From NCBI GenBank assembly GCA_025359965.1, contig JANYDC010000046.1, positions 1 through 64,000 on the forward strand: DNA of 64,000 nt, written 5' to 3'. The notes beneath the pieces are model-generated. The model saw only the letters and a program-made list of their open reading frames with translations. It did not search any database and had not been told where the DNA came from. The stretch comes from Pedosphaera sp. Its GTDB lineage: Bacteria > Verrucomicrobiota > Verrucomicrobiia > Limisphaerales > SXQI01. Below are positions 1 to 64,000 of this stretch, one piece after another. The translations under genes were made by a program, and so were the position numbers. How positions within the stretch are numbered: the first letter of the stretch is position 1; every line of letters starts with the position of its first letter.

Positions 1-75
1 CTGGATCCGTTCCATTTCCTGAAGTATCTGCTGACGTTTATGAGCGAAGAGGTTCATGCCAGGAAACATGCCTAG
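1..75 (+). CDS. C-terminal end of an unknown protein (partial)
   Basis: The first frame is open from the window edge to a TAG at 73-75 and gives 24 residues rich in Phe, Leu, His and charged residues, ending in RKHA. This reads like a genuine C-terminus, but the rest of the gene lies outside the window, so no family can be named. It faces the convergent PLP enzyme gene, with about 80 bases between the two stops. Confidence 0.4.
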   Translation: MDPFHFLKYLLTFMSEEVHARKHA

Positions 76-155
76 ACACTAGTCACCCTTCAAGCCAAAA
101 AACCCAGGAAATTACAGCTTTCACAATTTTGGGATGCACCCAGTCCAAACCGGGG

Positions 156-1265
156 TTAAACTGTTATCTTTCGCGCCCGGGCCACGACCTCCCAATAATC
201 CGAGCAAAGGCCATTCCTCACAACCCCCACCGACTGATGCAACGCCATGGTGGGGCAAATATGCTTGGGCAGGCCGTAGATCATTTGGCCTATGGCCAAC
301 GGCCCGCAGTCCGGGTGGCGGATGACCATGTGTTCTTCACTGTGCGTCAAGTATTCGGCGGCTTCCAGACCAAAAAAGCGCACGCGAGGGTGAGGCATTT
401 CGGAGGCAATCGCTTTGTGCCCGAGATCAAGACAGACAGTTTCAGCGTTTGGCTTTGATATGACCCGGGTGACAATCACGGCAGCCGGAAAAAAACTCAG
501 CTCAGGGTTATTGTTGGGTTGGCCGAAATCATACAAAACTGGAGTGCCTGCGCTGCATTCAACTCCTGGCACACCTGCCCAGAAAGCCATGGTGGGTGTT
601 CCACCGCATACCAATCTGGGAACTGCGAGTCCTGCTGCCTCCAGTTGCTCCCGCAGTTTCAAAACTGGTTGAATGGCGGCCTGCCACGCCGCGCGTCGGG
701 TTGCTTCGTCGCTTTGGTGAAGGTGGCCGTCGTAAATATGCAAACCTCCCGCCTTTGCTCCGGTCGCCTGGCTCAAACTTCGGTAGAGGGCAAACGCAGA
801 CTGGTCAGGCAGAATGCCCGTGCGATTCATCCCCGCGTTTATGTCCATAAGGAATGTGATGGATTCCCCTGCCGCTGCGGCGACGTTGGCGGCTGTGGAA
901 AACGCCGTGAGGTTATCAGTTACGGCTGCAAAAGAAGTGCGCGGAAAAAGCCGTTGCAATTTGAGAAATCGCTCCACGTTTGGGCCGAGCAGAGGATAGG
1001 CCATTAACACCTGATTTGCTCCTGCGGCGGCCGACATTTCGCATTCGGCAATGGTGGAGCATTTGAAACGGTTGATGCCTTGGTCGATTTGCAAGCGCAA
1101 GACCTGCGCCAGCTTGTGGGTCTTAACATGGGGGCAAAGCCGGGATGGATCGCCCCCAACCACTTGGATCATTCGGGTAATGTTCTGCGAGATTCGATCC
1201 GGGTAGAGGAGAACCGAGGGCGTAGAGACATCGGATTCATTGGAAATTAAAAACCATTTATCCAT
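156..1265 (-). CDS. D-threonine aldolase / D-serine dehydratase-like PLP enzyme
   Basis: This is a fold-type III PLP enzyme (alanine racemase N-terminal barrel plus D-serine-dehydratase-like C-terminal domain) of 369 residues, the usual size for the family. The Schiff-base lysine is probably K48 in the HVKTH motif. The C-terminal metal site is visible as His335 and Cys337 in KHICPT, which matches the zinc ligands of eukaryotic-type D-serine dehydratase. I chose the start at 1265 (MDKWF) because the 64 residues upstream in the same frame do not resemble the family. It probably cleaves or dehydrates a D-3-hydroxyamino acid in the cytoplasm. D-threonine aldolase, D-serine dehydratase and related lyases cannot be told apart from sequence alone. 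It is divergent from the gene at 1478. Confidence 0.8.
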   Translation of the reverse strand: MDKWFLISNESDVSTPSVLLYPDRISQNITRMIQVVGGDPSRLCPHVKTHKLAQVLRLQIDQGINRFKCSTIAECEMSAAAGANQVLMAYPLLGPNVERFLKLQRLFPRTSFAAVTDNLTAFSTAANVAAAAGESITFLMDINAGMNRTGILPDQSAFALYRSLSQATGAKAGGLHIYDGHLHQSDEATRRAAWQAAIQPVLKLREQLEAAGLAVPRLVCGGTPTMAFWAGVPGVECSAGTPVLYDFGQPNNNPELSFFPAAVIVTRVISKPNAETVCLDLGHKAIASEMPHPRVRFFGLEAAEYLTHSEEHMVIRHPDCGPLAIGQMIYGLPKHICPTMALHQSVGVVRNGLCSDYWEVVARARKITV

Positions 1266-1477
1266 AGATATGTGCCCGGTTCGGAGGGTGGTCAAAGCCG
1301 ATCCGGCAAGGTGGTTTCTATAGGGCAGCTTGAACGTGGGCAAACCCAATTGCAATGGGGGGGATCCAGTCTGCACTGTATCGGCGAGCTTGCCGGGAGC
1401 GAAAATAAATGTAACCTCACCCAAATCTGAACGTCTGGTATGAACAAGACGTCTCAAAATAGACTCATATAGTTGTT

Positions 1478-2056
1478 ATGAAACAGAAGAATTACGGTCG
1501 CGCGCTTGCATTGTTGCTGGCGGTTGTTTCCCTTGGTGCTCCAGCCGTGAACATCCGGGCTGAGGATGCCCCTAAGCCGACAACCCCTCCGGGAGTACCC
1601 CCACCGTCGTTAGCCCCTGTGACACACACCACCAACAAGGCACCCGAGGCCTTTGCGCGACCCGCGGTGCAACCGCGCTGGGAGGACAACCTCACGGATG
1701 AGCAGAAGAAAGTTTACAAGGAAGCAAACGACACCCAGATGGCTGAAGCCCGCGCCATCAACGAAAAATTGCGCACCGCCCGCCGAGAAGTGCAATTGGC
1801 TATCTACGGAGACAGCTTTGATGAAGCCAAAATCACAGAAAAACGGGCAGTCATTTCCAAGCTTGAACTTGAGCTTGCGATAAGTCAGTCCAAGGCATTC
1901 CAAAAATACAAACCCTTCCTCCCCGCCGAACAAATCGAACGTCGCCGGGGAAACGCAATTCCACGTATGAACGGCACTAATGTCCCGCCCCGCTTTACCC
2001 AACCAAACCGGGTTGATGCCACCAAGCCGCCTGCTTCTGCACCGGTTGCAAAGTAA
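1478..2056 (+). CDS. Secreted LTxxQ-motif (Spy/CpxP-like) protein
   Basis: A 192-residue protein with a clear Sec signal peptide (residues 1-28, ending near IRAED) and a Pro-rich linker. The helical region from about 68 to 158 carries LTDEQ (72-76) and LPAEQ (148-152), the spaced LTxxQ-type motifs of Spy/CpxP periplasmic chaperones and CnrX-type metal sensors. The C-terminus is again Pro-rich. It lies 25 bases upstream of an ECF sigma gene and is probably its periplasmic partner or target. Its exact role, whether stress chaperone, metal sensor or unrelated helical protein, is inferred only from these motifs and the context. Confidence 0.6.
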   Translation: MKQKNYGRALALLLAVVSLGAPAVNIRAEDAPKPTTPPGVPPPSLAPVTHTTNKAPEAFARPAVQPRWEDNLTDEQKKVYKEANDTQMAEARAINEKLRTARREVQLAIYGDSFDEAKITEKRAVISKLELELAISQSKAFQKYKPFLPAEQIERRRGNAIPRMNGTNVPPRFTQPNRVDATKPPASAPVAK

Positions 2057-2081
2057 TTCGGCTGCGTTTTCATAACCCAGC

Positions 2082-2687
2082 TTGAGCGATCAGTCCGAGA
2101 TACCCTCCTCTGAAATCAGGAGCGATGCGGAGTTGGTCAAAACGGTGTTGGGAGGCGATGTCTCCGGTTTTGAGGGGTTGGTTGCGCGCCACCAACCCCG
2201 TCTTTTTGCCATGGCTCGGCGTTATAGCCGATCGGAATCCGATGTTCAGGATATTGTTCAAGATTGTTTCTGTAAGGCCTTTCAGAAATTGGCAAGCTAC
2301 CGCTCGGATGCGCCTTTTGAACACTGGCTCATGAAGCTGGCCACTCATACCTGTTACGATTTTCTTAGGAACAAGCAGCGAAATCGGGAGGACACCTTCG
2401 CCGACCTAACCGATGAGCAGGCGAATTGGCTGGACCGCCAACAACCGATTGAGGGGGTCAATGCTGACGAGGCGAGTGCAGCCAGAGCGTTATTGGACAA
2501 AGCCTTGGCCAAGCTTGCACCCGAACAAAGGCTCGTCCTGACGTTATTGGAGCTTGAGGATAAATCGGTCAGGGAAGTGGCTGAGCTTACGGGATGGAAC
2601 GCCACACTTGTCAAAGTCCGGGCTTTCCGAGCCCGTAACGCATTAAAGCAAGTGCTTGCCAGAATGAACGTTCGTAAATACCTGTAA
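2082..2687 (+). CDS. ECF-type RNA polymerase sigma factor
   Basis: A 201-residue sigma-70 family protein of the ECF type. Region 2 covers about residues 20-95, with the promoter-melting segment around YSRSESDVQDIVQD and EHWLMKLATHTCYDFLR. Region 4 covers about 135-192, with a helix-turn-helix around REVAELTGWNATLVKVRAFRAR. The start is TTG at 2082; no in-frame ATG lies near enough to keep region 2 intact. It is followed by a one-pass membrane protein and a second LTxxQ protein, so it most likely drives an envelope-stress or metal-response regulon. Confidence 0.88.
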   Translation: MSDQSEIPSSEIRSDAELVKTVLGGDVSGFEGLVARHQPRLFAMARRYSRSESDVQDIVQDCFCKAFQKLASYRSDAPFEHWLMKLATHTCYDFLRNKQRNREDTFADLTDEQANWLDRQQPIEGVNADEASAARALLDKALAKLAPEQRLVLTLLELEDKSVREVAELTGWNATLVKVRAFRARNALKQVLARMNVRKYL

Positions 2688-2723
2688 CCTAACGCCGGAA
2701 AACACGTCTGACCTTTTACGGTG

Positions 2724-3020
2724 ATGAATAAACGATCCAACCGATATTACCGACTCATAGAACTGGGACGGCACACGCCCCCGAGTGATGACGTGCCGTA
2801 CGCTTTTCAACACCGGGTGATGGCCAATCTGCCCCTAGCCATTGAGCCTGTCGATCCTTGGTTCGCATGGGAACCGGCCCTTTGGAAACTCGCGCCGGTC
2901 GGCGCACTTCTGCTGATGCTGGCTGTGGCAGGCAATTGGTGGATTCCTGATTCATCAACGATCACTGACGAGGCGGACGATGTGGTTACTTCAACCGCCA
3001 TGGCTGTTTTGCAGGAATGA
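2724..3020 (+). CDS. Small single-pass membrane protein, possible anti-sigma factor
   Basis: A protein of 98 residues from ATG 2724 (a GTG lies directly before it at 2721). The N-terminal half is soluble and includes HTPPSDDVPYAFQHRVMANLP. One hydrophobic segment at about residues 54-72 is followed by a short acidic tail. Size, topology and position between an ECF sigma gene and an LTxxQ sensor gene suggest a membrane-bound anti-sigma or anchor protein, but no zinc-binding ASD motif (HxxxCxxC) is seen. Its stop overlaps the next start in an ATGA junction at 3017-3020, so the two are probably translated together. Confidence 0.55.
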   Translation: MNKRSNRYYRLIELGRHTPPSDDVPYAFQHRVMANLPLAIEPVDPWFAWEPALWKLAPVGALLLMLAVAGNWWIPDSSTITDEADDVVTSTAMAVLQE

Positions 3021-3412
3021 TAAAACGCTGGCGCATTCTAGTTGCCGTCCTGCTGATTTTCACAGCCGGGCTGGCCACAGGCCGTCTGAGCGCACGCTTG
3101 CAGAACCGCGCAACCAAGGGCACAAATCCAGGCTGGCCAGGTGAGCGTGTGGATTTTTTGAGGCAAATTGGCCATAAAATCAACCTGACCCAAGAGCAAC
3201 ATGCTAAGGTTGACGCGATTGTGAAGGAAAGCCGCGAGCGAACCCACAAAATCATGGAACCGATGCGCGCCTCGATGAAACAAGAATTTGATGCGGTGAA
3301 ATCACGCATCCTTGCCGAATTGACGGAAGAACAACGCAAGGATTTCGAGCGGCTCTGGACGGAACGGCGCAAATCAAAGGCAACGCCGCCAAAGGAAGAG
3401 AAGCGGCCCTGA
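3017..3412 (+). CDS. Membrane-anchored Spy/CpxP/CnrX-like periplasmic sensor
   Basis: A 131-residue protein with an N-terminal membrane anchor or signal (residues 5-22) and a long amphipathic helical body. It carries two LTxxQ-type motifs, LTQEQ (57-61) and LTEEQ (102-106), the hallmark of the Spy/CpxP and metal-resistance (CnrX/ZraP-like) superfamily. The C-terminus is Lys/Glu-rich. In CnrYXH-type systems such a protein senses metal outside and controls an ECF sigma through a membrane anti-sigma; here the order sigma - membrane protein - LTxxQ protein fits that plan. The function is inferred from motif and context. Confidence 0.7.
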   Translation: MIKRWRILVAVLLIFTAGLATGRLSARLQNRATKGTNPGWPGERVDFLRQIGHKINLTQEQHAKVDAIVKESRERTHKIMEPMRASMKQEFDAVKSRILAELTEEQRKDFERLWTERRKSKATPPKEEKRP

Positions 3413-3459
3413 CCGTGGATCGGCACCAATATCCGGTCGGAAGGGTAACCCCTGCGAAT

Positions 3460-5127
3460 TCACTGCACGATGGGGGCCATCATCTTGCGGTTCATTAGGA
3501 GGGCTGAACGGCTATTCTCTAAAGCTTTCTTTCGGAACCCCTGAAAAGCGGTCAGTTCATCCGCGCTGAGAAAGGATGCAGCACGAGCCTCGACGCGCTC
3601 GTATACGCCATCCATCAAACTCAGATTTTTTTCCGCGCTTTCCTCTGAGGCAATATTGCGGAGGTTAAGCATGGGCACCGTCTGAAAATTCGCCGAGAGC
3701 CCGGCGGCCGCCAGCGCGGCATGGTTCTCCTCCCGCATCGCCTGCAGCAGTTGCTGCTTTTTCTCGGTCTTCGCATCCTTCTCGCCGGTCAGGCTGGACT
3801 CAAACTGGGCGGCGGTCAGCGTGCCAAGGATATCCTTGGAGTATTCGTCATACTGCTCCAGCCCGGAGGGACCGATCAAGGCACCCAGTTTGTCGCGGAG
3901 AGCAGCTTCGTGGGCGGAGAAGACACGATCGACTTCGGCGGTTCCGGCCTTGTCCTGCAAGGACTGGGTAATCAGATCGATCTGATCCATGACATCATCG
4001 GCCAGCAGGTCATGGAATTTCTCGCCGACCTCGGACGAAAGCTTCATTCGTCCCATCAGATCGCCGTATATAAGTTGCATCCCCATCTTTTGCTGGTCCC
4101 GCATGGCCTTGCGCGTGGCCGGATCGGCGGTGATCTTGCTCAGGGCACTCGCTTTACCCAAGTCATCCTTCTCCTGGCGCAACACACCCACTTGACCGCG
4201 CAACTTCATGACCTCGGAAGGAGCCTTCTGTACGTTGGCGAGTTCTTTGGTGAGCGATGCCACACGCTGGGTTGATGCGTCGCGCTCAAGTTGCAACTGC
4301 TGGATTTGTCCAAGCAGGGAGGTCTGGCGTTGCTCGAGCTCGCGGTTTTGCGCGCTCTGGTTTGCGGCTTGGCGGGCCTCATAGGTGGCGGTGCCAACGG
4401 CGGCTAAAAGGGCGGCGGCTACGAAGGTCTTTTGTAGTGTAGTCATGGCGATGGATTGGGTAATGGTGGCGACAGTGGTGGCGGCGAGAGTACCTCCGCC
4501 GAGAGCGGCGGTGGAAATGGTGACGGAGAGTCCGACCGGTGCGGCGTGGACGGCGTTGGCGGAGATGATGGCAGTGAGTACGCTCGCGCCCACGGTGACG
4601 CCTCGTTTGGCAAGAACCTCGCGCAGACAATCCACGGCGCGGTTGACACGCTTGCGAGCGGCCTCGTCGGTGGTGCCGAGCATCGATCCCACTTCCTTCA
4701 AAGATTTGTTCTCGAAATAACGGAGCAGGACAGCCTTGCGGTCGGTCTCCTCGAGTTCGAGCATCGCTTCGTCGAGCAGGGGTTCGATCTGTGTCCAATC
4801 GGTGTTGGCGTTCATGGCATTCATTTCCGAGGCTACCTGCTCGCGTAACTGCCTGCTCACTTCGCGACGGATCACATCAATAGCGGTCCTGCGGGTGACT
4901 TGATAGAGCCACGCAGTGAGGATGGTGTCACGTCTCAGCCTGACGGCGTTGCGCGCAAGATCGACGAATACTGATTGGGAAACCTCCTCGGCGAGTTCAG
5001 GAGAGCGCACTTGGCGCAGCGCGGCAGAATAGACCAGACCGAGGTGCCGCTGGACGATTGCAGCGAAGGCGTCCTCGTCGCAGTGCCGGGCGTGGCGCTC
5101 AAGCAGTTCCATATCCGTATCGCTCAT
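3460..5127 (-). CDS. ECF sigma factor fused to a membrane anchor and helical C-terminal domain
   Basis: A 555-residue protein from the ATG at 5127; an in-frame ATG four codons earlier at 5139 is an alternative. Residues 15-85 are sigma region 2 and 118-172 are region 4. Residues 177-225 are Ala/Thr/Gly-rich and hydrophobic, 233-248 form a likely membrane segment, and about 250-310 a Gln/Glu-rich coiled coil. The rest is helical and carries LTAAQ (437-441) and LSADE (520-524), which recall LTxxQ modules. It resembles the sigma factors with long membrane extensions that are common in Verrucomicrobiota and may hold its own sensor and tether. It is convergent with the first ECF cluster and divergent from the hydrolase gene. 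Confidence 0.8.
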   Translation of the reverse strand: MSDTDMELLERHARHCDEDAFAAIVQRHLGLVYSAALRQVRSPELAEEVSQSVFVDLARNAVRLRRDTILTAWLYQVTRRTAIDVIRREVSRQLREQVASEMNAMNANTDWTQIEPLLDEAMLELEETDRKAVLLRYFENKSLKEVGSMLGTTDEAARKRVNRAVDCLREVLAKRGVTVGASVLTAIISANAVHAAPVGLSVTISTAALGGGTLAATTVATITQSIAMTTLQKTFVAAALLAAVGTATYEARQAANQSAQNRELEQRQTSLLGQIQQLQLERDASTQRVASLTKELANVQKAPSEVMKLRGQVGVLRQEKDDLGKASALSKITADPATRKAMRDQQKMGMQLIYGDLMGRMKLSSEVGEKFHDLLADDVMDQIDLITQSLQDKAGTAEVDRVFSAHEAALRDKLGALIGPSGLEQYDEYSKDILGTLTAAQFESSLTGEKDAKTEKKQQLLQAMREENHAALAAAGLSANFQTVPMLNLRNIASEESAEKNLSLMDGVYERVEARAASFLSADELTAFQGFRKKALENSRSALLMNRKMMAPIVQ

Positions 5128-5392
5128 GTCTGGAAGCATATCGGGGCCGATCTGTAAAACCGGACAAAGAAGTTTCAAATCCCAAGGATTTCCAGGCAGG
5201 CGGATTCCACGGTCTCCTCTGCTTACCGAAATCCGCCTGTGCCGAGACGCACCACAAACGCGGGCACTCCGCCTCCGCATCAACTCCTTGAGAGGTGCGG
5301 GTGCGACACCGCAGGACGCCGAGAGTGCGGATTGCAGTCTGCGATTGAATAAGCTTGCGCCGGTTAAGTCAATTTCCGACAACCCAATCATC

Positions 5393-7420
5393 ATGCGATC
5401 ATATCCAACGTTCCTAGCCGCGCTTTTGTTCCTGCTCACTCCCTTTGTGAGCCTTGGGGATGGGCCGTCGGACAACAAGTCGGAAAAGGTGAGGCAAGTC
5501 CCGCCGCCGGGAGGCAATTTGTCGCAGACGGATCGGGATGAGCTGCAGTCCGCGTCCGATTCACTTGGAAAGGTCGTCGCCGAACTTCAGCAATCATTTG
5601 CCAAAAAGCCGGAACTGGCTCGATTGATTCCGGATATCCAGATTTTCCACAACGCCATCCGCTACGCCCTTCAATACAACGAGATTTTTAATCCCACCAA
5701 TGAGGTTCCGGCCGCCAGAAATTTGATCAAGCTCGGCTTGGAACGTGCGGGGCAGCTCCGTGATGGGAAGCATCCATGGACGGACAGCACCGGACTGGTG
5801 GTGCGCGGGTACGTCTCAAAAATAGATGGATCCGTGCAACCTTATGGTTTGGTGATTCCCGAAACCTATTCCCATCAATCAGCAGGGGGATACCGGTTGG
5901 ATTCGTGGTTTCATGGTCGTGGAGAGAACCTATCCGAACTCAATTTTCTCAACGAGCGGCTGCGTTCGCGCGGTGAGTTTCATCCTGATCGCGCCATCGT
6001 GCTCCATTTGTACGGGCGCTACTGCAACGCCAACAAATTTGCGGGCGAGATTGATTTGCTCGAGGCGCTGGATCATGTGCAAGCCCACTATGCCATTGAT
6101 CCCCAGCGGTTGGTGGTGCGCGGGTTTTCGATGGGTGGGGCTGCCTGTTGGCAGTTTGCGACGCATTATGCGGGACGCTGGGCGGCAGCCGCACCAGGCG
6201 CCGGATTCAGCGAAACCGCTGATTTCCTGAAAGTTTTCCAAAAAGAAACGGTCAATCCGCCTGATTACGAGCAAAAGCTCTGGCACATGTACGATGCGAC
6301 CGATTACGCCTTGAACCTTTTTCATTGCCCAACGGTTGCGTATAGCGGCGAAATCGACTCCCAAAGGCAGGCAGCGGAGATGATGACTAAATCGCTGGCG
6401 GCGGAAGGCATGGAATTGACCCACCTTATCGGGCCCAAGACGGCTCATTCTTATGAATCCCACGCACGGGAAGAGGTCAATCGCCGCATCGACAGCATCG
6501 CGGCTGTCGGCCGTAATCCCATGCCGCGCGAAATTCGCTTCACCACATGGACGCTGCGGTATCCCGATATGGCTTGGGCGCGTATCGAAGGCATGGAGAA
6601 ACATTGGGAGCGCGCCCGATTGCACGCGGTCATCGAATCGTCGCAATCAATCAACATCCAGACCACCAATATCACAGACCTGACACTGGATATGGCCAGC
6701 GGCCTTTGCCCTCTTGATCCTGCCCGGCCTGTCAAACTGACCATTAATGGCAAAAAATTAACTGGTTCCAAGCCGGGCACCGACCGCTCATGGAAAATAA
6801 AGCTCAGCCGAAAAAAAGGGAATTGGGCAGTAGTGAACGGCTATGACGAGTCCCTTCACAAACGCCCCGGTTTGCAGGGGCCAATTGATGACGCGTTCAT
6901 GGACAGTTTTATGGTGGTCACCCCCACGGGCGAAGCGTGGTATCCGGCCAACGGAAAATGGGCAGCGTCAGAACAGGAACATGCCATCAAAGAATGGCGC
7001 AGCCAATTTCGAGGTGAAGCCCGAGTCAAGGCACAGAGTGATATTTCGACCAACGACATAAACAGTCACAATCTGATCCTTTTCGGTGATCCTCAGAGCA
7101 ATCCGCTAATTGCCAGGATACTGCCCATGCTTCCGCTGCAATGGACCAAGGAACAATTAACAGTTGCGGGTAAAACCTACCCGGCAAATGGAAACATGCC
7201 GGTTTTGATCTACCCAAACCCGCTGAATCCCAAAAAGTACGTTGTGATTAACAGTGGGTTCACCTATCGCGAATACGATTACCTCAATAATGCCCGCCAA
7301 GTCTCCAAATTGCCTGATTTTGCGGTGATCGACCTTTCCCAACCACCCAACCCAAGAGGACCTGGTAAAGTCGCATTGGCAGGGTTCTTTAACGAGAGCT
7401 GGCAGTCTGGATCGCATTAA
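5393..7420 (+). CDS. Secreted alpha/beta hydrolase (prolyl-oligopeptidase/esterase type)
   Basis: A 675-residue protein from ATG 5393, with a signal peptide ending near VSLGDG. The frame stays open upstream, but that stretch overlaps the divergent sigma gene and lacks family features. The catalytic Ser is near residue 246 in GFSMGG, a likely Asp lies near 321 (SGEIDSQ), and the His is near 351 (TAHSYES). The C-terminal half holds beta-rich domains and a region related to those in PVC-group secreted peptidases and esterases. It probably cleaves ester or peptide bonds outside the cytoplasm; the substrate is unknown. A DUF1080 gene follows 64 bases downstream. Confidence 0.75.
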
Positions 7421-7484
7421 CTTTGAAGAAACCACCACAAACACTTGTCCAATCAACAGATTTGGTAAAATATCGATTCACACT

Positions 7485-8117
7485 ATGAAACGACTTGTCT
7501 TTGCACTTTTGACGGCCCTAAGCCTCACAGTCGGCGTCTGCGCCGATGACAACGAAAAAGGTTTTGTCACTATTTTTGATGGTAAAACCATGACTGGCTG
7601 GAAGACCGCCAACGAACACACCAACACTTGGACCATCAAGGACGGCAATTTCGTGGCCGAAGGTGAACGTTGCCACTTGTTCTACGTGGGTGACCCCAAG
7701 CCTTTCAAAAATTTTGAGCTGAAAGTCGATGTCATGACTGCCACCAACTCCAACGGCGGCATCTACTTCCACACCAAATATCAGGAACAGGGCTGGCCAA
7801 AATATGGCTTCGAAACCCAAGTCAACAATACGCACTCCGATTGGAAAAAAACCGGAAGCTTGTACGACGTTGTGAACGTCAAAGAATCCGCCGCCAAAGA
7901 TTACGTTTATTGGACGCAACACATCATCGTTCAGGGCAACCACGTCACCATCAAGGTGAATGGCAAAACAGTTATGGAATATACTGAGCCCGCTGACCAA
8001 AAAGCAGGTGCTGATTTCACACGCAAGCTGGACTCAGGCACCTTTGCCCTGCAAGCGCATGATCCCAAAAGCGTCATCCACTACAAGAACATCCGGGTGA
8101 AACGCTTGGCAGACTAA
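7485..8117 (+). CDS. Secreted DUF1080 (3-keto-disaccharide hydrolase family) protein
   Basis: A 210-residue protein with a signal peptide (residues 1-20, ending at VCADD). The mature part is a single concanavalin-like beta-sandwich of the DUF1080/3-keto-disaccharide hydrolase family. Seen motifs are the opening [23 protein letters not shown] in the middle and the closing HYKNIRVK. Family members are abundant in Verrucomicrobiota and Planctomycetota and are linked to breakdown of oxidised glycans outside the cytoplasm. The substrate cannot be read from the sequence. A clear terminator follows. Confidence 0.88.
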
Positions 8118-8143
8118 TCATCCAGTCTCGTCTCAATTTAGCC

Positions 8144-8180
8144 ACAAGCCGCCCCGTAACGGGCGGCTTGTTTCTGTTTT
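8144..8180 (+). terminator. Rho-independent terminator after the DUF1080 gene
   Basis: A perfect 11-bp stem (8144-8154 with 8161-8171) encloses a 6-base loop and runs into a T-rich stretch. The stem is GC-rich at the loop side. It begins 27 bases after the stop codon at 8117, as expected for an intrinsic terminator. Confidence 0.85.
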
Positions 8181-8474
8181 CTCTTTACCCTCCAATCGCA
8201 CCACCTATCCGCCATGCACACGGCTCTCGGCTGTTTGACCAATTGACTGAAACGGAAGTCCCACGCTGGACGTTTGTGATTGTTCGAGGCGGTTACCGCC
8301 CATTGGAAGATTTTATCCACTGCGACTGTGGAATAGTCCAAACGGGGTGTCGTCGCAAAATTCCTGAATTGCCTTTCCTATCCAAAACCCTCATGGTAGC
8401 CCCATTAATTTGAGAATGAGACGGATAGGAACCCGTCGAAATCCAAGAACAGAAGTAGGAATCAATTTCGAAAT
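8181..8474. other. Gene-free stretch upstream of the PEP-hydrolase-like gene
   Basis: Together with the terminator this leaves about 350 bases without a gene. Short open frames exist on both strands (for example 8168-8413) but none has a plausible protein or start signal. I see no RNA gene, repeat or clear promoter; the promoter of the gene at 8475 should lie here. Confidence 0.5.
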
Positions 8475-9365
8475 ATGCCAAATCCCTGGACTGGAAAAGG
8501 AAACCCGTACACCCGTAAGGAAGTTGTCGATCGCCTCCGCGCAGTCTTGAAAAAAGGTGATCCGATTATCGCCGCAGGCGCAGGGACAGGAATCAGCGCC
8601 AAGTTCATTGAAAAGGGCGGCGCCGATCTCATTATTATTTACAATTCCGGACGATTTCGCATGGCCGGCCGTGGATCCACAGCAGGCTTGATGGCATACG
8701 GCGACGCCAACGCCATCGCCATGGAAATTGGCGAGCATGAAGTTCTTCCTGTGGTGGAAGAAATCCCGGTCATCTGCGGCGTGCATGCCAGCGATCCCCG
8801 CCGAAGGATGTGGCATTGGCTCATTCAGGTGAAGGACATGGGCTTCTCGGGAGTAAACAATTTCCCCACCCATTGCATTATCGACGGCCAATTCCGCCGC
8901 GTTCTTGAAGAGACCGGTATGAGCGTGACTCATGAATTCGAAATGGTCCGACTGGCCCGTAAGATGGATCTCTTTTCCATTGTGTACGTCGCGACAGCGG
9001 AGGAAGCTGAAGCCATGGCGCGCGCAGGAGCAGATGCCATCATCGCGCACGTGGGAACCACAGTCGGGGGGTCCATAGGCGTAACCGGAGCGGTCTGCAC
9101 CATGGACGATGCCGTGGCAAGGACACAATCCATCATCGACGGCGCGAAAAAAGTCCGGAAAGACCTGATTTTCCTGTCCCACGGTGGCCCGATCTGCACT
9201 CCCGAAGACGCCGCGTACATCAACGAGCATACCGATTGCGTTGGATTCGTGGGAGCATCAAGCCTCGAACGATTGGCTGTAGAAGAGTCGCTGACCAACC
9301 TCACGCGTAAGTTCAAACAGATACCCTTGCGCACTCGCACTGGCGTAAAAAAGAAAAAGGTCTAA
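8475..9365 (+). CDS. Phosphoenolpyruvate hydrolase family (TIM-barrel) protein
   Basis: A 296-residue single-domain TIM barrel. The N-terminal part includes IIAAGAGTGISAKF and YNSGRFRMAGRGS, and later strands carry GVHASDPRR, AHVGTTVGGS and LSHGGPI, which fit the PEP_hydrolase / TIM-barrel signal transduction family (PF09370). These proteins are proposed to act on phosphoenolpyruvate or similar small acids, but their biochemistry is poorly known. The C-terminus ends in a basic KKKK tail. lspA starts 12 bases downstream, so co-transcription with lspA and miaA is likely. Confidence 0.8.
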   Translation: MPNPWTGKGNPYTRKEVVDRLRAVLKKGDPIIAAGAGTGISAKFIEKGGADLIIIYNSGRFRMAGRGSTAGLMAYGDANAIAMEIGEHEVLPVVEEIPVICGVHASDPRRRMWHWLIQVKDMGFSGVNNFPTHCIIDGQFRRVLEETGMSVTHEFEMVRLARKMDLFSIVYVATAEEAEAMARAGADAIIAHVGTTVGGSIGVTGAVCTMDDAVARTQSIIDGAKKVRKDLIFLSHGGPICTPEDAAYINEHTDCVGFVGASSLERLAVEESLTNLTRKFKQIPLRTRTGVKKKKV

Positions 9366-9377
9366 TCTGGCGTCATC

Positions 9378-9893
9378 ATGACGTTGCAGGCCACCCGGCG
9401 CATCGGCGCGATCACCCTGCTGATCGTGCTGGTGGACCAAATAACCAAGCGAATCGCCGTCCATCATCTCGATCTATGGGATGAACGGATTGTGTTGGAT
9501 GGATTCTTTAAATTCGTCCACTGGGGGAACACCGGAGCCGCTTGGAGTCTATTTCACGGTCATAACGAGCGCCTGGCGATACTTTCGGGTTTGGCCTTGG
9601 CGGCGATTCTGCTGCTTCGCAGTTTTTTTGATACCCGGGGATGGCTGGGGCAGGTGTCTCTGGCCTGCATACTGGGTGGGGTGACAGGCAATCTTTTGGA
9701 TCGGCTTTTTGTGAATCACGTCATCGATTTCCTTCGATTTTACCTCTACCAAAGAGGCGGAGACGAAATCGGATTCCCTGCTTTCAACGTGGCGGATGTC
9801 GCCATTTGCGTAGGGGTGGGGCTGCTCTTCATCCTTTCATGGCAGGGCAAGGATCAAACTTCGGCACTCCCCCAAACCCAACCAAGGCGGTAA
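9378..9893 (+). CDS. lspA: Lipoprotein signal peptidase (signal peptidase II)
   Basis: A 171-residue inner-membrane aspartyl protease that removes the signal peptide from prolipoproteins after lipid modification. Four hydrophobic segments are visible. Family motifs are VDQITK (19-24), NTGAAWSLF (51-59), GNLLDR (104-109), the catalytic Asp117 in VIDFL and the second catalytic Asp140 in FNVAD. Length is typical. It sits 12 bases after the TIM-barrel gene and 6 bases before miaA, so the three probably share a transcript. Several lipoproteins encoded in this window should be its substrates. Confidence 0.95.
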   Translation: MTLQATRRIGAITLLIVLVDQITKRIAVHHLDLWDERIVLDGFFKFVHWGNTGAAWSLFHGHNERLAILSGLALAAILLLRSFFDTRGWLGQVSLACILGGVTGNLLDRLFVNHVIDFLRFYLYQRGGDEIGFPAFNVADVAICVGVGLLFILSWQGKDQTSALPQTQPRR

Positions 9894-9899
9894 TTCGCC

Positions 9900-10832
9900 A
9901 TGGAAAGCATCAGGCCCATCTATCTGGCGGGACAAACCGCCAGCGGTAAGAGCGCGGTGGCACTCCATCTTGCTGAAAGGCTAGGCGGAGAAATAATTTC
10001 CGTCGATTCGATGCAGGTCTATCGGGGGATGAACATCGGAACAGCGAAACCAACACCCAGCGAACTTAAACTCGTGCGGCATCACTTGTTGGACGTTGCC
10101 GAACTTTCCGAAACATTCAGTGCTGCTAATTTTGCCCACTTGGCTGAAATTGCCGAAGCCGATATCCGATCGCGCGGAAAAATTCCCATTTATTGTGGCG
10201 GCACAGGTTTTTATTTTAAAGCTTTGCTGGAAGGTATCTCCCCTGCCCCTGCCGCAGATCAAAGCGTTCGGCATGCCCTTGAAAACACACCTGTCCCTGA
10301 GCTGCTAAAGGAGCTGGCCGAACGTGATCCTGTATGCTTCGAGGCGATTGACCGAATGAATCTGAGACGAGTTATTCGCGCTTTGGAGGTGATTCGGCTA
10401 ACCGGAAAAACCTTCAGCAGCTTCAAAAAACTTTCTCCGGACCTTGAAACATCATGCGTTATCCTGTTGCGGCGGGAGTCAGGAAATCTTCGTGAGAGGA
10501 TCAATCAGCGCATCGACGAAATGCTGGCTGCCGGATTGGTGAATGAAGTCACCCTTTTGGCCGATCAAGGGCTTCGCAAGTCGACAACCGCACGTGAAGG
10601 TCTTGGATATCGAGAAATACTGGCGTTTCTGGATGGGAACCTGACTTGGGCTCAGGCAGTTGAACTGCTTCGAGTAAAAACGTGGCAATTCTCCCGCCGA
10701 CAATCCACCTATTTCAAGAGCCAGCTTAAAACCGACGTGATTGAGGCTGCCAGCAGTGACTCCATCAAATCTCTGGCTGAAAAGGTGGAATTCAAATGGA
10801 TCAATGGCTCCAGCCCCAAAACACCTGGCTAA
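9900..10832 (+). CDS. miaA: tRNA dimethylallyltransferase
   Basis: A 310-residue cytoplasmic enzyme that adds a dimethylallyl group to A37 of tRNAs reading UNN codons. The P-loop GQTASGKS spans 11-18, followed by DSMQVYRG, GTAKP and CGGTGFY, all diagnostic of MiaA. The C-terminal part carries the conserved REGLGYREI segment. Length is normal and the start follows lspA by 6 bases. Confidence 0.96.
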   Translation: MESIRPIYLAGQTASGKSAVALHLAERLGGEIISVDSMQVYRGMNIGTAKPTPSELKLVRHHLLDVAELSETFSAANFAHLAEIAEADIRSRGKIPIYCGGTGFYFKALLEGISPAPAADQSVRHALENTPVPELLKELAERDPVCFEAIDRMNLRRVIRALEVIRLTGKTFSSFKKLSPDLETSCVILLRRESGNLRERINQRIDEMLAAGLVNEVTLLADQGLRKSTTAREGLGYREILAFLDGNLTWAQAVELLRVKTWQFSRRQSTYFKSQLKTDVIEAASSDSIKSLAEKVEFKWINGSSPKTPG

Positions 10833-10885
10833 CAGAAAGAACGATTTCGTGCAGGGCGATAAACCACTCTCCCCATAAACAGGAA

Positions 10886-10951
10886 ATGGATGAACTGCCT
10901 CCGGAACTACCGCCTTTTATGGAAGGGGACTCCCCCAAACCCAGCATCTGA
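10886..10951 (+). CDS. Possible 21-residue small ORF
   Basis: Within the 268-base gap after miaA, an ATG at 10886 preceded very closely by AGGAA opens a 21-codon frame rich in Pro and Glu (it begins MDELPPELPP) with a TGA at 10949. It could be a true small peptide, a decayed gene start or chance. Nothing else was recognised in this gap. Confidence 0.15.
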   Translation: MDELPPELPPFMEGDSPKPSI

Positions 10952-11100
10952 ATTCCGCCATTGATCCTTAATTGCCAACAGGATGAAACAAAAATTCTAG
11001 CCCCGCAAGTCTGTCACACACTTTGTTTTCGACTTGTCTTGGCTCAGTAATTGCTTTTAAATTCAAGAAGTACCAATTCGTTCCACCAAATTAAGCGGCC

Positions 11101-14001
11101 ATGAAATCACTTCGATCAAACAAGCCCTCAAGGTTAGCACCTATATTCCTTGGTGCCTTTGCTTCCTTATCAGTGCTCCTTGGAAAAGCCTCGGCAGAGC
11201 CATTATTTAGGGATGATTTTGACGCCGATTCAAGTGCCAACTGGACGGTGAAAGTGGGGTATTTGACCGTAAATGCCAGCACACCCGATACCGCACCCAA
11301 CACCAATGATTTCACGATTGATTGGAGCTTTGATTATGGCGCAACCACCTACAAAAAGTTCCAAAACGACGTAGACTACACGGATTTGCCGATCCCCCCC
11401 TCGCCCCACAGTTCAGGTTCAGCGAAGGGGCTGAAAATTTCCGTAAACAAGCTCGATGACCTTCCTCAGAGGTTAGCCGTGAACCTTTATCCAAAAAATA
11501 AGAGCTTCAGCGGAAATTATGCACTGAAGTTTGATATGTGGATGAATTACTCAGGCCACGCAGAGAATGGGATTGGTTCTACTGAATTGAGCATTTTCGG
11601 CATCAACCATACGGGAAACCGGATGAACTGGCAGACTTTTACTCCTGCGTTCGAATCCTCCGCGACCACAGGCAGCGATGGTCTTTGGTTTTCCATGACG
11701 GGGAATGGTGGCGCCACTGTTGACATCCATACGGTTGCCGGAACCGCCAATGGACCGGGACGGGATTTGACCGGGACGGAGTCGGGCATACCTGATCGCA
11801 ATCTGAATGGTTCTCCAGACGACGACTATTCGGAACCTTATTGGTCAGTCGTTGCCCCAGGCTCGCTGGGGGAAGCGCCCGGATTACCCGGCAAAAGATG
11901 GCTTCAAGTGGAAGTCAGCCAGCTTGCCAACGTGGTCACATGGAAGATTGATGGCCATGTCATTTTGACGCGCACCAATACCACGGATTACAAAGAGGGG
12001 ACCATCATGCTAGGTCACATGGACATTTTCGACTCCATCGCCGATCCCAAAGAAGACACCTACGTGATTTTCGACAATGTACGAGTTGTGCCCATACGGA
12101 CTGTCACTGTTACCACCACGGATAACTCCAGCCCTGGCAACGATGGCCAAACCTCTTTCTTTGAGGCTTTGAGCGACGTGCAGGAAAACGACATTATCAA
12201 ATTCAACATCCCTGGTGCTGGACCTCATTATATCCAGACGCCAAATGATGGTTATCCCCTGATTACAGTGGATGGATTGAAAATTGATGGCTACAGCCAG
12301 CCTGGAGCTTCGGCCAACACTCAAGGCATCCATCGCAGCAACAATGCATCGATCCAAATTGTGCTGGATTCAAGGACAGGAACCAAACCTTCCACCACTG
12401 TGGATTTCCCAGGTTTTGGCACCAGTGAGAGCGGAATACTAGCATTGCACGATGCCCATCAATTTGATGTCTCCGGACTGGCCTTTCTTTCGCACATGAC
12501 TCCGGGCAGTGACGAAGAACCCTCTATATACAGTATTGCTCTGGTATCAGAATCAACTCATGCGCATATCCATGGAAATTGGTTTGGAGTGGATCCTAAG
12601 CAGACCCTGACTGGAGGATGGACAGTCGCAGGAGGACGAAGTGCGGTAGCCTCATTCGACGACAGCGACAAATCAGGCGAGACTGGCAGCTACTACCAAG
12701 GATATTCTTGGGGTGCGGTTATTGGAGTGGATGGGGACGGAACGGGTGACAGAGCCGAGCACAATGTCATGGTGGGTAATGAACTTGCAATCCACCTGCA
12801 AACTCCGGGGGTCCAGGTCTCAGGCAATTGGATCAACATACTCCCCGATGGAGCTGCATTTCTTAGCCCATTGGATCCCACCTTCGCGCTCGACGCCAAC
12901 AATGACCCACTCACCATTGAGGCGGTGGAAAACGGTAAAGGTGATGGCATGCTCATAGGTACTGACGGGAATTCCATATCCGACGCAGAGGAAGGAAATG
13001 TTTTTGGCCCGGTGCGTTACGATACCTTCGCTGAGTTCTGGAGGCCCGCGACCAACATCGTTATCGCTGGAAACTACTTTGGTGTTGGCTTGGATGGAAA
13101 ACCTAGCTACGCCAGTAAGTTCGTCGGAGTGAATGGTGATGGTTCGCCCAAAACCTTTGAAGCCGCTCTCGTTACCGTGCGAAAATTTTCCGACATCCGG
13201 GTAGGAAGCAACCTTGACGGAGAGGCCGACACAATCGAGCAAAACACTCTTGCGAATTTCACCGTGCCATTGATCGACTTGCACGGGAGCAATTTCGACG
13301 ACGACGGAGCGAATGCCGCCCGCGTGACTCTGCGTGGAAATAACCACATCGATGCCCTCTCTTTTTATCCACTGAGCAACAATGAAATTGCGAAGTTGAC
13401 GGCGTTTTTTAGCGTTCCCCTGGCGCATCCCGATGTGGATTATTGGCCTTCCATTTCCACCAATACCACCACGACCACCTTGGTCGGAACAGTTCCTGAA
13501 CCGAATTTGGGCACGGTGACATATGTCACGATCGATTTGTATTTGGCCAATCCGGCAGGTGCCACAAACGCAAACGGTAATTCACTGACTGCCATGACCT
13601 ATTTGGGATCATTCCTGAATGATTCGGTTAATGATGCCGACCCTGACCCAAAGGCCTTTTCTTTCGACATTAGTGCTCTGGATATCCAGACCAACGAACT
13701 GCCCATGCTGGCCGTCACTGCAAACTACTTTATCAAAGAAGCAGGACAAGAGGACAACCAGCCGTACACTTCGTTTCTCTCGATTCGCCCCGCCTCAGAT
13801 TTGAAAATTACCGGGCAATCCCTCATCGGCAGTACGCTGACTATCAACTGGGATGGCGGCACACCCCCTTATCAGTTGCAAAAACGTGATGCCGTAAACA
13901 GGGGCGCTTGGATCAACGTGGGCGAGGCGACAAGCACATCAAGTGCGACGGATACAATCGGTACAGGCCCCGCATTTTACCGAATTCAGGCAGCACGCTG
14001 A
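11101..14001 (+). CDS. Large secreted LamG-like / right-handed beta-helix protein
   Basis: A 966-residue protein with a Sec signal peptide (1-32). Residues about 35-320 form a beta-sandwich like those of laminin-G-type proteins (opening FRDDFDADSSANWTV, closing YVIFDNVRV). From about 330 a parallel beta-helix starts with the DGYSQPGA motif typical of CSLREA-type helix proteins, with repeating NWFGV / GNYFGVG turns. The end has a short beta domain with PPYQLQKRD and FYRIQ, common at the C-terminus of verrucomicrobial secreted proteins. It is probably a cell-surface or extracellular polysaccharide-binding or adhesive protein; no catalytic residues are evident. Confidence 0.75.
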   Translation: MKSLRSNKPSRLAPIFLGAFASLSVLLGKASAEPLFRDDFDADSSANWTVKVGYLTVNASTPDTAPNTNDFTIDWSFDYGATTYKKFQNDVDYTDLPIPPSPHSSGSAKGLKISVNKLDDLPQRLAVNLYPKNKSFSGNYALKFDMWMNYSGHAENGIGSTELSIFGINHTGNRMNWQTFTPAFESSATTGSDGLWFSMTGNGGATVDIHTVAGTANGPGRDLTGTESGIPDRNLNGSPDDDYSEPYWSVVAPGSLGEAPGLPGKRWLQVEVSQLANVVTWKIDGHVILTRTNTTDYKEGTIMLGHMDIFDSIADPKEDTYVIFDNVRVVPIRTVTVTTTDNSSPGNDGQTSFFEALSDVQENDIIKFNIPGAGPHYIQTPNDGYPLITVDGLKIDGYSQPGASANTQGIHRSNNASIQIVLDSRTGTKPSTTVDFPGFGTSESGILALHDAHQFDVSGLAFLSHMTPGSDEEPSIYSIALVSESTHAHIHGNWFGVDPKQTLTGGWTVAGGRSAVASFDDSDKSGETGSYYQGYSWGAVIGVDGDGTGDRAEHNVMVGNELAIHLQTPGVQVSGNWINILPDGAAFLSPLDPTFALDANNDPLTIEAVENGKGDGMLIGTDGNSISDAEEGNVFGPVRYDTFAEFWRPATNIVIAGNYFGVGLDGKPSYASKFVGVNGDGSPKTFEAALVTVRKFSDIRVGSNLDGEADTIEQNTLANFTVPLIDLHGSNFDDDGANAARVTLRGNNHIDALSFYPLSNNEIAKLTAFFSVPLAHPDVDYWPSISTNTTTTTLVGTVPEPNLGTVTYVTIDLYLANPAGATNANGNSLTAMTYLGSFLNDSVNDADPDPKAFSFDISALDIQTNELPMLAVTANYFIKEAGQEDNQPYTSFLSIRPASDLKITGQSLIGSTLTINWDGGTPPYQLQKRDAVNRGAWINVGEATSTSSATDTIGTGPAFYRIQAAR

Positions 14002-14030
14002 GCATGCCTCAGAAATAACCCCGTTTTGCA

Positions 14031-14072
14031 AGGGTGGAGCTTGGCAGAAGGCTGGGCTCCACCTTATTGTTT
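14031..14072 (+). terminator. Likely terminator after the beta-helix gene
   Basis: An 8-bp perfect stem (14033-14040 with 14056-14063), extendable by a G-U and an A-T pair, encloses a 15-base loop and is followed by TTATTGTTT. It lies 30 bases after the stop at 14001. It also covers the GTG at 14034, which argues that the next gene starts at the ATG at 14079. Confidence 0.55.
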
Positions 14073-14078
14073 GAAAAT

Positions 14079-14417
14079 ATGATTTTGAATAAGGGAGAAA
14101 AGCTGCACGTGATCCATCGCCGCGCCTACAAGGAGGATCAACACCGCCACTTCATCGGTATTGTAGAGGAATTTGAAGGAGGTCTGGCCCGAGTGACCGG
14201 CCACGTGTACACGGTCGACACCACTCAATTCATTTTCGTACGACGTCCAGAAGTGCGAACCCGCATTATTTCACTCGTAGCGGGTGATTTACTAGTGAAC
14301 ATCATCCCTCACAGCGTGGAACTGGAAAAGATTGTGTACTTGCAGGAAAAGAAGGCCGTTCGCATCACGGACGGAAGCGATTGGCATTTGGATATCAGCG
14401 AATTCACCTGGAAATGA
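14079..14417 (+). CDS. Unknown small cytoplasmic protein upstream of the Rieske gene
   Basis: A 112-residue protein from ATG 14079, with a possible binding site AATAAGGG only inside the gene and none clear upstream. It is soluble and looks beta-rich (HFIGIVEEFEGG, ARVTGHVYTVD, IISLVAGDLLVNIIP, VRITDGSDWHLDISEF). I do not recognise the family. Its stop overlaps the start of the Rieske gene in an ATGA junction (14414-14417), and ispD follows, so it is probably part of a three-gene operon. Confidence 0.65.
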   Translation: MILNKGEKLHVIHRRAYKEDQHRHFIGIVEEFEGGLARVTGHVYTVDTTQFIFVRRPEVRTRIISLVAGDLLVNIIPHSVELEKIVYLQEKKAVRITDGSDWHLDISEFTWK

Positions 14418-14779
14418 CGGATGTGAACCGAGCACCGGCCAGACAATGGTTGGCCAGCCTCGAAAACCTGGGCCGACATCCAACAGCCAAATTCACCTTC
14501 AAAAGGGACGGGATCAATCATGATGGCTTTGTCATATTATTTGAGGGGCGGGTCTTTGGTTACGAAAACCGCTGTCGACACATCCCAATTACCATAGATT
14601 ACGGCGACAACCGATTTTTTACTGGCGATGGAAAGTCCTTGGTTTGTCAAACCCACGGTGCCATGTACGATCCCGTGACCGGACTATGCTTCCAAGGCCC
14701 GTGCAAGGGATCATCCCTGTTTCCTCTGAAAGTGGAAGTCGAGGATGGTAATGTTTATCTGGTGCAGGATGGCGTCTGA
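14414..14779 (+). CDS. Rieske [2Fe-2S] ferredoxin-like protein
   Basis: A 121-residue single-domain protein. The cluster ligands are Cys54 and His56 (CRH) and Cys78 and His81 (CQTH). This is a Rieske pattern with a longer than usual spacer between the two boxes and no fused oxygenase. No signal peptide or membrane segment is seen, so it is probably a cytoplasmic electron carrier or the ferredoxin of an enzyme system encoded elsewhere. The start at 14414 is chosen because of the ATGA overlap with the previous stop; it is 8 bases upstream of ispD. Confidence 0.85.
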   Translation: MTDVNRAPARQWLASLENLGRHPTAKFTFKRDGINHDGFVILFEGRVFGYENRCRHIPITIDYGDNRFFTGDGKSLVCQTHGAMYDPVTGLCFQGPCKGSSLFPLKVEVEDGNVYLVQDGV

Positions 14780-14787
14780 CTTTTTAT

Positions 14788-15480
14788 ATGAACGCAGTGG
14801 TCATAGTGGCGGCGGGTCGCGGCACGCGCATGGGGCCGAACATTGACAAACTTTTCTTGGAAATTGCAGGCCGTCCAGTGGTGGTGCACGCATGGGAGCG
14901 CTTTCAAAGGCATCCAGAAATCGATGCCATCATTTTGGTGGTTCGCGATGGAATGAAAGCCGCTTTTGAGGAATTGGCTGAAAGCTTTGGACTGCTTGCC
15001 AAGCCTGTGATTTACGCAGTGGGGGGAAAAGAACGGCAGGACTCGGTTTGGAACGGGATTCGGGCGGTTCCAGAGGATGCACGCTTGGTGGCAATCCATG
15101 ACGGAGCTCGGCCCTGCCCTTCGGCAAAACTCATTTCCGATACACTGGCCGCCGCCGCCGCCTCGGGCGCCGCTGTGGCCGCGCAGCGCGTGACTGACAC
15201 CATCAAATCCAGTGCGGATGGCCAATCCATTGCCGAGCATTTGGATCGATCCCGGCTTTGGTCTGTGCAGACTCCGCAAACCTTCCGCGTTGAGGTGATT
15301 CGCCGCGCATTGCAGGCCGTAGCGGAACGTGGCCTGACTGTTACGGATGACACCGCCGCCTGCGAGTGCATTGGTCAAAGTGTTCGCCTGGTCGAAAGCA
15401 ACGCCCCCAATCCAAAAGTGACCACTCCAGCTGATCTACCCCTCATCGAAGCACTTTTGCGCAGTGGAATTTGCGCTTAA
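14788..15480 (+). CDS. ispD: 2-C-methyl-D-erythritol 4-phosphate cytidylyltransferase
   Basis: A 230-residue enzyme of the MEP isoprenoid pathway, which makes CDP-ME from MEP and CTP in the cytoplasm. Diagnostic motifs are AAGRGTRMG near the N-terminus, GGKERQDSVWNG, HDGARP, SVQTPQTF and TDDTAACE. Length is typical. It follows the Rieske gene by 8 bases. The MEP pathway uses iron-sulfur enzymes (IspG/IspH), but whether the Rieske neighbour is related is unknown. Confidence 0.95.
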   Translation: MNAVVIVAAGRGTRMGPNIDKLFLEIAGRPVVVHAWERFQRHPEIDAIILVVRDGMKAAFEELAESFGLLAKPVIYAVGGKERQDSVWNGIRAVPEDARLVAIHDGARPCPSAKLISDTLAAAAASGAAVAAQRVTDTIKSSADGQSIAEHLDRSRLWSVQTPQTFRVEVIRRALQAVAERGLTVTDDTAACECIGQSVRLVESNAPNPKVTTPADLPLIEALLRSGICA

Positions 15481-15548
15481 CAATGGTTTGAGGTGGACAT
15501 CCGATTGGGATCATCCGAACGTCTGCTAAGTTTCAAATCAATTGCGCC

Positions 15549-16373
15549 ATGATAAATTCACTCCTGCAACGAGTCGGTGTTTGCTCCTGGTCCCTCCAGC
15601 CAGCCACCCCCCAAGATCTTTTCCGTGGGCTTAAGGAAATCGGGCTGAGCCACGTGATCATCGCTCTTGATCCCCTTCGCGAAAACCCCGCTTGGAGCGA
15701 TTATTCGGCTGAGGCCGGACGCGCAGGCGTGAAGTCCATTTCCGGCATGTTTGGAACCATTGGAGAGGATTACACCACGCTGGATTCGATTCGCCTGACT
15801 GGCGGCGTGGTACCGGATGCCCACTGGGAGGCCAATTGGGCCAACATCCAGACCAACGCTAAAATCGCGTCGGCACTGGGACTAAAACTGGTGATGTTCC
15901 ACGCGGGATTCCTTCCCCATGAATCTTCCGATCCTGCGCATGCCAAGTTAATTGATCGCCTGGGCAAAATTGCCGATCTTTTTGCCGCTTACAAAATTGA
16001 TGTGGCCTTTGAAACGGGCCAGGAGGATGCACCCACCCTGATCGAGTTTCTTAATGCGCTGAACCGTCCCAATGTCGGAGTCAATTTCGATCCCGCCAAC
16101 ATGATCCTTTACGACAAAGGTGATCCAATCAAGGCCATGGAGCAGCTTGCCCCGTGGATCAAACAGGTCCACTTGAAGGACGCCAACCGCACCAAGACGC
16201 CCGGCACTTGGGGGGAAGAAGTGACACTCGGCACAGGACAGGTGCCATGGAAAAAATTCATGGAAACTCTCACCGCACAAGGATTCAACGGCTGGCTCTA
16301 TTATGAGCGCGAGGCCGGTCAGCAGCGGGTGGCCGACATCGTGGCGGGGCACAGACACCTATTGGGACTATGA
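15549..16373 (+). CDS. Sugar phosphate isomerase/epimerase-like TIM-barrel protein
   Basis: A 274-residue protein of the xylose isomerase-like TIM-barrel superfamily (AP_endonuc_2). Visible features are KLVMFHAGFLPH, DVAFETGQED, VGVNFDPANMIL and KQVHLKDANR, which supply the usual Glu/Asp/His metal ligands. The substrate is unknown. Its TGA overlaps the ATG of the oxidoreductase downstream (ATGA at 16370-16373). This pairing is common in inositol- and sugar-acid-type catabolic units. Confidence 0.82.
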   Translation: MINSLLQRVGVCSWSLQPATPQDLFRGLKEIGLSHVIIALDPLRENPAWSDYSAEAGRAGVKSISGMFGTIGEDYTTLDSIRLTGGVVPDAHWEANWANIQTNAKIASALGLKLVMFHAGFLPHESSDPAHAKLIDRLGKIADLFAAYKIDVAFETGQEDAPTLIEFLNALNRPNVGVNFDPANMILYDKGDPIKAMEQLAPWIKQVHLKDANRTKTPGTWGEEVTLGTGQVPWKKFMETLTAQGFNGWLYYEREAGQQRVADIVAGHRHLLGL

Positions 16374-17413
16374 GCAAAGAACGACCTGTTAGAATTGGGA
16401 TTGTCGGACTTGGCTTCATGGCGGCAACGCACCTCAAGGCATTGAAGCATCTCACGCAAGATTGGGAGGTCGTGGCCGTCTGCAACCCGAGCGGACGCCA
16501 TCTGGACGGTGATTTCTCCCAAGTGGCGGGCAATATTGGCACTGCTGATCCGCTCAGGCTGGATATGTCGAAAGTGACGGCGTATCGGGATTTTTCAGAA
16601 TTTCTGGCGCATCCGGGCCTGGATGTTGTGGATATTTGCGCGCCCACATTGTTGCACGCAGATCTCGCCATCGCTGCTCTCAAAGCAGGCAAAGATGTCC
16701 TTTGCGAGAAGCCCATGGCCCGTACGTCTTCCGACGCGCAACGCATGGTTGAGGCTGCGACTGCTTCAGGTCGATTGCTGATGCCTGCCATGTGCATTCG
16801 TTTTTGGCCCGAATGGAAATGGGTCCGTGACCAGATTAAAGCGGGCACCTACGGCAAGGTCTTATCAGCAAGGTTTCGCCGTGTGACAGAACCACCCGGA
16901 TGGGGACACCAGCATTTCGGCGACGGAGTAAAATCCGGCGGCGGATTGTTGGACCTTCACATCCACGACACGGATTTTGTGCAATATTGCTTTGGCAAAC
17001 CGACCGCCGTTTTTTCGCGAGGGCATACAGCGTTCACCGGCGCGGTGGATTATGTGGTGACCCAATACATCGTGGATGGCGGAGCAGTGGTGCATGCGGA
17101 AGGCACTTGGGCATTGGCCAAAGGCTCGGGCTTCACGATGGAATTCACGGTCAATTTTGAGCGCGCCACGGTCGACTACGATTTCGCCCGAACGGACGCT
17201 CGATTGAGAGTATCGCAGGACGGGGAGCAAAAGACCGTCGCAGTCGAGGGGATTGATGGCTATGTCGGTGAATTCGCCCATCTTGCAGCCCGGATTAGGG
17301 GCACCGCCGAAGCAGCCATCCTCACCGCCGAAGATGGCGCTTCGGCCGTGAGTATTTGCGAAGCCGAGGAGCGCTCGGTTTATTCGGGCAAAATCGAGAA
17401 CGTCGTGAACTAG
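16370..17413 (+). CDS. Gfo/Idh/MocA family NAD(P)-dependent oxidoreductase
   Basis: A 347-residue protein with an N-terminal Rossmann fold (IGIVGLGFMAATHLKAL at about 7-23) and the conserved CEKPMA motif near residue 115. The C-terminal alpha/beta domain includes GGGLLDLHIHDTD, with the family's catalytic-site Asp/His. It probably oxidises or reduces a sugar or cyclitol in the cytoplasm, together with the isomerase gene with which it overlaps. It is convergent with the cytochrome gene, only 3 bases away. Confidence 0.88.
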   Translation: MSKERPVRIGIVGLGFMAATHLKALKHLTQDWEVVAVCNPSGRHLDGDFSQVAGNIGTADPLRLDMSKVTAYRDFSEFLAHPGLDVVDICAPTLLHADLAIAALKAGKDVLCEKPMARTSSDAQRMVEAATASGRLLMPAMCIRFWPEWKWVRDQIKAGTYGKVLSARFRRVTEPPGWGHQHFGDGVKSGGGLLDLHIHDTDFVQYCFGKPTAVFSRGHTAFTGAVDYVVTQYIVDGGAVVHAEGTWALAKGSGFTMEFTVNFERATVDYDFARTDARLRVSQDGEQKTVAVEGIDGYVGEFAHLAARIRGTAEAAILTAEDGASAVSICEAEERSVYSGKIENVVN

Positions 17414-17416
17414 CGG

Positions 17417-20400
17417 TCAGCGGCCTTTTTGCGCCAGCAAATAGTTAAGCAGACTGTTGAAGTCATCAGGAGTGATGACGTCACCGAAGTTGGCTGGCAT
17501 GAGGGAGCTTTCCGATTCGCGGCGTTCTTGGATGGTCTTTTTCTGCACCACAATTTCCTTGCCAGTCGCATCAGCGAGAACCACCGTTTCGCCCTCTTCG
17601 CGCCGAAGCAGTCCGCTCGCCACGTCGCCGTCCTTAAGCACCAACACGGTGGTGCGGAAGGCGCGGTCCACATTGCGGTTGGGATCAAGGATATCCTCCG
17701 CCACGCGGTCCAATCCACGGTTGCCAATTCCGTCAAGCTGCGGACCAACCAAATTGCCCTGACCGCCGATTTGATGACACACAGCACAGTTTTGCGTAAA
17801 GAGTTTTGCGCCTGAAGCGATCCGGTCCGCTGCCGAGACAAAATGCCCACGACGCTCATCAATGATTTTCTGAACCGCCTCGTTGGCCGGTGGCATATTC
17901 TTGGTCAGTCGATCCTGCTCACCCTTTAACTGGGGATCATTCAATCCGGCCAACCGGTCTGAGACAGCCTGGTCAACGAGCAAACGAGGGGAGGCCGCGC
18001 CAGCAGAGACAGCCGCGAGAAGTATCCTGGCACCGGGGCGGCTTCCAGCCAAAGCGGATGCAAATTGCTGTTGAATTTTCCCCGGAGCGCCGCGAAAGAC
18101 TTCGGACGCCACTATCTCAGGCTCGCCCAGGCCTTCAATTGCCAGACCGCCGGTAATTCTTGCGCGCAGGATCTGGCTCAATGTCGGCTCTCCCGTGAGC
18201 GGAGCCAACGCGCGCCAAACTTCGTTGCTCTTCCATGCTGCCAGGGTTTGAGATGCAGCCTTCAAGAGGCTCGGATTTGCGGTGGCACGCTCTACTGACG
18301 CAACCAACGCCGGTTTGAGGTCGCGCAAATTGTGGCGGAGGGCCATTTCGGCGCCGGACTGCGACCATTCAGCATTCTTGCGCGGAGCTTCTGTGGGAAT
18401 ACTGATCACGGCTGGTTCGATGCGTCCGATGGCGATCCAAGCGTAAGCATCGCCTGTGTCAGTATCGATCACTTCAATATGAACATTTTTTCCAACGTGG
18501 CCGGCCAGATTCCATTCAATGTGCTGGGCCACGTCATTGCGCGGAGGCGGCGTACTAGCAAGTACTTCCCCAGTTGAGATTTCGCGCAGCAGAACCTTAT
18601 TCCTGCCTTGTGGCGCTTTGTCGGTGTAGCCGTCGTGGCCACACACATAGAAGGACAGTCGGGTGGGAGCGTTAAATGCGGGACTATGAAGAACGCCAGT
18701 GAAGCTTTCTCCGCCCGGAGGCAGGCTGCTGATAAATGAGCCGGCCTTCTGGCCGTCGGCGGAATCGCGGCTTTGCATCACCCACGGGTCAGTCGACGCA
18801 GGAAGTCCGGCGGCGGGTTCGTTGTGCCAAAATTGGTGGGGGTCGGCTCCTGCCGCAAGAAGCTTGGGAGCCAACCGTGAGGCCCATCCGTGTAAACGCT
18901 CTCCGGCGTTTTCGCCACGCTGGCCCAGTCCAGTCTCAACCGCCTTAAATAAATCAAACTGAGTGTCAATGGCGTTGCCGAAACGTTTCTCAATTTGCAC
19001 GGCCAGATCTCCAATTTTATCAACAGGACAATAACGGGCGGCGTGGCCCAGATACTTCATGAGGTTGGCAACCGGTTCCTCGTACTTTTCGGTGTGCCGC
19101 AGTAGGAAAATGGCAATCAACGGATCCGGAACAGCAACAGAAACATCCGCGATAGTCCGGCTCTCCACTTCGCTCAACGCGGGACTAATCCCCTCATCAG
19201 CAACGGCTTTCGCGACTTCCGGCGAGCGCAATTGATTGCGGATAGCCACGCGGGTTGCGTAGACGAACAAGGTGTCGACAGGATCTATCAGTTGTCGTGA
19301 GGCGAGAAGTCGGCGCAGGGATTCCACCGCAGGATGAAGTCCCAGAGCCTCCGCAGCAGCGCGCTGCACAACAGGGGAGGAGTCGTTTAAAGCTTCGCGA
19401 AGCAGGTCAATTTGTGGCGGTGTCGGCGTGGCTACATCCGCAATTTGGTGCATGGCGTGCACGCGCACAACAGGATCACTGTCCTTGGCTGCGGCCATCC
19501 ACAAGTCAGATGGCAAAGATGGGACAAGCCTTTGCAGAGCCCAAGCCACATGGACCTTCTGGTCTGTGCTAAGTTTTTTCGAACGAAGAGCTTTATCCAA
19601 CTCTTTTGCGGTCCCCTGCTCTGCGCGGTCCACCGTTTCATTCATGGCCAGCATACGGCGCGTCGGATTGGCGCTGCCCATTTCTTTAATCAGTTCGGCC
19701 ACTTTTGCATGTGAGACATCGAATGGTGTGCTGGGCTTGCCATCTTTGCCTTTGTAAACCACCCGCCAGATGCGCCCACGCTCACGATCCCGGCCGGGGT
19801 GCTGAAGGGGCACCTCATAATGCCCGATGATGCGGTTGTAGAAATCTGCGATGTAGAGCGCACCATCAGGACCATACTGGATGTCCACCGGGCGGAACCA
19901 AGGATCATCGCAGCTTAGGAAGTCTGGTTGTTCAACCGCAACTTTGGTGGTGCCTTTAGAATCGAGACGGTCACGGTTGATGCGCGAAGTCATGACATTG
20001 CCGATGATGGTGTTATGCATGAACTCCTTCGGCCACGCGTCATCGGTCAGGTACAGAATGCCGGCGATGGCTGTCGAACCATGACTGTGTTCCATCAGTG
20101 CCGGGGCAAAGCCGAGACCATCATTGGCCTTGCCGAAACTTGGATAATAACCGCCGCGAACAAGCTGATAAACTGGTGCACTGTGGCAATCGGCTGAGTA
20201 CATGTTACCCAAGGGATCGAAACAAAGGCCGAACGGATTGACCTGTCCCCATGTGTGTTGTTCCACACGCGATCCATCCAGCCTCATGCGGTAAGTATTG
20301 CCTGAATTCATAACCACCTCCGAACCATCGGCGCCCCTTATGGTAGTGTTGTTGTTGAACCCGTGAGTGGCGTAAAGCCATCCGTCGTAGCCCCGGCGAA

Positions 20401-20935
20401 ACGATGAGTCCATTCCGTGGGTGTCGCGTTCCCAACCGAGTGGGCCAAAGAGTTTGGTCTTCTTGTCCGCCTTGCCATCTCCGTCGGTGTCCTCAAAAAA
20501 CCAAATATTTGGAATGCTCCAGGCGATCACACCATTCTTGTAAGGATAAATTCCGGTGGGAATGTTGAGCCCCTCGGCAAAAATCTCCACCTTGCGGGCC
20601 CGACCATCCGGTCCAAAATCCGACGCGATGCGAATGGTGTCACGACCCACCTTGTCCAGCGGCACAGGAAAGGGGTACTCGCGCGATTCTGTAAACCAAA
20701 GTCGTCCGCGGCTGTCAAAAGCCATGTTCATAGGCTTGCGCAGGTCCGGCTCCATGGCCACCAACTGGACTTCAAACCCTTCCGGCACATGAAATGCTTT
20801 TTTCTGCTGCTCTGGCGTCAACGGCTCGGTAGTGCGAACATTCTCCGCAAATGGATCGGCGGCAAACGCCGTGCAGACACCGATGGACAAAACGGCAACC
20901 GCTGCGTTGAATGACGAATGGGGCAAGAACTTCAT
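17417..20935 (-). CDS. PVC-type secreted cytochrome c with sorbosone-dehydrogenase-like propeller and HEAT region
   Basis: A 1172-residue protein with a Sec signal peptide ending at AFAAD. Residues about 45-400 form a glucose/sorbosone dehydrogenase-like propeller (for example GRLWFTESREYPF, YGPDGALYIADFYN). Residues about 430-650 contain HEAT-like helices (PVVRVHAMHQIADV), followed by a beta-rich region to about 880 and a second helical region. The heme c site CAVCH starts at residue 1050 and the C-terminus is a cytochrome c fold. This architecture is typical of Verrucomicrobiota and Planctomycetota. It probably oxidises a sugar or sugar derivative in the periplasm and passes electrons to its own heme; the substrate is unknown. 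Confidence 0.9.
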   Translation of the reverse strand: MKFLPHSSFNAAVAVLSIGVCTAFAADPFAENVRTTEPLTPEQQKKAFHVPEGFEVQLVAMEPDLRKPMNMAFDSRGRLWFTESREYPFPVPLDKVGRDTIRIASDFGPDGRARKVEIFAEGLNIPTGIYPYKNGVIAWSIPNIWFFEDTDGDGKADKKTKLFGPLGWERDTHGMDSSFRRGYDGWLYATHGFNNNTTIRGADGSEVVMNSGNTYRMRLDGSRVEQHTWGQVNPFGLCFDPLGNMYSADCHSAPVYQLVRGGYYPSFGKANDGLGFAPALMEHSHGSTAIAGILYLTDDAWPKEFMHNTIIGNVMTSRINRDRLDSKGTTKVAVEQPDFLSCDDPWFRPVDIQYGPDGALYIADFYNRIIGHYEVPLQHPGRDRERGRIWRVVYKGKDGKPSTPFDVSHAKVAELIKEMGSANPTRRMLAMNETVDRAEQGTAKELDKALRSKKLSTDQKVHVAWALQRLVPSLPSDLWMAAAKDSDPVVRVHAMHQIADVATPTPPQIDLLREALNDSSPVVQRAAAEALGLHPAVESLRRLLASRQLIDPVDTLFVYATRVAIRNQLRSPEVAKAVADEGISPALSEVESRTIADVSVAVPDPLIAIFLLRHTEKYEEPVANLMKYLGHAARYCPVDKIGDLAVQIEKRFGNAIDTQFDLFKAVETGLGQRGENAGERLHGWASRLAPKLLAAGADPHQFWHNEPAAGLPASTDPWVMQSRDSADGQKAGSFISSLPPGGESFTGVLHSPAFNAPTRLSFYVCGHDGYTDKAPQGRNKVLLREISTGEVLASTPPPRNDVAQHIEWNLAGHVGKNVHIEVIDTDTGDAYAWIAIGRIEPAVISIPTEAPRKNAEWSQSGAEMALRHNLRDLKPALVASVERATANPSLLKAASQTLAAWKSNEVWRALAPLTGEPTLSQILRARITGGLAIEGLGEPEIVASEVFRGAPGKIQQQFASALAGSRPGARILLAAVSAGAASPRLLVDQAVSDRLAGLNDPQLKGEQDRLTKNMPPANEAVQKIIDERRGHFVSAADRIASGAKLFTQNCAVCHQIGGQGNLVGPQLDGIGNRGLDRVAEDILDPNRNVDRAFRTTVLVLKDGDVASGLLRREEGETVVLADATGKEIVVQKKTIQERRESESSLMPANFGDVITPDDFNSLLNYLLAQKGR

Positions 20936-21419
20936 AAGATGGCGAATGATCTACCATCCGACGCGCAAGGTTGGCAAACCATTCGAGCAAAAAGAGTTAT
21001 GCCGGATTGTAAATCGTCGCCTCCGGAGCATGGGCTGAGTGAGTTATTGGCATCGATCGATTTCGCTCCGCTTAAATATGAATTGAATTTCATTTGCAAG
21101 AGGAACTCCAAGGTTAATTCTTAATTCTGCGCAAGTCTTTGCAAATCAGACTCCAATAAGACTAATGAGCCCTTAGAGCGCAGACATCAGGCCTCTGGCG
21201 TGCGAAAATCACTGGTACATTTCATAATTGCTCAGCAAATAATAAAATGCCTCTGCTATCTTCTGATCCCACAACACTTTAAGCACAGGGATGCGGTAAG
21301 CATTTTAAAATACGTTGCTTTCTATGACCCAATACGCTTTAATTACCTCAAGAAAAGGTCTGTGTTCTCTTAACACGAACAATAACAACAGTTTATTAAA
21401 TATTTGAAGAAATCGAAAA
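20936..21419. other. 484-base gene-free, AT-rich stretch
   Basis: This lies between the divergent cytochrome gene and the PEP-CTERM-like gene and should hold both promoters. It becomes AT-rich towards 21420. A short minus-strand open stretch at 21209-21304 encodes about 32 residues in frame but has no start. No tRNA, repeat or terminator was recognised. Confidence 0.45.
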
Positions 21420-22175
21420 ATGAAAACAATTGAACACTGCAGCAGCGCCTTAAGACGAACAGCCGTTCTAACTGCGCTCGCAGCCCTAAGTGGAGCAACG
21501 TCCTTCGGCGCAATTATTGATCTTGGTACGTTTACGGTCAGTGGTTCTTCTCCTTCCGGCACAGGGAGCTCAGTAGCCGGAAGCGCTCACTTCGAGCAGA
21601 TTTCATCTTCACAGCTCAAAATCACGCTCGAAAACACCTATGCAGGTGCCACGGCGAACATCGGAGACACGATTTACGGGCTCTATTTCAAAGGTGCCAC
21701 CATCACAACTTTAGTCTCCGCCATAGCACCTACCGGAGAAAAAACTTGGCAATTTCCAGGCGGCAACGGTGTTGCGGCAACCTCCACCACACTGGCATCA
21801 GACCTAAACATTGCTAATAGTGGAGCGAATTGGCAAAATTCGACGGCGGCAGCAGGTTACTCGGGTGTATCGGCGCTCGGCAGCGGAAACCAAGCCTACG
21901 GCCTCGTTTCATCCGGTTTCCTAGGCGCAGAATCCGGTGGACTGAAAAATGCCAACCACAATCCATACGTTCAGGACACCGCTGTTTTCTTCCTTAATAC
22001 CAGCAGCATAGGTACGATCACCGACGTTCGCTTCGCGTTTGGCACCGGAGGAGGTCTTTCTAGTAATTCGCAGGCAACGCCGGTCCCAGAAGCCCATTTC
22101 GCTTGGGGTGGCGTTCTTATCTTGATCCCTATCGCTCGACGGATGATTAATAGCCGCCGCGCCAAGGCCGCATAG
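21420..22175 (+). CDS. Secreted protein with PEP-CTERM-like sorting signal
   Basis: A 251-residue protein with a signal peptide (about 1-30), a beta-rich body with many Gly/Ser/Thr/Ala residues, and a C-terminal tripartite signal: VPEA at about 222-225, a hydrophobic stretch (WGGVLILIPIA) and an Arg-rich tail. This matches the PEP-CTERM plan, with VPEA instead of VPEP. Such proteins are cut and anchored or secreted by an exosortase, often together with exopolysaccharide; no exosortase gene is in the window. The function of the body is unknown. Confidence 0.75.
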   Translation: MKTIEHCSSALRRTAVLTALAALSGATSFGAIIDLGTFTVSGSSPSGTGSSVAGSAHFEQISSSQLKITLENTYAGATANIGDTIYGLYFKGATITTLVSAIAPTGEKTWQFPGGNGVAATSTTLASDLNIANSGANWQNSTAAAGYSGVSALGSGNQAYGLVSSGFLGAESGGLKNANHNPYVQDTAVFFLNTSSIGTITDVRFAFGTGGGLSSNSQATPVPEAHFAWGGVLILIPIARRMINSRRAKAA

Positions 22176-22210
22176 TCGATTCAATAATTTTCGATTCAAA
22201 CCGCTTCTAA

Positions 22211-22240
22211 TGCCGACAGAAATTTCTGTCGGTATTTTTT
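22211..22240 (+). terminator. Rho-independent terminator after the PEP-CTERM-like gene
   Basis: A 10-base sequence is followed directly by its exact reverse complement (22213-22222 and 22223-22232), then TATTTTTT. In RNA the AT-rich centre forms the loop, leaving an 8-bp GC-containing stem. It lies 36 bases after the stop at 22175. Confidence 0.85.
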
Positions 22241-22375
22241 CTATTCTGTGGCCCCAATGTTCCGTCGTGAGAGCGATGCAGTATCGGCATAAATCTTGCT
22301 GCCTTCTCCATTATCTTCGATAGTGCCCTTGATTTTTTGAAATAAGCACTTAACCATCACGAAAGAAGAGCGGGC

Positions 22376-23812
22376 ATGAGGGAAACACCGGTCAAAGCAG
22401 TCGATTTCATCAACCAAATGGAGTCTGGAAAGCCAATGGTTGCAAATCCCTCAAAATGGAGAGAGCACACCTGCGGATGGTTTTGGGGGTGTATTGCCAT
22501 CATTTGTTTCCATACAGCCTATCTGTCACCGAAATTGTCCTTTTTGATGATCGGCTATGCCATGGGACTGGTTGGATTGGCAGGTTCTGGCACTCCGGTC
22601 AACGGCTTCCGCATCGGCGTGTTGTTAGGGTTGTCTCTCTACGCGCCTCATTTGACATTTTTTTGGCGTATTTTTGGAGCCTTGGCGATCGCTTTATGGC
22701 TCGTGCTGGCGACCTGGATCGGGTTCTTTATTTGTCTTTCGAGAACCGCTTTCCAGCGTTGGGGGCGAGGAAGAGCGATATGGGTCGTGCCAATTTTCTG
22801 GCTCGGGATGGAGTACGCCAGAAGTGAGCTTTATTACCTTCGGTTCTCGTGGCTCAACATGGGCTACGCTTTTGCCGAAAAACCCCACTCTTTTTGGCTC
22901 AGACTTGGAGTCTATGGCACTGGATTCATGGCCATGGTTCTCGCCTGTGGCTTGACTACACTCAAAGGAAAGCGGCGCTTTTGGGCCATTCTTGGAGTTA
23001 TTCTTTTGGCGGTGGCCGAGTCAGTCCTTCCCAACCATCCAATCCCTATAGCCTCGGGCTCAAACGCGCTTCCTATCGCAGGAGTGCAACTCGAATTTCC
23101 CGGCCCCACCGAGGTTCTCATAGCTTTGCGGCGCGTTGACCGAGAAGCTCCAGAGGCCAAAGTCGTTGTTTTTAGTGAATACGCCTTCGACGGCCCGATC
23201 CCGGATGCAGTTAGGCGTTGGTGCAAAAAATCAGGCCGATACGTCATCGCGGGTGGCAAAAATCGACTGCCCGACAGCAGCTATTACAACACAGCTTTTG
23301 TGGTCGATCCCAAGGGTGAGGTGGTGTTTCAGCAAGCCAAGAGCGTGCCCATCCAATTCTTTGACGACGGTCTGCCCGCGCCAAACCAGGAACTTTGGGA
23401 CTCGCCCTGGGGCAAAATCGGCATATGCATTTGCTATGACCTCAGCTACACACGAATCACCGACGGACTGGTCCGCCGAGGCGCTCAGGCACTGATTGTA
23501 CCCACCAGTGACGTGATGGAATGGGGCGTTTACCAACACCAACTGCATGCTCATGTGGCCCCGGTTCGCGCCTCGGAGTACGGCATCCCGATTTTCCGCC
23601 TTGCGAGTTCAGGTGTATCGCAACTCATCGCAGCCGATGGGGTGCCTCTTGCGCAAGGCTCAATTCCCGGTGAAGGCGAAATTATTAAGGGAATCATGCA
23701 ACTTGGGAGCCCCGGTAAAGTCCCTTTTGATCGGATACTCAGCGTGGCGTCAGTGACCATATCACTGGGATGTCTGGTCATTTTCCTCCTTCGGCGGAAG
23801 CCTTCCAGTTAA
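22376..23812 (+). CDS. Apolipoprotein N-acyltransferase-like nitrilase-fold membrane protein
   Basis: A 478-residue protein. The N-terminal 230 residues hold about six to seven membrane segments, followed by a carbon-nitrogen hydrolase domain. The Glu-Lys-Cys triad is visible as Glu near 266 (FSEYAF), Lys near 322 (AKSVPIQFF) and Cys near 352 (CICYDL). A last membrane segment and a basic tail (LLRRKPSS) close the protein, as in Lnt. The membrane part looks diverged, so it could be a paralog that acylates another substrate. A purine-rich GAAAGAAGAG precedes the ATG. Lnt-type N-acylation of lipoproteins is the best guess. Confidence 0.7.
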   Translation: MRETPVKAVDFINQMESGKPMVANPSKWREHTCGWFWGCIAIICFHTAYLSPKLSFLMIGYAMGLVGLAGSGTPVNGFRIGVLLGLSLYAPHLTFFWRIFGALAIALWLVLATWIGFFICLSRTAFQRWGRGRAIWVVPIFWLGMEYARSELYYLRFSWLNMGYAFAEKPHSFWLRLGVYGTGFMAMVLACGLTTLKGKRRFWAILGVILLAVAESVLPNHPIPIASGSNALPIAGVQLEFPGPTEVLIALRRVDREAPEAKVVVFSEYAFDGPIPDAVRRWCKKSGRYVIAGGKNRLPDSSYYNTAFVVDPKGEVVFQQAKSVPIQFFDDGLPAPNQELWDSPWGKIGICICYDLSYTRITDGLVRRGAQALIVPTSDVMEWGVYQHQLHAHVAPVRASEYGIPIFRLASSGVSQLIAADGVPLAQGSIPGEGEIIKGIMQLGSPGKVPFDRILSVASVTISLGCLVIFLLRRKPSS

Positions 23813-24038
23813 GAAAAATCTAAGCACCTCCTGCCTGCAACAGACCGGCCATCAGTCCAGCCGGGCATTGGTGCGAAAAATCGACGACATACAAGAAATC
23901 ATGACAACTCACCCGTGTCCTCATACGGCCACGACATGAATCAATTGGCTCTTCCTCACTCGACGCCCACCAGCCCTCACCAAGATAAGTCCAGAAACAA
24001 CAGTTGGCATCAAAGACGGGTTCTTCCATAATCCAAGG

Positions 24039-25076
24039 ATGGTAACGAGCCCCATATTCGACCTGCGACCGTCCGACCCGACGGCTGAGCGTGACATTTT
24101 TGTTACGACTTTCCGTTGGATGTTGCTGGCACGCACAGTGGACGAAAAACTGGCGGGCCTTTATCGGGCAGGTAAAATTCCCGGCGGCGGAGTCTACTTG
24201 GGCAAGGGGCAGGAAGCAGTGAGCGCATCACTGGGAGTCTCTCTGCAACAAGGAGATGTGTACGCACCCCTCATCCGCGACGGAGCAGGACGGCTCGCTT
24301 TTGGAGAAACAGTAATCGAAGCACTTAGGACCTGTCTGGGCTCAGTGCTCGGCCCCATGCGGGGCCGTGACGGAAATGTGCACCGAGGACGCCCGAAAGA
24401 TGGGTATCTCCCCATGATCAGCCATTTGGGTGCCATGATTTCAGTGGTGAATGGGGCGCTAATGGCCAAACGCCGCCGCGGCGAACAACATTTCGTAGGT
24501 GCGACCTGTCTTGGCGAAGGGGGCACTTCCACAGGTGCTTTCCATGAAGGAATGAACCAGGCCGGGGTGGAAAGGCTGCCCTTCGTCATGCTGGTCACCG
24601 ACAATCAGTACGCTTACTCAACCCCCACTTCCCGCCAATTCGCCTGTAAATCTTTGGAATCCCGGGCGGCTGCCTATGGTTTCCAAGCCCACAGCATCGA
24701 CGGCACCAATCTTGCCGATTGCCTTCGCGGTCTTGGCAGCGCAGTGACCCAGGCGCGCAATGGCGGGGGCCCTCAATTGGTTATAGCCCGTTTATTGCGG
24801 CTTTGTGGACATGGCGAACATGACGACGCGAGTTATGTGGACGATCGTTTGAAAAATTCGCCTTTGGGACGAGATTGCATGGTGGTTGCCGAGCAACGAG
24901 TGATTGCAGAAGGCTGGGCTGACAAACAGGAGATTCAGTCCTGGAGAGCCCAAGCCAGCTCTGAAGTGGAGGCTGCGGTGGTCCAAGTCCAGACTGAGGC
25001 TTCGCCGGATCCCTACACCGAACGTTGGTCCGCGTTGAAAAGCACCCACCTATTAGACGGATTTTTGAACGCATGA
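24039..25076 (+). CDS. 2-oxoacid dehydrogenase E1 component, alpha subunit
   Basis: A 345-residue thiamine-diphosphate enzyme subunit. The ThDP-binding segment is CLGEGGTSTGAFHEGMNQAG through TDNQYAYSTP, with GEG...DN in place of the textbook GDG...NN. The phosphorylation-loop-like GHGEHDDASYVD lies near residue 253. Such a subunit decarboxylates a 2-oxoacid (pyruvate, branched-chain or acetoin type) with the beta subunit. Its stop overlaps the beta start in an ATGA junction (25073-25076). Confidence 0.88.
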   Translation: MVTSPIFDLRPSDPTAERDIFVTTFRWMLLARTVDEKLAGLYRAGKIPGGGVYLGKGQEAVSASLGVSLQQGDVYAPLIRDGAGRLAFGETVIEALRTCLGSVLGPMRGRDGNVHRGRPKDGYLPMISHLGAMISVVNGALMAKRRRGEQHFVGATCLGEGGTSTGAFHEGMNQAGVERLPFVMLVTDNQYAYSTPTSRQFACKSLESRAAAYGFQAHSIDGTNLADCLRGLGSAVTQARNGGGPQLVIARLLRLCGHGEHDDASYVDDRLKNSPLGRDCMVVAEQRVIAEGWADKQEIQSWRAQASSEVEAAVVQVQTEASPDPYTERWSALKSTHLLDGFLNA

Positions 25077-26038
25077 GCGTAACTTATCTTGAGGCGATCC
25101 GCGAAGCCCAGGCACGGGCCCTCGCCGACGATCCCAGAGTCTATATCTATGGCCAGGACGTGGGTTCCTTCGGTGGCGCTTTCAAAGCCACCAAAGGCCT
25201 CGCGCAACAATTCCCAGGCCGTGTGTTCGATGCACCCATCAGCGAGGACGCAATGGTGGGATCGGCCGTGGGTGCAGCCATTGAAGGAATGCGACCGATC
25301 ATCGAGATGCAGTTCGCTGACTTCTCGACCCCAGGGTTCAACCAGATCATCAATCAGGCGGCGACTCTTTATTGGCGCACACAAATTCCCTGCCCCATCA
25401 CCATTCGCTTACCCTCGGGCGGCACTTCAGGCAGCGGTCCCTTCCACAGCCAGAGCATGGAGGCTTTGTTCGCCCACTACCCGGGCCTGATCGTGATGAC
25501 TCCCGCCACAGTGGAGGACGCCTACAGCATGCTGCTTGAAGCGGTGGCCATTGATGATCCTGTCATTTTTTGCGAGCACAAATTCCTCTACTACCATCTA
25601 AAGGCCGACAAGCTCCCGACTGAATCCATTCCCGCCGGCAAAGCCCGGGTGGCCCGCCCTGGCCGGGATCTGACCATTGTGGCCTACAGCGCGATGGTCC
25701 ACGAGGCTCTTGCAGTCGCTGAGGAACTTGCTCTCGAAGGAACAGAAATTGAAGTCGTCGATCTCCGCACCATCAAACCCATAGACACAGACACCATCGT
25801 GGCTTCAGTTGCCCGGACGGGCCGGGTTCTCGTGGTGGGTGAGGCGTTCCCATGGGGTGGAGTCACAGCCGAAGTGGTCGCGCGCGTTGCAACAGAGGCG
25901 TTCGGGCTGCTCGACGCACCTCCGCAGCGACTGAACGCAAAGGACACTCCCATCCCTTATCATCCTGATCTTTGGGCGGTTCATCGCCCTACCGCACGGT
26001 CGATTTCCGCGGCCGTTCGCAACCTTCTTCAAATGTAA
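25073..26038 (+). CDS. 2-oxoacid dehydrogenase E1 component, beta subunit
   Basis: A 321-residue transketolase-like subunit (start ATG 25073; the 16 upstream in-frame residues belong to the alpha coding region). Family motifs are GQDVGSFGGAFKAT near 25, DAPISEDAMVGSAVG near 53, MQFADFSTPGFNQI near 82 and VVDLRTIKPID in the C-terminal domain. It pairs with the upstream alpha subunit and feeds the acyl group to the E2 encoded 2 bases downstream. Confidence 0.92.
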   Translation: MSVTYLEAIREAQARALADDPRVYIYGQDVGSFGGAFKATKGLAQQFPGRVFDAPISEDAMVGSAVGAAIEGMRPIIEMQFADFSTPGFNQIINQAATLYWRTQIPCPITIRLPSGGTSGSGPFHSQSMEALFAHYPGLIVMTPATVEDAYSMLLEAVAIDDPVIFCEHKFLYYHLKADKLPTESIPAGKARVARPGRDLTIVAYSAMVHEALAVAEELALEGTEIEVVDLRTIKPIDTDTIVASVARTGRVLVVGEAFPWGGVTAEVVARVATEAFGLLDAPPQRLNAKDTPIPYHPDLWAVHRPTARSISAAVRNLLQM

Positions 26039-26040
26039 CC

Positions 26041-27237
26041 ATGACCCAAGTACCCATCGTCATGCCGCAGTTGGGCGAATCCATCGCCGAAGCGACCGTC
26101 ATTCAAATCCTCGTCCAGCCGGGAGATGAAGTGGAGGCGGACCAAAATCTCATCGAGGTGGAGACCAACAAGGCCACCACCACTGTGACGTCGCCCTGCC
26201 GCGGACGCGTCGCTAAAATCACCGCGCAATGCAACACCGCCTATCCCGTGGGTGGAACTTTGGGCGCCCTGGAAGTTTCAGCTGAGGATGCCAAACGCCT
26301 AGGCGGGGCACCCCGGCAGCACAGTCAGGTTTCCCTGTCGCCATCGCACCCGAGCGAGTTGGACAGAGTGGATCCATCTGAATCGGTGCAACCCACCGTG
26401 CGGGGACTGCCCGTCCCAGCCAACGCGGCCGGTGCAAGCTACATGTCCCCGCGCATGAAGGCGCGCATGGCCGACCTCGGTTTTCACAATGCAGATCTGG
26501 CCGGCGTGGCCGGTAGTGGCGCCGGTGGGCGTGTCACCATTCAGGATCTTGAGGCGTTTTTGCTTTCGCTGGACAAACTTCGCACCACCCAGGCCTCCTC
26601 CATGCGTGTGGCGGTGGCCGACGCCATGCGACGGAGCTGGACTCGACCCCTTGCCACAGTCGCACTACCCATCCTGCTTGATCCTTTGCTGACACACCGG
26701 CGAACCATGGACCCCAAGCCGGGTCCAGCCCTTTATATTCTGCGCGCCCTTGCACTGGCGCTGAGCGAAAATAGCGCGCCAGCCGGACGATTGGTTGGCC
26801 ATAAAATCGTTCATCCAGCCGCCATCGATCTAGGCTTCGCAGTGGAGGCCGAGGACGGCGTTCTCGTACCCGTCCTGCGTGGAGTGGATAAAACTCCGCT
26901 TGCAAGCATGGTTAACCGATACAACGAACTCGTCACGCTGGCTCGGCAACGCAAGCTCCCCTCCGATGCCACCGGAGGCTCCATCGCCACAGTGACTAAT
27001 TTTGGAACTTTCGGCCTGACTTGGGCGACGCCCATTCCCCTGCCCGAACAGACCTTGGTTCTCGGCATGGGCGCGGGACGTCGTGTTCCCAGCTGGGATG
27101 AGAAAAAAGGTCAGTTTGTTCCCGTGATGGAAGCCAACCTGACCCTGAGTTTCGATCACCGAGTTCTGGATGGCGGCGGTGCCGGACGACTGTTGGCGCG
27201 CATCGCGGAGTGGATGACTTCCCCGGAAAAAATGTAA
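26041..27237 (+). CDS. 2-oxoacid dehydrogenase E2 component (dihydrolipoamide acyltransferase)
   Basis: A 398-residue three-part E2 from ATG 26041. Residues 1-80 are the lipoyl domain, with the likely lipoylated Lys44 in VETNKA (Asn where Asp is usual). A Pro/Ser-rich linker leads to an E1/E3-binding domain at about 135-172 (SPRMKARMADLG to IQDLEAF). The rest is the catalytic domain, with His near 372 in FDHRVLDGG. It transfers the acyl group to CoA. No E3 (lipoamide dehydrogenase) gene is nearby, so a shared E3 must be used. Confidence 0.9.
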   Translation: MTQVPIVMPQLGESIAEATVIQILVQPGDEVEADQNLIEVETNKATTTVTSPCRGRVAKITAQCNTAYPVGGTLGALEVSAEDAKRLGGAPRQHSQVSLSPSHPSELDRVDPSESVQPTVRGLPVPANAAGASYMSPRMKARMADLGFHNADLAGVAGSGAGGRVTIQDLEAFLLSLDKLRTTQASSMRVAVADAMRRSWTRPLATVALPILLDPLLTHRRTMDPKPGPALYILRALALALSENSAPAGRLVGHKIVHPAAIDLGFAVEAEDGVLVPVLRGVDKTPLASMVNRYNELVTLARQRKLPSDATGGSIATVTNFGTFGLTWATPIPLPEQTLVLGMGAGRRVPSWDEKKGQFVPVMEANLTLSFDHRVLDGGGAGRLLARIAEWMTSPEKM

Positions 27238-27272
27238 ACGGAATCCGCTCGAGGTCATCGAATCAATCTGCA

Positions 27273-28247
27273 ATGGCTCGCAAATTCTTCACCACCTCGA
27301 GGTCCCCTCAGGTGGCGCTGATCGTCCTTTTAAGCTTATTTTTTGGCGAACAAGTTCGCGCGGATAATTTCCCCAACCCAATTATGCAGGGTGCAGATCC
27401 GCATGCGATGGTTGTGGGGAAAAGCGTTTGGATTTATCCCACCACGCGTTCAACCGGCAGGGATGCCTTCTTCGCATTTTACTCAACCAACCTCCAAACC
27501 TGGACTCAAATTGGTCCAGTACTCGATTTCAAAAACGTCCACTGGATTGACGACGACGGCCAAAAAAGGCACTACGCCTGGGCTCCGGGTGTTGTCGAAA
27601 AAGCTGGTAAGATTTATTTCTATTACTCCGTCGGTCCCCAAGGTGAAACCCCATCGCGGATTGGGGTGGCGGTAGGTGAAAACCCTGCCGGACCGTTTTT
27701 AGACTCTGGAAAACCTCTATTGACTGGTGGCAAAGGATTCGAGGCCATTGATCCGATGGTTTTGAATGATCCCGCAAGCGACCATTCCTACCTCTATGCG
27801 GGAGGTAGCGCGGGTGCCAAACTGCGCGTCTTTGAATTGAATCAGGACATGACCACCTTTGCCCGCGAAATTGCAACTGAGACGCCGACCCTGTTCACCG
27901 AAGCTCCGTTCATGCATTTCCGTCAGGGCACTTACTACCTTTCTTACAGCCACGGTGGCTGGCGCGACGCTTCCTACAGCGTCCACTACTCAACTTCCTC
28001 TTCACCAAAAGGGCCGTGGACGTATCGAGGCTCAATCCTCATCAGTGATGACCACCACAAAGGCCCCGGCCATCACTCGATCATCCAACACCCTCTCACT
28101 CAGGAATGGCTGATCGTCTACCACCGCTGGAACAATCGCACCGATGACGGCCCATACGAAGGCTCCCGCGAAATCTGCATCGATCTCATCGAATACGATG
28201 CGCAGGGGTTGATCAAACCTGTACGATTGACTGACCGGCAGCGTTGA
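27273..28247 (+). CDS. Secreted GH43-family glycoside hydrolase
   Basis: A 324-residue protein from ATG 27273, with a signal peptide ending near VRADN. The five-bladed propeller of GH43 is suggested by QGADPHAMVVG (catalytic base Asp), AIDPMVLND (second Asp) and FTEAPFM (acid Glu), then YYLSYSHGG. It probably releases arabinose or xylose (arabinofuranosidase/xylosidase type) outside the cytoplasm. The gene follows E2 by 35 bases, but a functional tie is not obvious. Confidence 0.85.
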   Translation: MARKFFTTSRSPQVALIVLLSLFFGEQVRADNFPNPIMQGADPHAMVVGKSVWIYPTTRSTGRDAFFAFYSTNLQTWTQIGPVLDFKNVHWIDDDGQKRHYAWAPGVVEKAGKIYFYYSVGPQGETPSRIGVAVGENPAGPFLDSGKPLLTGGKGFEAIDPMVLNDPASDHSYLYAGGSAGAKLRVFELNQDMTTFAREIATETPTLFTEAPFMHFRQGTYYLSYSHGGWRDASYSVHYSTSSSPKGPWTYRGSILISDDHHKGPGHHSIIQHPLTQEWLIVYHRWNNRTDDGPYEGSREICIDLIEYDAQGLIKPVRLTDRQR

Positions 28248-28391
28248 GGACGCAGGAAATGTCCGTTTCTCGTTGACGCTCATTCTGATCAGAAAAGGGA
28301 TGGTTCCACCGATTGCTCATGCACTGATCGACCAATGACGGTGGAACGCCCAGGCGAATCCACACGATACTTGCATTCGTTCGTCTTATTT

Positions 28392-28426
28392 AATATATTT
28401 TCCCGAGCAAAACGGGAGAATATAAT
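28392..28426 (+). promoter_or_regulatory. Hairpin that buries the ribosome-binding site of the FecR-barrel gene
   Basis: Bases 28394-28405 pair with 28413-28424 in a 12-bp stem (11 Watson-Crick pairs and one G-U) around a 7-base A-rich loop. One mismatch and one further A-T pair (28392 with 28426) extend the stem into the start codon. The purine-rich Shine-Dalgarno-like GGGAGA (28414-28419) and the bases up to the ATG at 28425 are in the 3' arm. There is no T-tract, so it is not a terminator. It could limit translation in response to temperature, a ligand or a protein. Confidence 0.6.
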
Positions 28427-31400
28427 GCAATCCTCAATTACCCGGTCTCTTCTATTGGGTTCACGTGGGCTTTTGATTCTGCTGGTTTGTCTCTATCTCC
28501 AGGACGTTTTAGCGGTGGATTCATCTCCCACTATACCGCCTGACGCAGTCCTGATCGCCAACATCGAGGGTCTTGTCGAGGTTGGACACGGCGAGGGAGA
28601 TGCCTGGCACACCGCATCAACCAATGAGGTGCTGCGGGCCGGAGACAAGCTTCGTACGGCCAAACTCAGCAGAGCACTCGTTCAATCTTCGGTCTGGGGG
28701 ACAGTCCGTATTCGCGAGTCGAGTTATGTGATCTTCAAAGATCCGGCGCGGCCCGAAGGACGGCCTGTAATCAACCTTATCCGGGGGTACTTCAGCTTTT
28801 TCAACCGAGACAAACCCATCGAACTCGATCTTCGCAGCGGATTGGCAACAGCGGGCACATTGGGGACGGAATTTTTGGTGCATGTGCCAGAGGAGGGAAC
28901 AATGGAGGTGTCCGTATACGAAGGGGCAGTTGAGCTCCAGAACCCCCAAGGAACTTTGCGAATCCAAGCGGACGAATCAGGAAGTGTGACTCCGGGCGTG
29001 GCTCCTAGTTCTAATTTGGCCCGCCTCGAATTCTGGGACCGAATTCAATGGTGCCTGTATTATCCTGCCGTCATCGACGGAACAGAACTCGCGCTAAGCG
29101 CGGCGGAAAAGACTGCGCTGACAAACTCACTAGCAAGTTTTCAGGCAGGTGATGTGAAAGCAGCGCTGGCGACCTACCCTCAAGACCGAATTCCCCAGTC
29201 GGACGCGGAGCGTGTTTATCGCGCCGCGCTTTTGCTGGCGGTTGGTGAGGCTGACCAGGCCATTGACCTCATCACCCCTGTCGCAACCGATGTTCCCGCT
29301 GCACGCGCCATCCGCAAACTGGTCGCCGTGGTCAGGCGGAGCACGAAGCCGCTTGGGGCCACGGGGACGAGCGCCAGTGAATGGCTTGCCGAATCTTACA
29401 GCCTTCAATCGCAGCGACTGCTCGCTGATGCACAGGCGGCTGCTCGGGAAGCCGTCCGGATTTCCCCCTCCTTTGCCTTCGCTTGGGCACGCCTTGCAGA
29501 GCTAGAGTTTAGCGAGGGGCACACTGCGGAAGTGCTTCAATCCGCTGAAAAAGCGCTGACCCTTGCCCCGAGACTTGCGACTGCCTGGAGTTTGGAAGGT
29601 TTTGCCAAGGCCGCCCAGAACCGCATTCCTGCTGCCTTGGACTCCTTTCAACAAGCTCTGGCATTAGACCCGGCGCTGCCGGATGCCTGGCTCGGGAGGG
29701 GATTGTGCCGTATCCGCAGAGGGGACACAACCGGAGGACGGGCGGACCTGCTCGTAGCCGTATCCTTGGACCCTCAACGCGCGGCACTGCGAAGCTATCT
29801 TGGCAAGGCCTTGGCGGATGCAGGTCAGGAATTACGTGGCGAAAAAGAACTAAGGCTCGCGCGGCGGCTCGATCCCAATGATCCCACCAACCCACTCTAC
29901 TCGGCAATGCTGCTCAAACAGCAGAACCGGATCAACGAGGCGATCAGGGACTTGGAGGAATCCCAAGAACTCAACGACAACAGGAGCATTTACCGATCCC
30001 GAATACTTCTCGATCAGGATCTGGCTGTTCGCAGCGCTAATCTGGCAAGGCTCTATGATGACGCGGGTATGCAGGAAGTCGCCATACGCGAGGCAGGCCG
30101 GGCGGTCAGCCTAGATTACGCGAACTTCTCGGCACACCTCTTTCTGGCAAACACTTATGATTCGATTCGCGACCCATCCTTAAATCAATTGCGACTCGAA
30201 ACCCCAGCAGTGAGCGAGTACCTCGTGGCCAACCTGCTGGCCCCGGTGGGGGCAGGGCCTCTTTCCCCGAGCATTTCCCAAGGGGAATACTCTAAATTAT
30301 TCGAACAGGATAGGTTCGGATTTGCTTCATCCACGACCTATTTGAGCCGTGGAGCCTGGGAAGAAATCGGAACCCAATTTGGAACTTTTGGAGGATCCAG
30401 TTACGCCATCGGAGCAGATTACCGCTCAGACCCCGGTCAGCACGCCAACAACGATTTTCAGCGGACGACCTTTTCAGCTCAAATTCATCAGCAATTGACC
30501 CCAAACGATACGCTGTACATTGAGGCTTCTCATTACCAAGGTGAAAGCGGCGACCTTTTTCAGAGGTATGACCCCGCTCAGTTCAACGACGCTGTGCGCA
30601 ACCGTGAATGGCAAGAGCCCATTTTACTCTTAGGTTTTCACCATGATTGGAGTCCTGAATCGCACACCATCGCACTTTTTGGATGGTTGAATGATCGATA
30701 CGAGGCGCTGGATCCCAACGCAAGCACGATCATTTTTGGCCAGACTCAAGGCGTTCCAATCTCGGTCGGCACAACTCCCTTGAACCTGGAGGCCGGCAGC
30801 AAACTCAATATTTACTCGGGGGAAATTCAACACATCCTGCAACAAGGTCCTCACCAGACTGTGTTTGGTTTGCGGTATCAGTCAGGGGATCTGGAATCGC
30901 ATTATTCCATGACCCAATTCTCAACCGCGTTTTTGGGAGATGGTCCAAGAAAGGGTATTGTGAGTCCCGCACTTGAACACGTCACAGCCTACGTTTACCA
31001 CTCTTGGGAAATCTCCGAGGAATTGCAGGTGACCGGAGGATTGGCTTACGATCGTTTAACCTCACCCATCAATGACCGCGTGGCGCCTTTCTCAGACGAA
31101 AGCCAGAACACGACTCAGTGGTCGCCCAAGGCCGGCCTCATTTGGAGTCCCCGACCGGGAACCACCTTTCGCACGTTTTATACGAGATCACTAGGCGGGG
31201 TCACCTTGGAGCAAAGCTTTCGACTCGAACCGACCCAGGTCGCAGGATTTAACCAAGCGTTTCGGAGCCTGATACCGGAATCAATCGCGGGCTCCAATGC
31301 CGGAGAGCACTATGAGACTGGGGGAGCCTCCTTTGAACAAAAAGTCTGGAGCGGCGGTTATTTGGGAATCTACGGGCAATGGAATCATTCGGACCTTAAC

Positions 31401-31964
31401 CGGCATGTCGGGGTCTTTGGATTTGACGTTGACACCTTGGAGGATGCGTCCCCCTATTCGCGCGCGCAATCCATGACCTTTAATGAACGCACGTTTGGCG
31501 CAACTTTCAGCCAATTGATCGGAGACCAATTCGCGGTAGGGGTACGGTACGCCTTTACTGACACTGTACTGGATGCGGATTACCCAGGTGTAGGAACCGA
31601 CGTGTTCGAGTACGATTCGAACGGAGATGTCAAATCAGGGGGATTTGTCTCCCAAACTTCTCGCACCGCTGACTTCATGAATGCAAGTCTGTGGGCAACG
31701 TTCAATCACTCATCGGGCCTCTTCGCGCATACGCAAGGTCAATGGTTTTCGCAAGTGAACAAAGGGGATGATGCCTCGCTAAAGGGTGACACATTTTGGG
31801 ACGTCGATTTAATGGTGGGCTACCGCTTTTTCCAAAGGCGGGTGGAGGCGTCGATCGGTATCCTAAACCTTACCGATCAGGACTACCGCCTGAATCCTTT
31901 AACCGTGTACATCGAGCGTCCGAGGTCTCGAACATTCATGGCAAAGGTTTTGATCAGTTTTTAA
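28425..31964 (+). CDS. FecR-TPR-outer-membrane beta-barrel fusion protein
   Basis: A 1179-residue protein from ATG 28425, with GGGAGA five bases upstream. Residues 1-30 are a signal peptide. Residues about 42-190 form a FecR domain (TAGTLGTEFLVHV, VSVYEGAVEL). About 225-600 hold TPR repeats (AWARLAELEFSEGH, AWLGRGLCRIRRGD). From about 630 to the end is a TonB-receptor-like beta-barrel with alternating strands, the GILNLTDQDYRLN motif and a C-terminal Phe, as needed for outer-membrane insertion. No plug domain or TonB box is evident. It is probably an outer-membrane protein whose periplasmic part senses or scaffolds something. The role is inferred. Confidence 0.8.
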   Translation: MQSSITRSLLLGSRGLLILLVCLYLQDVLAVDSSPTIPPDAVLIANIEGLVEVGHGEGDAWHTASTNEVLRAGDKLRTAKLSRALVQSSVWGTVRIRESSYVIFKDPARPEGRPVINLIRGYFSFFNRDKPIELDLRSGLATAGTLGTEFLVHVPEEGTMEVSVYEGAVELQNPQGTLRIQADESGSVTPGVAPSSNLARLEFWDRIQWCLYYPAVIDGTELALSAAEKTALTNSLASFQAGDVKAALATYPQDRIPQSDAERVYRAALLLAVGEADQAIDLITPVATDVPAARAIRKLVAVVRRSTKPLGATGTSASEWLAESYSLQSQRLLADAQAAAREAVRISPSFAFAWARLAELEFSEGHTAEVLQSAEKALTLAPRLATAWSLEGFAKAAQNRIPAALDSFQQALALDPALPDAWLGRGLCRIRRGDTTGGRADLLVAVSLDPQRAALRSYLGKALADAGQELRGEKELRLARRLDPNDPTNPLYSAMLLKQQNRINEAIRDLEESQELNDNRSIYRSRILLDQDLAVRSANLARLYDDAGMQEVAIREAGRAVSLDYANFSAHLFLANTYDSIRDPSLNQLRLETPAVSEYLVANLLAPVGAGPLSPSISQGEYSKLFEQDRFGFASSTTYLSRGAWEEIGTQFGTFGGSSYAIGADYRSDPGQHANNDFQRTTFSAQIHQQLTPNDTLYIEASHYQGESGDLFQRYDPAQFNDAVRNREWQEPILLLGFHHDWSPESHTIALFGWLNDRYEALDPNASTIIFGQTQGVPISVGTTPLNLEAGSKLNIYSGEIQHILQQGPHQTVFGLRYQSGDLESHYSMTQFSTAFLGDGPRKGIVSPALEHVTAYVYHSWEISEELQVTGGLAYDRLTSPINDRVAPFSDESQNTTQWSPKAGLIWSPRPGTTFRTFYTRSLGGVTLEQSFRLEPTQVAGFNQAFRSLIPESIAGSNAGEHYETGGASFEQKVWSGGYLGIYGQWNHSDLNRHVGVFGFDVDTLEDASPYSRAQSMTFNERTFGATFSQLIGDQFAVGVRYAFTDTVLDADYPGVGTDVFEYDSNGDVKSGGFVSQTSRTADFMNASLWATFNHSSGLFAHTQGQWFSQVNKGDDASLKGDTFWDVDLMVGYRFFQRRVEASIGILNLTDQDYRLNPLTVYIERPRSRTFMAKVLISF

Positions 31965-31991
31965 AGCACCGCAACAATGTATCTTAATCAA

Positions 31992-32837
31992 TTACGGCCA
32001 GTTGATTTTGAATAAAATTGATGCTCCAGCGGGAGGAGCTGGCGATCCGAAATAAGCAATGAATTGGTATAGATTATTAGCCTTTCCATCCGAAAAGATC
32101 GCCGATCCCAAACCGCACGACACTGCCATTCGCTGAAGCTCCGTTATCTCGATACGAACCGGTGTGGCACCATACGTGGCGGTCGCTGTGATCGGGCCCA
32201 CTTTAGTAGATTTAAACCATTTCGAACCATTTGCTGCCGTCAAGGTCACGGTTCCCAAATAATTTCCAGGACAGTTTCCCTTGGTTCCTGCCCCCGGTCT
32301 GTATGCACCGTACACCGCTTGCAGAGCCAAGGTTTTGAACCCTTTCGGCACGACTGTCAAAGCAGCCTGCCGGGTCCATTCCTCTCCAAAGTCATTACTG
32401 AGCCGACACTGGTATAACGCGGCTTCATTGGCTTTAATGGGTTCTGTCGTAAAAATTTCCGTGACAGCGTTCGGCAATTCGTTGGTTTTTCCATTTTCTA
32501 TTTTGTACCACTGGTAATTAATGGCGTCAGGCTTGGCCTCAACAAAAAATGTCGCTGTGTCACCTACTTCGACCTGTTGATCTGCGGGTTCACGGGTTAT
32601 TTCGATCTGTTCATCGGAATTTAGAACCTGCACTTTGCCGGCAAGTTTTCTGGCCTCGGCACGCACTGTTGAAGAAGACATATCCGCCTGCTGCTGAATC
32701 GAGGCCGGAGCCGCAGGCCCGGGCTTGCAATACTGCACCTGCCGACCAGAAGCACAGCCGGCCCAAAGCAACGCGGCGACCGCACACGCACTGGCACCGA
32801 GACTGAATTCTGCCAGGATGAGTCTTGTGGGTTTCAT
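31992..32837 (-). CDS. Ig-like-domain lipoprotein
   Basis: A 281-residue protein from ATG 32837. The 38 in-frame residues upstream are not signal-like and are left out. The lipobox LWAGC gives Cys28, a substrate for LspA. Residues about 75-165 form an Ig-like domain (QPxxQxVEVGDTATFFVEA pattern, WYK, YQCRLSN). The C-terminal part from 175 is beta-rich with unknown function. It lies between the FecR-barrel gene (convergent) and the cyclase gene (divergent) and may belong to the same envelope system. Confidence 0.75.
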   Translation of the reverse strand: MKPTRLILAEFSLGASACAVAALLWAGCASGRQVQYCKPGPAAPASIQQQADMSSSTVRAEARKLAGKVQVLNSDEQIEITREPADQQVEVGDTATFFVEAKPDAINYQWYKIENGKTNELPNAVTEIFTTEPIKANEAALYQCRLSNDFGEEWTRQAALTVVPKGFKTLALQAVYGAYRPGAGTKGNCPGNYLGTVTLTAANGSKWFKSTKVGPITATATYGATPVRIEITELQRMAVSCGLGSAIFSDGKANNLYQFIAYFGSPAPPAGASILFKINWP

Positions 32838-33071
32838 ATTGTTTTGCGGCACCGATTGAAATGCTGGGGTACTCTGATTTCTTCCAAGCGTATATTTTTG
32901 AACCGAAATAACTGAAGGCAAAATATGCTTCGTGCATAAGTTGTCAAGCAATGGTAGATGTTGTTTCCTTATTACGAATTTCGCTTTATGGATGCACTAC
33001 TAACCGATGGAGCAACTCGAAATAGGTGTGGTTTCGATTTCGACTCGCTGTCTCAAATTCTCTAAGGACTA

Positions 33072-35108
33072 ATGTCCAGGATTCAACAATTCTCAGCAAC
33101 TCTCGCAAAGTGGCGGGGGCGGCCCGAGCGGCCGGGATATCGGTCCGGATTGATTGGCGCAATACTTTCAGCATTCGTTGGCCTGGCTTTACTCCTTCCT
33201 AACAATGCACTTCTCAACGGCAGCCACGACATTCCCTTTTGGTTCAAGAAGGCGGTAGCGCCTGGAGACATTAAAATAATCGCCATGGATGAGGCATCCG
33301 GCGCCGGTCACACCCCATGGAACCGCACCCGGCACGCAGAATTGCTGGATTGGCTAAAGACAGAGGGCGTGCGAGCCGTGATATTCGATGTTTTTTTCCG
33401 CGATCCCAACCCAACTAATGACACCAAGCTAATTGACTCCATGCAGCGACACGGATTGATCGTTGTTGGAAGCCACCTTCAGCAGATCCAAGATTCAGCA
33501 GTGGATTTGAACTACGAATTGCAAACCCCCTACCCTGCCATCCTGCAAGCAGCGAGCACCAATGGAATCCTCGAGGTCAAAGGAAGCGCCACCGAAACAG
33601 TCCGTCGGTTCTGGCCCGGCCGGGCGGACCTCAACGCCAAGTATACCTCCCTAACGTGGGCGGCTGCGACTAGCCTGGATCCCGAATTATCAAGAATTGG
33701 GCCTCATCCCCCGCGCGGATGGCTCCTCAACTACTACGGTCCGCCAAGAACCTTTACCGTGGTTAGTTACCTCAACGCGACGAATAGGCCGCCAGGTTTC
33801 TTTCGTAATTCCATCGTGATTGTGGGAAACATGCTCGGCACAGGTTTGGAGGGGCAATCCGACAAATTCCGCAGCCCTTATCCCCGTTCTTCCTATTATT
33901 CAGACGTTTTCGACGGCGCCGAGATCCATGCAACCATGCTCGGGAACCTGTTGCGGCGAGAATGGGTTCGGGAACCCAACCCAAACCTGACGTTTATAGG
34001 AATCCTCCTCCTAGGTTCAATTGTGGGTTGGGGATTGACTCGCTGCAAACCCGTCTCTGCAACAATCCTTGCCGCAGTCGCCGCCTTGCTTATCAGCCTT
34101 GTAGGAATTCTTGCAGCATTGGAGTTGCGCATTTGGCTCCCCTGGCTCATAGGCGCGGCCGTCCAGATTCCGGTCGCTCTCGCATGGGCCATATTGGCGG
34201 ACTCCGTTCGCGCTTATGGAGATAATCAGGCTCTGCGTCGCTCCCTATCAGGTTACCTTTCCCCGAATGTTGTCGCCCACGTTCTTCGCGATCCAGCGTC
34301 TTTGCATCCCGGCGGACGGAAACAATCAATCAGCATCCTGGCCAGTGATCTGGCCTCATTTTCAAGAATCTCCGAGCGCATGGACGCCACGAGTGTCATG
34401 GGCATGCTAAACCAGTACTACACCCAAGCCGTTTGCTACGTGCATCAATCCGAGGGCACGGTGTTGAATCTCGTCGGCGACGGGATGTTTGCCATCTGGA
34501 ATGCGCCGTTGGCACAACCCGATCATCCAGCGCGCGCCGTTCGCGCGGCATTGGAACTTCAGTACTGGGCCGCTCAATTCAGCGCCAATATCGGAAATGC
34601 GCCTTTGCGGGTGCGCATTGGCCTCAACACAGGCGAGGCCTGTGTGGGCAACGTGGGCGGTACCGATTACTTCAACTTCACTGCGATTGGCCGAGAGGTA
34701 AACCTCACATCGCGTCTCGAAGGTTTAAACAAGTTTACTGGCACAGGCATTCTGTGCACCCGAGCTGTCGCCGAGTTGGTGGGTTCGGAGTTCACCCTTA
34801 GATCGATCGGTTGGTTCCGTCTTGCCGGCATCGACCAAACCGTGGAGGTGCATGAGATACTGGGAGATGCCAGACTCGAATCGGAGACGCGCCAATGGCG
34901 AACTTTGTTCGCCGAGGGTATTCATCATTTTCAACGGGCGAGTTCCGACCCGAATGAGTTCGTAAAAGCAGCGGCCGCATTCGAAAGAACCCTTGCGATA
35001 CATCCGGGAGATGGCCCTTCCATCTTTTATCTGGCCAGTATCGAACGATTCCGACGGACTGGTCTTCCCTCGGGGTGGTTAGGGGAAATCGACGTGACTG
35101 AAAAATAA
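33072..35108 (+). CDS. CHASE2-domain adenylate/guanylate cyclase
   Basis: A 678-residue membrane protein. One membrane segment (about 26-44) leads to a CHASE2 sensor domain outside (about 50-290; GDIKIIAMDE, VRAVIFDVFF, NSIVIVG). Three membrane helices follow (about 306-375), then a class III cyclase domain (about 415-600). Metal-binding Asp residues are in LASDLASFS and VGDGMF, and VNLTSRLE supplies the catalytic Asn and Arg. A TPR-like tail closes the protein. It makes cAMP or cGMP after an outside signal. CHASE2 cyclases often occur near FecR-domain genes, as here. Confidence 0.88.
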   Translation: MSRIQQFSATLAKWRGRPERPGYRSGLIGAILSAFVGLALLLPNNALLNGSHDIPFWFKKAVAPGDIKIIAMDEASGAGHTPWNRTRHAELLDWLKTEGVRAVIFDVFFRDPNPTNDTKLIDSMQRHGLIVVGSHLQQIQDSAVDLNYELQTPYPAILQAASTNGILEVKGSATETVRRFWPGRADLNAKYTSLTWAAATSLDPELSRIGPHPPRGWLLNYYGPPRTFTVVSYLNATNRPPGFFRNSIVIVGNMLGTGLEGQSDKFRSPYPRSSYYSDVFDGAEIHATMLGNLLRREWVREPNPNLTFIGILLLGSIVGWGLTRCKPVSATILAAVAALLISLVGILAALELRIWLPWLIGAAVQIPVALAWAILADSVRAYGDNQALRRSLSGYLSPNVVAHVLRDPASLHPGGRKQSISILASDLASFSRISERMDATSVMGMLNQYYTQAVCYVHQSEGTVLNLVGDGMFAIWNAPLAQPDHPARAVRAALELQYWAAQFSANIGNAPLRVRIGLNTGEACVGNVGGTDYFNFTAIGREVNLTSRLEGLNKFTGTGILCTRAVAELVGSEFTLRSIGWFRLAGIDQTVEVHEILGDARLESETRQWRTLFAEGIHHFQRASSDPNEFVKAAAAFERTLAIHPGDGPSIFYLASIERFRRTGLPSGWLGEIDVTEK

Positions 35109-35725
35109 AACGACACATCACGACAGTCCTTCGGACGGCTGGTGTTTTAACGTTCAGTTTGTGGCAGCTACTTTACCGAACGCGATCCTGAAGAAACAGA
35201 GTGAAAAATCTCCCATTTCTCTCCCTGGTTAAACGAGACAGCGCCATGCTTTGGGCCATGCATTTAGATGTGCAGTTTGATGCAGGTGAGCTTTGCTTCA
35301 GTTGAGAAGCGTTCGAAGCCAAAACCACTTTTCTCGAAGCGAACAACAACACTTGGGCACCTATCCCGTGGAGCTTGGGAAGCCTCACCCATCCAAGCGC
35401 CGAATCGTTTTCTTGGCATCCCGCGTGCTATGATTGGCCTGTTAAGTACGAGGAAATTCTGACCTGATCAGGCAGAAATCGACCAGCTTCGCGTGCAGGA
35501 ATAATTGAGGCAGAGGGGAAGGACTGGTTCCTATTAAATGAAGCTTTCAGCCCCCCCTTATTTGCTGCCAACCGTGCCCAGAGGCTTGGGCACCGCCTGC
35601 AAGAACATGGTCAGGCACAGGCCATGCGCCTGCAGCTTCCAAAGTGACGCATTGCTCAGACCGGCACATTATTGACAGCTCATGCGGCACAGGCCTAGAG
35701 TTCGCATCAACGTTCCGTTGGCGAT
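35109..35725. other. 617-base stretch without a recognised gene
   Basis: This is the longest gene-free stretch in the window, between the cyclase gene and the biosynthetic operon. Short open frames (for example 35268-35462 on + and 35173-35388 on -) do not look like proteins. No tRNA, repeat, insertion-sequence end or strong terminator was found. The promoter of the 35726 operon should lie in its last 150 bases. Confidence 0.5.
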
Positions 35726-37138
35726 ATGAATTTGACTGAATTGCTGGATCGAACCGCCAGCAGTTGGCCCAATAAAATGGCGCTAATTGATGCGGATGCA
35801 GGCGTTTCTTATGCTGATTTGGCTAACCAAAGCAGGATGCTCGCCGCTCAATTGAAGGCGGCTCATTTCTCCGAAGGCTGTAGAATCGGTCTTTGCCTCC
35901 CCAACAGCTGCAACTATATCGCGCTGACTTTCGCCCTGTGGAGAATTGGCGCGGTGGTGGTGCCGATCCCAACCGAAAGTACTGAATCTGAACGCGCGAA
36001 TATCGCCACCATGATGCAGTTGGAGGCGATCCTGAGCCGGAAACCAAGGGCACAAAGCAAGGGGAGCGAGAGGCTGGCGCCGGATGTTTTTATTTCGCAG
36101 TTAAACCCAGAGCCTCCTCCTGACAACCACGGGTTGAACCTCGCATTCATCCGATTCACCTCCGGCACCACTGCCCAGAGCAAGGGTGTTGCTCTTTGCC
36201 ACGAAACCATTCACGAGAGAGTCATTGCAGCAAATCAAGCCCTGCAAATCAGCCCGGCTGACACGGTCATGTGGTGCTTGCCCATGTCCCATCATTTTTT
36301 GGTGACTATTGTGCTTTATATCAGCCAAGGAGCAACCATAGTGCTGGCGCGCCACATTCTTTCGCGCCAGTTTTTGGACTCGGTCAACCGCTGGCAGGGA
36401 ACTGTGTTGTATGCCGCGCCTTTCCATTATTCCTTGCTGGCGCGAGATGGTTCCGAACTGAATCTCGGCTCGGTTCGATTGGCCGTATCCACAACTTGCG
36501 GGCTCACCGAAGCGGTGGCGGACTGTTTTCGTGAACGCTTCGGTTTGCCACTGTCCCAGGCGCTGGGAGTCATTGAACTCGGGTTGGTTTGCGTGAATGT
36601 GGATGAGCCTGTGTCCCGCTGGAATTCAGTTGGACGACCGATGTCTAAATTCGCCGTCAACGTAAAAAACCCCGACAGCAATGGATACGGAGAGATCGAG
36701 GTGTCAGGCCCAGGTTTTTTTGACGCTTACACCCATCCCTGGACTCCACGCGAGCGGTTGATGCCCGACGGATGGTTCAGCACTGGAGATTTTGGACGAG
36801 TTGATGCGGAGGGATACCTGTATTTGGCAGGACGCAAATCCGCGGTGATCAACCTGGCAGGCCGAAAGGTGTTTCCTGAGGAAATCGAGTTTGTATTGAA
36901 CCGCCATCCCTCCGTGAAAGAATCGCGGGCCTACGGAATACTGCACCCACACCTCGGCGAAGTGGTCGAGGCGGAAGTAGTGCTGAAAGATTCTGGCACG
37001 CCGGATGCGTTGCGTGATTTTTGCAGGCTGCATCTCAGCGCCGACAAAGTCCCAAGCTTCTTCCATCCTGTTGCATTTATCAATAAAACCGCGACAACTC
37101 ACAAAATCATGCGTCACCTCTCCCCGCCTGTTGCATGA
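35726..37138 (+). CDS. AMP-dependent acyl-activating enzyme (acyl-CoA/ACP ligase), first gene of polyene operon
   Basis: A 470-residue ANL-superfamily ligase. The ATP-binding loop is IRFTSGTTAQSKG near 142-154. Later motifs are GWFSTGDFGR, YLYLAGRKSAVINLAGRKVFPEEIE (split across the domain hinge) and the C-terminal Lys in THKIM. It probably adenylates an aromatic or fatty acid starter and loads it on the ACP encoded next; aryl-polyene clusters use such a ligase (ApeH type). The stop overlaps the ACP start by ATGA (37135-37138). Substrate choice cannot be read here. Confidence 0.85.
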   Translation: MNLTELLDRTASSWPNKMALIDADAGVSYADLANQSRMLAAQLKAAHFSEGCRIGLCLPNSCNYIALTFALWRIGAVVVPIPTESTESERANIATMMQLEAILSRKPRAQSKGSERLAPDVFISQLNPEPPPDNHGLNLAFIRFTSGTTAQSKGVALCHETIHERVIAANQALQISPADTVMWCLPMSHHFLVTIVLYISQGATIVLARHILSRQFLDSVNRWQGTVLYAAPFHYSLLARDGSELNLGSVRLAVSTTCGLTEAVADCFRERFGLPLSQALGVIELGLVCVNVDEPVSRWNSVGRPMSKFAVNVKNPDSNGYGEIEVSGPGFFDAYTHPWTPRERLMPDGWFSTGDFGRVDAEGYLYLAGRKSAVINLAGRKVFPEEIEFVLNRHPSVKESRAYGILHPHLGEVVEAEVVLKDSGTPDALRDFCRLHLSADKVPSFFHPVAFINKTATTHKIMRHLSPPVA

Positions 37139-37401
37139 ACGAGCCGACCACGATAGAAGCATGCCTTCTGGAATTCCTCAGCAAAGGCGTGTTCAGCGAG
37201 GAAATCCGGGTCACCGTCGACACTGATCTGGTGGAAAACGGTTTTGATTCACTATCACTGGTGTCACTGCTAGTGTTCATCGAAAGAACCTACGGACTGT
37301 GGATACCACAAAATGAGATCAACGAAACGAACCTCAAAAACATCGGTGCCATGGCCGCCATGGTCCTGCGCCGGTTGAATGAAGGCGCGTCTTCCTCATA
37401 A
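37135..37401 (+). CDS. Acyl carrier protein
   Basis: An 88-residue carrier protein. The phosphopantetheine attachment site is Ser39 in GFDSLSLV, and four helices can be drawn around it. It is coupled to the ligase by an ATGA overlap and overlaps the next gene by 23 bases, so it probably carries the starter or growing chain for this operon. A second ACP is encoded in the opposite operon at 52765. Confidence 0.9.
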   Translation: MNEPTTIEACLLEFLSKGVFSEEIRVTVDTDLVENGFDSLSLVSLLVFIERTYGLWIPQNEINETNLKNIGAMAAMVLRRLNEGASSS

Positions 37402-38635
37402 CGGTTGCGACACCCTGATGCTGGGGTTCGATTATGAACTGCGCCGCCGCGGTTTTGCAGGCAATTCATGCCAAATAGTGCTTGGGCTCAAAACCGCCGT
37501 AGCCGCTTCCCTATTGGAACAGCGAATCGCCGACTTGGTGCGCCTGCATCCGATCCTAGCCTCCAAACCGTTGCGTGGATTTAGACCACGTTGGGAACCA
37601 ACCGGCAAAAAGGTCCAGGTTCGTATACACGCCAACGCCCCAAATCTGATGCAAAGTCTCTTCAATGAGCGACTGGATATTCATCAAGGCGAACTCATTC
37701 GATTTGACCTCGTCGGGCAAAGTTTAGTTTTCACATGGGCGCACGCGTTGATGGATGCCAAGAGTGCTGAATATTTCCTGGCAATGGTTGGGGATGTAAA
37801 TGTCCCCGTACCCGAAACTGGCAAGGATTGGTATGCCGAACGCGGCACCAGGGCAGGAAGCCTGCGCGCCAGAGGCAAACAGGCCTGGCTCGAGCTACAC
37901 CGGCTGGAAAAGTTCAAAACCGCCCTGCCCGTTTCGCTCGGCACTTTGCGGCCCCCTAAATCCCCTACCCTCATTTACAAAGTCGTGGCTTTATCCCGTG
38001 AGGACACCGTATGCGCTCGTGCCAATGCCAGCAGGCTGTGCGGATTCCTTGGGGATACGAGCTTTCATCTGGCCGTGACGCTGGTGGAGTTGCATGAGTT
38101 GCAAAGTAGAACCGAACGTCCGAGTGCGAGCTATGTCGTCCCCATCCCGGTAAGCCTGCGACCCAAGGGTTCGCGAGCGCCTCTTTTTTCCAACCAAGTC
38201 ACGATGATGCTCCATCAGTTTCTGCCAGCGGAAGTCTCAACAGTTGAGCGAGCCGTGGCGGCGGTGAAAACCCAGCAGAATGACTTTTTTCGGGACAATC
38301 AGATTGATGCGGGCATCACTCTCGCACACTTTTTCCGGCGACTTCCAATGTGGTTCTATATGCGCATGATCAAACACGAATTGCGCGGGGAAATCTGCTC
38401 CCTCTTTTTTGGGGATACGGCCGCAGTTGACTCGGCCCTTAGGCACTTTATGGGTGCGGCGATTGAAACTTTTGCTCACGTGCCAGCAGTAACACTGCCG
38501 CCGGGCATAGGTGTTGTGTTCCACCGAGTCCGCGAGCAATTGCAGTTTACCCTGGTTTACGCTGAAGGCGTGTTGACCTCCGCTGAGGCGGATACTTTTT
38601 CGAATCGCTTGCGAGATCGGCTACTCAACCCATGA
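37379..38635 (+). CDS. Condensation-domain-like acyltransferase
   Basis: A 418-residue protein with the two-lobe layout of chloramphenicol-acetyltransferase/condensation or WS/DGAT-type acyltransferases. The active-site box is WAHALMDAKS near 119-128, that is HAxxDA where HHxxxDG is usual, so the second His and the Gly are changed. No membrane segment is seen. It may move an acyl chain from ACP to an alcohol or amine. Starts at 37379 or 37418 are both possible; neither has a clear ribosome-binding site, as expected for coupled translation. Family assignment is from general fold features, so it is tentative. Confidence 0.6.
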   Translation: MKARLPHNGCDTLMLGFDYELRRRGFAGNSCQIVLGLKTAVAASLLEQRIADLVRLHPILASKPLRGFRPRWEPTGKKVQVRIHANAPNLMQSLFNERLDIHQGELIRFDLVGQSLVFTWAHALMDAKSAEYFLAMVGDVNVPVPETGKDWYAERGTRAGSLRARGKQAWLELHRLEKFKTALPVSLGTLRPPKSPTLIYKVVALSREDTVCARANASRLCGFLGDTSFHLAVTLVELHELQSRTERPSASYVVPIPVSLRPKGSRAPLFSNQVTMMLHQFLPAEVSTVERAVAAVKTQQNDFFRDNQIDAGITLAHFFRRLPMWFYMRMIKHELRGEICSLFFGDTAAVDSALRHFMGAAIETFAHVPAVTLPPGIGVVFHRVREQLQFTLVYAEGVLTSAEADTFSNRLRDRLLNP

Positions 38636-39768
38636 ATCGGACATTCGACATTGCAGTCGTTGGTGCCGGTGCGGCGGGAATCGCGGCGGCCGTGACTGCG
38701 GCGCGCAGCGGTTGCGCCACCATCCTGCTCGATGAGCGTTCTGCGGCAGGTGGCACAGGCGGATTCAGCGGCCTTACCACACTCTGTGGACTGTACGACG
38801 AGGAAGGAAATTTTCTAAATGAAGGCTTCTCCCGCGAGTTCGCTGGGGCACTGGCAGACCACTCAAATGAAACCAGAAGCACGGCGACCAACTTCCAAGC
38901 ACATTCCTTGAACGTTGTAAAAATGGGCCGAGTCTTGGTGCTTAGATACCAACAAGAGGCATTTCGTGCCGCCGCCGCAGACTTGCTGGGCTCGACTCCT
39001 CATCTAAAAACCAGTTGGTCCACGCCATTGGCCGGAGTGGATGTGGAAGCCAGCCGGATTGTGCGCCTCAACGGCTTTGATGTGGGTGCAGTTATTGATT
39101 GCAGCGGCAGTGCTCAAGTCGCCGGAGCGATCGGTGAGGAGTGCCTGAAGACGGACGAAACCACGCAGTCACCAGCGATCCTTTTTTTATTGCTCAACGT
39201 ACAGCACAGCTTTACTACGCCCGCTGCCACAGCTCAAGTATTGCTACCCCTCGCACGGGCCGGATTCCCCCCTCTGAGCTTCCAAAGCGATCTGCTGCAG
39301 GACAGAGTCACAGTCAAATTCACAGGACGGCCAGACCAGGTCAAAGATGTGATCGCCTTTCTACAGAAAAATATCAGCGGCTTTGAGAACTGCCACAGTC
39401 CGCAATCTGAATTCAAACCAACGCAACGTTCAGGGCGAATGATTATCGGCCGTTACCTGCTAACCGGGCAGGATGTGCTGTCAGCAGGCAAATTTCCTGA
39501 TGCAGTTGCCCGATGCGCCTGGCCCATTGAACAATGGGGAGCCGATGGCACGGCTAGTTTTAGATACCTGGCGGCCGGAACGCACTACGAAATCCCAGCA
39601 CGATCATTGCAGTCCAGGCAGGTTCCCAATCTTTTCATGGCTGGAAAAACCATCAGCGCCGACACTGACGCCATCGGCAGTGCGAGAGTGATGGGTTGCT
39701 GCCTCGCAACCGGGGAGGCTGCAGCTGTTTTGGCAGCAAATTTTCTCGACAAAAAATTCCACGGATGA
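38632..39768 (+). CDS. FAD-dependent oxidoreductase
   Basis: A 378-residue flavoprotein with the dinucleotide fold VVGAGAAGIAAA at 9-20 and the ATILLDERSAAGGTGG region that contacts FAD. The C-terminal FAD motif is NLFMAGKTISADTDAIGSARVMG. It resembles the FAD-dependent oxidoreductases of the PF12831/thiazole-biosynthesis-like group. It may desaturate or hydroxylate the starter or chain. It overlaps both neighbours by ATGA, so it is a fixed part of the operon, but such an enzyme is not a core part of known aryl-polyene sets. Confidence 0.75.
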   Translation: MNRTFDIAVVGAGAAGIAAAVTAARSGCATILLDERSAAGGTGGFSGLTTLCGLYDEEGNFLNEGFSREFAGALADHSNETRSTATNFQAHSLNVVKMGRVLVLRYQQEAFRAAAADLLGSTPHLKTSWSTPLAGVDVEASRIVRLNGFDVGAVIDCSGSAQVAGAIGEECLKTDETTQSPAILFLLLNVQHSFTTPAATAQVLLPLARAGFPPLSFQSDLLQDRVTVKFTGRPDQVKDVIAFLQKNISGFENCHSPQSEFKPTQRSGRMIIGRYLLTGQDVLSAGKFPDAVARCAWPIEQWGADGTASFRYLAAGTHYEIPARSLQSRQVPNLFMAGKTISADTDAIGSARVMGCCLATGEAAAVLAANFLDKKFHG

Positions 39769-40982
39769 CACTCGATTTCGAAAAACATTGGGAGAAAACC
39801 TTTCGCTATGCGAAAGCCAACTCCCCCTATTATCGTGAACTATTCCGGTCATCAAGTGACATGCCTAGGTTGGAAGATGTGCCGATGGTCGACAAAAAGA
39901 TTTTGTCAGAGCGCAACTTGGAGTTCCTGTCTGCGCCCAGGGAACGTATTGCTGAAATTGTCACGACGAGCGGCACAACCGGCAAGCCTTTGCTTTGGAT
40001 GCTCACCGATGGCGACTTGAAACGGCTTGCCCTAAACGAAAAACTTTCCTTCGAATGCGTAGGCTTGGCAGCGCACGACACCGTTCTGCTGGCCGTGGCA
40101 ATGGACCGTTGCTTCCTTGCCGGACTGGCCTACTGGCAGGGACTGCGCGAACTAGGTTGTGCGTCTGTCCGAGTCGGCCCGCCATCCGCCACGCTCATTT
40201 TGGAAATGATCGACCGCATCCAACCCACAGCAATTATAGCTGTGCCCTCGTTTTTACGGGTCATCGCCGAAAAAGCGGCCGAGGCTAAATACGATTTGAA
40301 GAACAGCCCGATCAGGAAAACCGTTTGCATCGGTGAGCCCGTGAGGGACGCATCATTCAATCTCAACACTTCGGGGCGCGCCATTGAAGCGGCTTGGGGA
40401 GCACGGGCTTATTCCACCTATGGAGTTACAGAACTGGCAAACTCGTTATGCGAATGTGACGCGGGTCAGGGTGGACATCTGCATGATGCAATGTTGCACA
40501 TCGAAATTGTTGATGACGATGGCAAGCACCTTCCCGACGGCGTGGTTGGCGAGGTTGTGGCGACGACTTTTGGCGTTGAGGCCATGCCCGTGATCCGTTA
40601 CCGCACTGGCGATTGCGCGGCTCTCTTTCGCAGTCCGTGCGCCTGCGGCCGCACGACGCCCCGACTGGGCCCAATCGTCGGACGAAAGAATCAAAAACTA
40701 AAATTCAAGGGTGCCTCGTTGTTCCCGTCTTCTTTGCAAACGGTGTTGGATGAATTCAATGGCGTGGAAAGTTATGTCATTGTGGTACGCATGGAGGCTG
40801 AACTTTCCGATTCAATCGAAGTGTTGGTTCAAGGCCAGGTTGCGGTGGAGATGCTGCGTGAGGCGATTCAGGCGAGGACGAAAATTGCTCCTAAGGTTCG
40901 CCATGCGTCGCGCGAGGAAATCGAAGCACTGCAAATGCCACCGCAGGCGCGTAAACGGAATACATTTGTTGATCTCCGATGA
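39765..40982 (+). CDS. PaaK-like phenylacetate-CoA ligase family enzyme
   Basis: A 405-residue adenylating enzyme from ATG 39765 (ATGA overlap with the oxidoreductase stop). Motifs are VTTSGTTGKP near 63-72, YGVTELA, YRTGDCA, and the Cys-rich PCACGRT typical of PaaK-type ligases. The C-terminal Lys lies in ARKRNTF. PaaK relatives activate aryl acids, so this could prepare an aromatic acid starter. It is the second acyl-activating enzyme in the same operon, which suggests two different acids are activated. Confidence 0.82.
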   Translation: MTLDFEKHWEKTFRYAKANSPYYRELFRSSSDMPRLEDVPMVDKKILSERNLEFLSAPRERIAEIVTTSGTTGKPLLWMLTDGDLKRLALNEKLSFECVGLAAHDTVLLAVAMDRCFLAGLAYWQGLRELGCASVRVGPPSATLILEMIDRIQPTAIIAVPSFLRVIAEKAAEAKYDLKNSPIRKTVCIGEPVRDASFNLNTSGRAIEAAWGARAYSTYGVTELANSLCECDAGQGGHLHDAMLHIEIVDDDGKHLPDGVVGEVVATTFGVEAMPVIRYRTGDCAALFRSPCACGRTTPRLGPIVGRKNQKLKFKGASLFPSSLQTVLDEFNGVESYVIVVRMEAELSDSIEVLVQGQVAVEMLREAIQARTKIAPKVRHASREEIEALQMPPQARKRNTFVDLR

Positions 40983-42115
40983 AAACTTGCGTCATTATTC
41001 CCTGCTTTAATCACGGCGGAACAGTGGCGAAGGTCGCTCGCGAAGCATTGGCATATTGTCCGGTCATCATCGTGGACGACGGGTCAACGGTGCCCCTGCC
41101 CGGGATGCCTGGATGCACTTTCGTTCGGTTGGAGCATAACTCAGGGAAAGGTGCCGCGCTGAGTGCTGGCTTTCGACGCGCGGGGGAACTTGGTTTCACT
41201 CATGCCATCACGATGGACTCGGATGGGCAGCACTTCGCCGAGGACCTGCCTAAGTTTCTGGCAAAGATGGCAACTCAGCCGGATGCGCTCGTGGTGGGCG
41301 TGCGGGATTTTTACTCCGCCGGATGCCCCACTCATCGACGCCGTTCCAACGCTGTATCATCATTCTGGTTCCGCGTGGAAACCGGCGTGCAACTCGGCGA
41401 CACTCAATGCGGATTTCGCTGTTACCCGATTGCGCTAACGCAACGCATCAAAGCGACATCAGGCCGCTATGCTTTTGAGATGGAAATCATGGTGCGCTCG
41501 TCATGGACAGGCACTCCAATTGTTTCCGTACCGGTGAAATGCACTTACGAACCTGAGCAAATCAGGCAATCGCATTTTCGCCCTGTTCGCGATCTGGCTC
41601 ATATCACGCTCATGAACATTCGCCTGGTGCTGCAATCGTGGGTTGTGCCGCTGGCGCTGCGTGTGGCTTGGTCCGAAGGTCGCAACCCCTCGTTGGGCGC
41701 TGCCGCCAGCGAGTTCTTTTCCGAGCATGCGCATGATCCATGGTCGATGTCGCTGGCGGTGGGGCTCGGATTGTTTTTTGGAATCGTGCCTATTTACGGG
41801 CTTCAATTAGTGATCGCGCTGGTTGTGGCGCATCGTCTGGGCTTGAACAAAGCCATCACGGCGGTGGCTAGCAACATTTCCATTCCGCCAATGATTCCTA
41901 TCATCATTTTCGGGTCATTGATGTTGGGGCACTGGCTTTTTACAGGAGAGGTAATCGCATTATCACTCAAGGAAATAACTCGGGCACACGCTGCCAAGTA
42001 TTTCTGGGAATGGTTGGCGGGCAGCATGGCCCTTGCTGTGATTGTGAGCATAACCGGAATCATCGTCTTCTACGCCGTTGCGAAATTGACGCATCGAAGG
42101 TGGACCAAAGCATGA
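40979..42115 (+). CDS. GT2 glycosyltransferase fused to DUF2062 membrane domain
   Basis: A 378-residue protein. The N-terminal GT-A domain has VDDGS (32-36) and the DSDGQH motif (80-85) expected for metal and nucleotide-sugar binding. Residues about 235-375 are a DUF2062 domain with three to four membrane segments (GLFFGIVPIYGLQL, IPPMIPIIIFG). Such enzymes transfer sugars to polyprenyl phosphate or membrane lipids; GT2/DUF2062 genes are common in aryl-polyene-type clusters. It is coupled by ATGA overlaps on both sides. Confidence 0.85.
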   Translation: MKTCVIIPCFNHGGTVAKVAREALAYCPVIIVDDGSTVPLPGMPGCTFVRLEHNSGKGAALSAGFRRAGELGFTHAITMDSDGQHFAEDLPKFLAKMATQPDALVVGVRDFYSAGCPTHRRRSNAVSSFWFRVETGVQLGDTQCGFRCYPIALTQRIKATSGRYAFEMEIMVRSSWTGTPIVSVPVKCTYEPEQIRQSHFRPVRDLAHITLMNIRLVLQSWVVPLALRVAWSEGRNPSLGAAASEFFSEHAHDPWSMSLAVGLGLFFGIVPIYGLQLVIALVVAHRLGLNKAITAVASNISIPPMIPIIIFGSLMLGHWLFTGEVIALSLKEITRAHAAKYFWEWLAGSMALAVIVSITGIIVFYAVAKLTHRRWTKA

Positions 42116-45100
42116 ATTTGGGCCTCTACACCCGTCTCTACCTGTGGTTGGTGGCGCACCGCCGCTGGGTGCTCGGCGTGACGGTGTTGCTGACGGCGGT
42201 CAGCGTGGCGGTTTCCCTGCGGATGGATTTGGATGAGGACATACTCACCACACTTCCTCAGAACGACAAATTGGTGGATGAATATCGGTACGCTCTTCGA
42301 AAGTTTCGCCAAATTGACCGGGTTTACATTGACGTTGGCATCGCCTCAGGTGAAACAGAATCACTCGGAGCTGCAGCAGACATGGTTTTCGGAGTGCTAT
42401 CCACCAACACTGCCTACGGACGGATTCTTTATCATGTCGAGACGGGCGGGGCGCAAAAGGTAATAAACTACCTGACCGGCGCACTGCCAAATTTGTTCAC
42501 TGAGGAGGATGGACCTACTCTGGCATCGAAGCTTGAACCAGCAACTGTGCGCGCACACCTAACCGATATGCGCCGCAAGCTGGCGGGGCCGGAAGGCATG
42601 GTGTTGAAAGATGTCGTTGCGGCTGATCCAGTGGGCATGACCTCCCTGGTAGTGGCGAAAGTCATGCCGTTGCAAACTGGCTTTGGCGACGCCCAGATAG
42701 TGGAAAGCCGTATCACGAGTGGGGATGGGCGCCATATTTTGATGATGGCCGAGCCAAAACTCCCATCGTCCAATTCAGGGGCCAGCCAGGTGCTTGTGCA
42801 AGACCTCATCCGTTTGGCGCGCAGTGTTGAGTCTCAGTTTCCCGGCGTGCATGTTGCCATTACGGGCGGTCACCGTATGGCGGTGGATAACGCGACCATC
42901 ATCAAGAGTGACGCGACCCGCTGCATTTCAATCGGCATGGCTGGGATGCTGGCACTTTATCTGGTGTCCTACCGGCGGCGATGGCTGGCCGGCATAACAT
43001 TTCTGCCTTCGCTGTTCAGCACGCTGGTGGCAGGCGCCGTCCTTGCAGTGACCCAGAGGCATTTGTCAGCCATCTCCCTGGGATTTGCCACCATCGCACT
43101 CGGTGTCACGGTGGATTACGCAATTTATATCATTTATCACCTCGAAGACGCGTCAGCCCGAGACCGGCGAACAGTCGGAACGAATCTGAGTCAGTTGGTG
43201 TTTCCCATCATAGTGGGTGCGTTGACCACGATCGCCGCATTTCTGGTAATGATGACCTCCCCCATGCGAGGCTACCAACAACTGGGGCTTTTTGGAGTGG
43301 TCGGCGTGGTACTTTCCGTGGCATTCGCTTTGATAATCCTGCCATTGCTCGTGCCAATGGTAAAAACGAAAGCCCAGCCGCCTTTGTGGCTGACTCAGTG
43401 GCTTGAAAATTTCTTTAAATGGCAATCGCGACGACGCTTCTGGCTTCTGGCTTTGATAGGCATTATAAGCCTGATTACTGGTTTCGGTGTTCGGCGGGTT
43501 AGGTTTGAAGGCGACATCGCCAAACTCAATGGCATCACGGAATCGACTCGGACCGATGATGCGTTAATTACCAAAACATGGGGCAGCGCATTCGGAATGA
43601 CTTTGATTGTGGCACGGGGGGCAACTACTGAGGAGGCATTGGCTCAAAATGATCGTGTCGCTGAGGTCTTAAGTCACGCCACAAATGTTTCCGCCTTTTA
43701 TTCGCTGTCATCCATTTGCCCTTCGAAGACAACTCAGGAGGAAAATTTCCGTCGCTGGCAGCGGTTTTGGACGCCTACGAGAAAAGAAAGACTGCGTGAG
43801 ACGTTGCAGCAAGTCGGCGAGGAACTGGGATTCCGCGAGGGCGCGTTTGAGACATTTTGGGAACGTCTGCGAGGTCAGCAGTCCCTTATCACAATAGCAA
43901 TGTTCCATGGAACACCGCTCGAGCAGGCATTGAGCGAAAGAGTCGCCGTCGGTGAGGGCGACAATGCAGTGAGCACCCTGGTTAAGTTGAAGCGTCGAGA
44001 AATCGCAGGAGACCTTCGGCAAATACTGCCTGAGACCATCGTGCTCGATCAAAAGGGATTCGCTGATCACATCGCGAAAATGGCGAAGAAAGGGCTGGGG
44101 CATTTCGCCTTGTGGACCAGCATTGCGGTGGCCGGGATTCTTTATCTGACACTTGCGTCAGCGGAGCTGGTTTTTGCAACGCTGCTGCCGCTGGCATTCG
44201 GACTACTTTGGACGTTTGGAGCGATGGGCTGGCTGGGTGTGCCCATTGATCTGATGAACAGCATCTTCGTCATCTTCATCATCGGTGTAGGAGAGGACTA
44301 CAGCGTTTTCTTCGTGGCAAGCAAGCTGGACGGATGGCGAGGAAAACCACCGTTGGCTGCGGTTACAACGGCATCAGTGCTTATATCGGCTCTGACGACT
44401 ATTTTTGGGTTTGGAGTGCTCATCATCGCTAAACACCCGGTGCTTTTCTCCATGGGTGTCACCGTATTGTTGGGAATGACATTCACATTCATTGCCACGC
44501 TGATCCTCACTCCGATGTGCATGGATCTACTGCTCTTCAAAAAATCACCACGTCGCGCCCCGCGATGGTGGCATTTGATTTCAAGCCTCTGGGTGCTGCT
44601 ACATCTGGGCGCCTGCCAGGTATTTCTTTATTACGTGTTGAGGCCGATGTTGTTCATCATTTCCCCGCGTTCGGCAGTCCACAGGCTGCGCCGCGCCACT
44701 CGTTGGTTGGCGCGTGGCGTGGTTAATGGCTTGCCCTTTGGAACACTAAAATTTCAGAATATCAGTTCAGCCACGTTTTCAGACCCAGCCATCGTCATTA
44801 GCAACCACCAATCAGCGGTGGATGTCATGCTGGTGGTTAGCCTGCCTGGGGATATAAGGCAAACGGCTAAGAAACGGGTCTTCGACGCCCCCATGCTCGG
44901 CCTGGGCTGCAAAATCCTTGGACATGTCATGGTCGAACCCGACGATCCGCAGACAACACTGCGCCGGTGTCGCGATGTGCTGGCAAGCGGTGCTTCGGTG
45001 CATTTTTATCCGGAGGGCACACGCTCCCGTGATGGTTTTGTGAGGCGCTTCCATCGGGGGGCATTTGAGCTGGCTATTGAACTGAGGCAGGACATTCTGC

Positions 45101-45942
45101 CTGTGGTGCTGTGCGACACCAACACAGCCATGCCTCGCGATGCCTATTGGTTCGAGCCGTTCACAACCACAGTCAGGGCTTTGCCGCGTGTCACGCCACA
45201 AAATTTTGATTACTCGCAGGGTGTCGCGGCCTTGATGAAACATTGCGAAACCATCGTGCGCTGCGGACTGCAGGGGCAGCTTGATGCAATCAATACACCG
45301 CAAGTCGTCCGACGCAAGACCTGCCGCCTCTACCGCTACCAATCCAAATATGTCGAACAGTTCGTCTACTGGAAAATGAAGTTGGACCCGGTCTTCAAAG
45401 TGTTGGATCAAGTGGCGCCACGACATGCCCATGTTGTTGATCTGGGTTGCGGATATGGCATAACGACTCACTGGCTGTCGGCATTTACCGAAACGCGCAC
45501 GTTTTGGGGCTTGGATTATGACGAGGACAAAATACGCGTCGCCCAGTGTACTGCCGAGGAGAATCCCCGTGTCCACTTCACGCATGGGGATATTTTCACC
45601 GCTGATTACCCCCCCTGCGATACAGTTTTACTCATCGATGTGCTGCACTACTGGACACCGGAAAAACAACAATTGATTCTGTGCAAAGCCCGCGAGGCTT
45701 TGCGTCCCGGCGGGCGGCTGGTGCTCAGGGACGGCGCACGTGCTTCCAATAAAGCCCATCGCCGTGTGCATCGCTGGGAAGAGTTCGCCACTCGCACAGG
45801 CATGAATCGAACAAAGGAGGGCCTGCACTTTCAGACTCGAGCAGAATTGGAGTCCATGCTGGGGCGGGCAGGATTTGCGGGATGGGAAATCAAGAACGAT
45901 GCCGGCAACAATTCTAACACGATGTTGGTGGCGTCTGTTTAG
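42112..45942 (+). CDS. MMPL exporter - PlsC acyltransferase - methyltransferase fusion
   Basis: A 1276-residue protein from ATG 42112 (ATGA with the GT2 stop). Residues 1-805 are a full RND/MMPL transporter: a first membrane helix near 17-36, helix bundles near 265-420 and 660-800, a helix near 438-458, and two outside loops. Residues about 880-1040 form a PlsC domain (SNHQSAVD, YPEGTRSRDG). Residues about 1065-1270 form a class I SAM methyltransferase (VVDLGCGYG near 1105, DTVLLIDVLHYW). So export, acyl transfer and methylation are on one chain. In known aryl-polyene sets these are separate proteins. Its 3' end overlaps the converging PlsC gene by 29 bases. Confidence 0.85.
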   Translation: MNLGLYTRLYLWLVAHRRWVLGVTVLLTAVSVAVSLRMDLDEDILTTLPQNDKLVDEYRYALRKFRQIDRVYIDVGIASGETESLGAAADMVFGVLSTNTAYGRILYHVETGGAQKVINYLTGALPNLFTEEDGPTLASKLEPATVRAHLTDMRRKLAGPEGMVLKDVVAADPVGMTSLVVAKVMPLQTGFGDAQIVESRITSGDGRHILMMAEPKLPSSNSGASQVLVQDLIRLARSVESQFPGVHVAITGGHRMAVDNATIIKSDATRCISIGMAGMLALYLVSYRRRWLAGITFLPSLFSTLVAGAVLAVTQRHLSAISLGFATIALGVTVDYAIYIIYHLEDASARDRRTVGTNLSQLVFPIIVGALTTIAAFLVMMTSPMRGYQQLGLFGVVGVVLSVAFALIILPLLVPMVKTKAQPPLWLTQWLENFFKWQSRRRFWLLALIGIISLITGFGVRRVRFEGDIAKLNGITESTRTDDALITKTWGSAFGMTLIVARGATTEEALAQNDRVAEVLSHATNVSAFYSLSSICPSKTTQEENFRRWQRFWTPTRKERLRETLQQVGEELGFREGAFETFWERLRGQQSLITIAMFHGTPLEQALSERVAVGEGDNAVSTLVKLKRREIAGDLRQILPETIVLDQKGFADHIAKMAKKGLGHFALWTSIAVAGILYLTLASAELVFATLLPLAFGLLWTFGAMGWLGVPIDLMNSIFVIFIIGVGEDYSVFFVASKLDGWRGKPPLAAVTTASVLISALTTIFGFGVLIIAKHPVLFSMGVTVLLGMTFTFIATLILTPMCMDLLLFKKSPRRAPRWWHLISSLWVLLHLGACQVFLYYVLRPMLFIISPRSAVHRLRRATRWLARGVVNGLPFGTLKFQNISSATFSDPAIVISNHQSAVDVMLVVSLPGDIRQTAKKRVFDAPMLGLGCKILGHVMVEPDDPQTTLRRCRDVLASGASVHFYPEGTRSRDGFVRRFHRGAFELAIELRQDILPVVLCDTNTAMPRDAYWFEPFTTTVRALPRVTPQNFDYSQGVAALMKHCETIVRCGLQGQLDAINTPQVVRRKTCRLYRYQSKYVEQFVYWKMKLDPVFKVLDQVAPRHAHVVDLGCGYGITTHWLSAFTETRTFWGLDYDEDKIRVAQCTAEENPRVHFTHGDIFTADYPPCDTVLLIDVLHYWTPEKQQLILCKAREALRPGGRLVLRDGARASNKAHRRVHRWEEFATRTGMNRTKEGLHFQTRAELESMLGRAGFAGWEIKNDAGNNSNTMLVASV

Positions 45943-46615
45943 CCGCAATGATTCGGTGACGCACTAATTCTGTGAATTCCTCACGCGGCAAAGGGAGATA
46001 TTCATTAGCCGGGATGGGTTCGCCAAAATGAACCTCAACTTTCCGCCAACCGCGGATGGGGTGGAACCTACCCGTCTTGGTGGACACCAACTGCATATTC
46101 TCGATGAAAACAGGGACGATCGGAAGGTGTGAGGCTTTGGCAATGTGATAAATTCCAGGCTGACAGACAGCCACGTTTACGCCGTCTCCGCGCGTGCCTT
46201 CGGGGAAAACAATTAGCTGGAAATCCTTTCCCGATCGACCGAATTCCTCCAGTTCGGCAATACGATTGGGGTTGAGCTTGCCTCGCTCAAGAAGGAAACC
46301 AGTTCGTTTGCTTAAAAACTGCCTAATCCATGAGGCTTGCCAGACTCCTTTATCTCCAAGCACAAGAATAGGGTAACACCGGGACCTCCAACACAGGGTG
46401 GATATGAGCAGGGTGTCGAGCAGGCTGACGTGATTCACCACGAACAAGTGGTTTTGTCCCCTTCGCAGGTGATGCATCCCATGCGTCCGGCGCAAAAACG
46501 GCAGCGCCATCAAGAATTGCATCAAGAATCCCAGAATAAATTGGATAAGCACCAGATCTCGCGAAACCCTTGGTGAATTTGGCGGCACCTGACTTGATCC
46601 CTGGCCTAAGTCCAT
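45914..46615 (-). CDS. PlsC-type 1-acylglycerol-3-phosphate acyltransferase
   Basis: A 233-residue acyltransferase with an N-terminal membrane segment (20-42), the catalytic His62-Asp67 box NHVSLLD and the FPEGTR box near 136. It lies at the end of the minus-strand operon, 4 bases after the C45 gene, and its 3' end overlaps the MMPL fusion gene by 29 bases. It may place the acyl chain on a membrane lipid. It is a second PlsC domain besides the one in the fusion protein. Confidence 0.85.
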   Translation of the reverse strand: MDLGQGSSQVPPNSPRVSRDLVLIQFILGFLMQFLMALPFLRRTHGMHHLRRGQNHLFVVNHVSLLDTLLISTLCWRSRCYPILVLGDKGVWQASWIRQFLSKRTGFLLERGKLNPNRIAELEEFGRSGKDFQLIVFPEGTRGDGVNVAVCQPGIYHIAKASHLPIVPVFIENMQLVSTKTGRFHPIRGWRKVEVHFGEPIPANEYLPLPREEFTELVRHRIIAAKQTPPTSC

Positions 46616-46619
46616 CGGC

Positions 46620-48290
46620 TTAATTCCCCCTCCTAATTCGCTTTATGGATTCCTCTAGCTCTCGTCTCTCTGACAGAAACGCAGGCTTTTGTGTGAGCGC
46701 AGCATCAAACGCCTTTGTCGCTTCCTCGATGCGTCCCAACATTTCCAAAGCCTTCCCCCTCAGCGATGCGTTCTGATAGAATTGTGGATTGGTGGCCTCA
46801 GCCTTGTCAGCGGCAACGAGGGCCGATGCAGCATCCTTAAGCTTCAAAGCCAACTTGGCCTCAACAAGGAGCTTTTGCGCCTCTTGAACGTGTGTATATT
46901 CACCTGATGTCACCAAGGCATCAGGCGGAACACTGAGTGCAGGCAATTCATGATCAAAAGCATTTACGTCGAAAGCGACGAACTTGCCCAACTGATGCGG
47001 CGGTGATGCAGCCCAAAAGATCCCGTCAGTCAAATTCATGACCGTCGCATGCGTGGCAATGAAAGCATTCAGGGTCGATCGGTGTCCATTGCCAGGAAAA
47101 TGATTACCCGGCAATTGGCGGTCCCGCAAAAATTCAACAGCCGCCCCCACGGTAATATGCCCCGGCGCTGAGGCCAGCAATTCCGCCATTCGCAACTCCC
47201 GTGAAACCGATGTCGCCTCTGCGATGTAATTCGTATTAAGGGCATCATTCTTGAGCCCGGGTGTTTGAAAATAATTACCACACACGATCGAATCACCACT
47301 TGTTTCACGTACCTGCGTCGTGTCGGGGGTTTTTTCCACGATAACAAATTTTCCGTCAGTCCGGCTTCCCATGAGCCAGAGTGTTGAAACAAACACTTTC
47401 GCATCCCGTAGAAGTCTAAGTGCCTCCTCAAGATTGTGGGACTTTTCCAGAATCTCCCTTGCGACCATTGCCGCCGGTGTCGCGATTTGGTTTGGCAGAC
47501 TGGATGGCGCCCCATTGATGGTGATGGAAATACCCGCCCGGTTCATACCTGAAACGACTCCGGCCATTCCCGCCCACGAAAGGGAAATGAATGGGATTCC
47601 ATCATCAGGCTCGCACATCATGACCACTCGATCGCGGCTAAAAACCTCAGCTGCCTCCCAATCAAAATTGCGTCCGGTGATCAAATGCCCCTTTTCCGTT
47701 GCGCCTCCCCAGGCACCAAAAGCGGTACAACCGGCGCGGGAAACCAGCGGATTGTCGATCATCATATACGAGACATCGTGCGCGGAGTGATAGTTCAGCA
47801 GCCGATTGTAAAACGATCCTTCTTCCGGATGGATATCAGGGCAACCAAGTGAGGTGCCATAAATCTCCTCCCGGTATTTCAGCGGCACGAAATCGCTCAG
47901 ATGTCGGTTTCTAAAAATAATGTAATGCTTCAATAGGTTTCTGATTCGTCGCTGTGGCACATAGCCTTTGATCATCTCCAGGAATTCGTTCTCAAGAACA
48001 TGCATCTTATCCTGCATTAGCACGCCTTGGGCATACCCGATCTCGAAAGGAGAACCCTTCAAATACACCACCAAAAGACCTTCGCGGCGGCTTGTCCAGC
48101 ATTGGCCAAGCCGCATTTTTCCATCCCGCAGTTCAGGTTTCTGGAGGAAAAGGGAGGTATCGAACGGGATTTTAGGCGGCTTGGCCTCCCAACTGCGAAG
48201 CACCATGCCTCCAAACAGCCAGACCACCAGCCCAGCCAGGGCTATGGCAACCAAAAATCGCTTGAAATATACTACTATTTTCTTCGCCAC
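46620..48290 (-). CDS. Membrane-anchored C45 family autoproteolytic acyltransferase/hydrolase with TPR tail
   Basis: A 556-residue protein. Residues 8-30 form a membrane anchor. From about 70 it is an Ntn-hydrolase of the C45 (acyl-CoA:6-aminopenicillanic acid acyltransferase) type. The likely self-cleavage site and catalytic Cys188 is in RAGCTAFGAWGG, and GRNFDW supplies the family's Asn/Asp. Residues about 440-556 are TPR-like helices. C45 enzymes make or break amide bonds. In this operon it may attach an acyl chain to an amine outside the cytoplasm. It overlaps the upstream gene by 16 bases. The role is inferred. Confidence 0.8.
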   Translation of the reverse strand: MAKKIVVYFKRFLVAIALAGLVVWLFGGMVLRSWEAKPPKIPFDTSLFLQKPELRDGKMRLGQCWTSRREGLLVVYLKGSPFEIGYAQGVLMQDKMHVLENEFLEMIKGYVPQRRIRNLLKHYIIFRNRHLSDFVPLKYREEIYGTSLGCPDIHPEEGSFYNRLLNYHSAHDVSYMMIDNPLVSRAGCTAFGAWGGATEKGHLITGRNFDWEAAEVFSRDRVVMMCEPDDGIPFISLSWAGMAGVVSGMNRAGISITINGAPSSLPNQIATPAAMVAREILEKSHNLEEALRLLRDAKVFVSTLWLMGSRTDGKFVIVEKTPDTTQVRETSGDSIVCGNYFQTPGLKNDALNTNYIAEATSVSRELRMAELLASAPGHITVGAAVEFLRDRQLPGNHFPGNGHRSTLNAFIATHATVMNLTDGIFWAASPPHQLGKFVAFDVNAFDHELPALSVPPDALVTSGEYTHVQEAQKLLVEAKLALKLKDAASALVAADKAEATNPQFYQNASLRGKALEMLGRIEEATKAFDAALTQKPAFLSERRELEESIKRIRRGN

Positions 48291-48649
48291 AATTTGAGTA
48301 TCGACTGTCCGGCACGTTGGCCACCAACTGAAAAATCAGCGCAGGCCCGGATGGTATCCTCTGTTTCAGCCCATTTCAATTCCAGCAGTATCCTTTCATC
48401 AGGTAAAATCGGGCGCTGAAATTTCGCCTTGCCGACTTCACCGACCACCATTGCGCACCCCATAGCCCACTCTGCCGCTGAGCGCGTCATTTCTATTTGA
48501 AAGACTCCGGGAAGCAAAGGGTGTGTTGGAAAATGGCCTGCGAAAACCGGATCGTCAGCCTCGAAATAAAATTCAAAAACTGCCGCGCCATCCGCAAGAT
48601 GATCGGGACCTCTAATTCTGGCCGCAGCGATTGAGTCCCTCATGTTCAT
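48275..48649 (-). CDS. FabA/FabZ-like 3-hydroxyacyl-ACP dehydratase
   Basis: A 124-residue hotdog-fold protein with the FabZ active-site string GHFPTHPLLPG (His39) and Glu53 in FQIEM. It should remove water from a 3-hydroxyacyl-ACP to give a trans double bond, as needed for polyene building. Alternative start at 48643. Its start overlaps the DUF3261 stop by ATGA. Confidence 0.85.
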   Translation of the reverse strand: MNMRDSIAAARIRGPDHLADGAAVFEFYFEADDPVFAGHFPTHPLLPGVFQIEMTRSAAEWAMGCAMVVGEVGKAKFQRPILPDERILLELKWAETEDTIRACADFSVGGQRAGQSILKLWRRK

Positions 48650-49146
48650 GGTCTTCCCTTGAGTGTTTCGTCAAACATCTCAGGGGGCTGGACGCCAGGC
48701 TTGGTATCCACAATCTGTAAATCCAACTTATAACGGCGATTCTTAATCACGAAATGAGAGGGACTCAATTGCGTTGCATGGCAATCCGCACCACTTGCAT
48801 CGCCGAACAAACACTGCAGGTCTGCCGTCACAAATCGACGGATCCATTCCGGCTTAAGCGCCCGGCTTGAACGCATGACAAACGTGGAACCATCAGATTT
48901 GACCAACACGTCGGCCAGGACGCTTCCCAAATTCTCGGTCACCACGAGGCGCTTGCCACCAGTGGCGCTGGTAGCCAGATATCCCGTGAGCATAAACTCC
49001 CGACCCATGGCTGTGAGCACCGCCCGTTGAGTCACCAATGCCTCGACAAAAGGAAGGACTTTCCTGGCGGGAATAGTGCTGGTCGGCGCTGTGGCGCAAC
49101 CGGCCAAAAGCAAAGTCAACAATGGCAGAAGATATTTAAGGAGCAT
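48646..49146 (-). CDS. DUF3261-type lipoprotein
   Basis: A 166-residue protein with a lipobox (LLAGC, Cys17) and a beta-rich body that resembles the DUF3261 lipoproteins found in aryl-polyene clusters. There it probably sits at the outer membrane and takes over the product from the LolA-like carrier, like LolB for lipoproteins. It overlaps both neighbours (11 bases with LolA, 4 with the dehydratase). Confidence 0.7.
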   Translation of the reverse strand: MLLKYLLPLLTLLLAGCATAPTSTIPARKVLPFVEALVTQRAVLTAMGREFMLTGYLATSATGGKRLVVTENLGSVLADVLVKSDGSTFVMRSSRALKPEWIRRFVTADLQCLFGDASGADCHATQLSPSHFVIKNRRYKLDLQIVDTKPGVQPPEMFDETLKGRP

Positions 49147-49828
49147 TGCTTAAAGTCGCCTTAATGGCAGCAACATCCAAAGGTTTGGCCTGATCAAACG
49201 TGCCGACGGGAAACTTCACATTCCGCTGTTCCCTGCGGAAAATAATCCGTGTCAGATCACCGTTGGGTTCATTCATCACTACCTCGGTCGTGCCCGAAAA
49301 ATCCGGCTTCATCTTCACTTCGAGGCACGAGAGAACTGAACGCACGTTTTCATCTTTGGGGACCATCGTCAAAACCGCCAATGCACCCGTTGCGACTGAA
49401 ATGGTAAAATCGCTTGTGAGGGCATCGAGCTTGCCTTGATTCATTAAGGTCATCTGGTCCATGACGCGCTTCAACATTTGTGGGAAGCCGAGCTTTAATT
49501 TTTTCCAATCTCCATCAACACGCTCAAACTGTGCGACGGATTTATGATTGCCCAAAAGAATGGATTGGTAGGGCTCGGTCGTCTCCCAACGGATTTGGTC
49601 AGGACGGTCAATCAGCATGACACCTTCGCTGCTCAGTGGCTGGGCGAACAATTTCAACTGCCGTTCCTGGGTGAATTCCAGATACACCGAACTTAGCGAG
49701 GACATCTTGCGCTGAAGTTCCTGCAAAATCGGAAGAGCATTGGACGAGGACTGCAACAGCGGTGACTCGGCGGCTGTGGACAAGATGATGGCAGCCATCA
49801 TCGCTCCGATAATAAACAGTGTTTTCAT
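49136..49828 (-). CDS. LolA-like outer-membrane carrier protein
   Basis: A 230-residue periplasmic protein with a signal peptide (1-20) and the LolA fold pattern: LQELQRKMSSLSSVYLEFTQERQ at the start in helix-strand order, then SEGVMLIDRPDQIRWE with the conserved RW. The family ferries lipids or lipoproteins across the periplasm, and aryl-polyene clusters carry a dedicated copy. Its start overlaps the deacetylase stop by ATGA (49825-49828). Confidence 0.85.
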   Translation of the reverse strand: MKTLFIIGAMMAAIILSTAAESPLLQSSSNALPILQELQRKMSSLSSVYLEFTQERQLKLFAQPLSSEGVMLIDRPDQIRWETTEPYQSILLGNHKSVAQFERVDGDWKKLKLGFPQMLKRVMDQMTLMNQGKLDALTSDFTISVATGALAVLTMVPKDENVRSVLSCLEVKMKPDFSGTTEVVMNEPNGDLTRIIFRREQRNVKFPVGTFDQAKPLDVAAIKATLSNAP

Positions 49829-50577
49829 TTCAGCAATTGATCCAAGCGTACCACCTCATACTCAAGCGTGCGCAACCTTTCCAAAAGCATTTTAACCGTG
49901 GTCACGAGACGTTCGTCAGGAATATTTCCATCGTGAAGCAAAATGATCGCACCGGGTTTCAGCCTGCGTGTGATGCGGTTCACAATTCGTTCCGAAGAGG
50001 TCAGTTGGGTGTCCAATCCACCGGCACCCCAACCGACCACGGTCAACCCCAGATCTCTGGCCACTCGGAATACCCGCGGGTTGGTCAATCCGATGGGCGG
50101 ACGAAAAAACCGGGGCAGAATGCCTGTGGCTTTCTGGATTGCTTGCTGCGCCCGTCGTAAATCATCGCGGAGACGGATGACGGAAAAAACATTGGTCAGA
50201 TTGCTGTGCTCGTACGAATGATTTTCAAGCAAGTGTCCCTCGCTCACGATCCAGGCCGCCAACTCTGGGTTCTCCGCGACTCGACGGCCGACTCCGAAAA
50301 AAGCAGCCTTTATACCCAGGTTGCGAAGAAGCTGGAGCAGTTTCGGTGTGGATCGTGCATCAGGCCCATCATCAAAAGTCAGAGCCACACAGCGCCGGGA
50401 GCTTTTCCCCTGACAAACCATTGGGCCAAAAAAGCGCATCTGAGGGATGGCTGAACCCAGTCCGATCAAAATGAGCAGAATCAAAATCACGACTCTGGCA
50501 ACACCCCAATGGCCAGAACCGAACGCCAGGATAGCCAGTGGAAGCGCGATCAGGGTTGCAAAATTAAATCGAGTCAT
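49825..50577 (-). CDS. Membrane-anchored polysaccharide deacetylase (NodB-type)
   Basis: A 250-residue protein from ATG 50577; the long in-frame extension upstream is antisense-like and overlaps the ketosynthase. Two hydrophobic segments lie in residues 5-45. The NodB domain has TFDDGPD near 66-72, HSYEHSN, FRPPIG and LLHDG, the metal and acid/base boxes of carbohydrate esterase family 4. It probably removes N-acetyl groups from an envelope sugar and would expose an amine. It overlaps the ketosynthase stop by 14 bases. Confidence 0.85.
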   Translation of the reverse strand: MTRFNFATLIALPLAILAFGSGHWGVARVVILILLILIGLGSAIPQMRFFGPMVCQGKSSRRCVALTFDDGPDARSTPKLLQLLRNLGIKAAFFGVGRRVAENPELAAWIVSEGHLLENHSYEHSNLTNVFSVIRLRDDLRRAQQAIQKATGILPRFFRPPIGLTNPRVFRVARDLGLTVVGWGAGGLDTQLTSSERIVNRITRRLKPGAIILLHDGNIPDERLVTTVKMLLERLRTLEYEVVRLDQLLK

Positions 50578-52765
50578 GGCTTTCCAGACAGCATACCGCC
50601 TTGGCGCCTCGCGGCGATAGCGTGTAAAGAAGCACGCCTCGATGCCCCTGCTGCACAAGGCCGACTGCCACGGAAAATCCGAATGCCGACGCGGCGTGGA
50701 ATTCTCCGCACGTTTGCTTATAGGTTTTATGCTCCAATGATCTCCCGGCGCGCGCTGACAAAGCATCCAGGATCGCCCTATAATGAACATCCAATGCAGA
50801 CCAGCCACCTGCACCGCTCAACACCATATCAACCCGGGTAAGATCAACCGAGGTTGCTATCCAGTCGGCCTCCCGTTCCGTATCAAATGGCCGATGATAC
50901 CGGCCCAACCGGACTGCCGTCACCCTTGCGAGCGATTCGGGCTTCCCCCCACGGATTAGACACGCAACCACGGCACCTTCGCCGGGTTTAGTTTGCTCGG
51001 TCCAGTGCCCCCATCGCTTTCCAATGGCCAACGGATATTTATTCAGCTCATCCACCGCGCCAACAAGTGCTATGTCCGTCTCGTCGGCGGCAATTTGATG
51101 GAAGCCCTGCCAAAGGGCGCATTCAAAGGAAATTTCCCCTGCCGTTGGTGCTGAATTCATGGCCCGTGCGCCAAGATCGATTGCAATTTGTGCGGCGGCG
51201 GCGTTGTGGACCGAGCCGGAAAACCGTGATGGCATCGGCGCAGGATTGTTCTCTGAAAAATAATTCTCAATAAACTTGGCACCCTCGTCGAGACAGCCAA
51301 AACCAGTGCCCATCAACACAGCAACCCTCTGTGCGGGATCGGGATTGCAGCTTTGCCGCGCAGCAATTAGTGCCATCTGGACCAGGCGACTGGACCGGCG
51401 TCGTTGGTTGGGGGATAACAAGGCCGCACCGGCCAGCGCACCGCAACTGTGTGCAGCCACCGCCCCTGAAGGGAGCGGAGATTCAATCTCGTAGAGTGTG
51501 TCAACCCCAGGATCAACCACGCCAACTCCCGCAATAGATACTTGAACCGTTTGTGGGGCACGGGTAGTCACTGGGGCATCCGGTTGGGAAAAAATAAGCA
51601 CGGCATTGTTGCCGCCGAACCCGAATGAGTTGCTCATCACATGAGTCAATGACAGACCTCGCAACACGGTGACGGGCTCGATCCCGACGGCGGGGTCAAA
51701 AATGGAAAACCCTAGATTGGGTGGGATTTCCTGGTGCAGCAATGCTTCAACGCAAACCACCGCTTCAATCGCGCCGCTGGCCGCAAGGGCGTGGCCAAAA
51801 AATCGTTTGGTGCTGGTTACTGGTGGCACAAGCTCGCCAAAAACTGTCTTTAACGCTTTCGACTCCGCGAGATCATTGTCACGAGTACCGGTGCCATGGG
51901 CATTTACGTAGTGAATGTCGGAGGGTTTCAAACCGGCCCGTCGCAAGGCAGCGCCCATGGCTGCGACTGCTCCGGCGCCTTCCGGATGTGGGGCTGTGGC
52001 ATGGTGAGCATCGCAGCTCGCGCCCCAACCGCTCAATCGAGCCAGAATTATCGCCCCCCTCCTGCGCGCAAACTCCTCGGACTCAAGCACGAGAACTCCG
52101 GCACCCTCGCCCATGGTTGTTCCAGCCCGTGTCGCATCAAAGGGCCGACAGCCCATTTCATCGACAAGTAGCAGCGAGTGAAACCCCGCCCAGGTCATTT
52201 GCGACAGGGAATCAGCTCCACCTGCAAGCACCACATCTGCTTCGCCCGACTGGATCATTTCCGCGGCGGTGGCAATGGCCAGCGCGCCGGACGAACACGC
52301 GGTGGAAACAGCCATGCTCGGACCCAGTAAACCGTATTCCTCCGCGATCAAATCGACCACGGAAACGCATTCGTGGAAACGGGTGGGAAGCGGGCGCATT
52401 TTGCCGCGCCTGACTAAATTGCTGAGGAAATGTTCACTATTAAACGAACCACCCACCGAACACCCCAGCACCACGCCGGCGCGTTCCGAGCAATCAACAA
52501 AATCAATTCCGGCGGCTTCAACCGCCTCACGCGCAGCCAGCCAGCCGAGCTGATCACTGCGGGAACCTCGAGCGGGCGCGCCAAGAGCTGTCAAATCGGT
52601 GTGCGCCTCGCCTGCAAGAACCCGACTGTAACGAGGTGACGGAAAAAGCGTGAGCGGTTTGAGTCCGCTTCTTCCCGCTCTTATGGCCTCCCAAGTCGCT
52701 TCCACGCCAACGCCCGTCGCCGCGATGATGCCAAGACCCGTTACAACTGGGGAGCACGCAACCAC
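50564..52765 (-). CDS. Ketosynthase fused to a non-catalytic ketosynthase-like domain
   Basis: A 733-residue protein starting with GTG 52765 (one-base overlap with the ACP stop). Residues 1-395 are a complete beta-ketoacyl-ACP synthase: Cys157 (TACSSG), His290 (NAHGTGT) and His325 (FFGHALAASG). Residues about 405-733 repeat the fold, but the three catalytic positions read APTAG, SGAGG and CGEFH, so Cys and both His are lost. This resembles a KS with a chain-length-factor-like half on the same chain. It probably extends the polyene on the ACP next to it. Confidence 0.85.
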   Translation of the reverse strand: MVACSPVVTGLGIIAATGVGVEATWEAIRAGRSGLKPLTLFPSPRYSRVLAGEAHTDLTALGAPARGSRSDQLGWLAAREAVEAAGIDFVDCSERAGVVLGCSVGGSFNSEHFLSNLVRRGKMRPLPTRFHECVSVVDLIAEEYGLLGPSMAVSTACSSGALAIATAAEMIQSGEADVVLAGGADSLSQMTWAGFHSLLLVDEMGCRPFDATRAGTTMGEGAGVLVLESEEFARRRGAIILARLSGWGASCDAHHATAPHPEGAGAVAAMGAALRRAGLKPSDIHYVNAHGTGTRDNDLAESKALKTVFGELVPPVTSTKRFFGHALAASGAIEAVVCVEALLHQEIPPNLGFSIFDPAVGIEPVTVLRGLSLTHVMSNSFGFGGNNAVLIFSQPDAPVTTRAPQTVQVSIAGVGVVDPGVDTLYEIESPLPSGAVAAHSCGALAGAALLSPNQRRRSSRLVQMALIAARQSCNPDPAQRVAVLMGTGFGCLDEGAKFIENYFSENNPAPMPSRFSGSVHNAAAAQIAIDLGARAMNSAPTAGEISFECALWQGFHQIAADETDIALVGAVDELNKYPLAIGKRWGHWTEQTKPGEGAVVACLIRGGKPESLARVTAVRLGRYHRPFDTEREADWIATSVDLTRVDMVLSGAGGWSALDVHYRAILDALSARAGRSLEHKTYKQTCGEFHAASAFGFSVAVGLVQQGHRGVLLYTLSPRGAKAVCCLESHDSI

Positions 52766-53022
52766 TAGGCAGCCCGTTTGGCTTGAATGAAGCTGGCGAG
52801 AGCCCGGATGGACTGGAATGCCGGACGACCAGCTTCCAAGTCTTTAATGACAATTCCGTAACTATTTTCCAGCATCGCAACCAGTTCCAGAGCATCAATT
52901 GAATCCAAATCCAGCCCCGCACCAAACAATGGGGCATCGTCATCAATTTGTTCAGGTTGCACCCCCTCCAACTGCAACGTTTTAATGATGCGGACTTTCA
53001 ACTCATTGGCTAATGATTCCAT
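52765..53022 (-). CDS. Acyl carrier protein
   Basis: An 85-residue ACP with the phosphopantetheine site Ser41 in LDLDSIDALEL. It is set between the chain-length-factor-like gene (6 bases upstream) and the ketosynthase fusion gene (overlap TAGTG). It is probably the ACP that carries the chain during extension. Confidence 0.92.
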   Translation of the reverse strand: MESLANELKVRIIKTLQLEGVQPEQIDDDAPLFGAGLDLDSIDALELVAMLENSYGIVIKDLEAGRPAFQSIRALASFIQAKRAA

Positions 53023-53028
53023 AGAAAC

Positions 53029-53613
53029 TTAACTCGCAAGGTCTTTCGGGCACAATACTCGGCACATTTTCTCGATGTCACGATCATTCTCCCCCAACTC
53101 ACGAACTCCATTGCCGCCGAGCCGTAGGAGGATCGCTCCCGCAAGGGCGGCAGCCGGAGAGTTAATCAGCCCGGCAATGGCCGGTGTCACAACATTGTAA
53201 AAAACACAAAGGCAGGCCTGCGCTTCACCGCGCCTCAGAAGATCGCACGCTTCGGGTATTATCGAACCCTCCCCTGTCAGGCACAAATTCGGACCGGTCA
53301 ATCGGTGACGAATTGCAATCTCTCCAATAGCCGAACTGGGCAAAGTGTAAGCAAACAATGTGGGACTGGGTCCGCCTGCATTGTCGCGGCCCCGCCAAAA
53401 ATCAAAATCGGTGGCAAGGGATCCAGCGCGCGCTGCCAGGCAGATGCCGATTAACTCACGCGGCAGCAAATCAAAATTGACGCCCAGAGCCTCCACCGCA
53501 ACCAGCGCCAATTGACTCGCCAGATCGAGACGACCAAAGCGCGTGCCAAGACGCGCCATGCGCACATCCTCTTCTCCCACCATGCTGGCCGCTGCAATGA
53601 CTATTTTATCCAT
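53029..53613 (-). CDS. Small ketosynthase-like protein, probable chain-length factor
   Basis: A 194-residue protein from ATG 53613, within the last 8 bases of the ketosynthase gene. It looks like the N-terminal half of a ketosynthase (the PF13723 type called beta-ketoacyl synthase chain length factor in aryl-polyene clusters). The place of the active Cys reads LTGEGS, so it should not be catalytic. Known aryl-polyene synthases need such a partner (ApeC with ApeO) to set chain length. Confidence 0.75.
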   Translation of the reverse strand: MDKIVIAAASMVGEEDVRMARLGTRFGRLDLASQLALVAVEALGVNFDLLPRELIGICLAARAGSLATDFDFWRGRDNAGGPSPTLFAYTLPSSAIGEIAIRHRLTGPNLCLTGEGSIIPEACDLLRRGEAQACLCVFYNVVTPAIAGLINSPAAALAGAILLRLGGNGVRELGENDRDIEKMCRVLCPKDLAS

Positions 53614-54778
53614 GACCCAAGATGAGTGCACCATTGATGCCACCAAAACCGGTGTTTAACTTCAATACTACATTGAGACAATCCACCACATGGGGATCCC
53701 TCATGAGACCGGCCGGCGTTCCTTCCGCAGGTTCAATCAGCCGGGGTGTCCCAGGCAGGAATCGCCCCTCCATCGCAAGGATGCACACAATAGTTTCCAC
53801 CACTCCCGCCGCGCCCAGTGTGTGGCCCAGCATGCCTTTTGCGGCACTAACAGGCGGGCATTTCTCACCAAACACCGTGCGCAATGCCATTGATTCCATT
53901 GCGTCGTTATATGGCGTGCCTGTGCCGTGCGCGTTCACGTAACCAATGTCGGGTGATTGCAATCCCGATGCGTTCAAAGCCCTTCGAATGGCGAGGGCCA
54001 GCCCCGATCCATCCCGTGACGGTCCGGTAAGATGATTTGCGTCGTTGCTCCCGCCCCAGCCCAGCATGGAGATGGCGGATGAAGGGGCCAGGTCGCCACG
54101 CACAAGCACAATGGCCGCGCCCGCCTCGCCGGGGCTTAACCCACATCGATTGCGATCAAATGGACGACAGCCATTCGGATCAATGGCCTTCAGCGCGGTG
54201 AACCCTGCCACCACAAATGACGACAGATGATCCACCCCCACCACCAACACGGCATCAGCATCGCCGCGCAGAATCAATTTCGCCCCCTGCTGCAGGGCCA
54301 CAAGCCCAGACACGCAAGCAACCGACACGCATTGAACAGGGCCACTCGCTCCTTGACCGGCGGCAAGATCTACCGCCAGAGCATATCCCTGCAAATGACG
54401 GCGGGCATCATCGGAACAGGGTTCATTTTCGGCAAGCTGCTCCAACGCGGCGATGTTTGCTTTCGTCGTCGAAAGCACCAGTCCAATGCGAGCAGCGGGA
54501 ATCGAGGACAAAACGTTCCGTGCCTCATCGCAAGCCTCACCCAACGCTGCTACCGCCAGATGAAAAGCAGGATCGCCCGAAGGAAAATCATTCGGTGGAA
54601 CCGCTCCGACAATACTTGACTGAAATCGGGGCGAATCGAAACGGGCGTTCGGTTTTAGTCCGCTGGAATTGGTTTTCAGCGCTGCCCTCAATGCATCCAC
54701 GCCACGGCCGACAGCGGTGATGGCACCGCATCCGATGATGGCTACTCCCGGGCGGGAAAACTTGGACACCTCAGACAT
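53606..54778 (-). CDS. Beta-ketoacyl-ACP synthase (KAS II-like)
   Basis: A 390-residue ketosynthase with the full triad: Cys155 (SVACVSG), His284 (NAHGTGT) and His319 (MLGHTLGAAG). Length and motifs are typical of FabF-like elongating enzymes. Its 3' end overlaps the chain-length-factor-like gene by 8 bases, which suggests the two are made together and act as a pair. Its start overlaps the upstream dehydratase-like gene by 8 bases. Confidence 0.9.
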   Translation of the reverse strand: MSEVSKFSRPGVAIIGCGAITAVGRGVDALRAALKTNSSGLKPNARFDSPRFQSSIVGAVPPNDFPSGDPAFHLAVAALGEACDEARNVLSSIPAARIGLVLSTTKANIAALEQLAENEPCSDDARRHLQGYALAVDLAAGQGASGPVQCVSVACVSGLVALQQGAKLILRGDADAVLVVGVDHLSSFVVAGFTALKAIDPNGCRPFDRNRCGLSPGEAGAAIVLVRGDLAPSSAISMLGWGGSNDANHLTGPSRDGSGLALAIRRALNASGLQSPDIGYVNAHGTGTPYNDAMESMALRTVFGEKCPPVSAAKGMLGHTLGAAGVVETIVCILAMEGRFLPGTPRLIEPAEGTPAGLMRDPHVVDCLNVVLKLNTGFGGINGALILGHG

Positions 54779-55181
54779 AAAGCATTAACTCCCCGCGCGC
54801 GATCTGTTCGCCCCTGCAAACAATTCTGCCTGAAATCTTGATCATCGAACCCAGCCGCTTTAATTCGCGAACCTCAATCTGCAGAACCTCCTCCGCCGAC
54901 GGACGAGACCGGATCTGAAAATCATTCACGGCCACGAGCATGCCGACCGGCGCGGCGCCGGCTTGTCCGCTGTTTTTTGCGCGCAGCCCCTGGGCCGCAG
55001 CCACAGTCTGCGCAACGCATTCGATCAATGCACCTTCAATGACCTGCCCTTCTTCAACGGCAAAATGGTCCGAACTAAATCGGGCGGTCGCGGTGGCGGT
55101 CATATCCGTGCAGTCCGTCAACGCGTCAATGAAACGCATGGGGGTTCGATGCGGAATTAGCGACTCGATGGGTTCGGACAT
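54771..55181 (-). CDS. Hotdog-fold 3-hydroxyacyl-ACP dehydratase-like protein (ApeP type)
   Basis: A 136-residue protein from ATG 55181 (MSEPIESLIPHRTPM). The opening box LIPHRTPMRFID and the helix GALIECVAQTVAAAQG match the short dehydratase-like proteins of aryl-polyene clusters. His11 and Glu54 are the likely active-site residues. Starting at 55229 would add a 16-residue piece that only overlaps the upstream gene. It overlaps the LpxL-like gene by 25 bases. Confidence 0.75.
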   Translation of the reverse strand: MSEPIESLIPHRTPMRFIDALTDCTDMTATATARFSSDHFAVEEGQVIEGALIECVAQTVAAAQGLRAKNSGQAGAAPVGMLVAVNDFQIRSRPSAEEVLQIEVRELKRLGSMIKISGRIVCRGEQIARGELMLYV

Positions 55182-56128
55182 AGCTCGCTGGCGGGTTTGG
55201 GGATGGTCGGGGCTGCGGGTTCGTTCCAAAATGGGAAGAAATTATACCACTGGAGTGGGTCCCTCTTGAGCGTTGATTCCAAGTTTTGCGCGAAAGTGGC
55301 GGCGCAATTTTTCAAATAGTCATCCCGCAGATGATGAGCGGGCATTTTGGGAAACTGGGCTGGAAACCCAAAAAAACGATAATGCCCTCCCGGCTCACGC
55401 AGGTTAAAAACCGTGACCAGGGGCGCGTTGGCAATTGAGGCAAGCACATACGCGCCGATGGGAAAAGACGCGGTTCCGTTTAAAAACGGAGCTTCCTTTG
55501 AAGGACTTCCGTAAGCGCGGTCGCCCAGCATGGCCACAATCTCGCCGCGCCGCAAAGCCGCCAGAAGGGGGATGGCATCCGCCGGCGATCCCGTCAATGG
55601 CAACAGACGAAATTTTGCTCTTGAGGATTGGCTCAGGAGAGCTCGAATATCGGCCGATTCGTTATCAAAACCGGTGACATTGATGGGCACGTCAAGATGG
55701 GTCAGTAATTGCCCTGCTGCTTCCCAATTGCCAACGTGAGCCGTAACCAACAAGGCACCACGGCCAAGCCCCAACGCTTTGTGCACATGATGCTCCTCCT
55801 CAAAGGAAAACGAAAAATATTTCTGTTTGCCCGCGAGGATTGCTGTGCGGTCGATGATGGCTCTTCCAAAGGAAAGAAAGTGCCGAAACACCAGCCACCG
55901 CCGTTTCCACCATGGCACATTGCCAAAAACGCGGCGGTGGTAATCCATCGTGGCTGCCACATCCGGGGACATGAAGGAAAAATAGACCGCCACTGGAACG
56001 ATCAGGAGGTACGTCACTCGCAAACCAAGCACACGCAAAACCGTGATAAAAAACCAGATCCCCGAACGTCCACCCCGAAGTTTGCCAGTGCCGGACCAAT
56101 GAGGAGTCTTTGAAGGGTTTTCCGCCAT
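55157..56128 (-). CDS. LpxL/HtrB-like lysophospholipid acyltransferase
   Basis: A 323-residue inner-membrane acyltransferase, first gene of the minus-strand operon. One or two membrane segments lie at 22-52; the HxxxxE box is His131-Glu136 (HVGNWE), and GDRAYGS fits the second conserved block. LpxL-like enzymes add acyl chains to lipid A or similar lipids, and relatives occur in aryl-polyene clusters. A region of about 146 bases with no gene separates it from the divergent cytochrome gene, and both promoters should be there. Confidence 0.85.
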   Translation of the reverse strand: MAENPSKTPHWSGTGKLRGGRSGIWFFITVLRVLGLRVTYLLIVPVAVYFSFMSPDVAATMDYHRRVFGNVPWWKRRWLVFRHFLSFGRAIIDRTAILAGKQKYFSFSFEEEHHVHKALGLGRGALLVTAHVGNWEAAGQLLTHLDVPINVTGFDNESADIRALLSQSSRAKFRLLPLTGSPADAIPLLAALRRGEIVAMLGDRAYGSPSKEAPFLNGTASFPIGAYVLASIANAPLVTVFNLREPGGHYRFFGFPAQFPKMPAHHLRDDYLKNCAATFAQNLESTLKRDPLQWYNFFPFWNEPAAPTIPKPASELCPNPSSR

Positions 56129-56274
56129 TTCTGTTGTCCGGTTTGTGCTAAGATTTAAATCCTGAGTCTAGGGGTAGTCATTGGCTTGTCAACGGGCTGC
56201 GATCACTCAGGCATTTCGATTGAAGGATTGAACGCTTGACCCCTGCCGGTTGGCGTATTTAGTGTGCCCAACAA

Positions 56275-58032
56275 TTGAAAGCCTTGACACGACACTCCCT
56301 CGTTTCCTCCCTGGCCTCAGCCATCCTTTGCGCCAGTCTGTATCTAAGTTCCGCGCAGACTGCTGTAAAACCAGCAGTTAGTCCAGACATGGACGCCTAT
56401 CGCAGATTCGCCAATACCCACGAGGGCGACGTAACTCGGGGAGGCCGATTGTTCGCGGACGAGCAAAAGCTTGCCTGCTCGAAGTGCCACTCAATAGATG
56501 GGCACGCGAGCAAGGCAGGACCTGACTTGTATGCTGTCGGCGATAAATTTGGGCGTCGCGATCTGGTGGATGCTGTCCTATTGCCATCTGCCACTATTTC
56601 TCCGGGCTACGGCACAATCGTTGTGGAAACCAAAGCAGGGGCCGAATACCAGGGGATCCTGAAACAGGCAACGGATGGCGGCGTGCAATTGATGGGCGCG
56701 GACGGAAAATTAACTTCCGTCACCAAAGCCGAAATCAAAGAACAGAAGGGCAGTTCGATCTCGCTAATGCCCGAAGGCCTTCAATTGGGACTTTCGTTGC
56801 AGGAATTTACCGACTTGATCGAATACCTTACTACACTGCAACAGCCAGATTCCGCGCTCGTAAGCAACAAGGGGATGCCCTTAGTGATGCCTGAGCTGGC
56901 CAAGCCGATAACTGCGAGACCATTTTTTTCACACAACTTGACACTGCCCCCTTCACGGGTTCAAACCGGGTTGACTGCAGTGCATCAGGTACCGGGGTTC
57001 AGCAATATTTTTCTAGTGCTCCACCAAAAAGGAATGATCTGGAAGATGGAAAAAAATGTCACAGGAGAAGAAAAATCGGTGTTTGCCGACCTTACAAATG
57101 AAGTTTTCAGCGAGCGCGGACCCAACGGTTTGCTCGATATGGCATTCCATCCAAAATTCCGAGAGAACCGAAAATACTACCTGAAATATCAAGTGTTTGA
57201 AGACGGAAAGGTCGCGACCATTATCGTTGAAAAGCAGTTTGGGGGAGATTTCAAAGCTGACTCCGGCCTACAGCCACGACGAGTGCTAAAAATCGTGAGC
57301 GTGGCAGAAGACCACAGCGGCGGTTGTCTCCAATTTGGTCCGGACGGATTCCTCTACATCGTAATGGGTGACACCGGACCGCACAATGATCCGAACGGAC
57401 ACGCCCAGAATCTGGGACTCCTGCTCGGTAAAATATTACGCATTGATGTGGATCACAATGATGAGGGTAAAGCCTACGCCATCCCCACAGACAATCCATT
57501 CAGGGGCCGCTCAGACGCGCGTCCGGAAATTTGGGCCTACGGTTTCCGCAATCCCTGGCGGTTCAGCTTTGACCGCGCCACAGGGGATCTCTGGCTTGCC
57601 GACGTAGGGCAGGATCGAGTGGAGGAAGTGGACATGGTTCACCGTGGCGAAAACTATGGCTGGAATGTGTACGAGGCATTTGAACCGTTTTCCAACCAGT
57701 TCCGAAAGGAAGGACGAAATTATTCTGTGCCCGTTTTTGCCTACAAGCGGAAATATGGCAACTCCATCACAGGCGGCTATGTCTATCGTGGCGACAAAAA
57801 ATCCTCTTTTTACGGCGTGTACCTTTGCGGGGATTACACCTCGAAGCGCATCTTCGGTTTGACGCAGGAAAATGGTGTGCTGAAAACTGCGCGCCAGATC
57901 GGCACCCTGCCCCAGGGGCTTGTCTCGTTCAACGACGACGAGGCGGGTAACATCTACGCAGTCGGCTACGAGGGCATGGTCTACCTGTTGGATTTCACAA
58001 CGGCCCGCTATGACACGGCTAAGCAGGATTAG
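56275..58032 (+). CDS. Secreted cytochrome c - PQQ-type sugar dehydrogenase fusion
   Basis: A 585-residue protein with a TTG start at 56275; no ATG gives the full signal peptide (1-28). Residues about 40-195 are a cytochrome c domain with the heme site CSKCH near 65-69. From about 215 a six-bladed glucose/sorbosone dehydrogenase propeller follows (GLLDMAFHPKF, GPDGFLYIVMGDTG, YGFRNPWRFSFD, DVGQDRVEEVD, GENYGWN). It should oxidise a sugar outside the cytoplasm and pass electrons to its own heme. It ends one base before the convergent transporter operon and may act on a related sugar. Confidence 0.85.
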   Translation: MKALTRHSLVSSLASAILCASLYLSSAQTAVKPAVSPDMDAYRRFANTHEGDVTRGGRLFADEQKLACSKCHSIDGHASKAGPDLYAVGDKFGRRDLVDAVLLPSATISPGYGTIVVETKAGAEYQGILKQATDGGVQLMGADGKLTSVTKAEIKEQKGSSISLMPEGLQLGLSLQEFTDLIEYLTTLQQPDSALVSNKGMPLVMPELAKPITARPFFSHNLTLPPSRVQTGLTAVHQVPGFSNIFLVLHQKGMIWKMEKNVTGEEKSVFADLTNEVFSERGPNGLLDMAFHPKFRENRKYYLKYQVFEDGKVATIIVEKQFGGDFKADSGLQPRRVLKIVSVAEDHSGGCLQFGPDGFLYIVMGDTGPHNDPNGHAQNLGLLLGKILRIDVDHNDEGKAYAIPTDNPFRGRSDARPEIWAYGFRNPWRFSFDRATGDLWLADVGQDRVEEVDMVHRGENYGWNVYEAFEPFSNQFRKEGRNYSVPVFAYKRKYGNSITGGYVYRGDKKSSFYGVYLCGDYTSKRIFGLTQENGVLKTARQIGTLPQGLVSFNDDEAGNIYAVGYEGMVYLLDFTTARYDTAKQD

Positions 58033-58033
58033 G

Positions 58034-58984
58034 TCATGCTGAAAAAGGCCTGCTCACCCGGTTTCTCAGGCTCTCGAAAAAGACCGCCACAAAGATCACC
58101 ACGCTGGTGATCATCGGGTAGAGGTAGGGATTGGCATTGGTCATCACCAGACCGTTTTCTATTGTTTGGATGAGGACTGCGCCGAGAAGCGTGCCCGGCA
58201 AAACATTGCCCCTCCCGCCAAAGAGACTTGTGCCTCCCAGCACAGCGGCCGCGATGGCCGCGAATTCCTTTTGTTCGCCAAATTTTGGCGATACAGCACC
58301 AAGCTGACCGAGCGTGACCAGTGCTGCAACAGCCGCGCAAGTTCCGCTGATCAGATAGACTTTCGCCATAACCATCTCAGTACGGATGCCAGCTTTGCGG
58401 GCCATCTCGGCATCGTGCCCCACCGCGAAAATCTGTCGCCCAAACGAAGTGTGTGTCAGAACCAAATGCGCCAGCACGACAGCCATGCCAAAAAGCCAGG
58501 CGGGAACGGGCACGGACAAAAACCTTGCAGAGCCAAACTGAAGGAAGCTGTCAGGAAGATTCATCGCGCGGGTTTCAGTAATCCAAAGGCCCAAGCCGCG
58601 TCCGATGAATAATGTGGCCAGCGTGACGATAAATGCCGGAACGCGCAATCGAGCGATGAATAGGGCGTTGAATGCGCTAACGAGCCAGCCCACCACGAGC
58701 ATTGCCAGCAACGAAAAAGGCAGAGACAGCCCGGCAAGGGCCATTTTTCCAGCAACTGCGGCCGCCACAAACATGATTGCTCCCACGGACAAATCAACGC
58801 CCGCAGTCAGCAGCACAAAGGTCATGCCCACGGCGACAATGCCCGTGGAGGAGGCCTGAACCAAAATGTTCACCAAATTCCGCGGCTCCAAGAACCGTGA
58901 GGATTGGGCTCCAAAAAAGGCCAGCACCACCATGAACATGAACAATGGAGCGAATTCCAAGAGGCGCTGGTAGAGTCGTTTCAT
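58034..58984 (-). CDS. Ribose-type (CUT2) sugar ABC transporter permease
   Basis: A 316-residue permease of the RbsC family with eight or more membrane segments. Family signs are GIVAVGMTFVLLTAGVDLSVG, with the EAA-like region, and FGGRGNVLPGTLLGA late in the protein. It is the last gene of the transporter operon; its start overlaps the ATPase stop by ATGA (58981-58984). It pairs with the second permease encoded at 60495. Confidence 0.9.
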   Translation of the reverse strand: MKRLYQRLLEFAPLFMFMVVLAFFGAQSSRFLEPRNLVNILVQASSTGIVAVGMTFVLLTAGVDLSVGAIMFVAAAVAGKMALAGLSLPFSLLAMLVVGWLVSAFNALFIARLRVPAFIVTLATLFIGRGLGLWITETRAMNLPDSFLQFGSARFLSVPVPAWLFGMAVVLAHLVLTHTSFGRQIFAVGHDAEMARKAGIRTEMVMAKVYLISGTCAAVAALVTLGQLGAVSPKFGEQKEFAAIAAAVLGGTSLFGGRGNVLPGTLLGAVLIQTIENGLVMTNANPYLYPMITSVVIFVAVFFESLRNRVSRPFSA

Positions 58985-60498
58985 CGGGCAATCTCCGTCC
59001 CAAACGCCCCGTGCAGTATTCGTTCCCGGTCAAATTCCGCGCGGCCAAGCTCGTCAACTATGGCAGCACTGCGCATGACTAGAATGCGGTCGCAAATACC
59101 CATCAATTCCTCCATTTCAGAGGAAATTACGAGCACCCCGGCGCCACTGTCCGCCAGTTCTTGAATCAGCCGGTATATTTCATATTTCGCGCCCACATCA
59201 ATGCCGCGGGTGGGCTCGTCAAGAATGAGTACGCGAGGTTTGAGCAGCAGCCATTTGCCGAGAACTATTTTTTGCTGATTGCCTCCACTTAAGGACCGCA
59301 CACACTGTCCGTCGCCCGTTTTAGAATCCAATCCTACCGCCTGCCTGATGTTACTTACCGCTGTTTGCAGCGACTTGGCAGAAAGCCAGCGCAAAGGATT
59401 TTGCGCATGCTCAGCAAGGGTGGCCAGAGTAAGGTTTTCCGCGATCGACGCATCAAGACAAAGCCCCTCGCTGCGCCGATTCTCTGTCAAAAAGGCTACT
59501 CCGCGCCCAATTAAGTCGCGCGGGGAAAGAGAATCGATCACTTCGCCATCCAGCAGGATTGTGCCACTTTCGCGTGGGTCCAGACCAAAAAGAACCCGGG
59601 CAAGTTCAGACCGTCCGGCACCCATTAACCCTGATAATCCCAGCACTTCTCCTTGATGCAGACAAAACGAAACATAGTTTGGAACATCGATTCGCCGTAC
59701 TTTGTGTACTTCGAAAACCGCCTCGCGAGGCGGCGTGGACGAACGCCTATCAGGAAACAATTGGGTCATGGTGCGGCCGACCATCAGCGCCACGAGGCTG
59801 GCGGAAGTAAATGACTTCGCGGGGCCGCACCCCACTACCTCGCCATCGCGCAGCGCCACGAGGTCATCGCAGAGGCGAAAGACGTCAGCCAAGGTGTGCG
59901 AGATGTAAATCATGGCCAGCCCGCGCGATCGCAATCTAGCGATGAGGGCGAATAATTGAAGAGTCTCTCGTTCGCTCAGGGAAGTGGTTGGCTCATCAAA
60001 AATAATAAGCCGTGTTTCGATACTCAGAGCCTTCGCAATCTCAACCAATTGTCGCTGACCGGTGGAAAGTGTTTCCACGAGCCGTTCTGGAGAAAGCCCC
60101 AAACCGACATCGCGCAACAATTTCGCTGCTCGGCGGCTGACCTCAGTTCGGTCAATCAGCGGGATCGCACCCATTCGTGGAAAACAAGTGAGAAAAATAT
60201 TCTCGGCAATGCTTAAGTTGGGAAAGAGATTCAGCTCCTGATGAATAAACGCAATACCTTGCCGAGCGGCGTCACCTGAATTTTGAGGTGCATAGGACTC
60301 CCCACCGAACCGCAGGCTTCCAGCACTAGGCTGAAGATTTCCTCCAAGGATATTCATCAGCGTGGACTTGCCCGCGCCGTTCTCACCAACTAATCCAACC
60401 ATGCCGCCTTCCGGAATGTTGAAGCTGACCCCCTTGAGAACCTTGACTCCAAAAAAGGACTTCTCGACAGCATCGAATTCCAACAACGGAGTGCTCAT
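58981..60498 (-). CDS. Ribose-type sugar ABC transporter ATP-binding protein (two ABC domains)
   Basis: A 505-residue RbsA-like ATPase. The first half has Walker A GENGAGKST, the LSTGQRQLVEIAKAL signature and IIFDEPTTSL. The second half has the altered loop GLMGAGRSE, then LSGGNQQKIVLGKWL and LILDEPTRGID, as usual for this family. It powers import with the two permeases, and its ends overlap both permease genes by ATGA. Confidence 0.94.
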   Translation of the reverse strand: MSTPLLEFDAVEKSFFGVKVLKGVSFNIPEGGMVGLVGENGAGKSTLMNILGGNLQPSAGSLRFGGESYAPQNSGDAARQGIAFIHQELNLFPNLSIAENIFLTCFPRMGAIPLIDRTEVSRRAAKLLRDVGLGLSPERLVETLSTGQRQLVEIAKALSIETRLIIFDEPTTSLSERETLQLFALIARLRSRGLAMIYISHTLADVFRLCDDLVALRDGEVVGCGPAKSFTSASLVALMVGRTMTQLFPDRRSSTPPREAVFEVHKVRRIDVPNYVSFCLHQGEVLGLSGLMGAGRSELARVLFGLDPRESGTILLDGEVIDSLSPRDLIGRGVAFLTENRRSEGLCLDASIAENLTLATLAEHAQNPLRWLSAKSLQTAVSNIRQAVGLDSKTGDGQCVRSLSGGNQQKIVLGKWLLLKPRVLILDEPTRGIDVGAKYEIYRLIQELADSGAGVLVISSEMEELMGICDRILVMRSAAIVDELGRAEFDRERILHGAFGTEIAR

Positions 60499-61487
60499 GC
60501 GTTTTGCCGTCCTAAACGATGACGAGTTGCGTCGAGAACAGCGGCCAGCAATATGACTGTTCCCTTCGCAATCGTGATAGCGAACTGGGAAAGGTTAAGC
60601 AGGTTCAAAGCATTATCGAGAACCGTCAAAAAAAGGACTCCGAAAAAAGTCCAGGCGATCTTCCCTTTTCCTCCGAACAGGCTCGTGCCGCCAACGACCG
60701 TTGCCCCGATGATATCCAAAAGAATTTCCCGCCCAAGCACGGGCGAACCAGTTTCCAGACGTGCTGAAAGCATGACTGAAGCCAGTGCCGCGCAAAAACC
60801 CGAGACTACGTAAGCGGCAAACGTCACTGCGCGCACCGGCACCCCGGAAATATATGCCGCGGTGGGATTTTGGCCTACCGCATAAAGCCAGCGCCCGTAG
60901 ACGGTGCGCTGAAGAACTACTTGGACACAAAGCGCAAGTGTGATCGTCAATCCAAGGGCAATCGAAAGCTGTTTTCCGAGTGCAAGAAACGAGGCAGGAA
61001 GGTTGTAAATATTCTTTGATTGGGTAATCCAGACGGCAAACCCACTGAGAAACATCATGGACGCCAAAGTAACAATGAATGCAGGCAAACGAAGACACGT
61101 AATGATTCCTCCATTCACTGCCCCCAGTCCTGCGCCAAGAGCCAGCATTGCCACAAGCCCCACAACGGTAGGTGTGGCGGATCCATCCGCACTGATCAAC
61201 TTCGCCCCCACCACACTGGTTAGTGCAATCACCGAAGTGACTGACAGGTCAATTCCCCCAGTAATCATCACCAGCGTCACCCCGATTGCCACAATGAAGA
61301 GTGGGAGAAGGTACCCTGCGATATTCAACAAGTTCGCGATCGAAACGAGCCCAGGAGTGAAAGGGGCGAGCAACGCAACCAGGAGCAGGGTCAACCCAAA
61401 GACAAGGTACTCTGAAGAGATTAAGCCAACGAGCCATTGTGTGAATGGCCGAGCGCGTTGGGCGGCGACTGGCTTGCGAATGGTCAT
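60495..61487 (-). CDS. Ribose-type (CUT2) sugar ABC transporter permease
   Basis: A 330-residue RbsC-like permease from ATG 61487; an upstream ATG at 61535 would overlap the binding-protein gene by 31 bases and adds no family sequence. Membrane segments and the motifs VTLVMITGGIDLSVTS and GGTSLFGGKGKIAW fit the family. It is distinct in sequence from the permease at 58034, so the transporter is probably a heterodimer. Confidence 0.88.
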   Translation of the reverse strand: MTIRKPVAAQRARPFTQWLVGLISSEYLVFGLTLLLVALLAPFTPGLVSIANLLNIAGYLLPLFIVAIGVTLVMITGGIDLSVTSVIALTSVVGAKLISADGSATPTVVGLVAMLALGAGLGAVNGGIITCLRLPAFIVTLASMMFLSGFAVWITQSKNIYNLPASFLALGKQLSIALGLTITLALCVQVVLQRTVYGRWLYAVGQNPTAAYISGVPVRAVTFAAYVVSGFCAALASVMLSARLETGSPVLGREILLDIIGATVVGGTSLFGGKGKIAWTFFGVLFLTVLDNALNLLNLSQFAITIAKGTVILLAAVLDATRHRLGRQNA

Positions 61488-61504
61488 CTGGTTCGGCAAG
61501 CAGT

Positions 61505-62515
61505 TCAGCCCTTTTTCTTGATATTCGCGCCCCACATGCGGGGGGAGGATTCCTTCAGATTGCCTTGATGGATCACAAAACCAGGATCAATGATCAGTTG
61601 GGGTAATTTCTTGCCTTCCCGCATGTCGATCAGTGCCTGCACCGCTGACTTTGCTTCAAAATAGACATCCTGCACACCTGTCGCATCAAGATAGCCATCC
61701 ACCAACATCTGATATGCGGTGGCATCACCGTCGAAACCACCAAGGATGACATGCCCCTTCTCCCCTATTTTTTTGTAACGTCCCACCGCTTTCAGCGCAG
61801 AAGTGATGGAAGGAAAAAGGAAATCAGAGGAAGTGAAAATAAAATCGATGTCGGGATTGGCCTGGAGCGCATTGGCCACACCGGCCTGAGCTTTCTCCTG
61901 ATTCCATTCGCTAGGCACCCGTGAAACCACTTCTATGATGTTTTCATTGCCCTTGATCGCAGCCTCAAATCCATCCCGTCGACCAATCGCATTGATATCG
62001 CCCAGATCACCAAGCACCACCACTGCCTTGTGCTTGGAACCGATTTTGCGCGCCTGATCAACCATGTAGGCAACTGTTTCCTGAGTCAGTTTGGCATTGT
62101 CAGCGACGATGGCAGTTGAAATCGCGTCGGTTTTATCAGCAGGCCGGTTAAACAACACGATGGGGATTTGGGCCTCATTGGCCGCACGAATCATGGGGAT
62201 GCAGGTTTTCGCGTCCTTGGGCACCAAGATGATTCCATCGACCCCGCGAGTGATGAAGCCCTTTACCTGCTGCAACTGTCGGCTGGCATCACTATCAGCC
62301 ACTGCCTCCACCATGGCGATGTCCAGCTTCGAAAGCTCGGTTTTGATTGCCTCAAAACCAGCCACCCAATACTCAGTTTGTAACGTCTCGAAAGCCACGC
62401 CGACGGTAATCTTCCTGGCACCATTCGGAGCGTTCCCTGTCGAATCAGGCTTACTGCAACCCACCAGACAAAGAATTGAAAAACTAGCCAGAATAGCGTG
62501 ACGAATGGTTTTCAT
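61505..62515 (-). CDS. Sugar-binding lipoprotein of the ABC transporter
   Basis: A 336-residue periplasmic binding protein of the ribose/galactose (PBP type I) family. The lipobox LCLVGC gives Cys20. The body shows KITVGVAFETLQTEYW, GVDGIILVPKD and PIVLFNRP, typical sugar-binding blocks. It should bind a pentose or related sugar and deliver it to the permeases. It lies 9 bases downstream of the TIM-barrel enzyme gene. Confidence 0.9.
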   Translation of the reverse strand: MKTIRHAILASFSILCLVGCSKPDSTGNAPNGARKITVGVAFETLQTEYWVAGFEAIKTELSKLDIAMVEAVADSDASRQLQQVKGFITRGVDGIILVPKDAKTCIPMIRAANEAQIPIVLFNRPADKTDAISTAIVADNAKLTQETVAYMVDQARKIGSKHKAVVVLGDLGDINAIGRRDGFEAAIKGNENIIEVVSRVPSEWNQEKAQAGVANALQANPDIDFIFTSSDFLFPSITSALKAVGRYKKIGEKGHVILGGFDGDATAYQMLVDGYLDATGVQDVYFEAKSAVQALIDMREGKKLPQLIIDPGFVIHQGNLKESSPRMWGANIKKKG

Positions 62516-62524
62516 GCAGAAGGA

Positions 62525-63328
62525 TTATGGAAAGTAAGGTTTCAGGTATTCAAGGCTTTGAACAGCCCACGCTGCCTCCTTTTTAATCGTTGCGTTGAGG
62601 TCAAGCTCAGGAGGTGGCCACAATTCAAGGATTGCCGTCTCACAGCGGTCGTAAGGCTTCAGTGTTTTGAGAAGCGATGAAAGATTCAGCATGCCGCCAC
62701 CTGCGGGACGTCCCGTCACGGTAAAACCCATTTTGTAGGGCAGTCGGTCGACATGGAAATCTTTGATGTGCAGATTCAGGGTAAACGGCGCAAGAACCTC
62801 GGACACGGCCCGGATGCCCTCACCTGCCCCAAGCGAGTTGGCGGTGTCCAAACATACGCCAATCCGGTCCGAACCTGCCTCTTCAACCATCCTGCGCAGA
62901 TCCGTGGCGGGAAACCGGTCGTGATTCTCAAGCCCAAGGCTGAGACCCTGGAGCAGAGGCACAGATTGCCGCAACATGGCGGTGATAACTTCAAGGCTCG
63001 GGTGGTAGTCGGCATCATCGATGACGAATCGGATCAATTTGGCGCCAACCTGTCTGGCTATGGCCGCATACGCGGTGACTTTCTCAAGGGTAAGGCCGCG
63101 GGCTCCCACTTCGAGTCGCACCCCTTCATCATTGGCTCTTGCTGCCAGCCGCTCGAGCCGAGTTTCAGTAAAGGTATGGAGTGGCAGGTTATCCCCAATT
63201 TGGAGAAGCTTGATGTCTTGCTCATGGCAACAGTCCAGCAACCCGTGTTCATCCAGAGGGCGCGAAGGCTCGTAACCTGGCACACCCACCGCCCAACCGT
63301 ATGTGTAGCTGCTGATCCCGAGAATCAT
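62525..63328 (-). CDS. Xylose-isomerase-like TIM-barrel enzyme (possible 3-oxo-isoapionate decarboxylase type)
   Basis: A 267-residue AP_endonuc_2/sugar isomerase-family barrel. Metal-ligand motifs include LGLENHDRFP (Glu), IGVCLDTANSLG (Asp) and LHIKDFHVD (His and Asp). Its start overlaps the upstream PGDH_C-type gene by ATGA (63325-63328). In D-apionate catabolism an oxidoisomerase of the PGDH_C family works with a barrel of this family (OiaC), so that is one candidate role; other sugar isomerases or epimerases are possible. Confidence 0.7.
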   Translation of the reverse strand: MILGISSYTYGWAVGVPGYEPSRPLDEHGLLDCCHEQDIKLLQIGDNLPLHTFTETRLERLAARANDEGVRLEVGARGLTLEKVTAYAAIARQVGAKLIRFVIDDADYHPSLEVITAMLRQSVPLLQGLSLGLENHDRFPATDLRRMVEEAGSDRIGVCLDTANSLGAGEGIRAVSEVLAPFTLNLHIKDFHVDRLPYKMGFTVTGRPAGGGMLNLSSLLKTLKPYDRCETAILELWPPPELDLNATIKKEAAWAVQSLEYLKPYFP

Positions 63329-64000
63329 GTCTTCGGAGTATTCGACGCCGTAATATCTCTGACCTGCTCCCGAATATCTGACAGTTCAAAAATTTTCTGC
63401 CAGTTCTCCTTAAACAGAACAGGTTTGGCGCGTTTGCTGATTTTGTAGGCGGCGTCAGAAAAGGTCCCATTCACCTCTCCGAAGAGCACTGCAATCTGAA
63501 TGCGCAAATGTCCAAGCACAAAATCACGAACCGCCTCCACTGGCACGCCAGCAGCCACGAGGTGATCATGCCCTTCCTTGACCACTTCCATGCATGTCTG
63601 CGCCAGCGTCTCAACAAGGGCCGGCTCAAGCATTGCCATCTGTTCCAGAGTCACACGATGCGCGCGACTCACCGGGGCATACATTGCAGTCGAAACTTCC
63701 ACACCCAAATCGTAATAACCCTCAGAGCCCCACATCAGCGCCACAACGATGGCCTGCTTGGCGGAAATCCCGCCGTAGAAATCACGAAACCCCTTCTCGG
63801 TGGGCTCCCAATTGAAGACCGAAGGGTGGCAGGGGTGGGCAATGACACAACCAATGTCCTCTCGGTGGGGCAGCTGATTGTCAAGCGGTGCTGCCGGATC
63901 AAGCGTCAACAGGAGCGCCCCAGGTTTCATGCGAGGAACCACGTCCCGCGCGACGGCGCCGATGGCAACATCCGGCACAGCCAAAATAACGACATCCGCG
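63325..64000 (-). CDS. NAD-dependent PGDH_C-domain oxidoreductase (5' end outside window)
   Basis: The frame is open to the window edge, and the visible part starts inside a Rossmann fold (ADVVILAVPD), so the N-terminus lies beyond 64000. At least 224 residues are seen, including HPCHPSVFNW and FYGGISAKQAIVVALMWG. This fits the phosphogluconate-dehydrogenase-like C-terminal (PGDH_C) family, which includes D-apionate oxidoisomerase (ApnO). The gene leads a sugar-transport operon here. The exact substrate is not visible. Confidence 0.75.
   Translation of the reverse strand, partial: ADVVILAVPDVAIGAVARDVVPRMKPGALLLTLDPAAPLDNQLPHREDIGCVIAHPCHPSVFNWEPTEKGFRDFYGGISAKQAIVVALMWGSEGYYDLGVEVSTAMYAPVSRAHRVTLEQMAMLEPALVETLAQTCMEVVKEGHDHLVAAGVPVEAVRDFVLGHLRIQIAVLFGEVNGTFSDAAYKISKRAKPVLFKENWQKIFELSDIREQVRDITASNTPKT

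Follow-up and report, generated by a model that had tools for sequence, protein, structure and literature searches.

A candidate flexirubin-type aryl-polyene lipid pathway without a dedicated ketoreductase in a Pedosphaera genome

The window, a 64,000-nucleotide stretch of a Pedosphaera sp. contig, carries between positions 35726 and 56128 a block of 19 genes in two convergent operons, whose order and strands agree with an earlier sequence-only reading of this DNA. All 19 frames are open and tightly overlapping, and the two operons run into each other at their 3' ends with a 29-nt overlap (plus-strand operon ending at 45942, minus-strand operon at 45914). Domains were assigned to the 19 proteins with Pfam and NCBIfam models. 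The plus-strand operon opens with an AMP-dependent acyl ligase (AMPlig1, 35726..37138; PF00501, 171.9 bits), an acyl carrier protein (ACP1, 37135..37401; PF00550, 29.9 bits), a condensation/PapA-superfamily-like acyltransferase recognised from profile and motif evidence (u418, 37379..38635; HxxxD motif, H122 and D126) and an FAD-dependent oxidoreductase (38632..39768; PF12831, 199.9 bits), which together form an added module. These are followed by a FlxY-like aryl-acid CoA ligase (39765..40982, likely start 39765, checked), a flxT-like GT2-DUF2062 glycosyltransferase (40979..42115; PF00535 and PF09835, 35% identical to flxT) and a flxU-like fusion of MMPL exporter, PlsC acyltransferase and methyltransferase (42112..45942, likely start 42112; PF03176, PF01553 and PF13649, 26% identical to flxU over its length).

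The minus-strand operon begins with a flxE-like LpxL-type acyltransferase (55157..56128; PF03279, 81.9 bits) and an ApeP/FlxF-like dehydratase (54771..55181, likely start 55181; FabZ model at 2.7e-8, below cut-off, 24% identical to flxF). Next come a flxI-like ketosynthase, KS1, in which alignment shows the catalytic Cys-His-His to be kept (53606..54778; PF00109/PF02801, 39% identical to flxI), a flxL-like ketosynthase-like fragment that in alignment lacks the catalytic Cys (53029..53613, likely start 53613; weak PF00109 match at 2.3e-3, 33% identical to flxL), a flxM-like acyl carrier protein (ACP2, 52765..53022; PF00550, 34.9 bits, 49% identical to its C. pinensis counterpart) and a fused ketosynthase (residues 1-394) and chain-length factor corresponding to flxN and flxO (KS-CLF, 50564..52765; PF00109/PF02801 and PF13723, 42% identical to flxN and 27% to flxO). 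The remaining genes encode a flxP-like polysaccharide deacetylase (49825..50577, likely start 50577, checked; PF01522, 117.1 bits, 34% identical to flxP), a LolA-like chaperone (49136..49828; PF03548, 48.4 bits; LolA2_flexi, 80.9 bits against a cut-off of 125), a lipoprotein that is possibly DUF3261/LolB-like (48646..49146), a flxS-like, ApeI-like dehydratase (48275..48649; PF22818, 48.4 bits, 25% identical to flxS), a C45/AAT autoproteolytic acyltransferase/hydrolase with a TPR-like tail, probably FlxW (46620..48290; PF03417, 76.1 bits; NF040521, 193.5 bits, above cut-off; 38% identical to the C. pinensis gene), and a PlsC-type acyltransferase (45914..46615; PF01553, 60.3 bits).

The sequence-only reading had described an aryl-polyene/flexirubin-type cluster in two convergent operons with neither ketoreductase nor thioesterase, and the frames, the domain models and a search for short-chain dehydrogenases/reductases (SDRs) agree with it. 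Its two AMP ligases, two ACPs, ketosynthases, chain-length-factor part (PF13723), two FabZ/ApeI-type dehydratases, PlsC, LpxL, GT2-DUF2062, MMPL and LolA components were all recovered, and the polysaccharide deacetylase, C45/AAT enzyme, FAD oxidoreductase, condensation-like protein and ketosynthase-like fragment are additions to its list. The DUF3261 assignment is less secure, as the window lipoprotein has no match to this family and one of 12 orthologues does (8.7e-4); the structure model of this 166-aa protein was too poor (mean pLDDT 55), and Foldseek returned nothing at E <= 0.001. Pfam revealed no thioesterase domain among the 19 proteins, and thus no equivalent of the ApeK of ape clusters, a third ketosynthase was not found in the block, and flxG, flxH, flxQ and flxR queries had no match at 1e-4 within the window.

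KS-CLF (733 aa) retains Cys-His-His in its ketosynthase half, while the aligned chain-length-factor half is without the Cys and His residues; its PF13723 match (39.2 bits, cut-off 25) is the only one in the genome, and the combination of ketosynthase and PF13723 chain-length factor is that of ape clusters. Ordinary fatty-acid synthesis was rejected as the role of the genes, since a separate FabG-FabF pair is present in the genome. The fused enzymes that had been proposed as signs of a variant pathway are real (the MMPL-PlsC-methyltransferase protein spans 1276 aa from its likely start) but not unusual: a contig scan of other genomes found KS-CLF in one frame in at least 7, MMPL-PlsC fusions in at least 13 and MMPL-PlsC-methyltransferase fusions in at least 3 of the 80 named loci listed. 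With fusions recurring elsewhere, they were rejected as a sign of new chemistry. It is the added module, and not the missing reductase, that keeps a variant end product plausible.

This AMP ligase-ACP-acyltransferase-FAD module is the most distinctive part of the cluster. AMPlig1 is 45% identical to a homologue in a Desulfobacterales MAG (L138). On its own u418 (418 aa) has no Pfam match, and its structure model was too poor for use (mean pLDDT 34), but a profile of 20 homologues matches solved NRPS condensation-type domains (best 2.2e-5) and a PDIM acyltransferase (2e-4). A Condensation match occurs in 9 of 20 family members (best 8e-4), and H122 and D126 are invariant (20/20) in an alignment (A2) of 19 homologue matches plus L138, from which fragments and some distant paralogues were left out. 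Orthologues, defined by at least 42% identity (16 genomes; a further 18 with paralogues at 25-31% left out), occur in 14 of 16 genomes with the same cluster type versus 2 of 304 others, a raw count that ignores kinship. No KAS III domain protein is encoded among the cluster proteins, and the genome's two PF08541 matches lie on C110 and C123 (type III PKS-like). The probable role of the module is to make or attach a tail that is not dialkylresorcinol.

The cluster as first drawn is incomplete. An aromatic ammonia-lyase (PF00221, 519 bits) lies with flxK-, flxJ- and flxV-like genes on another contig of the same genome (C37), the flxK- and flxJ-like genes being 50-52% identical to their counterparts, so that two loci share the pathway. 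Of the 15 relatives that have this cluster type, 14 possess an ammonia-lyase orthologue (77-86% identical); the ammonia-lyase and flxK/J/V-like set adjoins the main operon, whole or in part, in five relatives, and the ammonia-lyase is on a different contig from the cluster in several. Together with the FlxY-type ligase (NF053551 FlxY, 412 bits, below the cut-off of 520), the lyase would supply the aryl starter expected of a flexirubin pathway. According to the available text of PMC3992019, the residue specificity of such lyases is not readable from sequence; the TAL and FlxY of the C. pinensis flx cluster were assayed there.

An HMM derived from three of this genome's own SDRs detected no SDR-type frame in the 64-kb window, and neither a FlxB-type nor an ApeQ-type ketoreductase was found in the window or among the genome's matches. 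The FabG model has 14 matches in the genome, none on the cluster's contig and 13 below cut-off; the single FabG above the curated cut-off adjoins FabF and is also the best match (49%) to the dedicated reductases of relatives. An ApeQ/FlxB-type ketoreductase lies directly before LpxL in 4 of the 16 genomes with this cluster type; none was detected in the other 12, the present genome among them, and in 10 of these 12 the site is visible on the contig and reductase-free (type-B genomes were excluded from the tally of reductase changes). The sequence-only reading had held that a dedicated ketoreductase beside the cluster in relatives would weaken its case for a variant, and this is in part what was found: because four genomes keep the enzyme, its absence is best read as patchy loss and not as proof of new chemistry. 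In relatives without the reductase, the conserved proteins encoded in the interval ahead of LpxL proved to be WG-repeat and HEAT-repeat proteins, so another reductase at that site was rejected. The relatives' dedicated reductases form a clade apart from the FabGs and have the shorter lid of aryl-polyene reductases. At the site reported for ApeQ (Leu185, against Phe183 in FabG), which we place within the PGF motif, Phe occurs in 12 of the 14 aryl-polyene-type reductases, and Leu and Ile in one each; this speaks against Leu185 as an ApeQ hallmark, or against the assumed placement.

We consider it reasonably probable that the two loci together encode a flexirubin-type pathway to a yellow-orange aryl-polyene lipid pigment, with FabG acting in trans and a tail supplied by the module. 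Gene content, gene order, conservation and reductase absence were observed directly, and from them we infer the enzymatic steps and product. The C37 ammonia-lyase would form 4-coumarate (or cinnamate), which the FlxY-like ligase would activate; chain extension with malonyl units would then fall to KS1 with the ketosynthase-like fragment, KS-CLF and ACP2, and the conjugated double bonds would come from the two dehydratases. A product of the aryl-polyene class would be an aryl-polyene carboxylic acid absorbing at 400-470 nm. With the FlxB/ApeQ-type reductase presumably lost from the operon head, beta-keto reduction would occur in trans, and FabG, already named in the sequence-only reading, is the likeliest candidate and probably stands in for the missing enzyme. 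The polyene acid would be coupled to an envelope glycolipid by the GT2, deacetylase, PlsC, LpxL and C45 enzymes and moved outwards by LolA, MMPL and the lipoprotein, while the module would make and attach an additional acyl group instead of the dialkylresorcinol.

Counting against this explanation, the genome holds at least 12 other SDRs, the FlxY and LolA proteins fall below their NCBIfam cut-offs and, in the available text of PMC8041823, aryl polyene was formed in vitro with ApeQ but hardly at all with A. baumannii FabG. The beta-keto reduction could instead be the work of the FlxV-like flavoprotein or of some other SDR in the genome, an alternative that we consider unlikely. The 13 sub-threshold FabG-model matches leave room for this, and FlxV of C. 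pinensis has itself been put forward as a candidate reductase (PMC3992019, available text), but the FlxV-like protein here is a flavin amine-oxidase-fold enzyme and not an SDR, and it co-occurs with a dedicated reductase in relatives G107 and G108. The cluster's own FAD oxidoreductase was rejected as a substitute, being present alongside a dedicated reductase in relative G233. The draft genome is 92% complete (162 contigs), so a dedicated reductase could also sit on missing DNA, much as the ammonia-lyase block sits apart here and in several relatives; however, 11 other genomes of the cluster type also lack it, and all four known copies are found immediately ahead of LpxL, at a site that in this genome is intact and vacant (between 56128 and the following gene at 56275), which renders this quite improbable.

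Very improbable is a pathway in decay, or one yielding a short, less reduced product, in which the loss of reductase, flxC- and flxH-like genes precludes a full polyene. The block's want of a thioesterase and third ketosynthase and the patchy reductase would suit this scenario, but all 19 frames are open with tight overlaps, the ketosynthase active sites are intact and 15 other genomes from several families have the KS-CLF protein at 60-79% conservation.

If the preferred pathway, with FabG in trans, works without FlxB or ApeQ, FabG can drive aryl-polyene synthesis, contrary to the in vitro test in the available text of PMC8041823, and natural clusters with and without the reductase offer a direct test of FabG versus ApeQ. 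The module linked to the cluster suggests an uncharacterised tail on a pigment family that is among the commonest in bacteria; the literature searched yielded no description of the pigment chemistry of the host group. More tentatively, verrucomicrobial flexirubin-type pathways might repeatedly have dropped the ketoreductase in favour of FabG and swapped the dialkylresorcinol ester for a module-made ester or amide, giving a new class of aryl-polyene lipids.

Among known systems (each cited source being available in part), the ape clusters of E. coli CFT073, Xenorhabdus and Acinetobacter (PMC8253772, PMC8041823) share with this locus KS-CLF, two dehydratases, ACPs, LolA, an RND-type exporter, acyltransferases and a methyltransferase, but the present cluster is without ApeQ and ApeK and has a deacetylase, a C45 enzyme and a FlxY-type ligase. 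The arcuflavin genes of Azoarcus sp. BH72 (PMC3949708) are likewise spread over several loci and include deacetylase, LolA, AMP ligase and exporter genes; they also comprise the reductase gene arcH, a XanB2-type starter enzyme and dar genes, whereas an ammonia-lyase is present here and no dar genes were seen, the cluster having no KAS III domain protein. The E. coli set used as the yardstick in the sequence-only reading gives way to the flx cluster of C. pinensis (PMC3992019; strain YS-16, L127) as the closer match. Compared with flx, the flxB reductase, flxC ketosynthase and flxH thioesterase were not found, KS and CLF are fused, the genes are divided between two convergent operons and a further locus, and the cluster has the extra module and no KAS III. 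In contrast, the gene order is collinear with Bacteroidota loci and the envelope-attachment set is retained (LpxL-DH-KS1-...-KS-like fragment-ACP-KS-CLF-deacetylase-LolA-...-DH-GT2-MMPL), the C45 enzyme and FlxY occur in both, and flxA/J/K-like genes lying elsewhere in the genome are a further shared feature.

The cluster at 35726-56128 is a real flexirubin-type aryl-polyene pathway. Open frames and Pfam and NCBIfam domains define 19 genes, seven on the plus strand (35726-45942) and 12 on the minus strand (56128-45914). Most neighbouring genes share overlaps of a few bases, and the operons meet tail to tail with a 29-nt overlap, confirming the convergent arrangement described in the sequence-only reading. 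The domains listed in that reading were also recovered with Pfam and NCBIfam, except for DUF3261, for which the match was weak (one of 12 orthologues, 8.7e-4), and the set includes five further proteins: a polysaccharide deacetylase, a C45/AAT enzyme, an FAD oxidoreductase, a condensation-like protein and a KS-like fragment. The Cys and two His residues are retained in KS1 and in the KS half of the KS-CLF fusion, while the Cys is missing from the CLF half and from the 194-aa KS-like fragment. Among the 80 named loci listed by the scan, single-frame KS-CLF occurs in at least seven, an MMPL-PlsC fusion in 13 and an MMPL-PlsC-methyltransferase fusion in three, counts that leave out false ‘fused’ flags from ordinary FabF or CLF-only frames. 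Genome papers on Verrucomicrobia reportedly describe aryl polyene/flexirubin clusters detected by antiSMASH-type tools. Immediately upstream of the minus-strand operon lies a sorbosone-dehydrogenase-type protein that carries a heme-binding domain (56275-58032).

Across a comparison set of 320 genomes of the order, the KS-CLF fusion was found at 60-79% identity in 16, own genome counted, and was split in pieces over different contigs in three of these. A more distant form (type B) was present in four further genomes (G130, G073, G089 and G248), and PF13723 had no match in the three other same-genus genomes of the set. The distribution of the cluster is patchy (16 of 320 genomes, belonging to several families), a pattern suggestive of transfer or frequent loss.

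The absence of a ketoreductase and a thioesterase from the cluster, as claimed from the sequence alone, was borne out. An HMM built from three SDRs of the same genome identified no SDR frame across the 64-kb window (E <= 1e-2), none of the 14 FabG-model matches in the whole genome falls on the window's contig, and Pfam found no thioesterase domain in the 19 cluster proteins. FabG is the simplest candidate for beta-keto reduction; one match exceeds the curated cut-off (contig C39, 89069-89782) and adjoins a FabF. By bit score, the FabF of this genome is closest to named Verrucomicrobiia (57%), Spartobacteria (56%) and Akkermansia (54%) loci, with a Proteobacteria-labelled MAG giving the same identity at a lower bit score. 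The role of FabG as a stand-in is weakened, however, by a published in vitro test in which ApeQ was active and the FabG of A. baumannii formed next to no product (PMC8041823).

The reductase absence is true, yet patchy among relatives: four of the 16 cluster-bearing genomes have a dedicated ketoreductase. In G233 an SDR immediately precedes LpxL in the same operon, and SDRs 75-76% identical to it occupy the same position in G077, G108 and G107. The other 12 genomes had no reductase match of this kind anywhere; in ten (G000, G021, G115, G227, G110, G309, G220, G106, G230 and G111) the contig covers the region preceding LpxL and shows no SDR there, and in G042 and G219 this region is not visible. 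Phylogenetic analysis of 30 reductases united the four in one clade (99/99, with a program warning of long branches), which grouped with counterparts from nine named aryl-polyene-type loci and from G036, away from 14 FabGs. The loop from the PGF to the RFG-type motif spans 24 residues in 13 of 14 aryl-polyene-type reductases (25 in the other) and 27 in all 14 FabGs, and the ApeQ lid is described as three residues shorter (PMC8041823). Concatenation of six cluster proteins gave a tree that implies at least three changes of reductase state among the 16 genomes, with several deep branches unresolved and gain indistinguishable from loss; the shared position and orthology of all four reductases argue for loss. 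In two type-B genomes, SDRs with a full-length FabG-type loop occur in or near the cluster (G130, L112:3421-4167; G248, L068:315-1100) and may have compensated independently for the loss of the reductase. Genes conserved among relatives from LpxL to the flxV-like gene encode WG- and HEAT-repeat proteins and were on that account rejected as reductase candidates. In several relatives (L233:6725-7699, L063:18562-19554 and L235:4556-5557), LpxL or the reductase is immediately preceded by a WG-repeat protein that has a signal-peptide-like start; HEAT-repeat proteins recur nearby.

The pathway in this genome is spread over at least two loci, since the ammonia-lyase block lies on contig C37 here and, whole or in part, adjoins the LpxL gene in five same-type relatives (G309, L225; G227, L057/L058; G021, L012; G107, L233; G108, L232). 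The lyase (C37, 9004-10428) is the sole PF00221 protein of the genome, is 33% identical to the available C-terminal piece of flxA, and has an orthologue (77-86% identity) in 14 of the 15 relatives that share its cluster type and three of four of the more distant type. The surrounding locus (L248) encodes a flavin amine-oxidase-type protein, followed by a Trp-halogenase-type FAD protein (50.5% identity to flxK) and an O-methyltransferase (51.6% to flxJ); flxV gave a weak match there (1.5e-7 over 54 aa). A HEAT-repeat protein (L248:2725-3315) lies beside the lyase locus, and an 858-aa frame related to the sorbosone-dehydrogenase-type protein adjoins it. On contig C123, genes for a methyltransferase and an FAD-binding protein come after a type III PKS-like gene (L249:5341-8249), an arrangement similar to that of phenolic-lipid operons (srsABC). 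The lyase carries a TAL-like motif. Ammonia-lyase specificity is described as not predictable from sequence (PMC3992019).

A better lead to a new product than the absent reductase is the linked acyl-transfer module, which we infer builds a tail. AMPlig1, ACP1, a 418-aa protein and an FAD oxidoreductase lie upstream of FlxY and GT2 in this genome, G233 and G115, in an order shared by G230, G110 and G021 where seen. The 418-aa protein by itself had no Pfam match; a profile of 20 homologues, in which the HxxxD residues are invariant, matched solved condensation-type domains (2.2e-5) and a mycobacterial PDIM acyltransferase (2e-4). Orthologues occur in 14 of 16 cluster genomes (missing in G042 and G220) versus two of 304 others (G217 and G109; Fisher p 1.4e-20, kinship ignored), and in a Desulfobacterales MAG all four module genes adjoin a reductase and a KS-CLF cluster. 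A distant version, with no ketosynthases seen, encodes an acyltransferase paralogue together with a B12-binding radical SAM protein, an FAD oxidoreductase and an AMP ligase (L236 in G204, L237 in G264, L238 in G122; Pfam domains from L236 and L237). L236 and L237 also encode an ACP, and an amine-oxidase-type flavoprotein comes next in L237.

The named loci include that of Chitinophaga pinensis YS-16 (L127), with the order ammonia-lyase, reductase, KS, LpxL, DH, unknown, thioesterase, KS, methyltransferase, halogenase-like FAD enzyme, KS-like fragment, ACP, KS, CLF, deacetylase, LolA, unknown, DH, GT2, MMPL, amine-oxidase-like flavoprotein and C45 enzyme. This fits flxA to flxW of PMC3992019, with the letters of single genes assigned here from their presumed place in the order. 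The same source shows that C. pinensis FlxY ligates CoA to 4-coumarate; the FlxY-like protein of the window scored 412 bits (cut-off 520). The deacetylase is not new, as such genes are already described in flx and arc clusters (PMC3992019 and PMC3949708). Queries with flxG, flxH, flxQ and flxR of L127 had no window match at 1e-4, and flxB and flxC matched only FabG/FabF or other ketosynthases. Identity between the window and L127 was 30% for flxE, 24% for flxF, 39% for flxI, 33% for flxL, 42% for flxN, 27% for flxO, 34% for flxP, 25% for flxS, 35% for flxT, 26% for flxU and 38% for the C45 enzyme.

What the first reader, a model, noticed from the sequence alone, without database searches (positions are those of the whole stretch)
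50564..53613. Ketosynthase fused to a dead ketosynthase, beside a second separate chain-length factor
The second half of the 733-residue protein keeps the fold but has lost Cys and both His (APTAG, SGAGG, CGEFH). The separate 194-residue gene at 53029 also lacks the Cys. So there are two catalytic ketosynthases and two non-catalytic partners, one of them covalently joined. This may mean two extension modules with different chain lengths or starters.
Basis: partly seen in the sequence, partly recalled or inferred. Interest (0 to 1): 0.7.

Follow-up and report, generated by a model that had tools for sequence, protein, structure and literature searches.

The report
Fused ketosynthase and dead partner enzyme
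A Verrucomicrobia bacterium makes one of the two chain-building enzymes of a flexirubin-like pigment pathway as a single long protein, an active half joined to an inactive partner half that other bacteria encode as a separate gene, which shows which partner belongs to which enzyme and makes their roles easy to test.

Summary
The 733-residue protein (50564-52765, minus strand) is an intact ketosynthase (KS; Cys157, His290, His325) joined by about 13 residues to a complete KS-fold half in which the Cys is Glu544 and both His are lost. The 194-residue gene (53029-53613) is a half-size partner without the Cys; its KS (53606-54778) is intact. All 17 related Verrucomicrobiota contigs examined keep the same open fusion. 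In ten Bacteroidota contigs the KS and its dead partner are separate adjacent genes, mostly in the same gene order, which is that of flexirubin genes flxL-M-N-O-P. The predicted structure of the fusion matches best, over the whole chain, the covalent KS-chain length factor (CLF) didomain of PfaC (6riw); the 194-residue protein matches ishigamide and ApeC CLFs. So this is a flexirubin-type aryl-polyene cluster with two ApeO-like KS:CLF pairs, one fused, and no ApeR-type KS. KS-CLF fusion is known from PUFA synthases, and several KS:CLF pairs per cluster are known; a fused pair in an aryl-polyene system, and the non-catalytic nature of FlxO, I did not find described. New variant of a known kind. 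Different chain lengths or starters remain untested.

The parts
51584..52765 (-). Catalytic KS half of the fusion (residues 1-394); Cys157 at 52295-52297, His290 at 51896-51898, His325 at 51791-51793
   Evidence: FlxN position; PRK09185 (ApeO) 331 bits, fabF 364 bits
51545..51583 (-). linker between the two halves, about 13 residues (395-407)
50567..51544 (-). Non-catalytic CLF half (residues 408-733), PF13723/ApeC-like but full length; Cys->Glu544 (51134-51136), His->Gly, invariant CGE 686-688 (50702-50710)
   Evidence: FlxO position
52765..53022 (-). acyl carrier protein, reaches the PRK09184 cut-off (70.1 of 70), the model that one E. coli APE-cluster ACP also matches; its stop overlaps the fusion's GTG start by one base
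53029..53613 (-). half-size CLF, 194 aa, one thiolase-like subdomain
53606..54778 (-). second catalytic KS (390 aa), ApeO-like (PRK09185 best family, 251 bits), Cys/His/His intact
54771..55187 (-). hotdog-fold dehydratase-like (weak FabZ, 33.9 bits)
55157..56128 (-). lipid A acyltransferase-like protein
49825..50577 (-). polysaccharide deacetylase (FlxP position), overlaps the end of the fusion gene
49136..49828 (-). LolA-like, nearest LolA2_flexi (80.9 bits, cut-off 125)
48646..49146 (-). 166-aa protein of unknown family, conserved in the related Verrucomicrobiota clusters
48275..48649 (-). ApeI-like dehydratase
46620..48290 (-). C45 autoproteolytic acyltransferase-like protein
45914..46615 (-). 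acyltransferase (PF01553)
42010..45942 (+). MMPL exporter + acyltransferase + methyltransferase in one protein
40979..42115 (+). glycosyltransferase family 2 + DUF2062
39696..40982 (+). FlxY-like acyl-CoA ligase (412 bits, cut-off 520)

Best explanation
The protein is a KS-CLF didomain. The N-half does decarboxylative Claisen condensation on ACP-bound aryl-polyene chains. The C-half packs against it as the pseudo-symmetric dimer partner, shaping the product tunnel and probably the ACP dock, without catalysing. It works beside a second KS:CLF pair (KS 53606 with the half-size CLF 53029) in a flexirubin-type aryl-polyene cluster, and arose by fusion of two adjacent genes equivalent to flxN and flxO. 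Shown: sequence, loss of catalytic residues, conserved in-frame fusion, split homologues in the same gene order, predicted PfaC-like arrangement. Inferred: that the halves dimerise, that the C-half is inactive, that the product is flexirubin-like, and what each pair does in the chain.
For: Fusion in 17 of 17 Verrucomicrobiota loci; these KSs, with two further fused homologues (L078, L079), form one clade, support 100/99. Ten Bacteroidota loci carry ACP-KS-CLF with KS and CLF split; eight have the half-size CLF upstream and seven the deacetylase downstream. In the C. pinensis flexirubin cluster FlxL, N and O are putative KSs and FlxP starts the set flxP-flxU that begins with a polysaccharide deacetylase (PMC3992019). 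AF2 of the fusion: pTM 0.89, pLDDT 79.7; best PDB match over the whole chain is 6riw, PfaC KS-CLF, TM 0.80 by query, the other listed hits cover one half. C-half is PF13723 in 16 of 17 members, aligns to E. coli ApeC at 94.6%, and keeps an Arg pair like the one PMC8358021 proposes for ACP binding in ApeC. In L068 the other KS is fused to its half-size CLF, so fusions join each KS to its own neighbour. FlxY-like ligase in the window; aromatic ammonia lyase and FlxJ-like methyltransferase (520 bits, cut-off 560) elsewhere in the genome.
Against: All structure is predicted; the fusion alignment held only 16 sequences and some loops are below pLDDT 50. Two chains of the fusion could also pair in trans. 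Flexirubin-family matches fall below NCBIfam cut-offs. No ketoreductase was seen in the part of the window scanned. No product is known.
Confidence: 0.8

Rival explanations
1. The C-half is a second catalytic site with changed chemistry (for example using the invariant CGE motif or Glu544), not a passive CLF.
For: CGE (686-688) is invariant in both phyla, and Glu544 invariant in the Verrucomicrobiota set.
Against: No conserved Cys/His/His set; the Glu544 position is A, N, S, G or H in Bacteroidota. Structural or docking roles explain the conservation as well.
Confidence: 0.1
2. The fusion acts as a homodimer through its KS halves (ApeR-like), with the C-half hanging free.
For: The KS half is also close to FabF (fabF 364 bits against PRK09185 331), which is homodimeric.
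Against: Predicted whole-chain arrangement matches PfaC KS-CLF; the ApeR model PRK09116 scores only 214 bits against 779 for E. coli ApeR; the C-half is kept at full length in every complete fused homologue.
Confidence: 0.06
3. The dead half is a decaying duplicate with no function.
For: It has lost all three catalytic residues.
Against: 62 percent mean column identity and many invariant C-half columns over 16 fused proteins; homologues kept as separate genes in another phylum.
Confidence: 0.02

Closest known systems
Flexirubin cluster of Chitinophaga pinensis, flxL-flxM-flxN-flxO-flxP (PMC3992019)
   Same: gene order and content as far as the paper's text gives them: KS-like L, N and O, deacetylase, acyltransferase, LolA, glycosyltransferase, exporter, FlxY ligase
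   Different: there N and O are separate genes, both listed as putative KSs; here they are one gene. The C. pinensis sequence itself was not compared; synteny was seen in other Bacteroidota contigs
ApeO-ApeC KS:CLF of aryl-polyene clusters (6QSP, 7F28; PMC8358021)
   Same: active KS with PF13723-type CLF; half-size CLF also present; Arg pair proposed for ACP binding
   Different: fused and full-length CLF here; two ApeO-like pairs and no ApeR-like KS in the cluster
PfaC KS-CLF didomain of PUFA synthase (6riw)
   Same: covalent KS-CLF, best whole-chain structural match
   Different: about 18 percent identity, no attached DH domains, free ACP, short linker
Clusters with several KS-CLF pairs (mbg with four, Ysf with three; PMC13311259)
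   Same: more than one KS:CLF pair per cluster
   Different: those pairs are separate proteins of other pathways

Membership tests
type II KS:CLF pair | KS with Cys/His/His intact | tested here: met
   Both KSs, window and homologues
type II KS:CLF pair | KS-fold partner lacking the nucleophile | tested here: met
   C-half and 194-aa protein
type II KS:CLF pair | physical heterodimer sharing one tunnel | not testable with these tools
   only a predicted arrangement
flexirubin-type aryl-polyene cluster | gene order half-CLF/ACP/KS/CLF/deacetylase with Flx-type accessory genes | tested here: met
flexirubin-type aryl-polyene cluster | NCBIfam Flx models above cut-off | tested here: not met
   FlxY 412/520, LolA2 81/125, FlxA 404/700, FlxJ 520/560: relatives, not equivalogs
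flexirubin-type aryl-polyene cluster | flexirubin product, dialkylresorcinol genes darA/darB | not tested
   no product data; dar genes not searched for
PfaC of PUFA synthases | KS-CLF covalently joined in one chain | tested here: met
PfaC of PUFA synthases | further DH domains and PUFA synthase gene context | tested here: not met
   protein ends after the CLF; neighbours are aryl-polyene genes
ApeR homodimeric KS | match to PRK09116 above cut-off 470 | tested here: not met
   214 and 128 bits for the two KSs; E. coli ApeR 779

The most novel reading that the evidence does not exclude
The full-length non-catalytic half of this flexirubin lineage is a distinct kind of CLF with an acquired, conserved Cys-Gly-Glu site that takes an active part (for example in ACP release or chain gating), and the two KS:CLF pairs divide the polyene between early and late elongation in place of ApeO-ApeC plus ApeR.
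Probability: 0.12. Interest if true: 0.65.

Novelty: new variant of a known kind. Interest (0 to 1): 0.45.

Why it matters
It predicts that FlxO, so far listed only as a putative ketosynthase, is a non-catalytic partner of FlxN. It assigns KS:CLF pairs by natural gene fusions, and gives a one-chain, fixed-ratio KS-CLF from an aryl-polyene system, useful for testing how a CLF sets polyene length.

Tried and rejected
Search of the 194-aa protein by sequence against PDB found nothing; only the fold search placed it. Its profile link to E. coli ApeC is weak (20.6 percent), so calling it an ApeC orthologue was dropped: by sequence the fused C-half is nearer to ApeC. Assigning one of the KSs as ApeR was rejected. 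The phylum-wide profile search mostly returned ordinary KSs and was used only for its top hits. A simple Shine-Dalgarno pattern found no sites in the window and says nothing on internal starts. The position of E. coli ApeO in the tree is unsure (long branch).

Full report
The finding. On the minus strand lie, in order, a dehydratase-like gene (54771-55187), a KS (53606-54778), a 194-residue KS-like gene (53029-53613), an ACP (52765-53022), a 733-residue protein (50564-52765) and a polysaccharide deacetylase (49825-50577). Genes overlap or abut: the 194-residue gene starts 8 bases inside the end of the KS gene, and the fusion's GTG shares a base with the ACP stop. This suggests one operon with coupled translation (inference).

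Catalytic residues. The N-half of the 733-residue protein has the KS set Cys157, His290, His325, and matches FabF-type KSs at E about 1e-78. The C-half is a KS relative: PF13723 at 41.5 bits, and 315 columns aligned to the N-half at 99.7 percent. The two His positions hold no conserved His: hhalign puts a His of the window (GEFH) against the second catalytic His, but homologues have Y, P, H, A or G there. The Lys of the K...GH motif is kept.

Related sequences. In the window's order, 35 of 320 genomes matched the C-half at E 0.001 or better; 20 of these are strong, 17 with a full fused frame and three cut by contig ends. In the named collection all 17 Verrucomicrobiota loci carry an uninterrupted fusion (the two sets overlap). 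That the window is from this phylum is inferred from these order-mates. Ten Bacteroidota loci (Chryseolinea, Subsaxibacter, Kriegella, Flavihumibacter and MAGs) have ACP-KS-CLF with the KS and CLF as separate genes; eight have the half-size CLF upstream and seven the deacetylase downstream. The KS tree puts the fused group in one clade (100/99), so one fusion event is enough for it; L083 and L087 show fusions in a second clade otherwise split, so fusion happened more than once. In one Bacteroidia contig (L068) the other KS is fused to its half-size CLF in a 588-residue frame. Natural fusions thus pair KS 53606 with CLF 53029, and the KS half with the CLF half, never crosswise in what was seen. 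L068 is a single MAG contig.

What the cluster is. Schoner and co-workers describe flexirubin genes flxA-flxY in C. pinensis, with FlxC, I, L, N and O as putative KSs and flxP-flxU as deacetylase, acyltransferase, LolA, glycosyltransferase and exporter (PMC3992019). The window has the same set, with FlxY-like (412 bits), LolA2-like and ApeI-like proteins. A second locus of the same genome (contig C37) holds an aromatic ammonia lyase, a halogenase-like flavin enzyme and a FlxJ-family methyltransferase at 520 of 560 bits. So a flexirubin-type aryl polyene is likely; the matches are below equivalog cut-offs, so the exact product is open. No ketoreductase was found among the proteins scanned between 25972 and 63984.

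Structure. AlphaFold2 gave pTM 0.89 for the fusion. Foldseek's best PDB match is 6riw, the PfaC KS-CLF didomain, aligned over 882 columns with TM 0.80 by query length; the following listed matches cover one half only, TM about 0.5. The KS-CLF of gammaproteobacterial PUFA synthases is described as proposed to form an intramolecular dimer (PMC13311796). The 194-residue model (pLDDT 83.8) matches the ishigamide CLF and both ApeC structures best. ApeC is known to be half-size with one thiolase domain (PMC8358021), so the short partner is ordinary.

Which KS is which. By NCBIfam, E. coli ApeO is PRK09185 and ApeR is PRK09116 (the Ape names of these E. coli genes rest on their gene order and my own knowledge). 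The window's KSs score 331 and 251 bits on the first, 214 and 128 on the second. Profile scores agree that both lean to ApeO rather than ApeR. The cluster therefore has two ApeO-like pairs, unlike the Acinetobacter type with ApeO-ApeC and homodimeric ApeR.

Novelty. KS-CLF fusion is known in PUFA synthases; several KS:CLF pairs in one cluster are known (PMC13311259). In the held open-access library I found no account of a fused KS-CLF in an aryl-polyene cluster, and FlxO appears in one relevant paper only. Most subscription papers could not be searched. I rate it a new variant of a known kind. Whether the two pairs make different lengths or use different starters is not decided by anything here.

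Noticed in passing
L068 4951-6717: In one Bacteroidia MAG contig the other KS is fused in frame to the half-size CLF (588 aa), the mirror case of the window's fusion.
   Followed up: partly
L083 67-2385, L087 1360-3405, L079 235-2358: Further KS-CLF fusions in other Verrucomicrobiota; L083 and L087 fall in a clade of otherwise split pairs, so fusion arose more than once.
   Followed up: partly
L096 (own genome contig C37) 7322-12852: Second flexirubin-type locus: CrtI-like oxidase, aromatic ammonia lyase, halogenase-like flavin enzyme, FlxJ-family methyltransferase. Possible halogenated product.
   Followed up: partly
window 50702-50710: Invariant Cys-Gly-Glu in the dead half, conserved across two phyla but absent from the other KS-CLF fusion looked at (L083); no explanation.
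   Followed up: partly
window 48646-49146: 166-aa protein without any Pfam or NCBIfam match, conserved in the related Verrucomicrobiota clusters next to the ApeI-like dehydratase.
   Followed up: no
window 42010-45942: MMPL exporter, acyltransferase and methyltransferase joined in one 1310-aa protein.
   Followed up: no
PDB 9s5h chains B and C: Structure with two different KS-like chains; chain C matches the dead half over nearly its full length (E 3e-5), unlike most FabF hits; not identified here.
   Followed up: no
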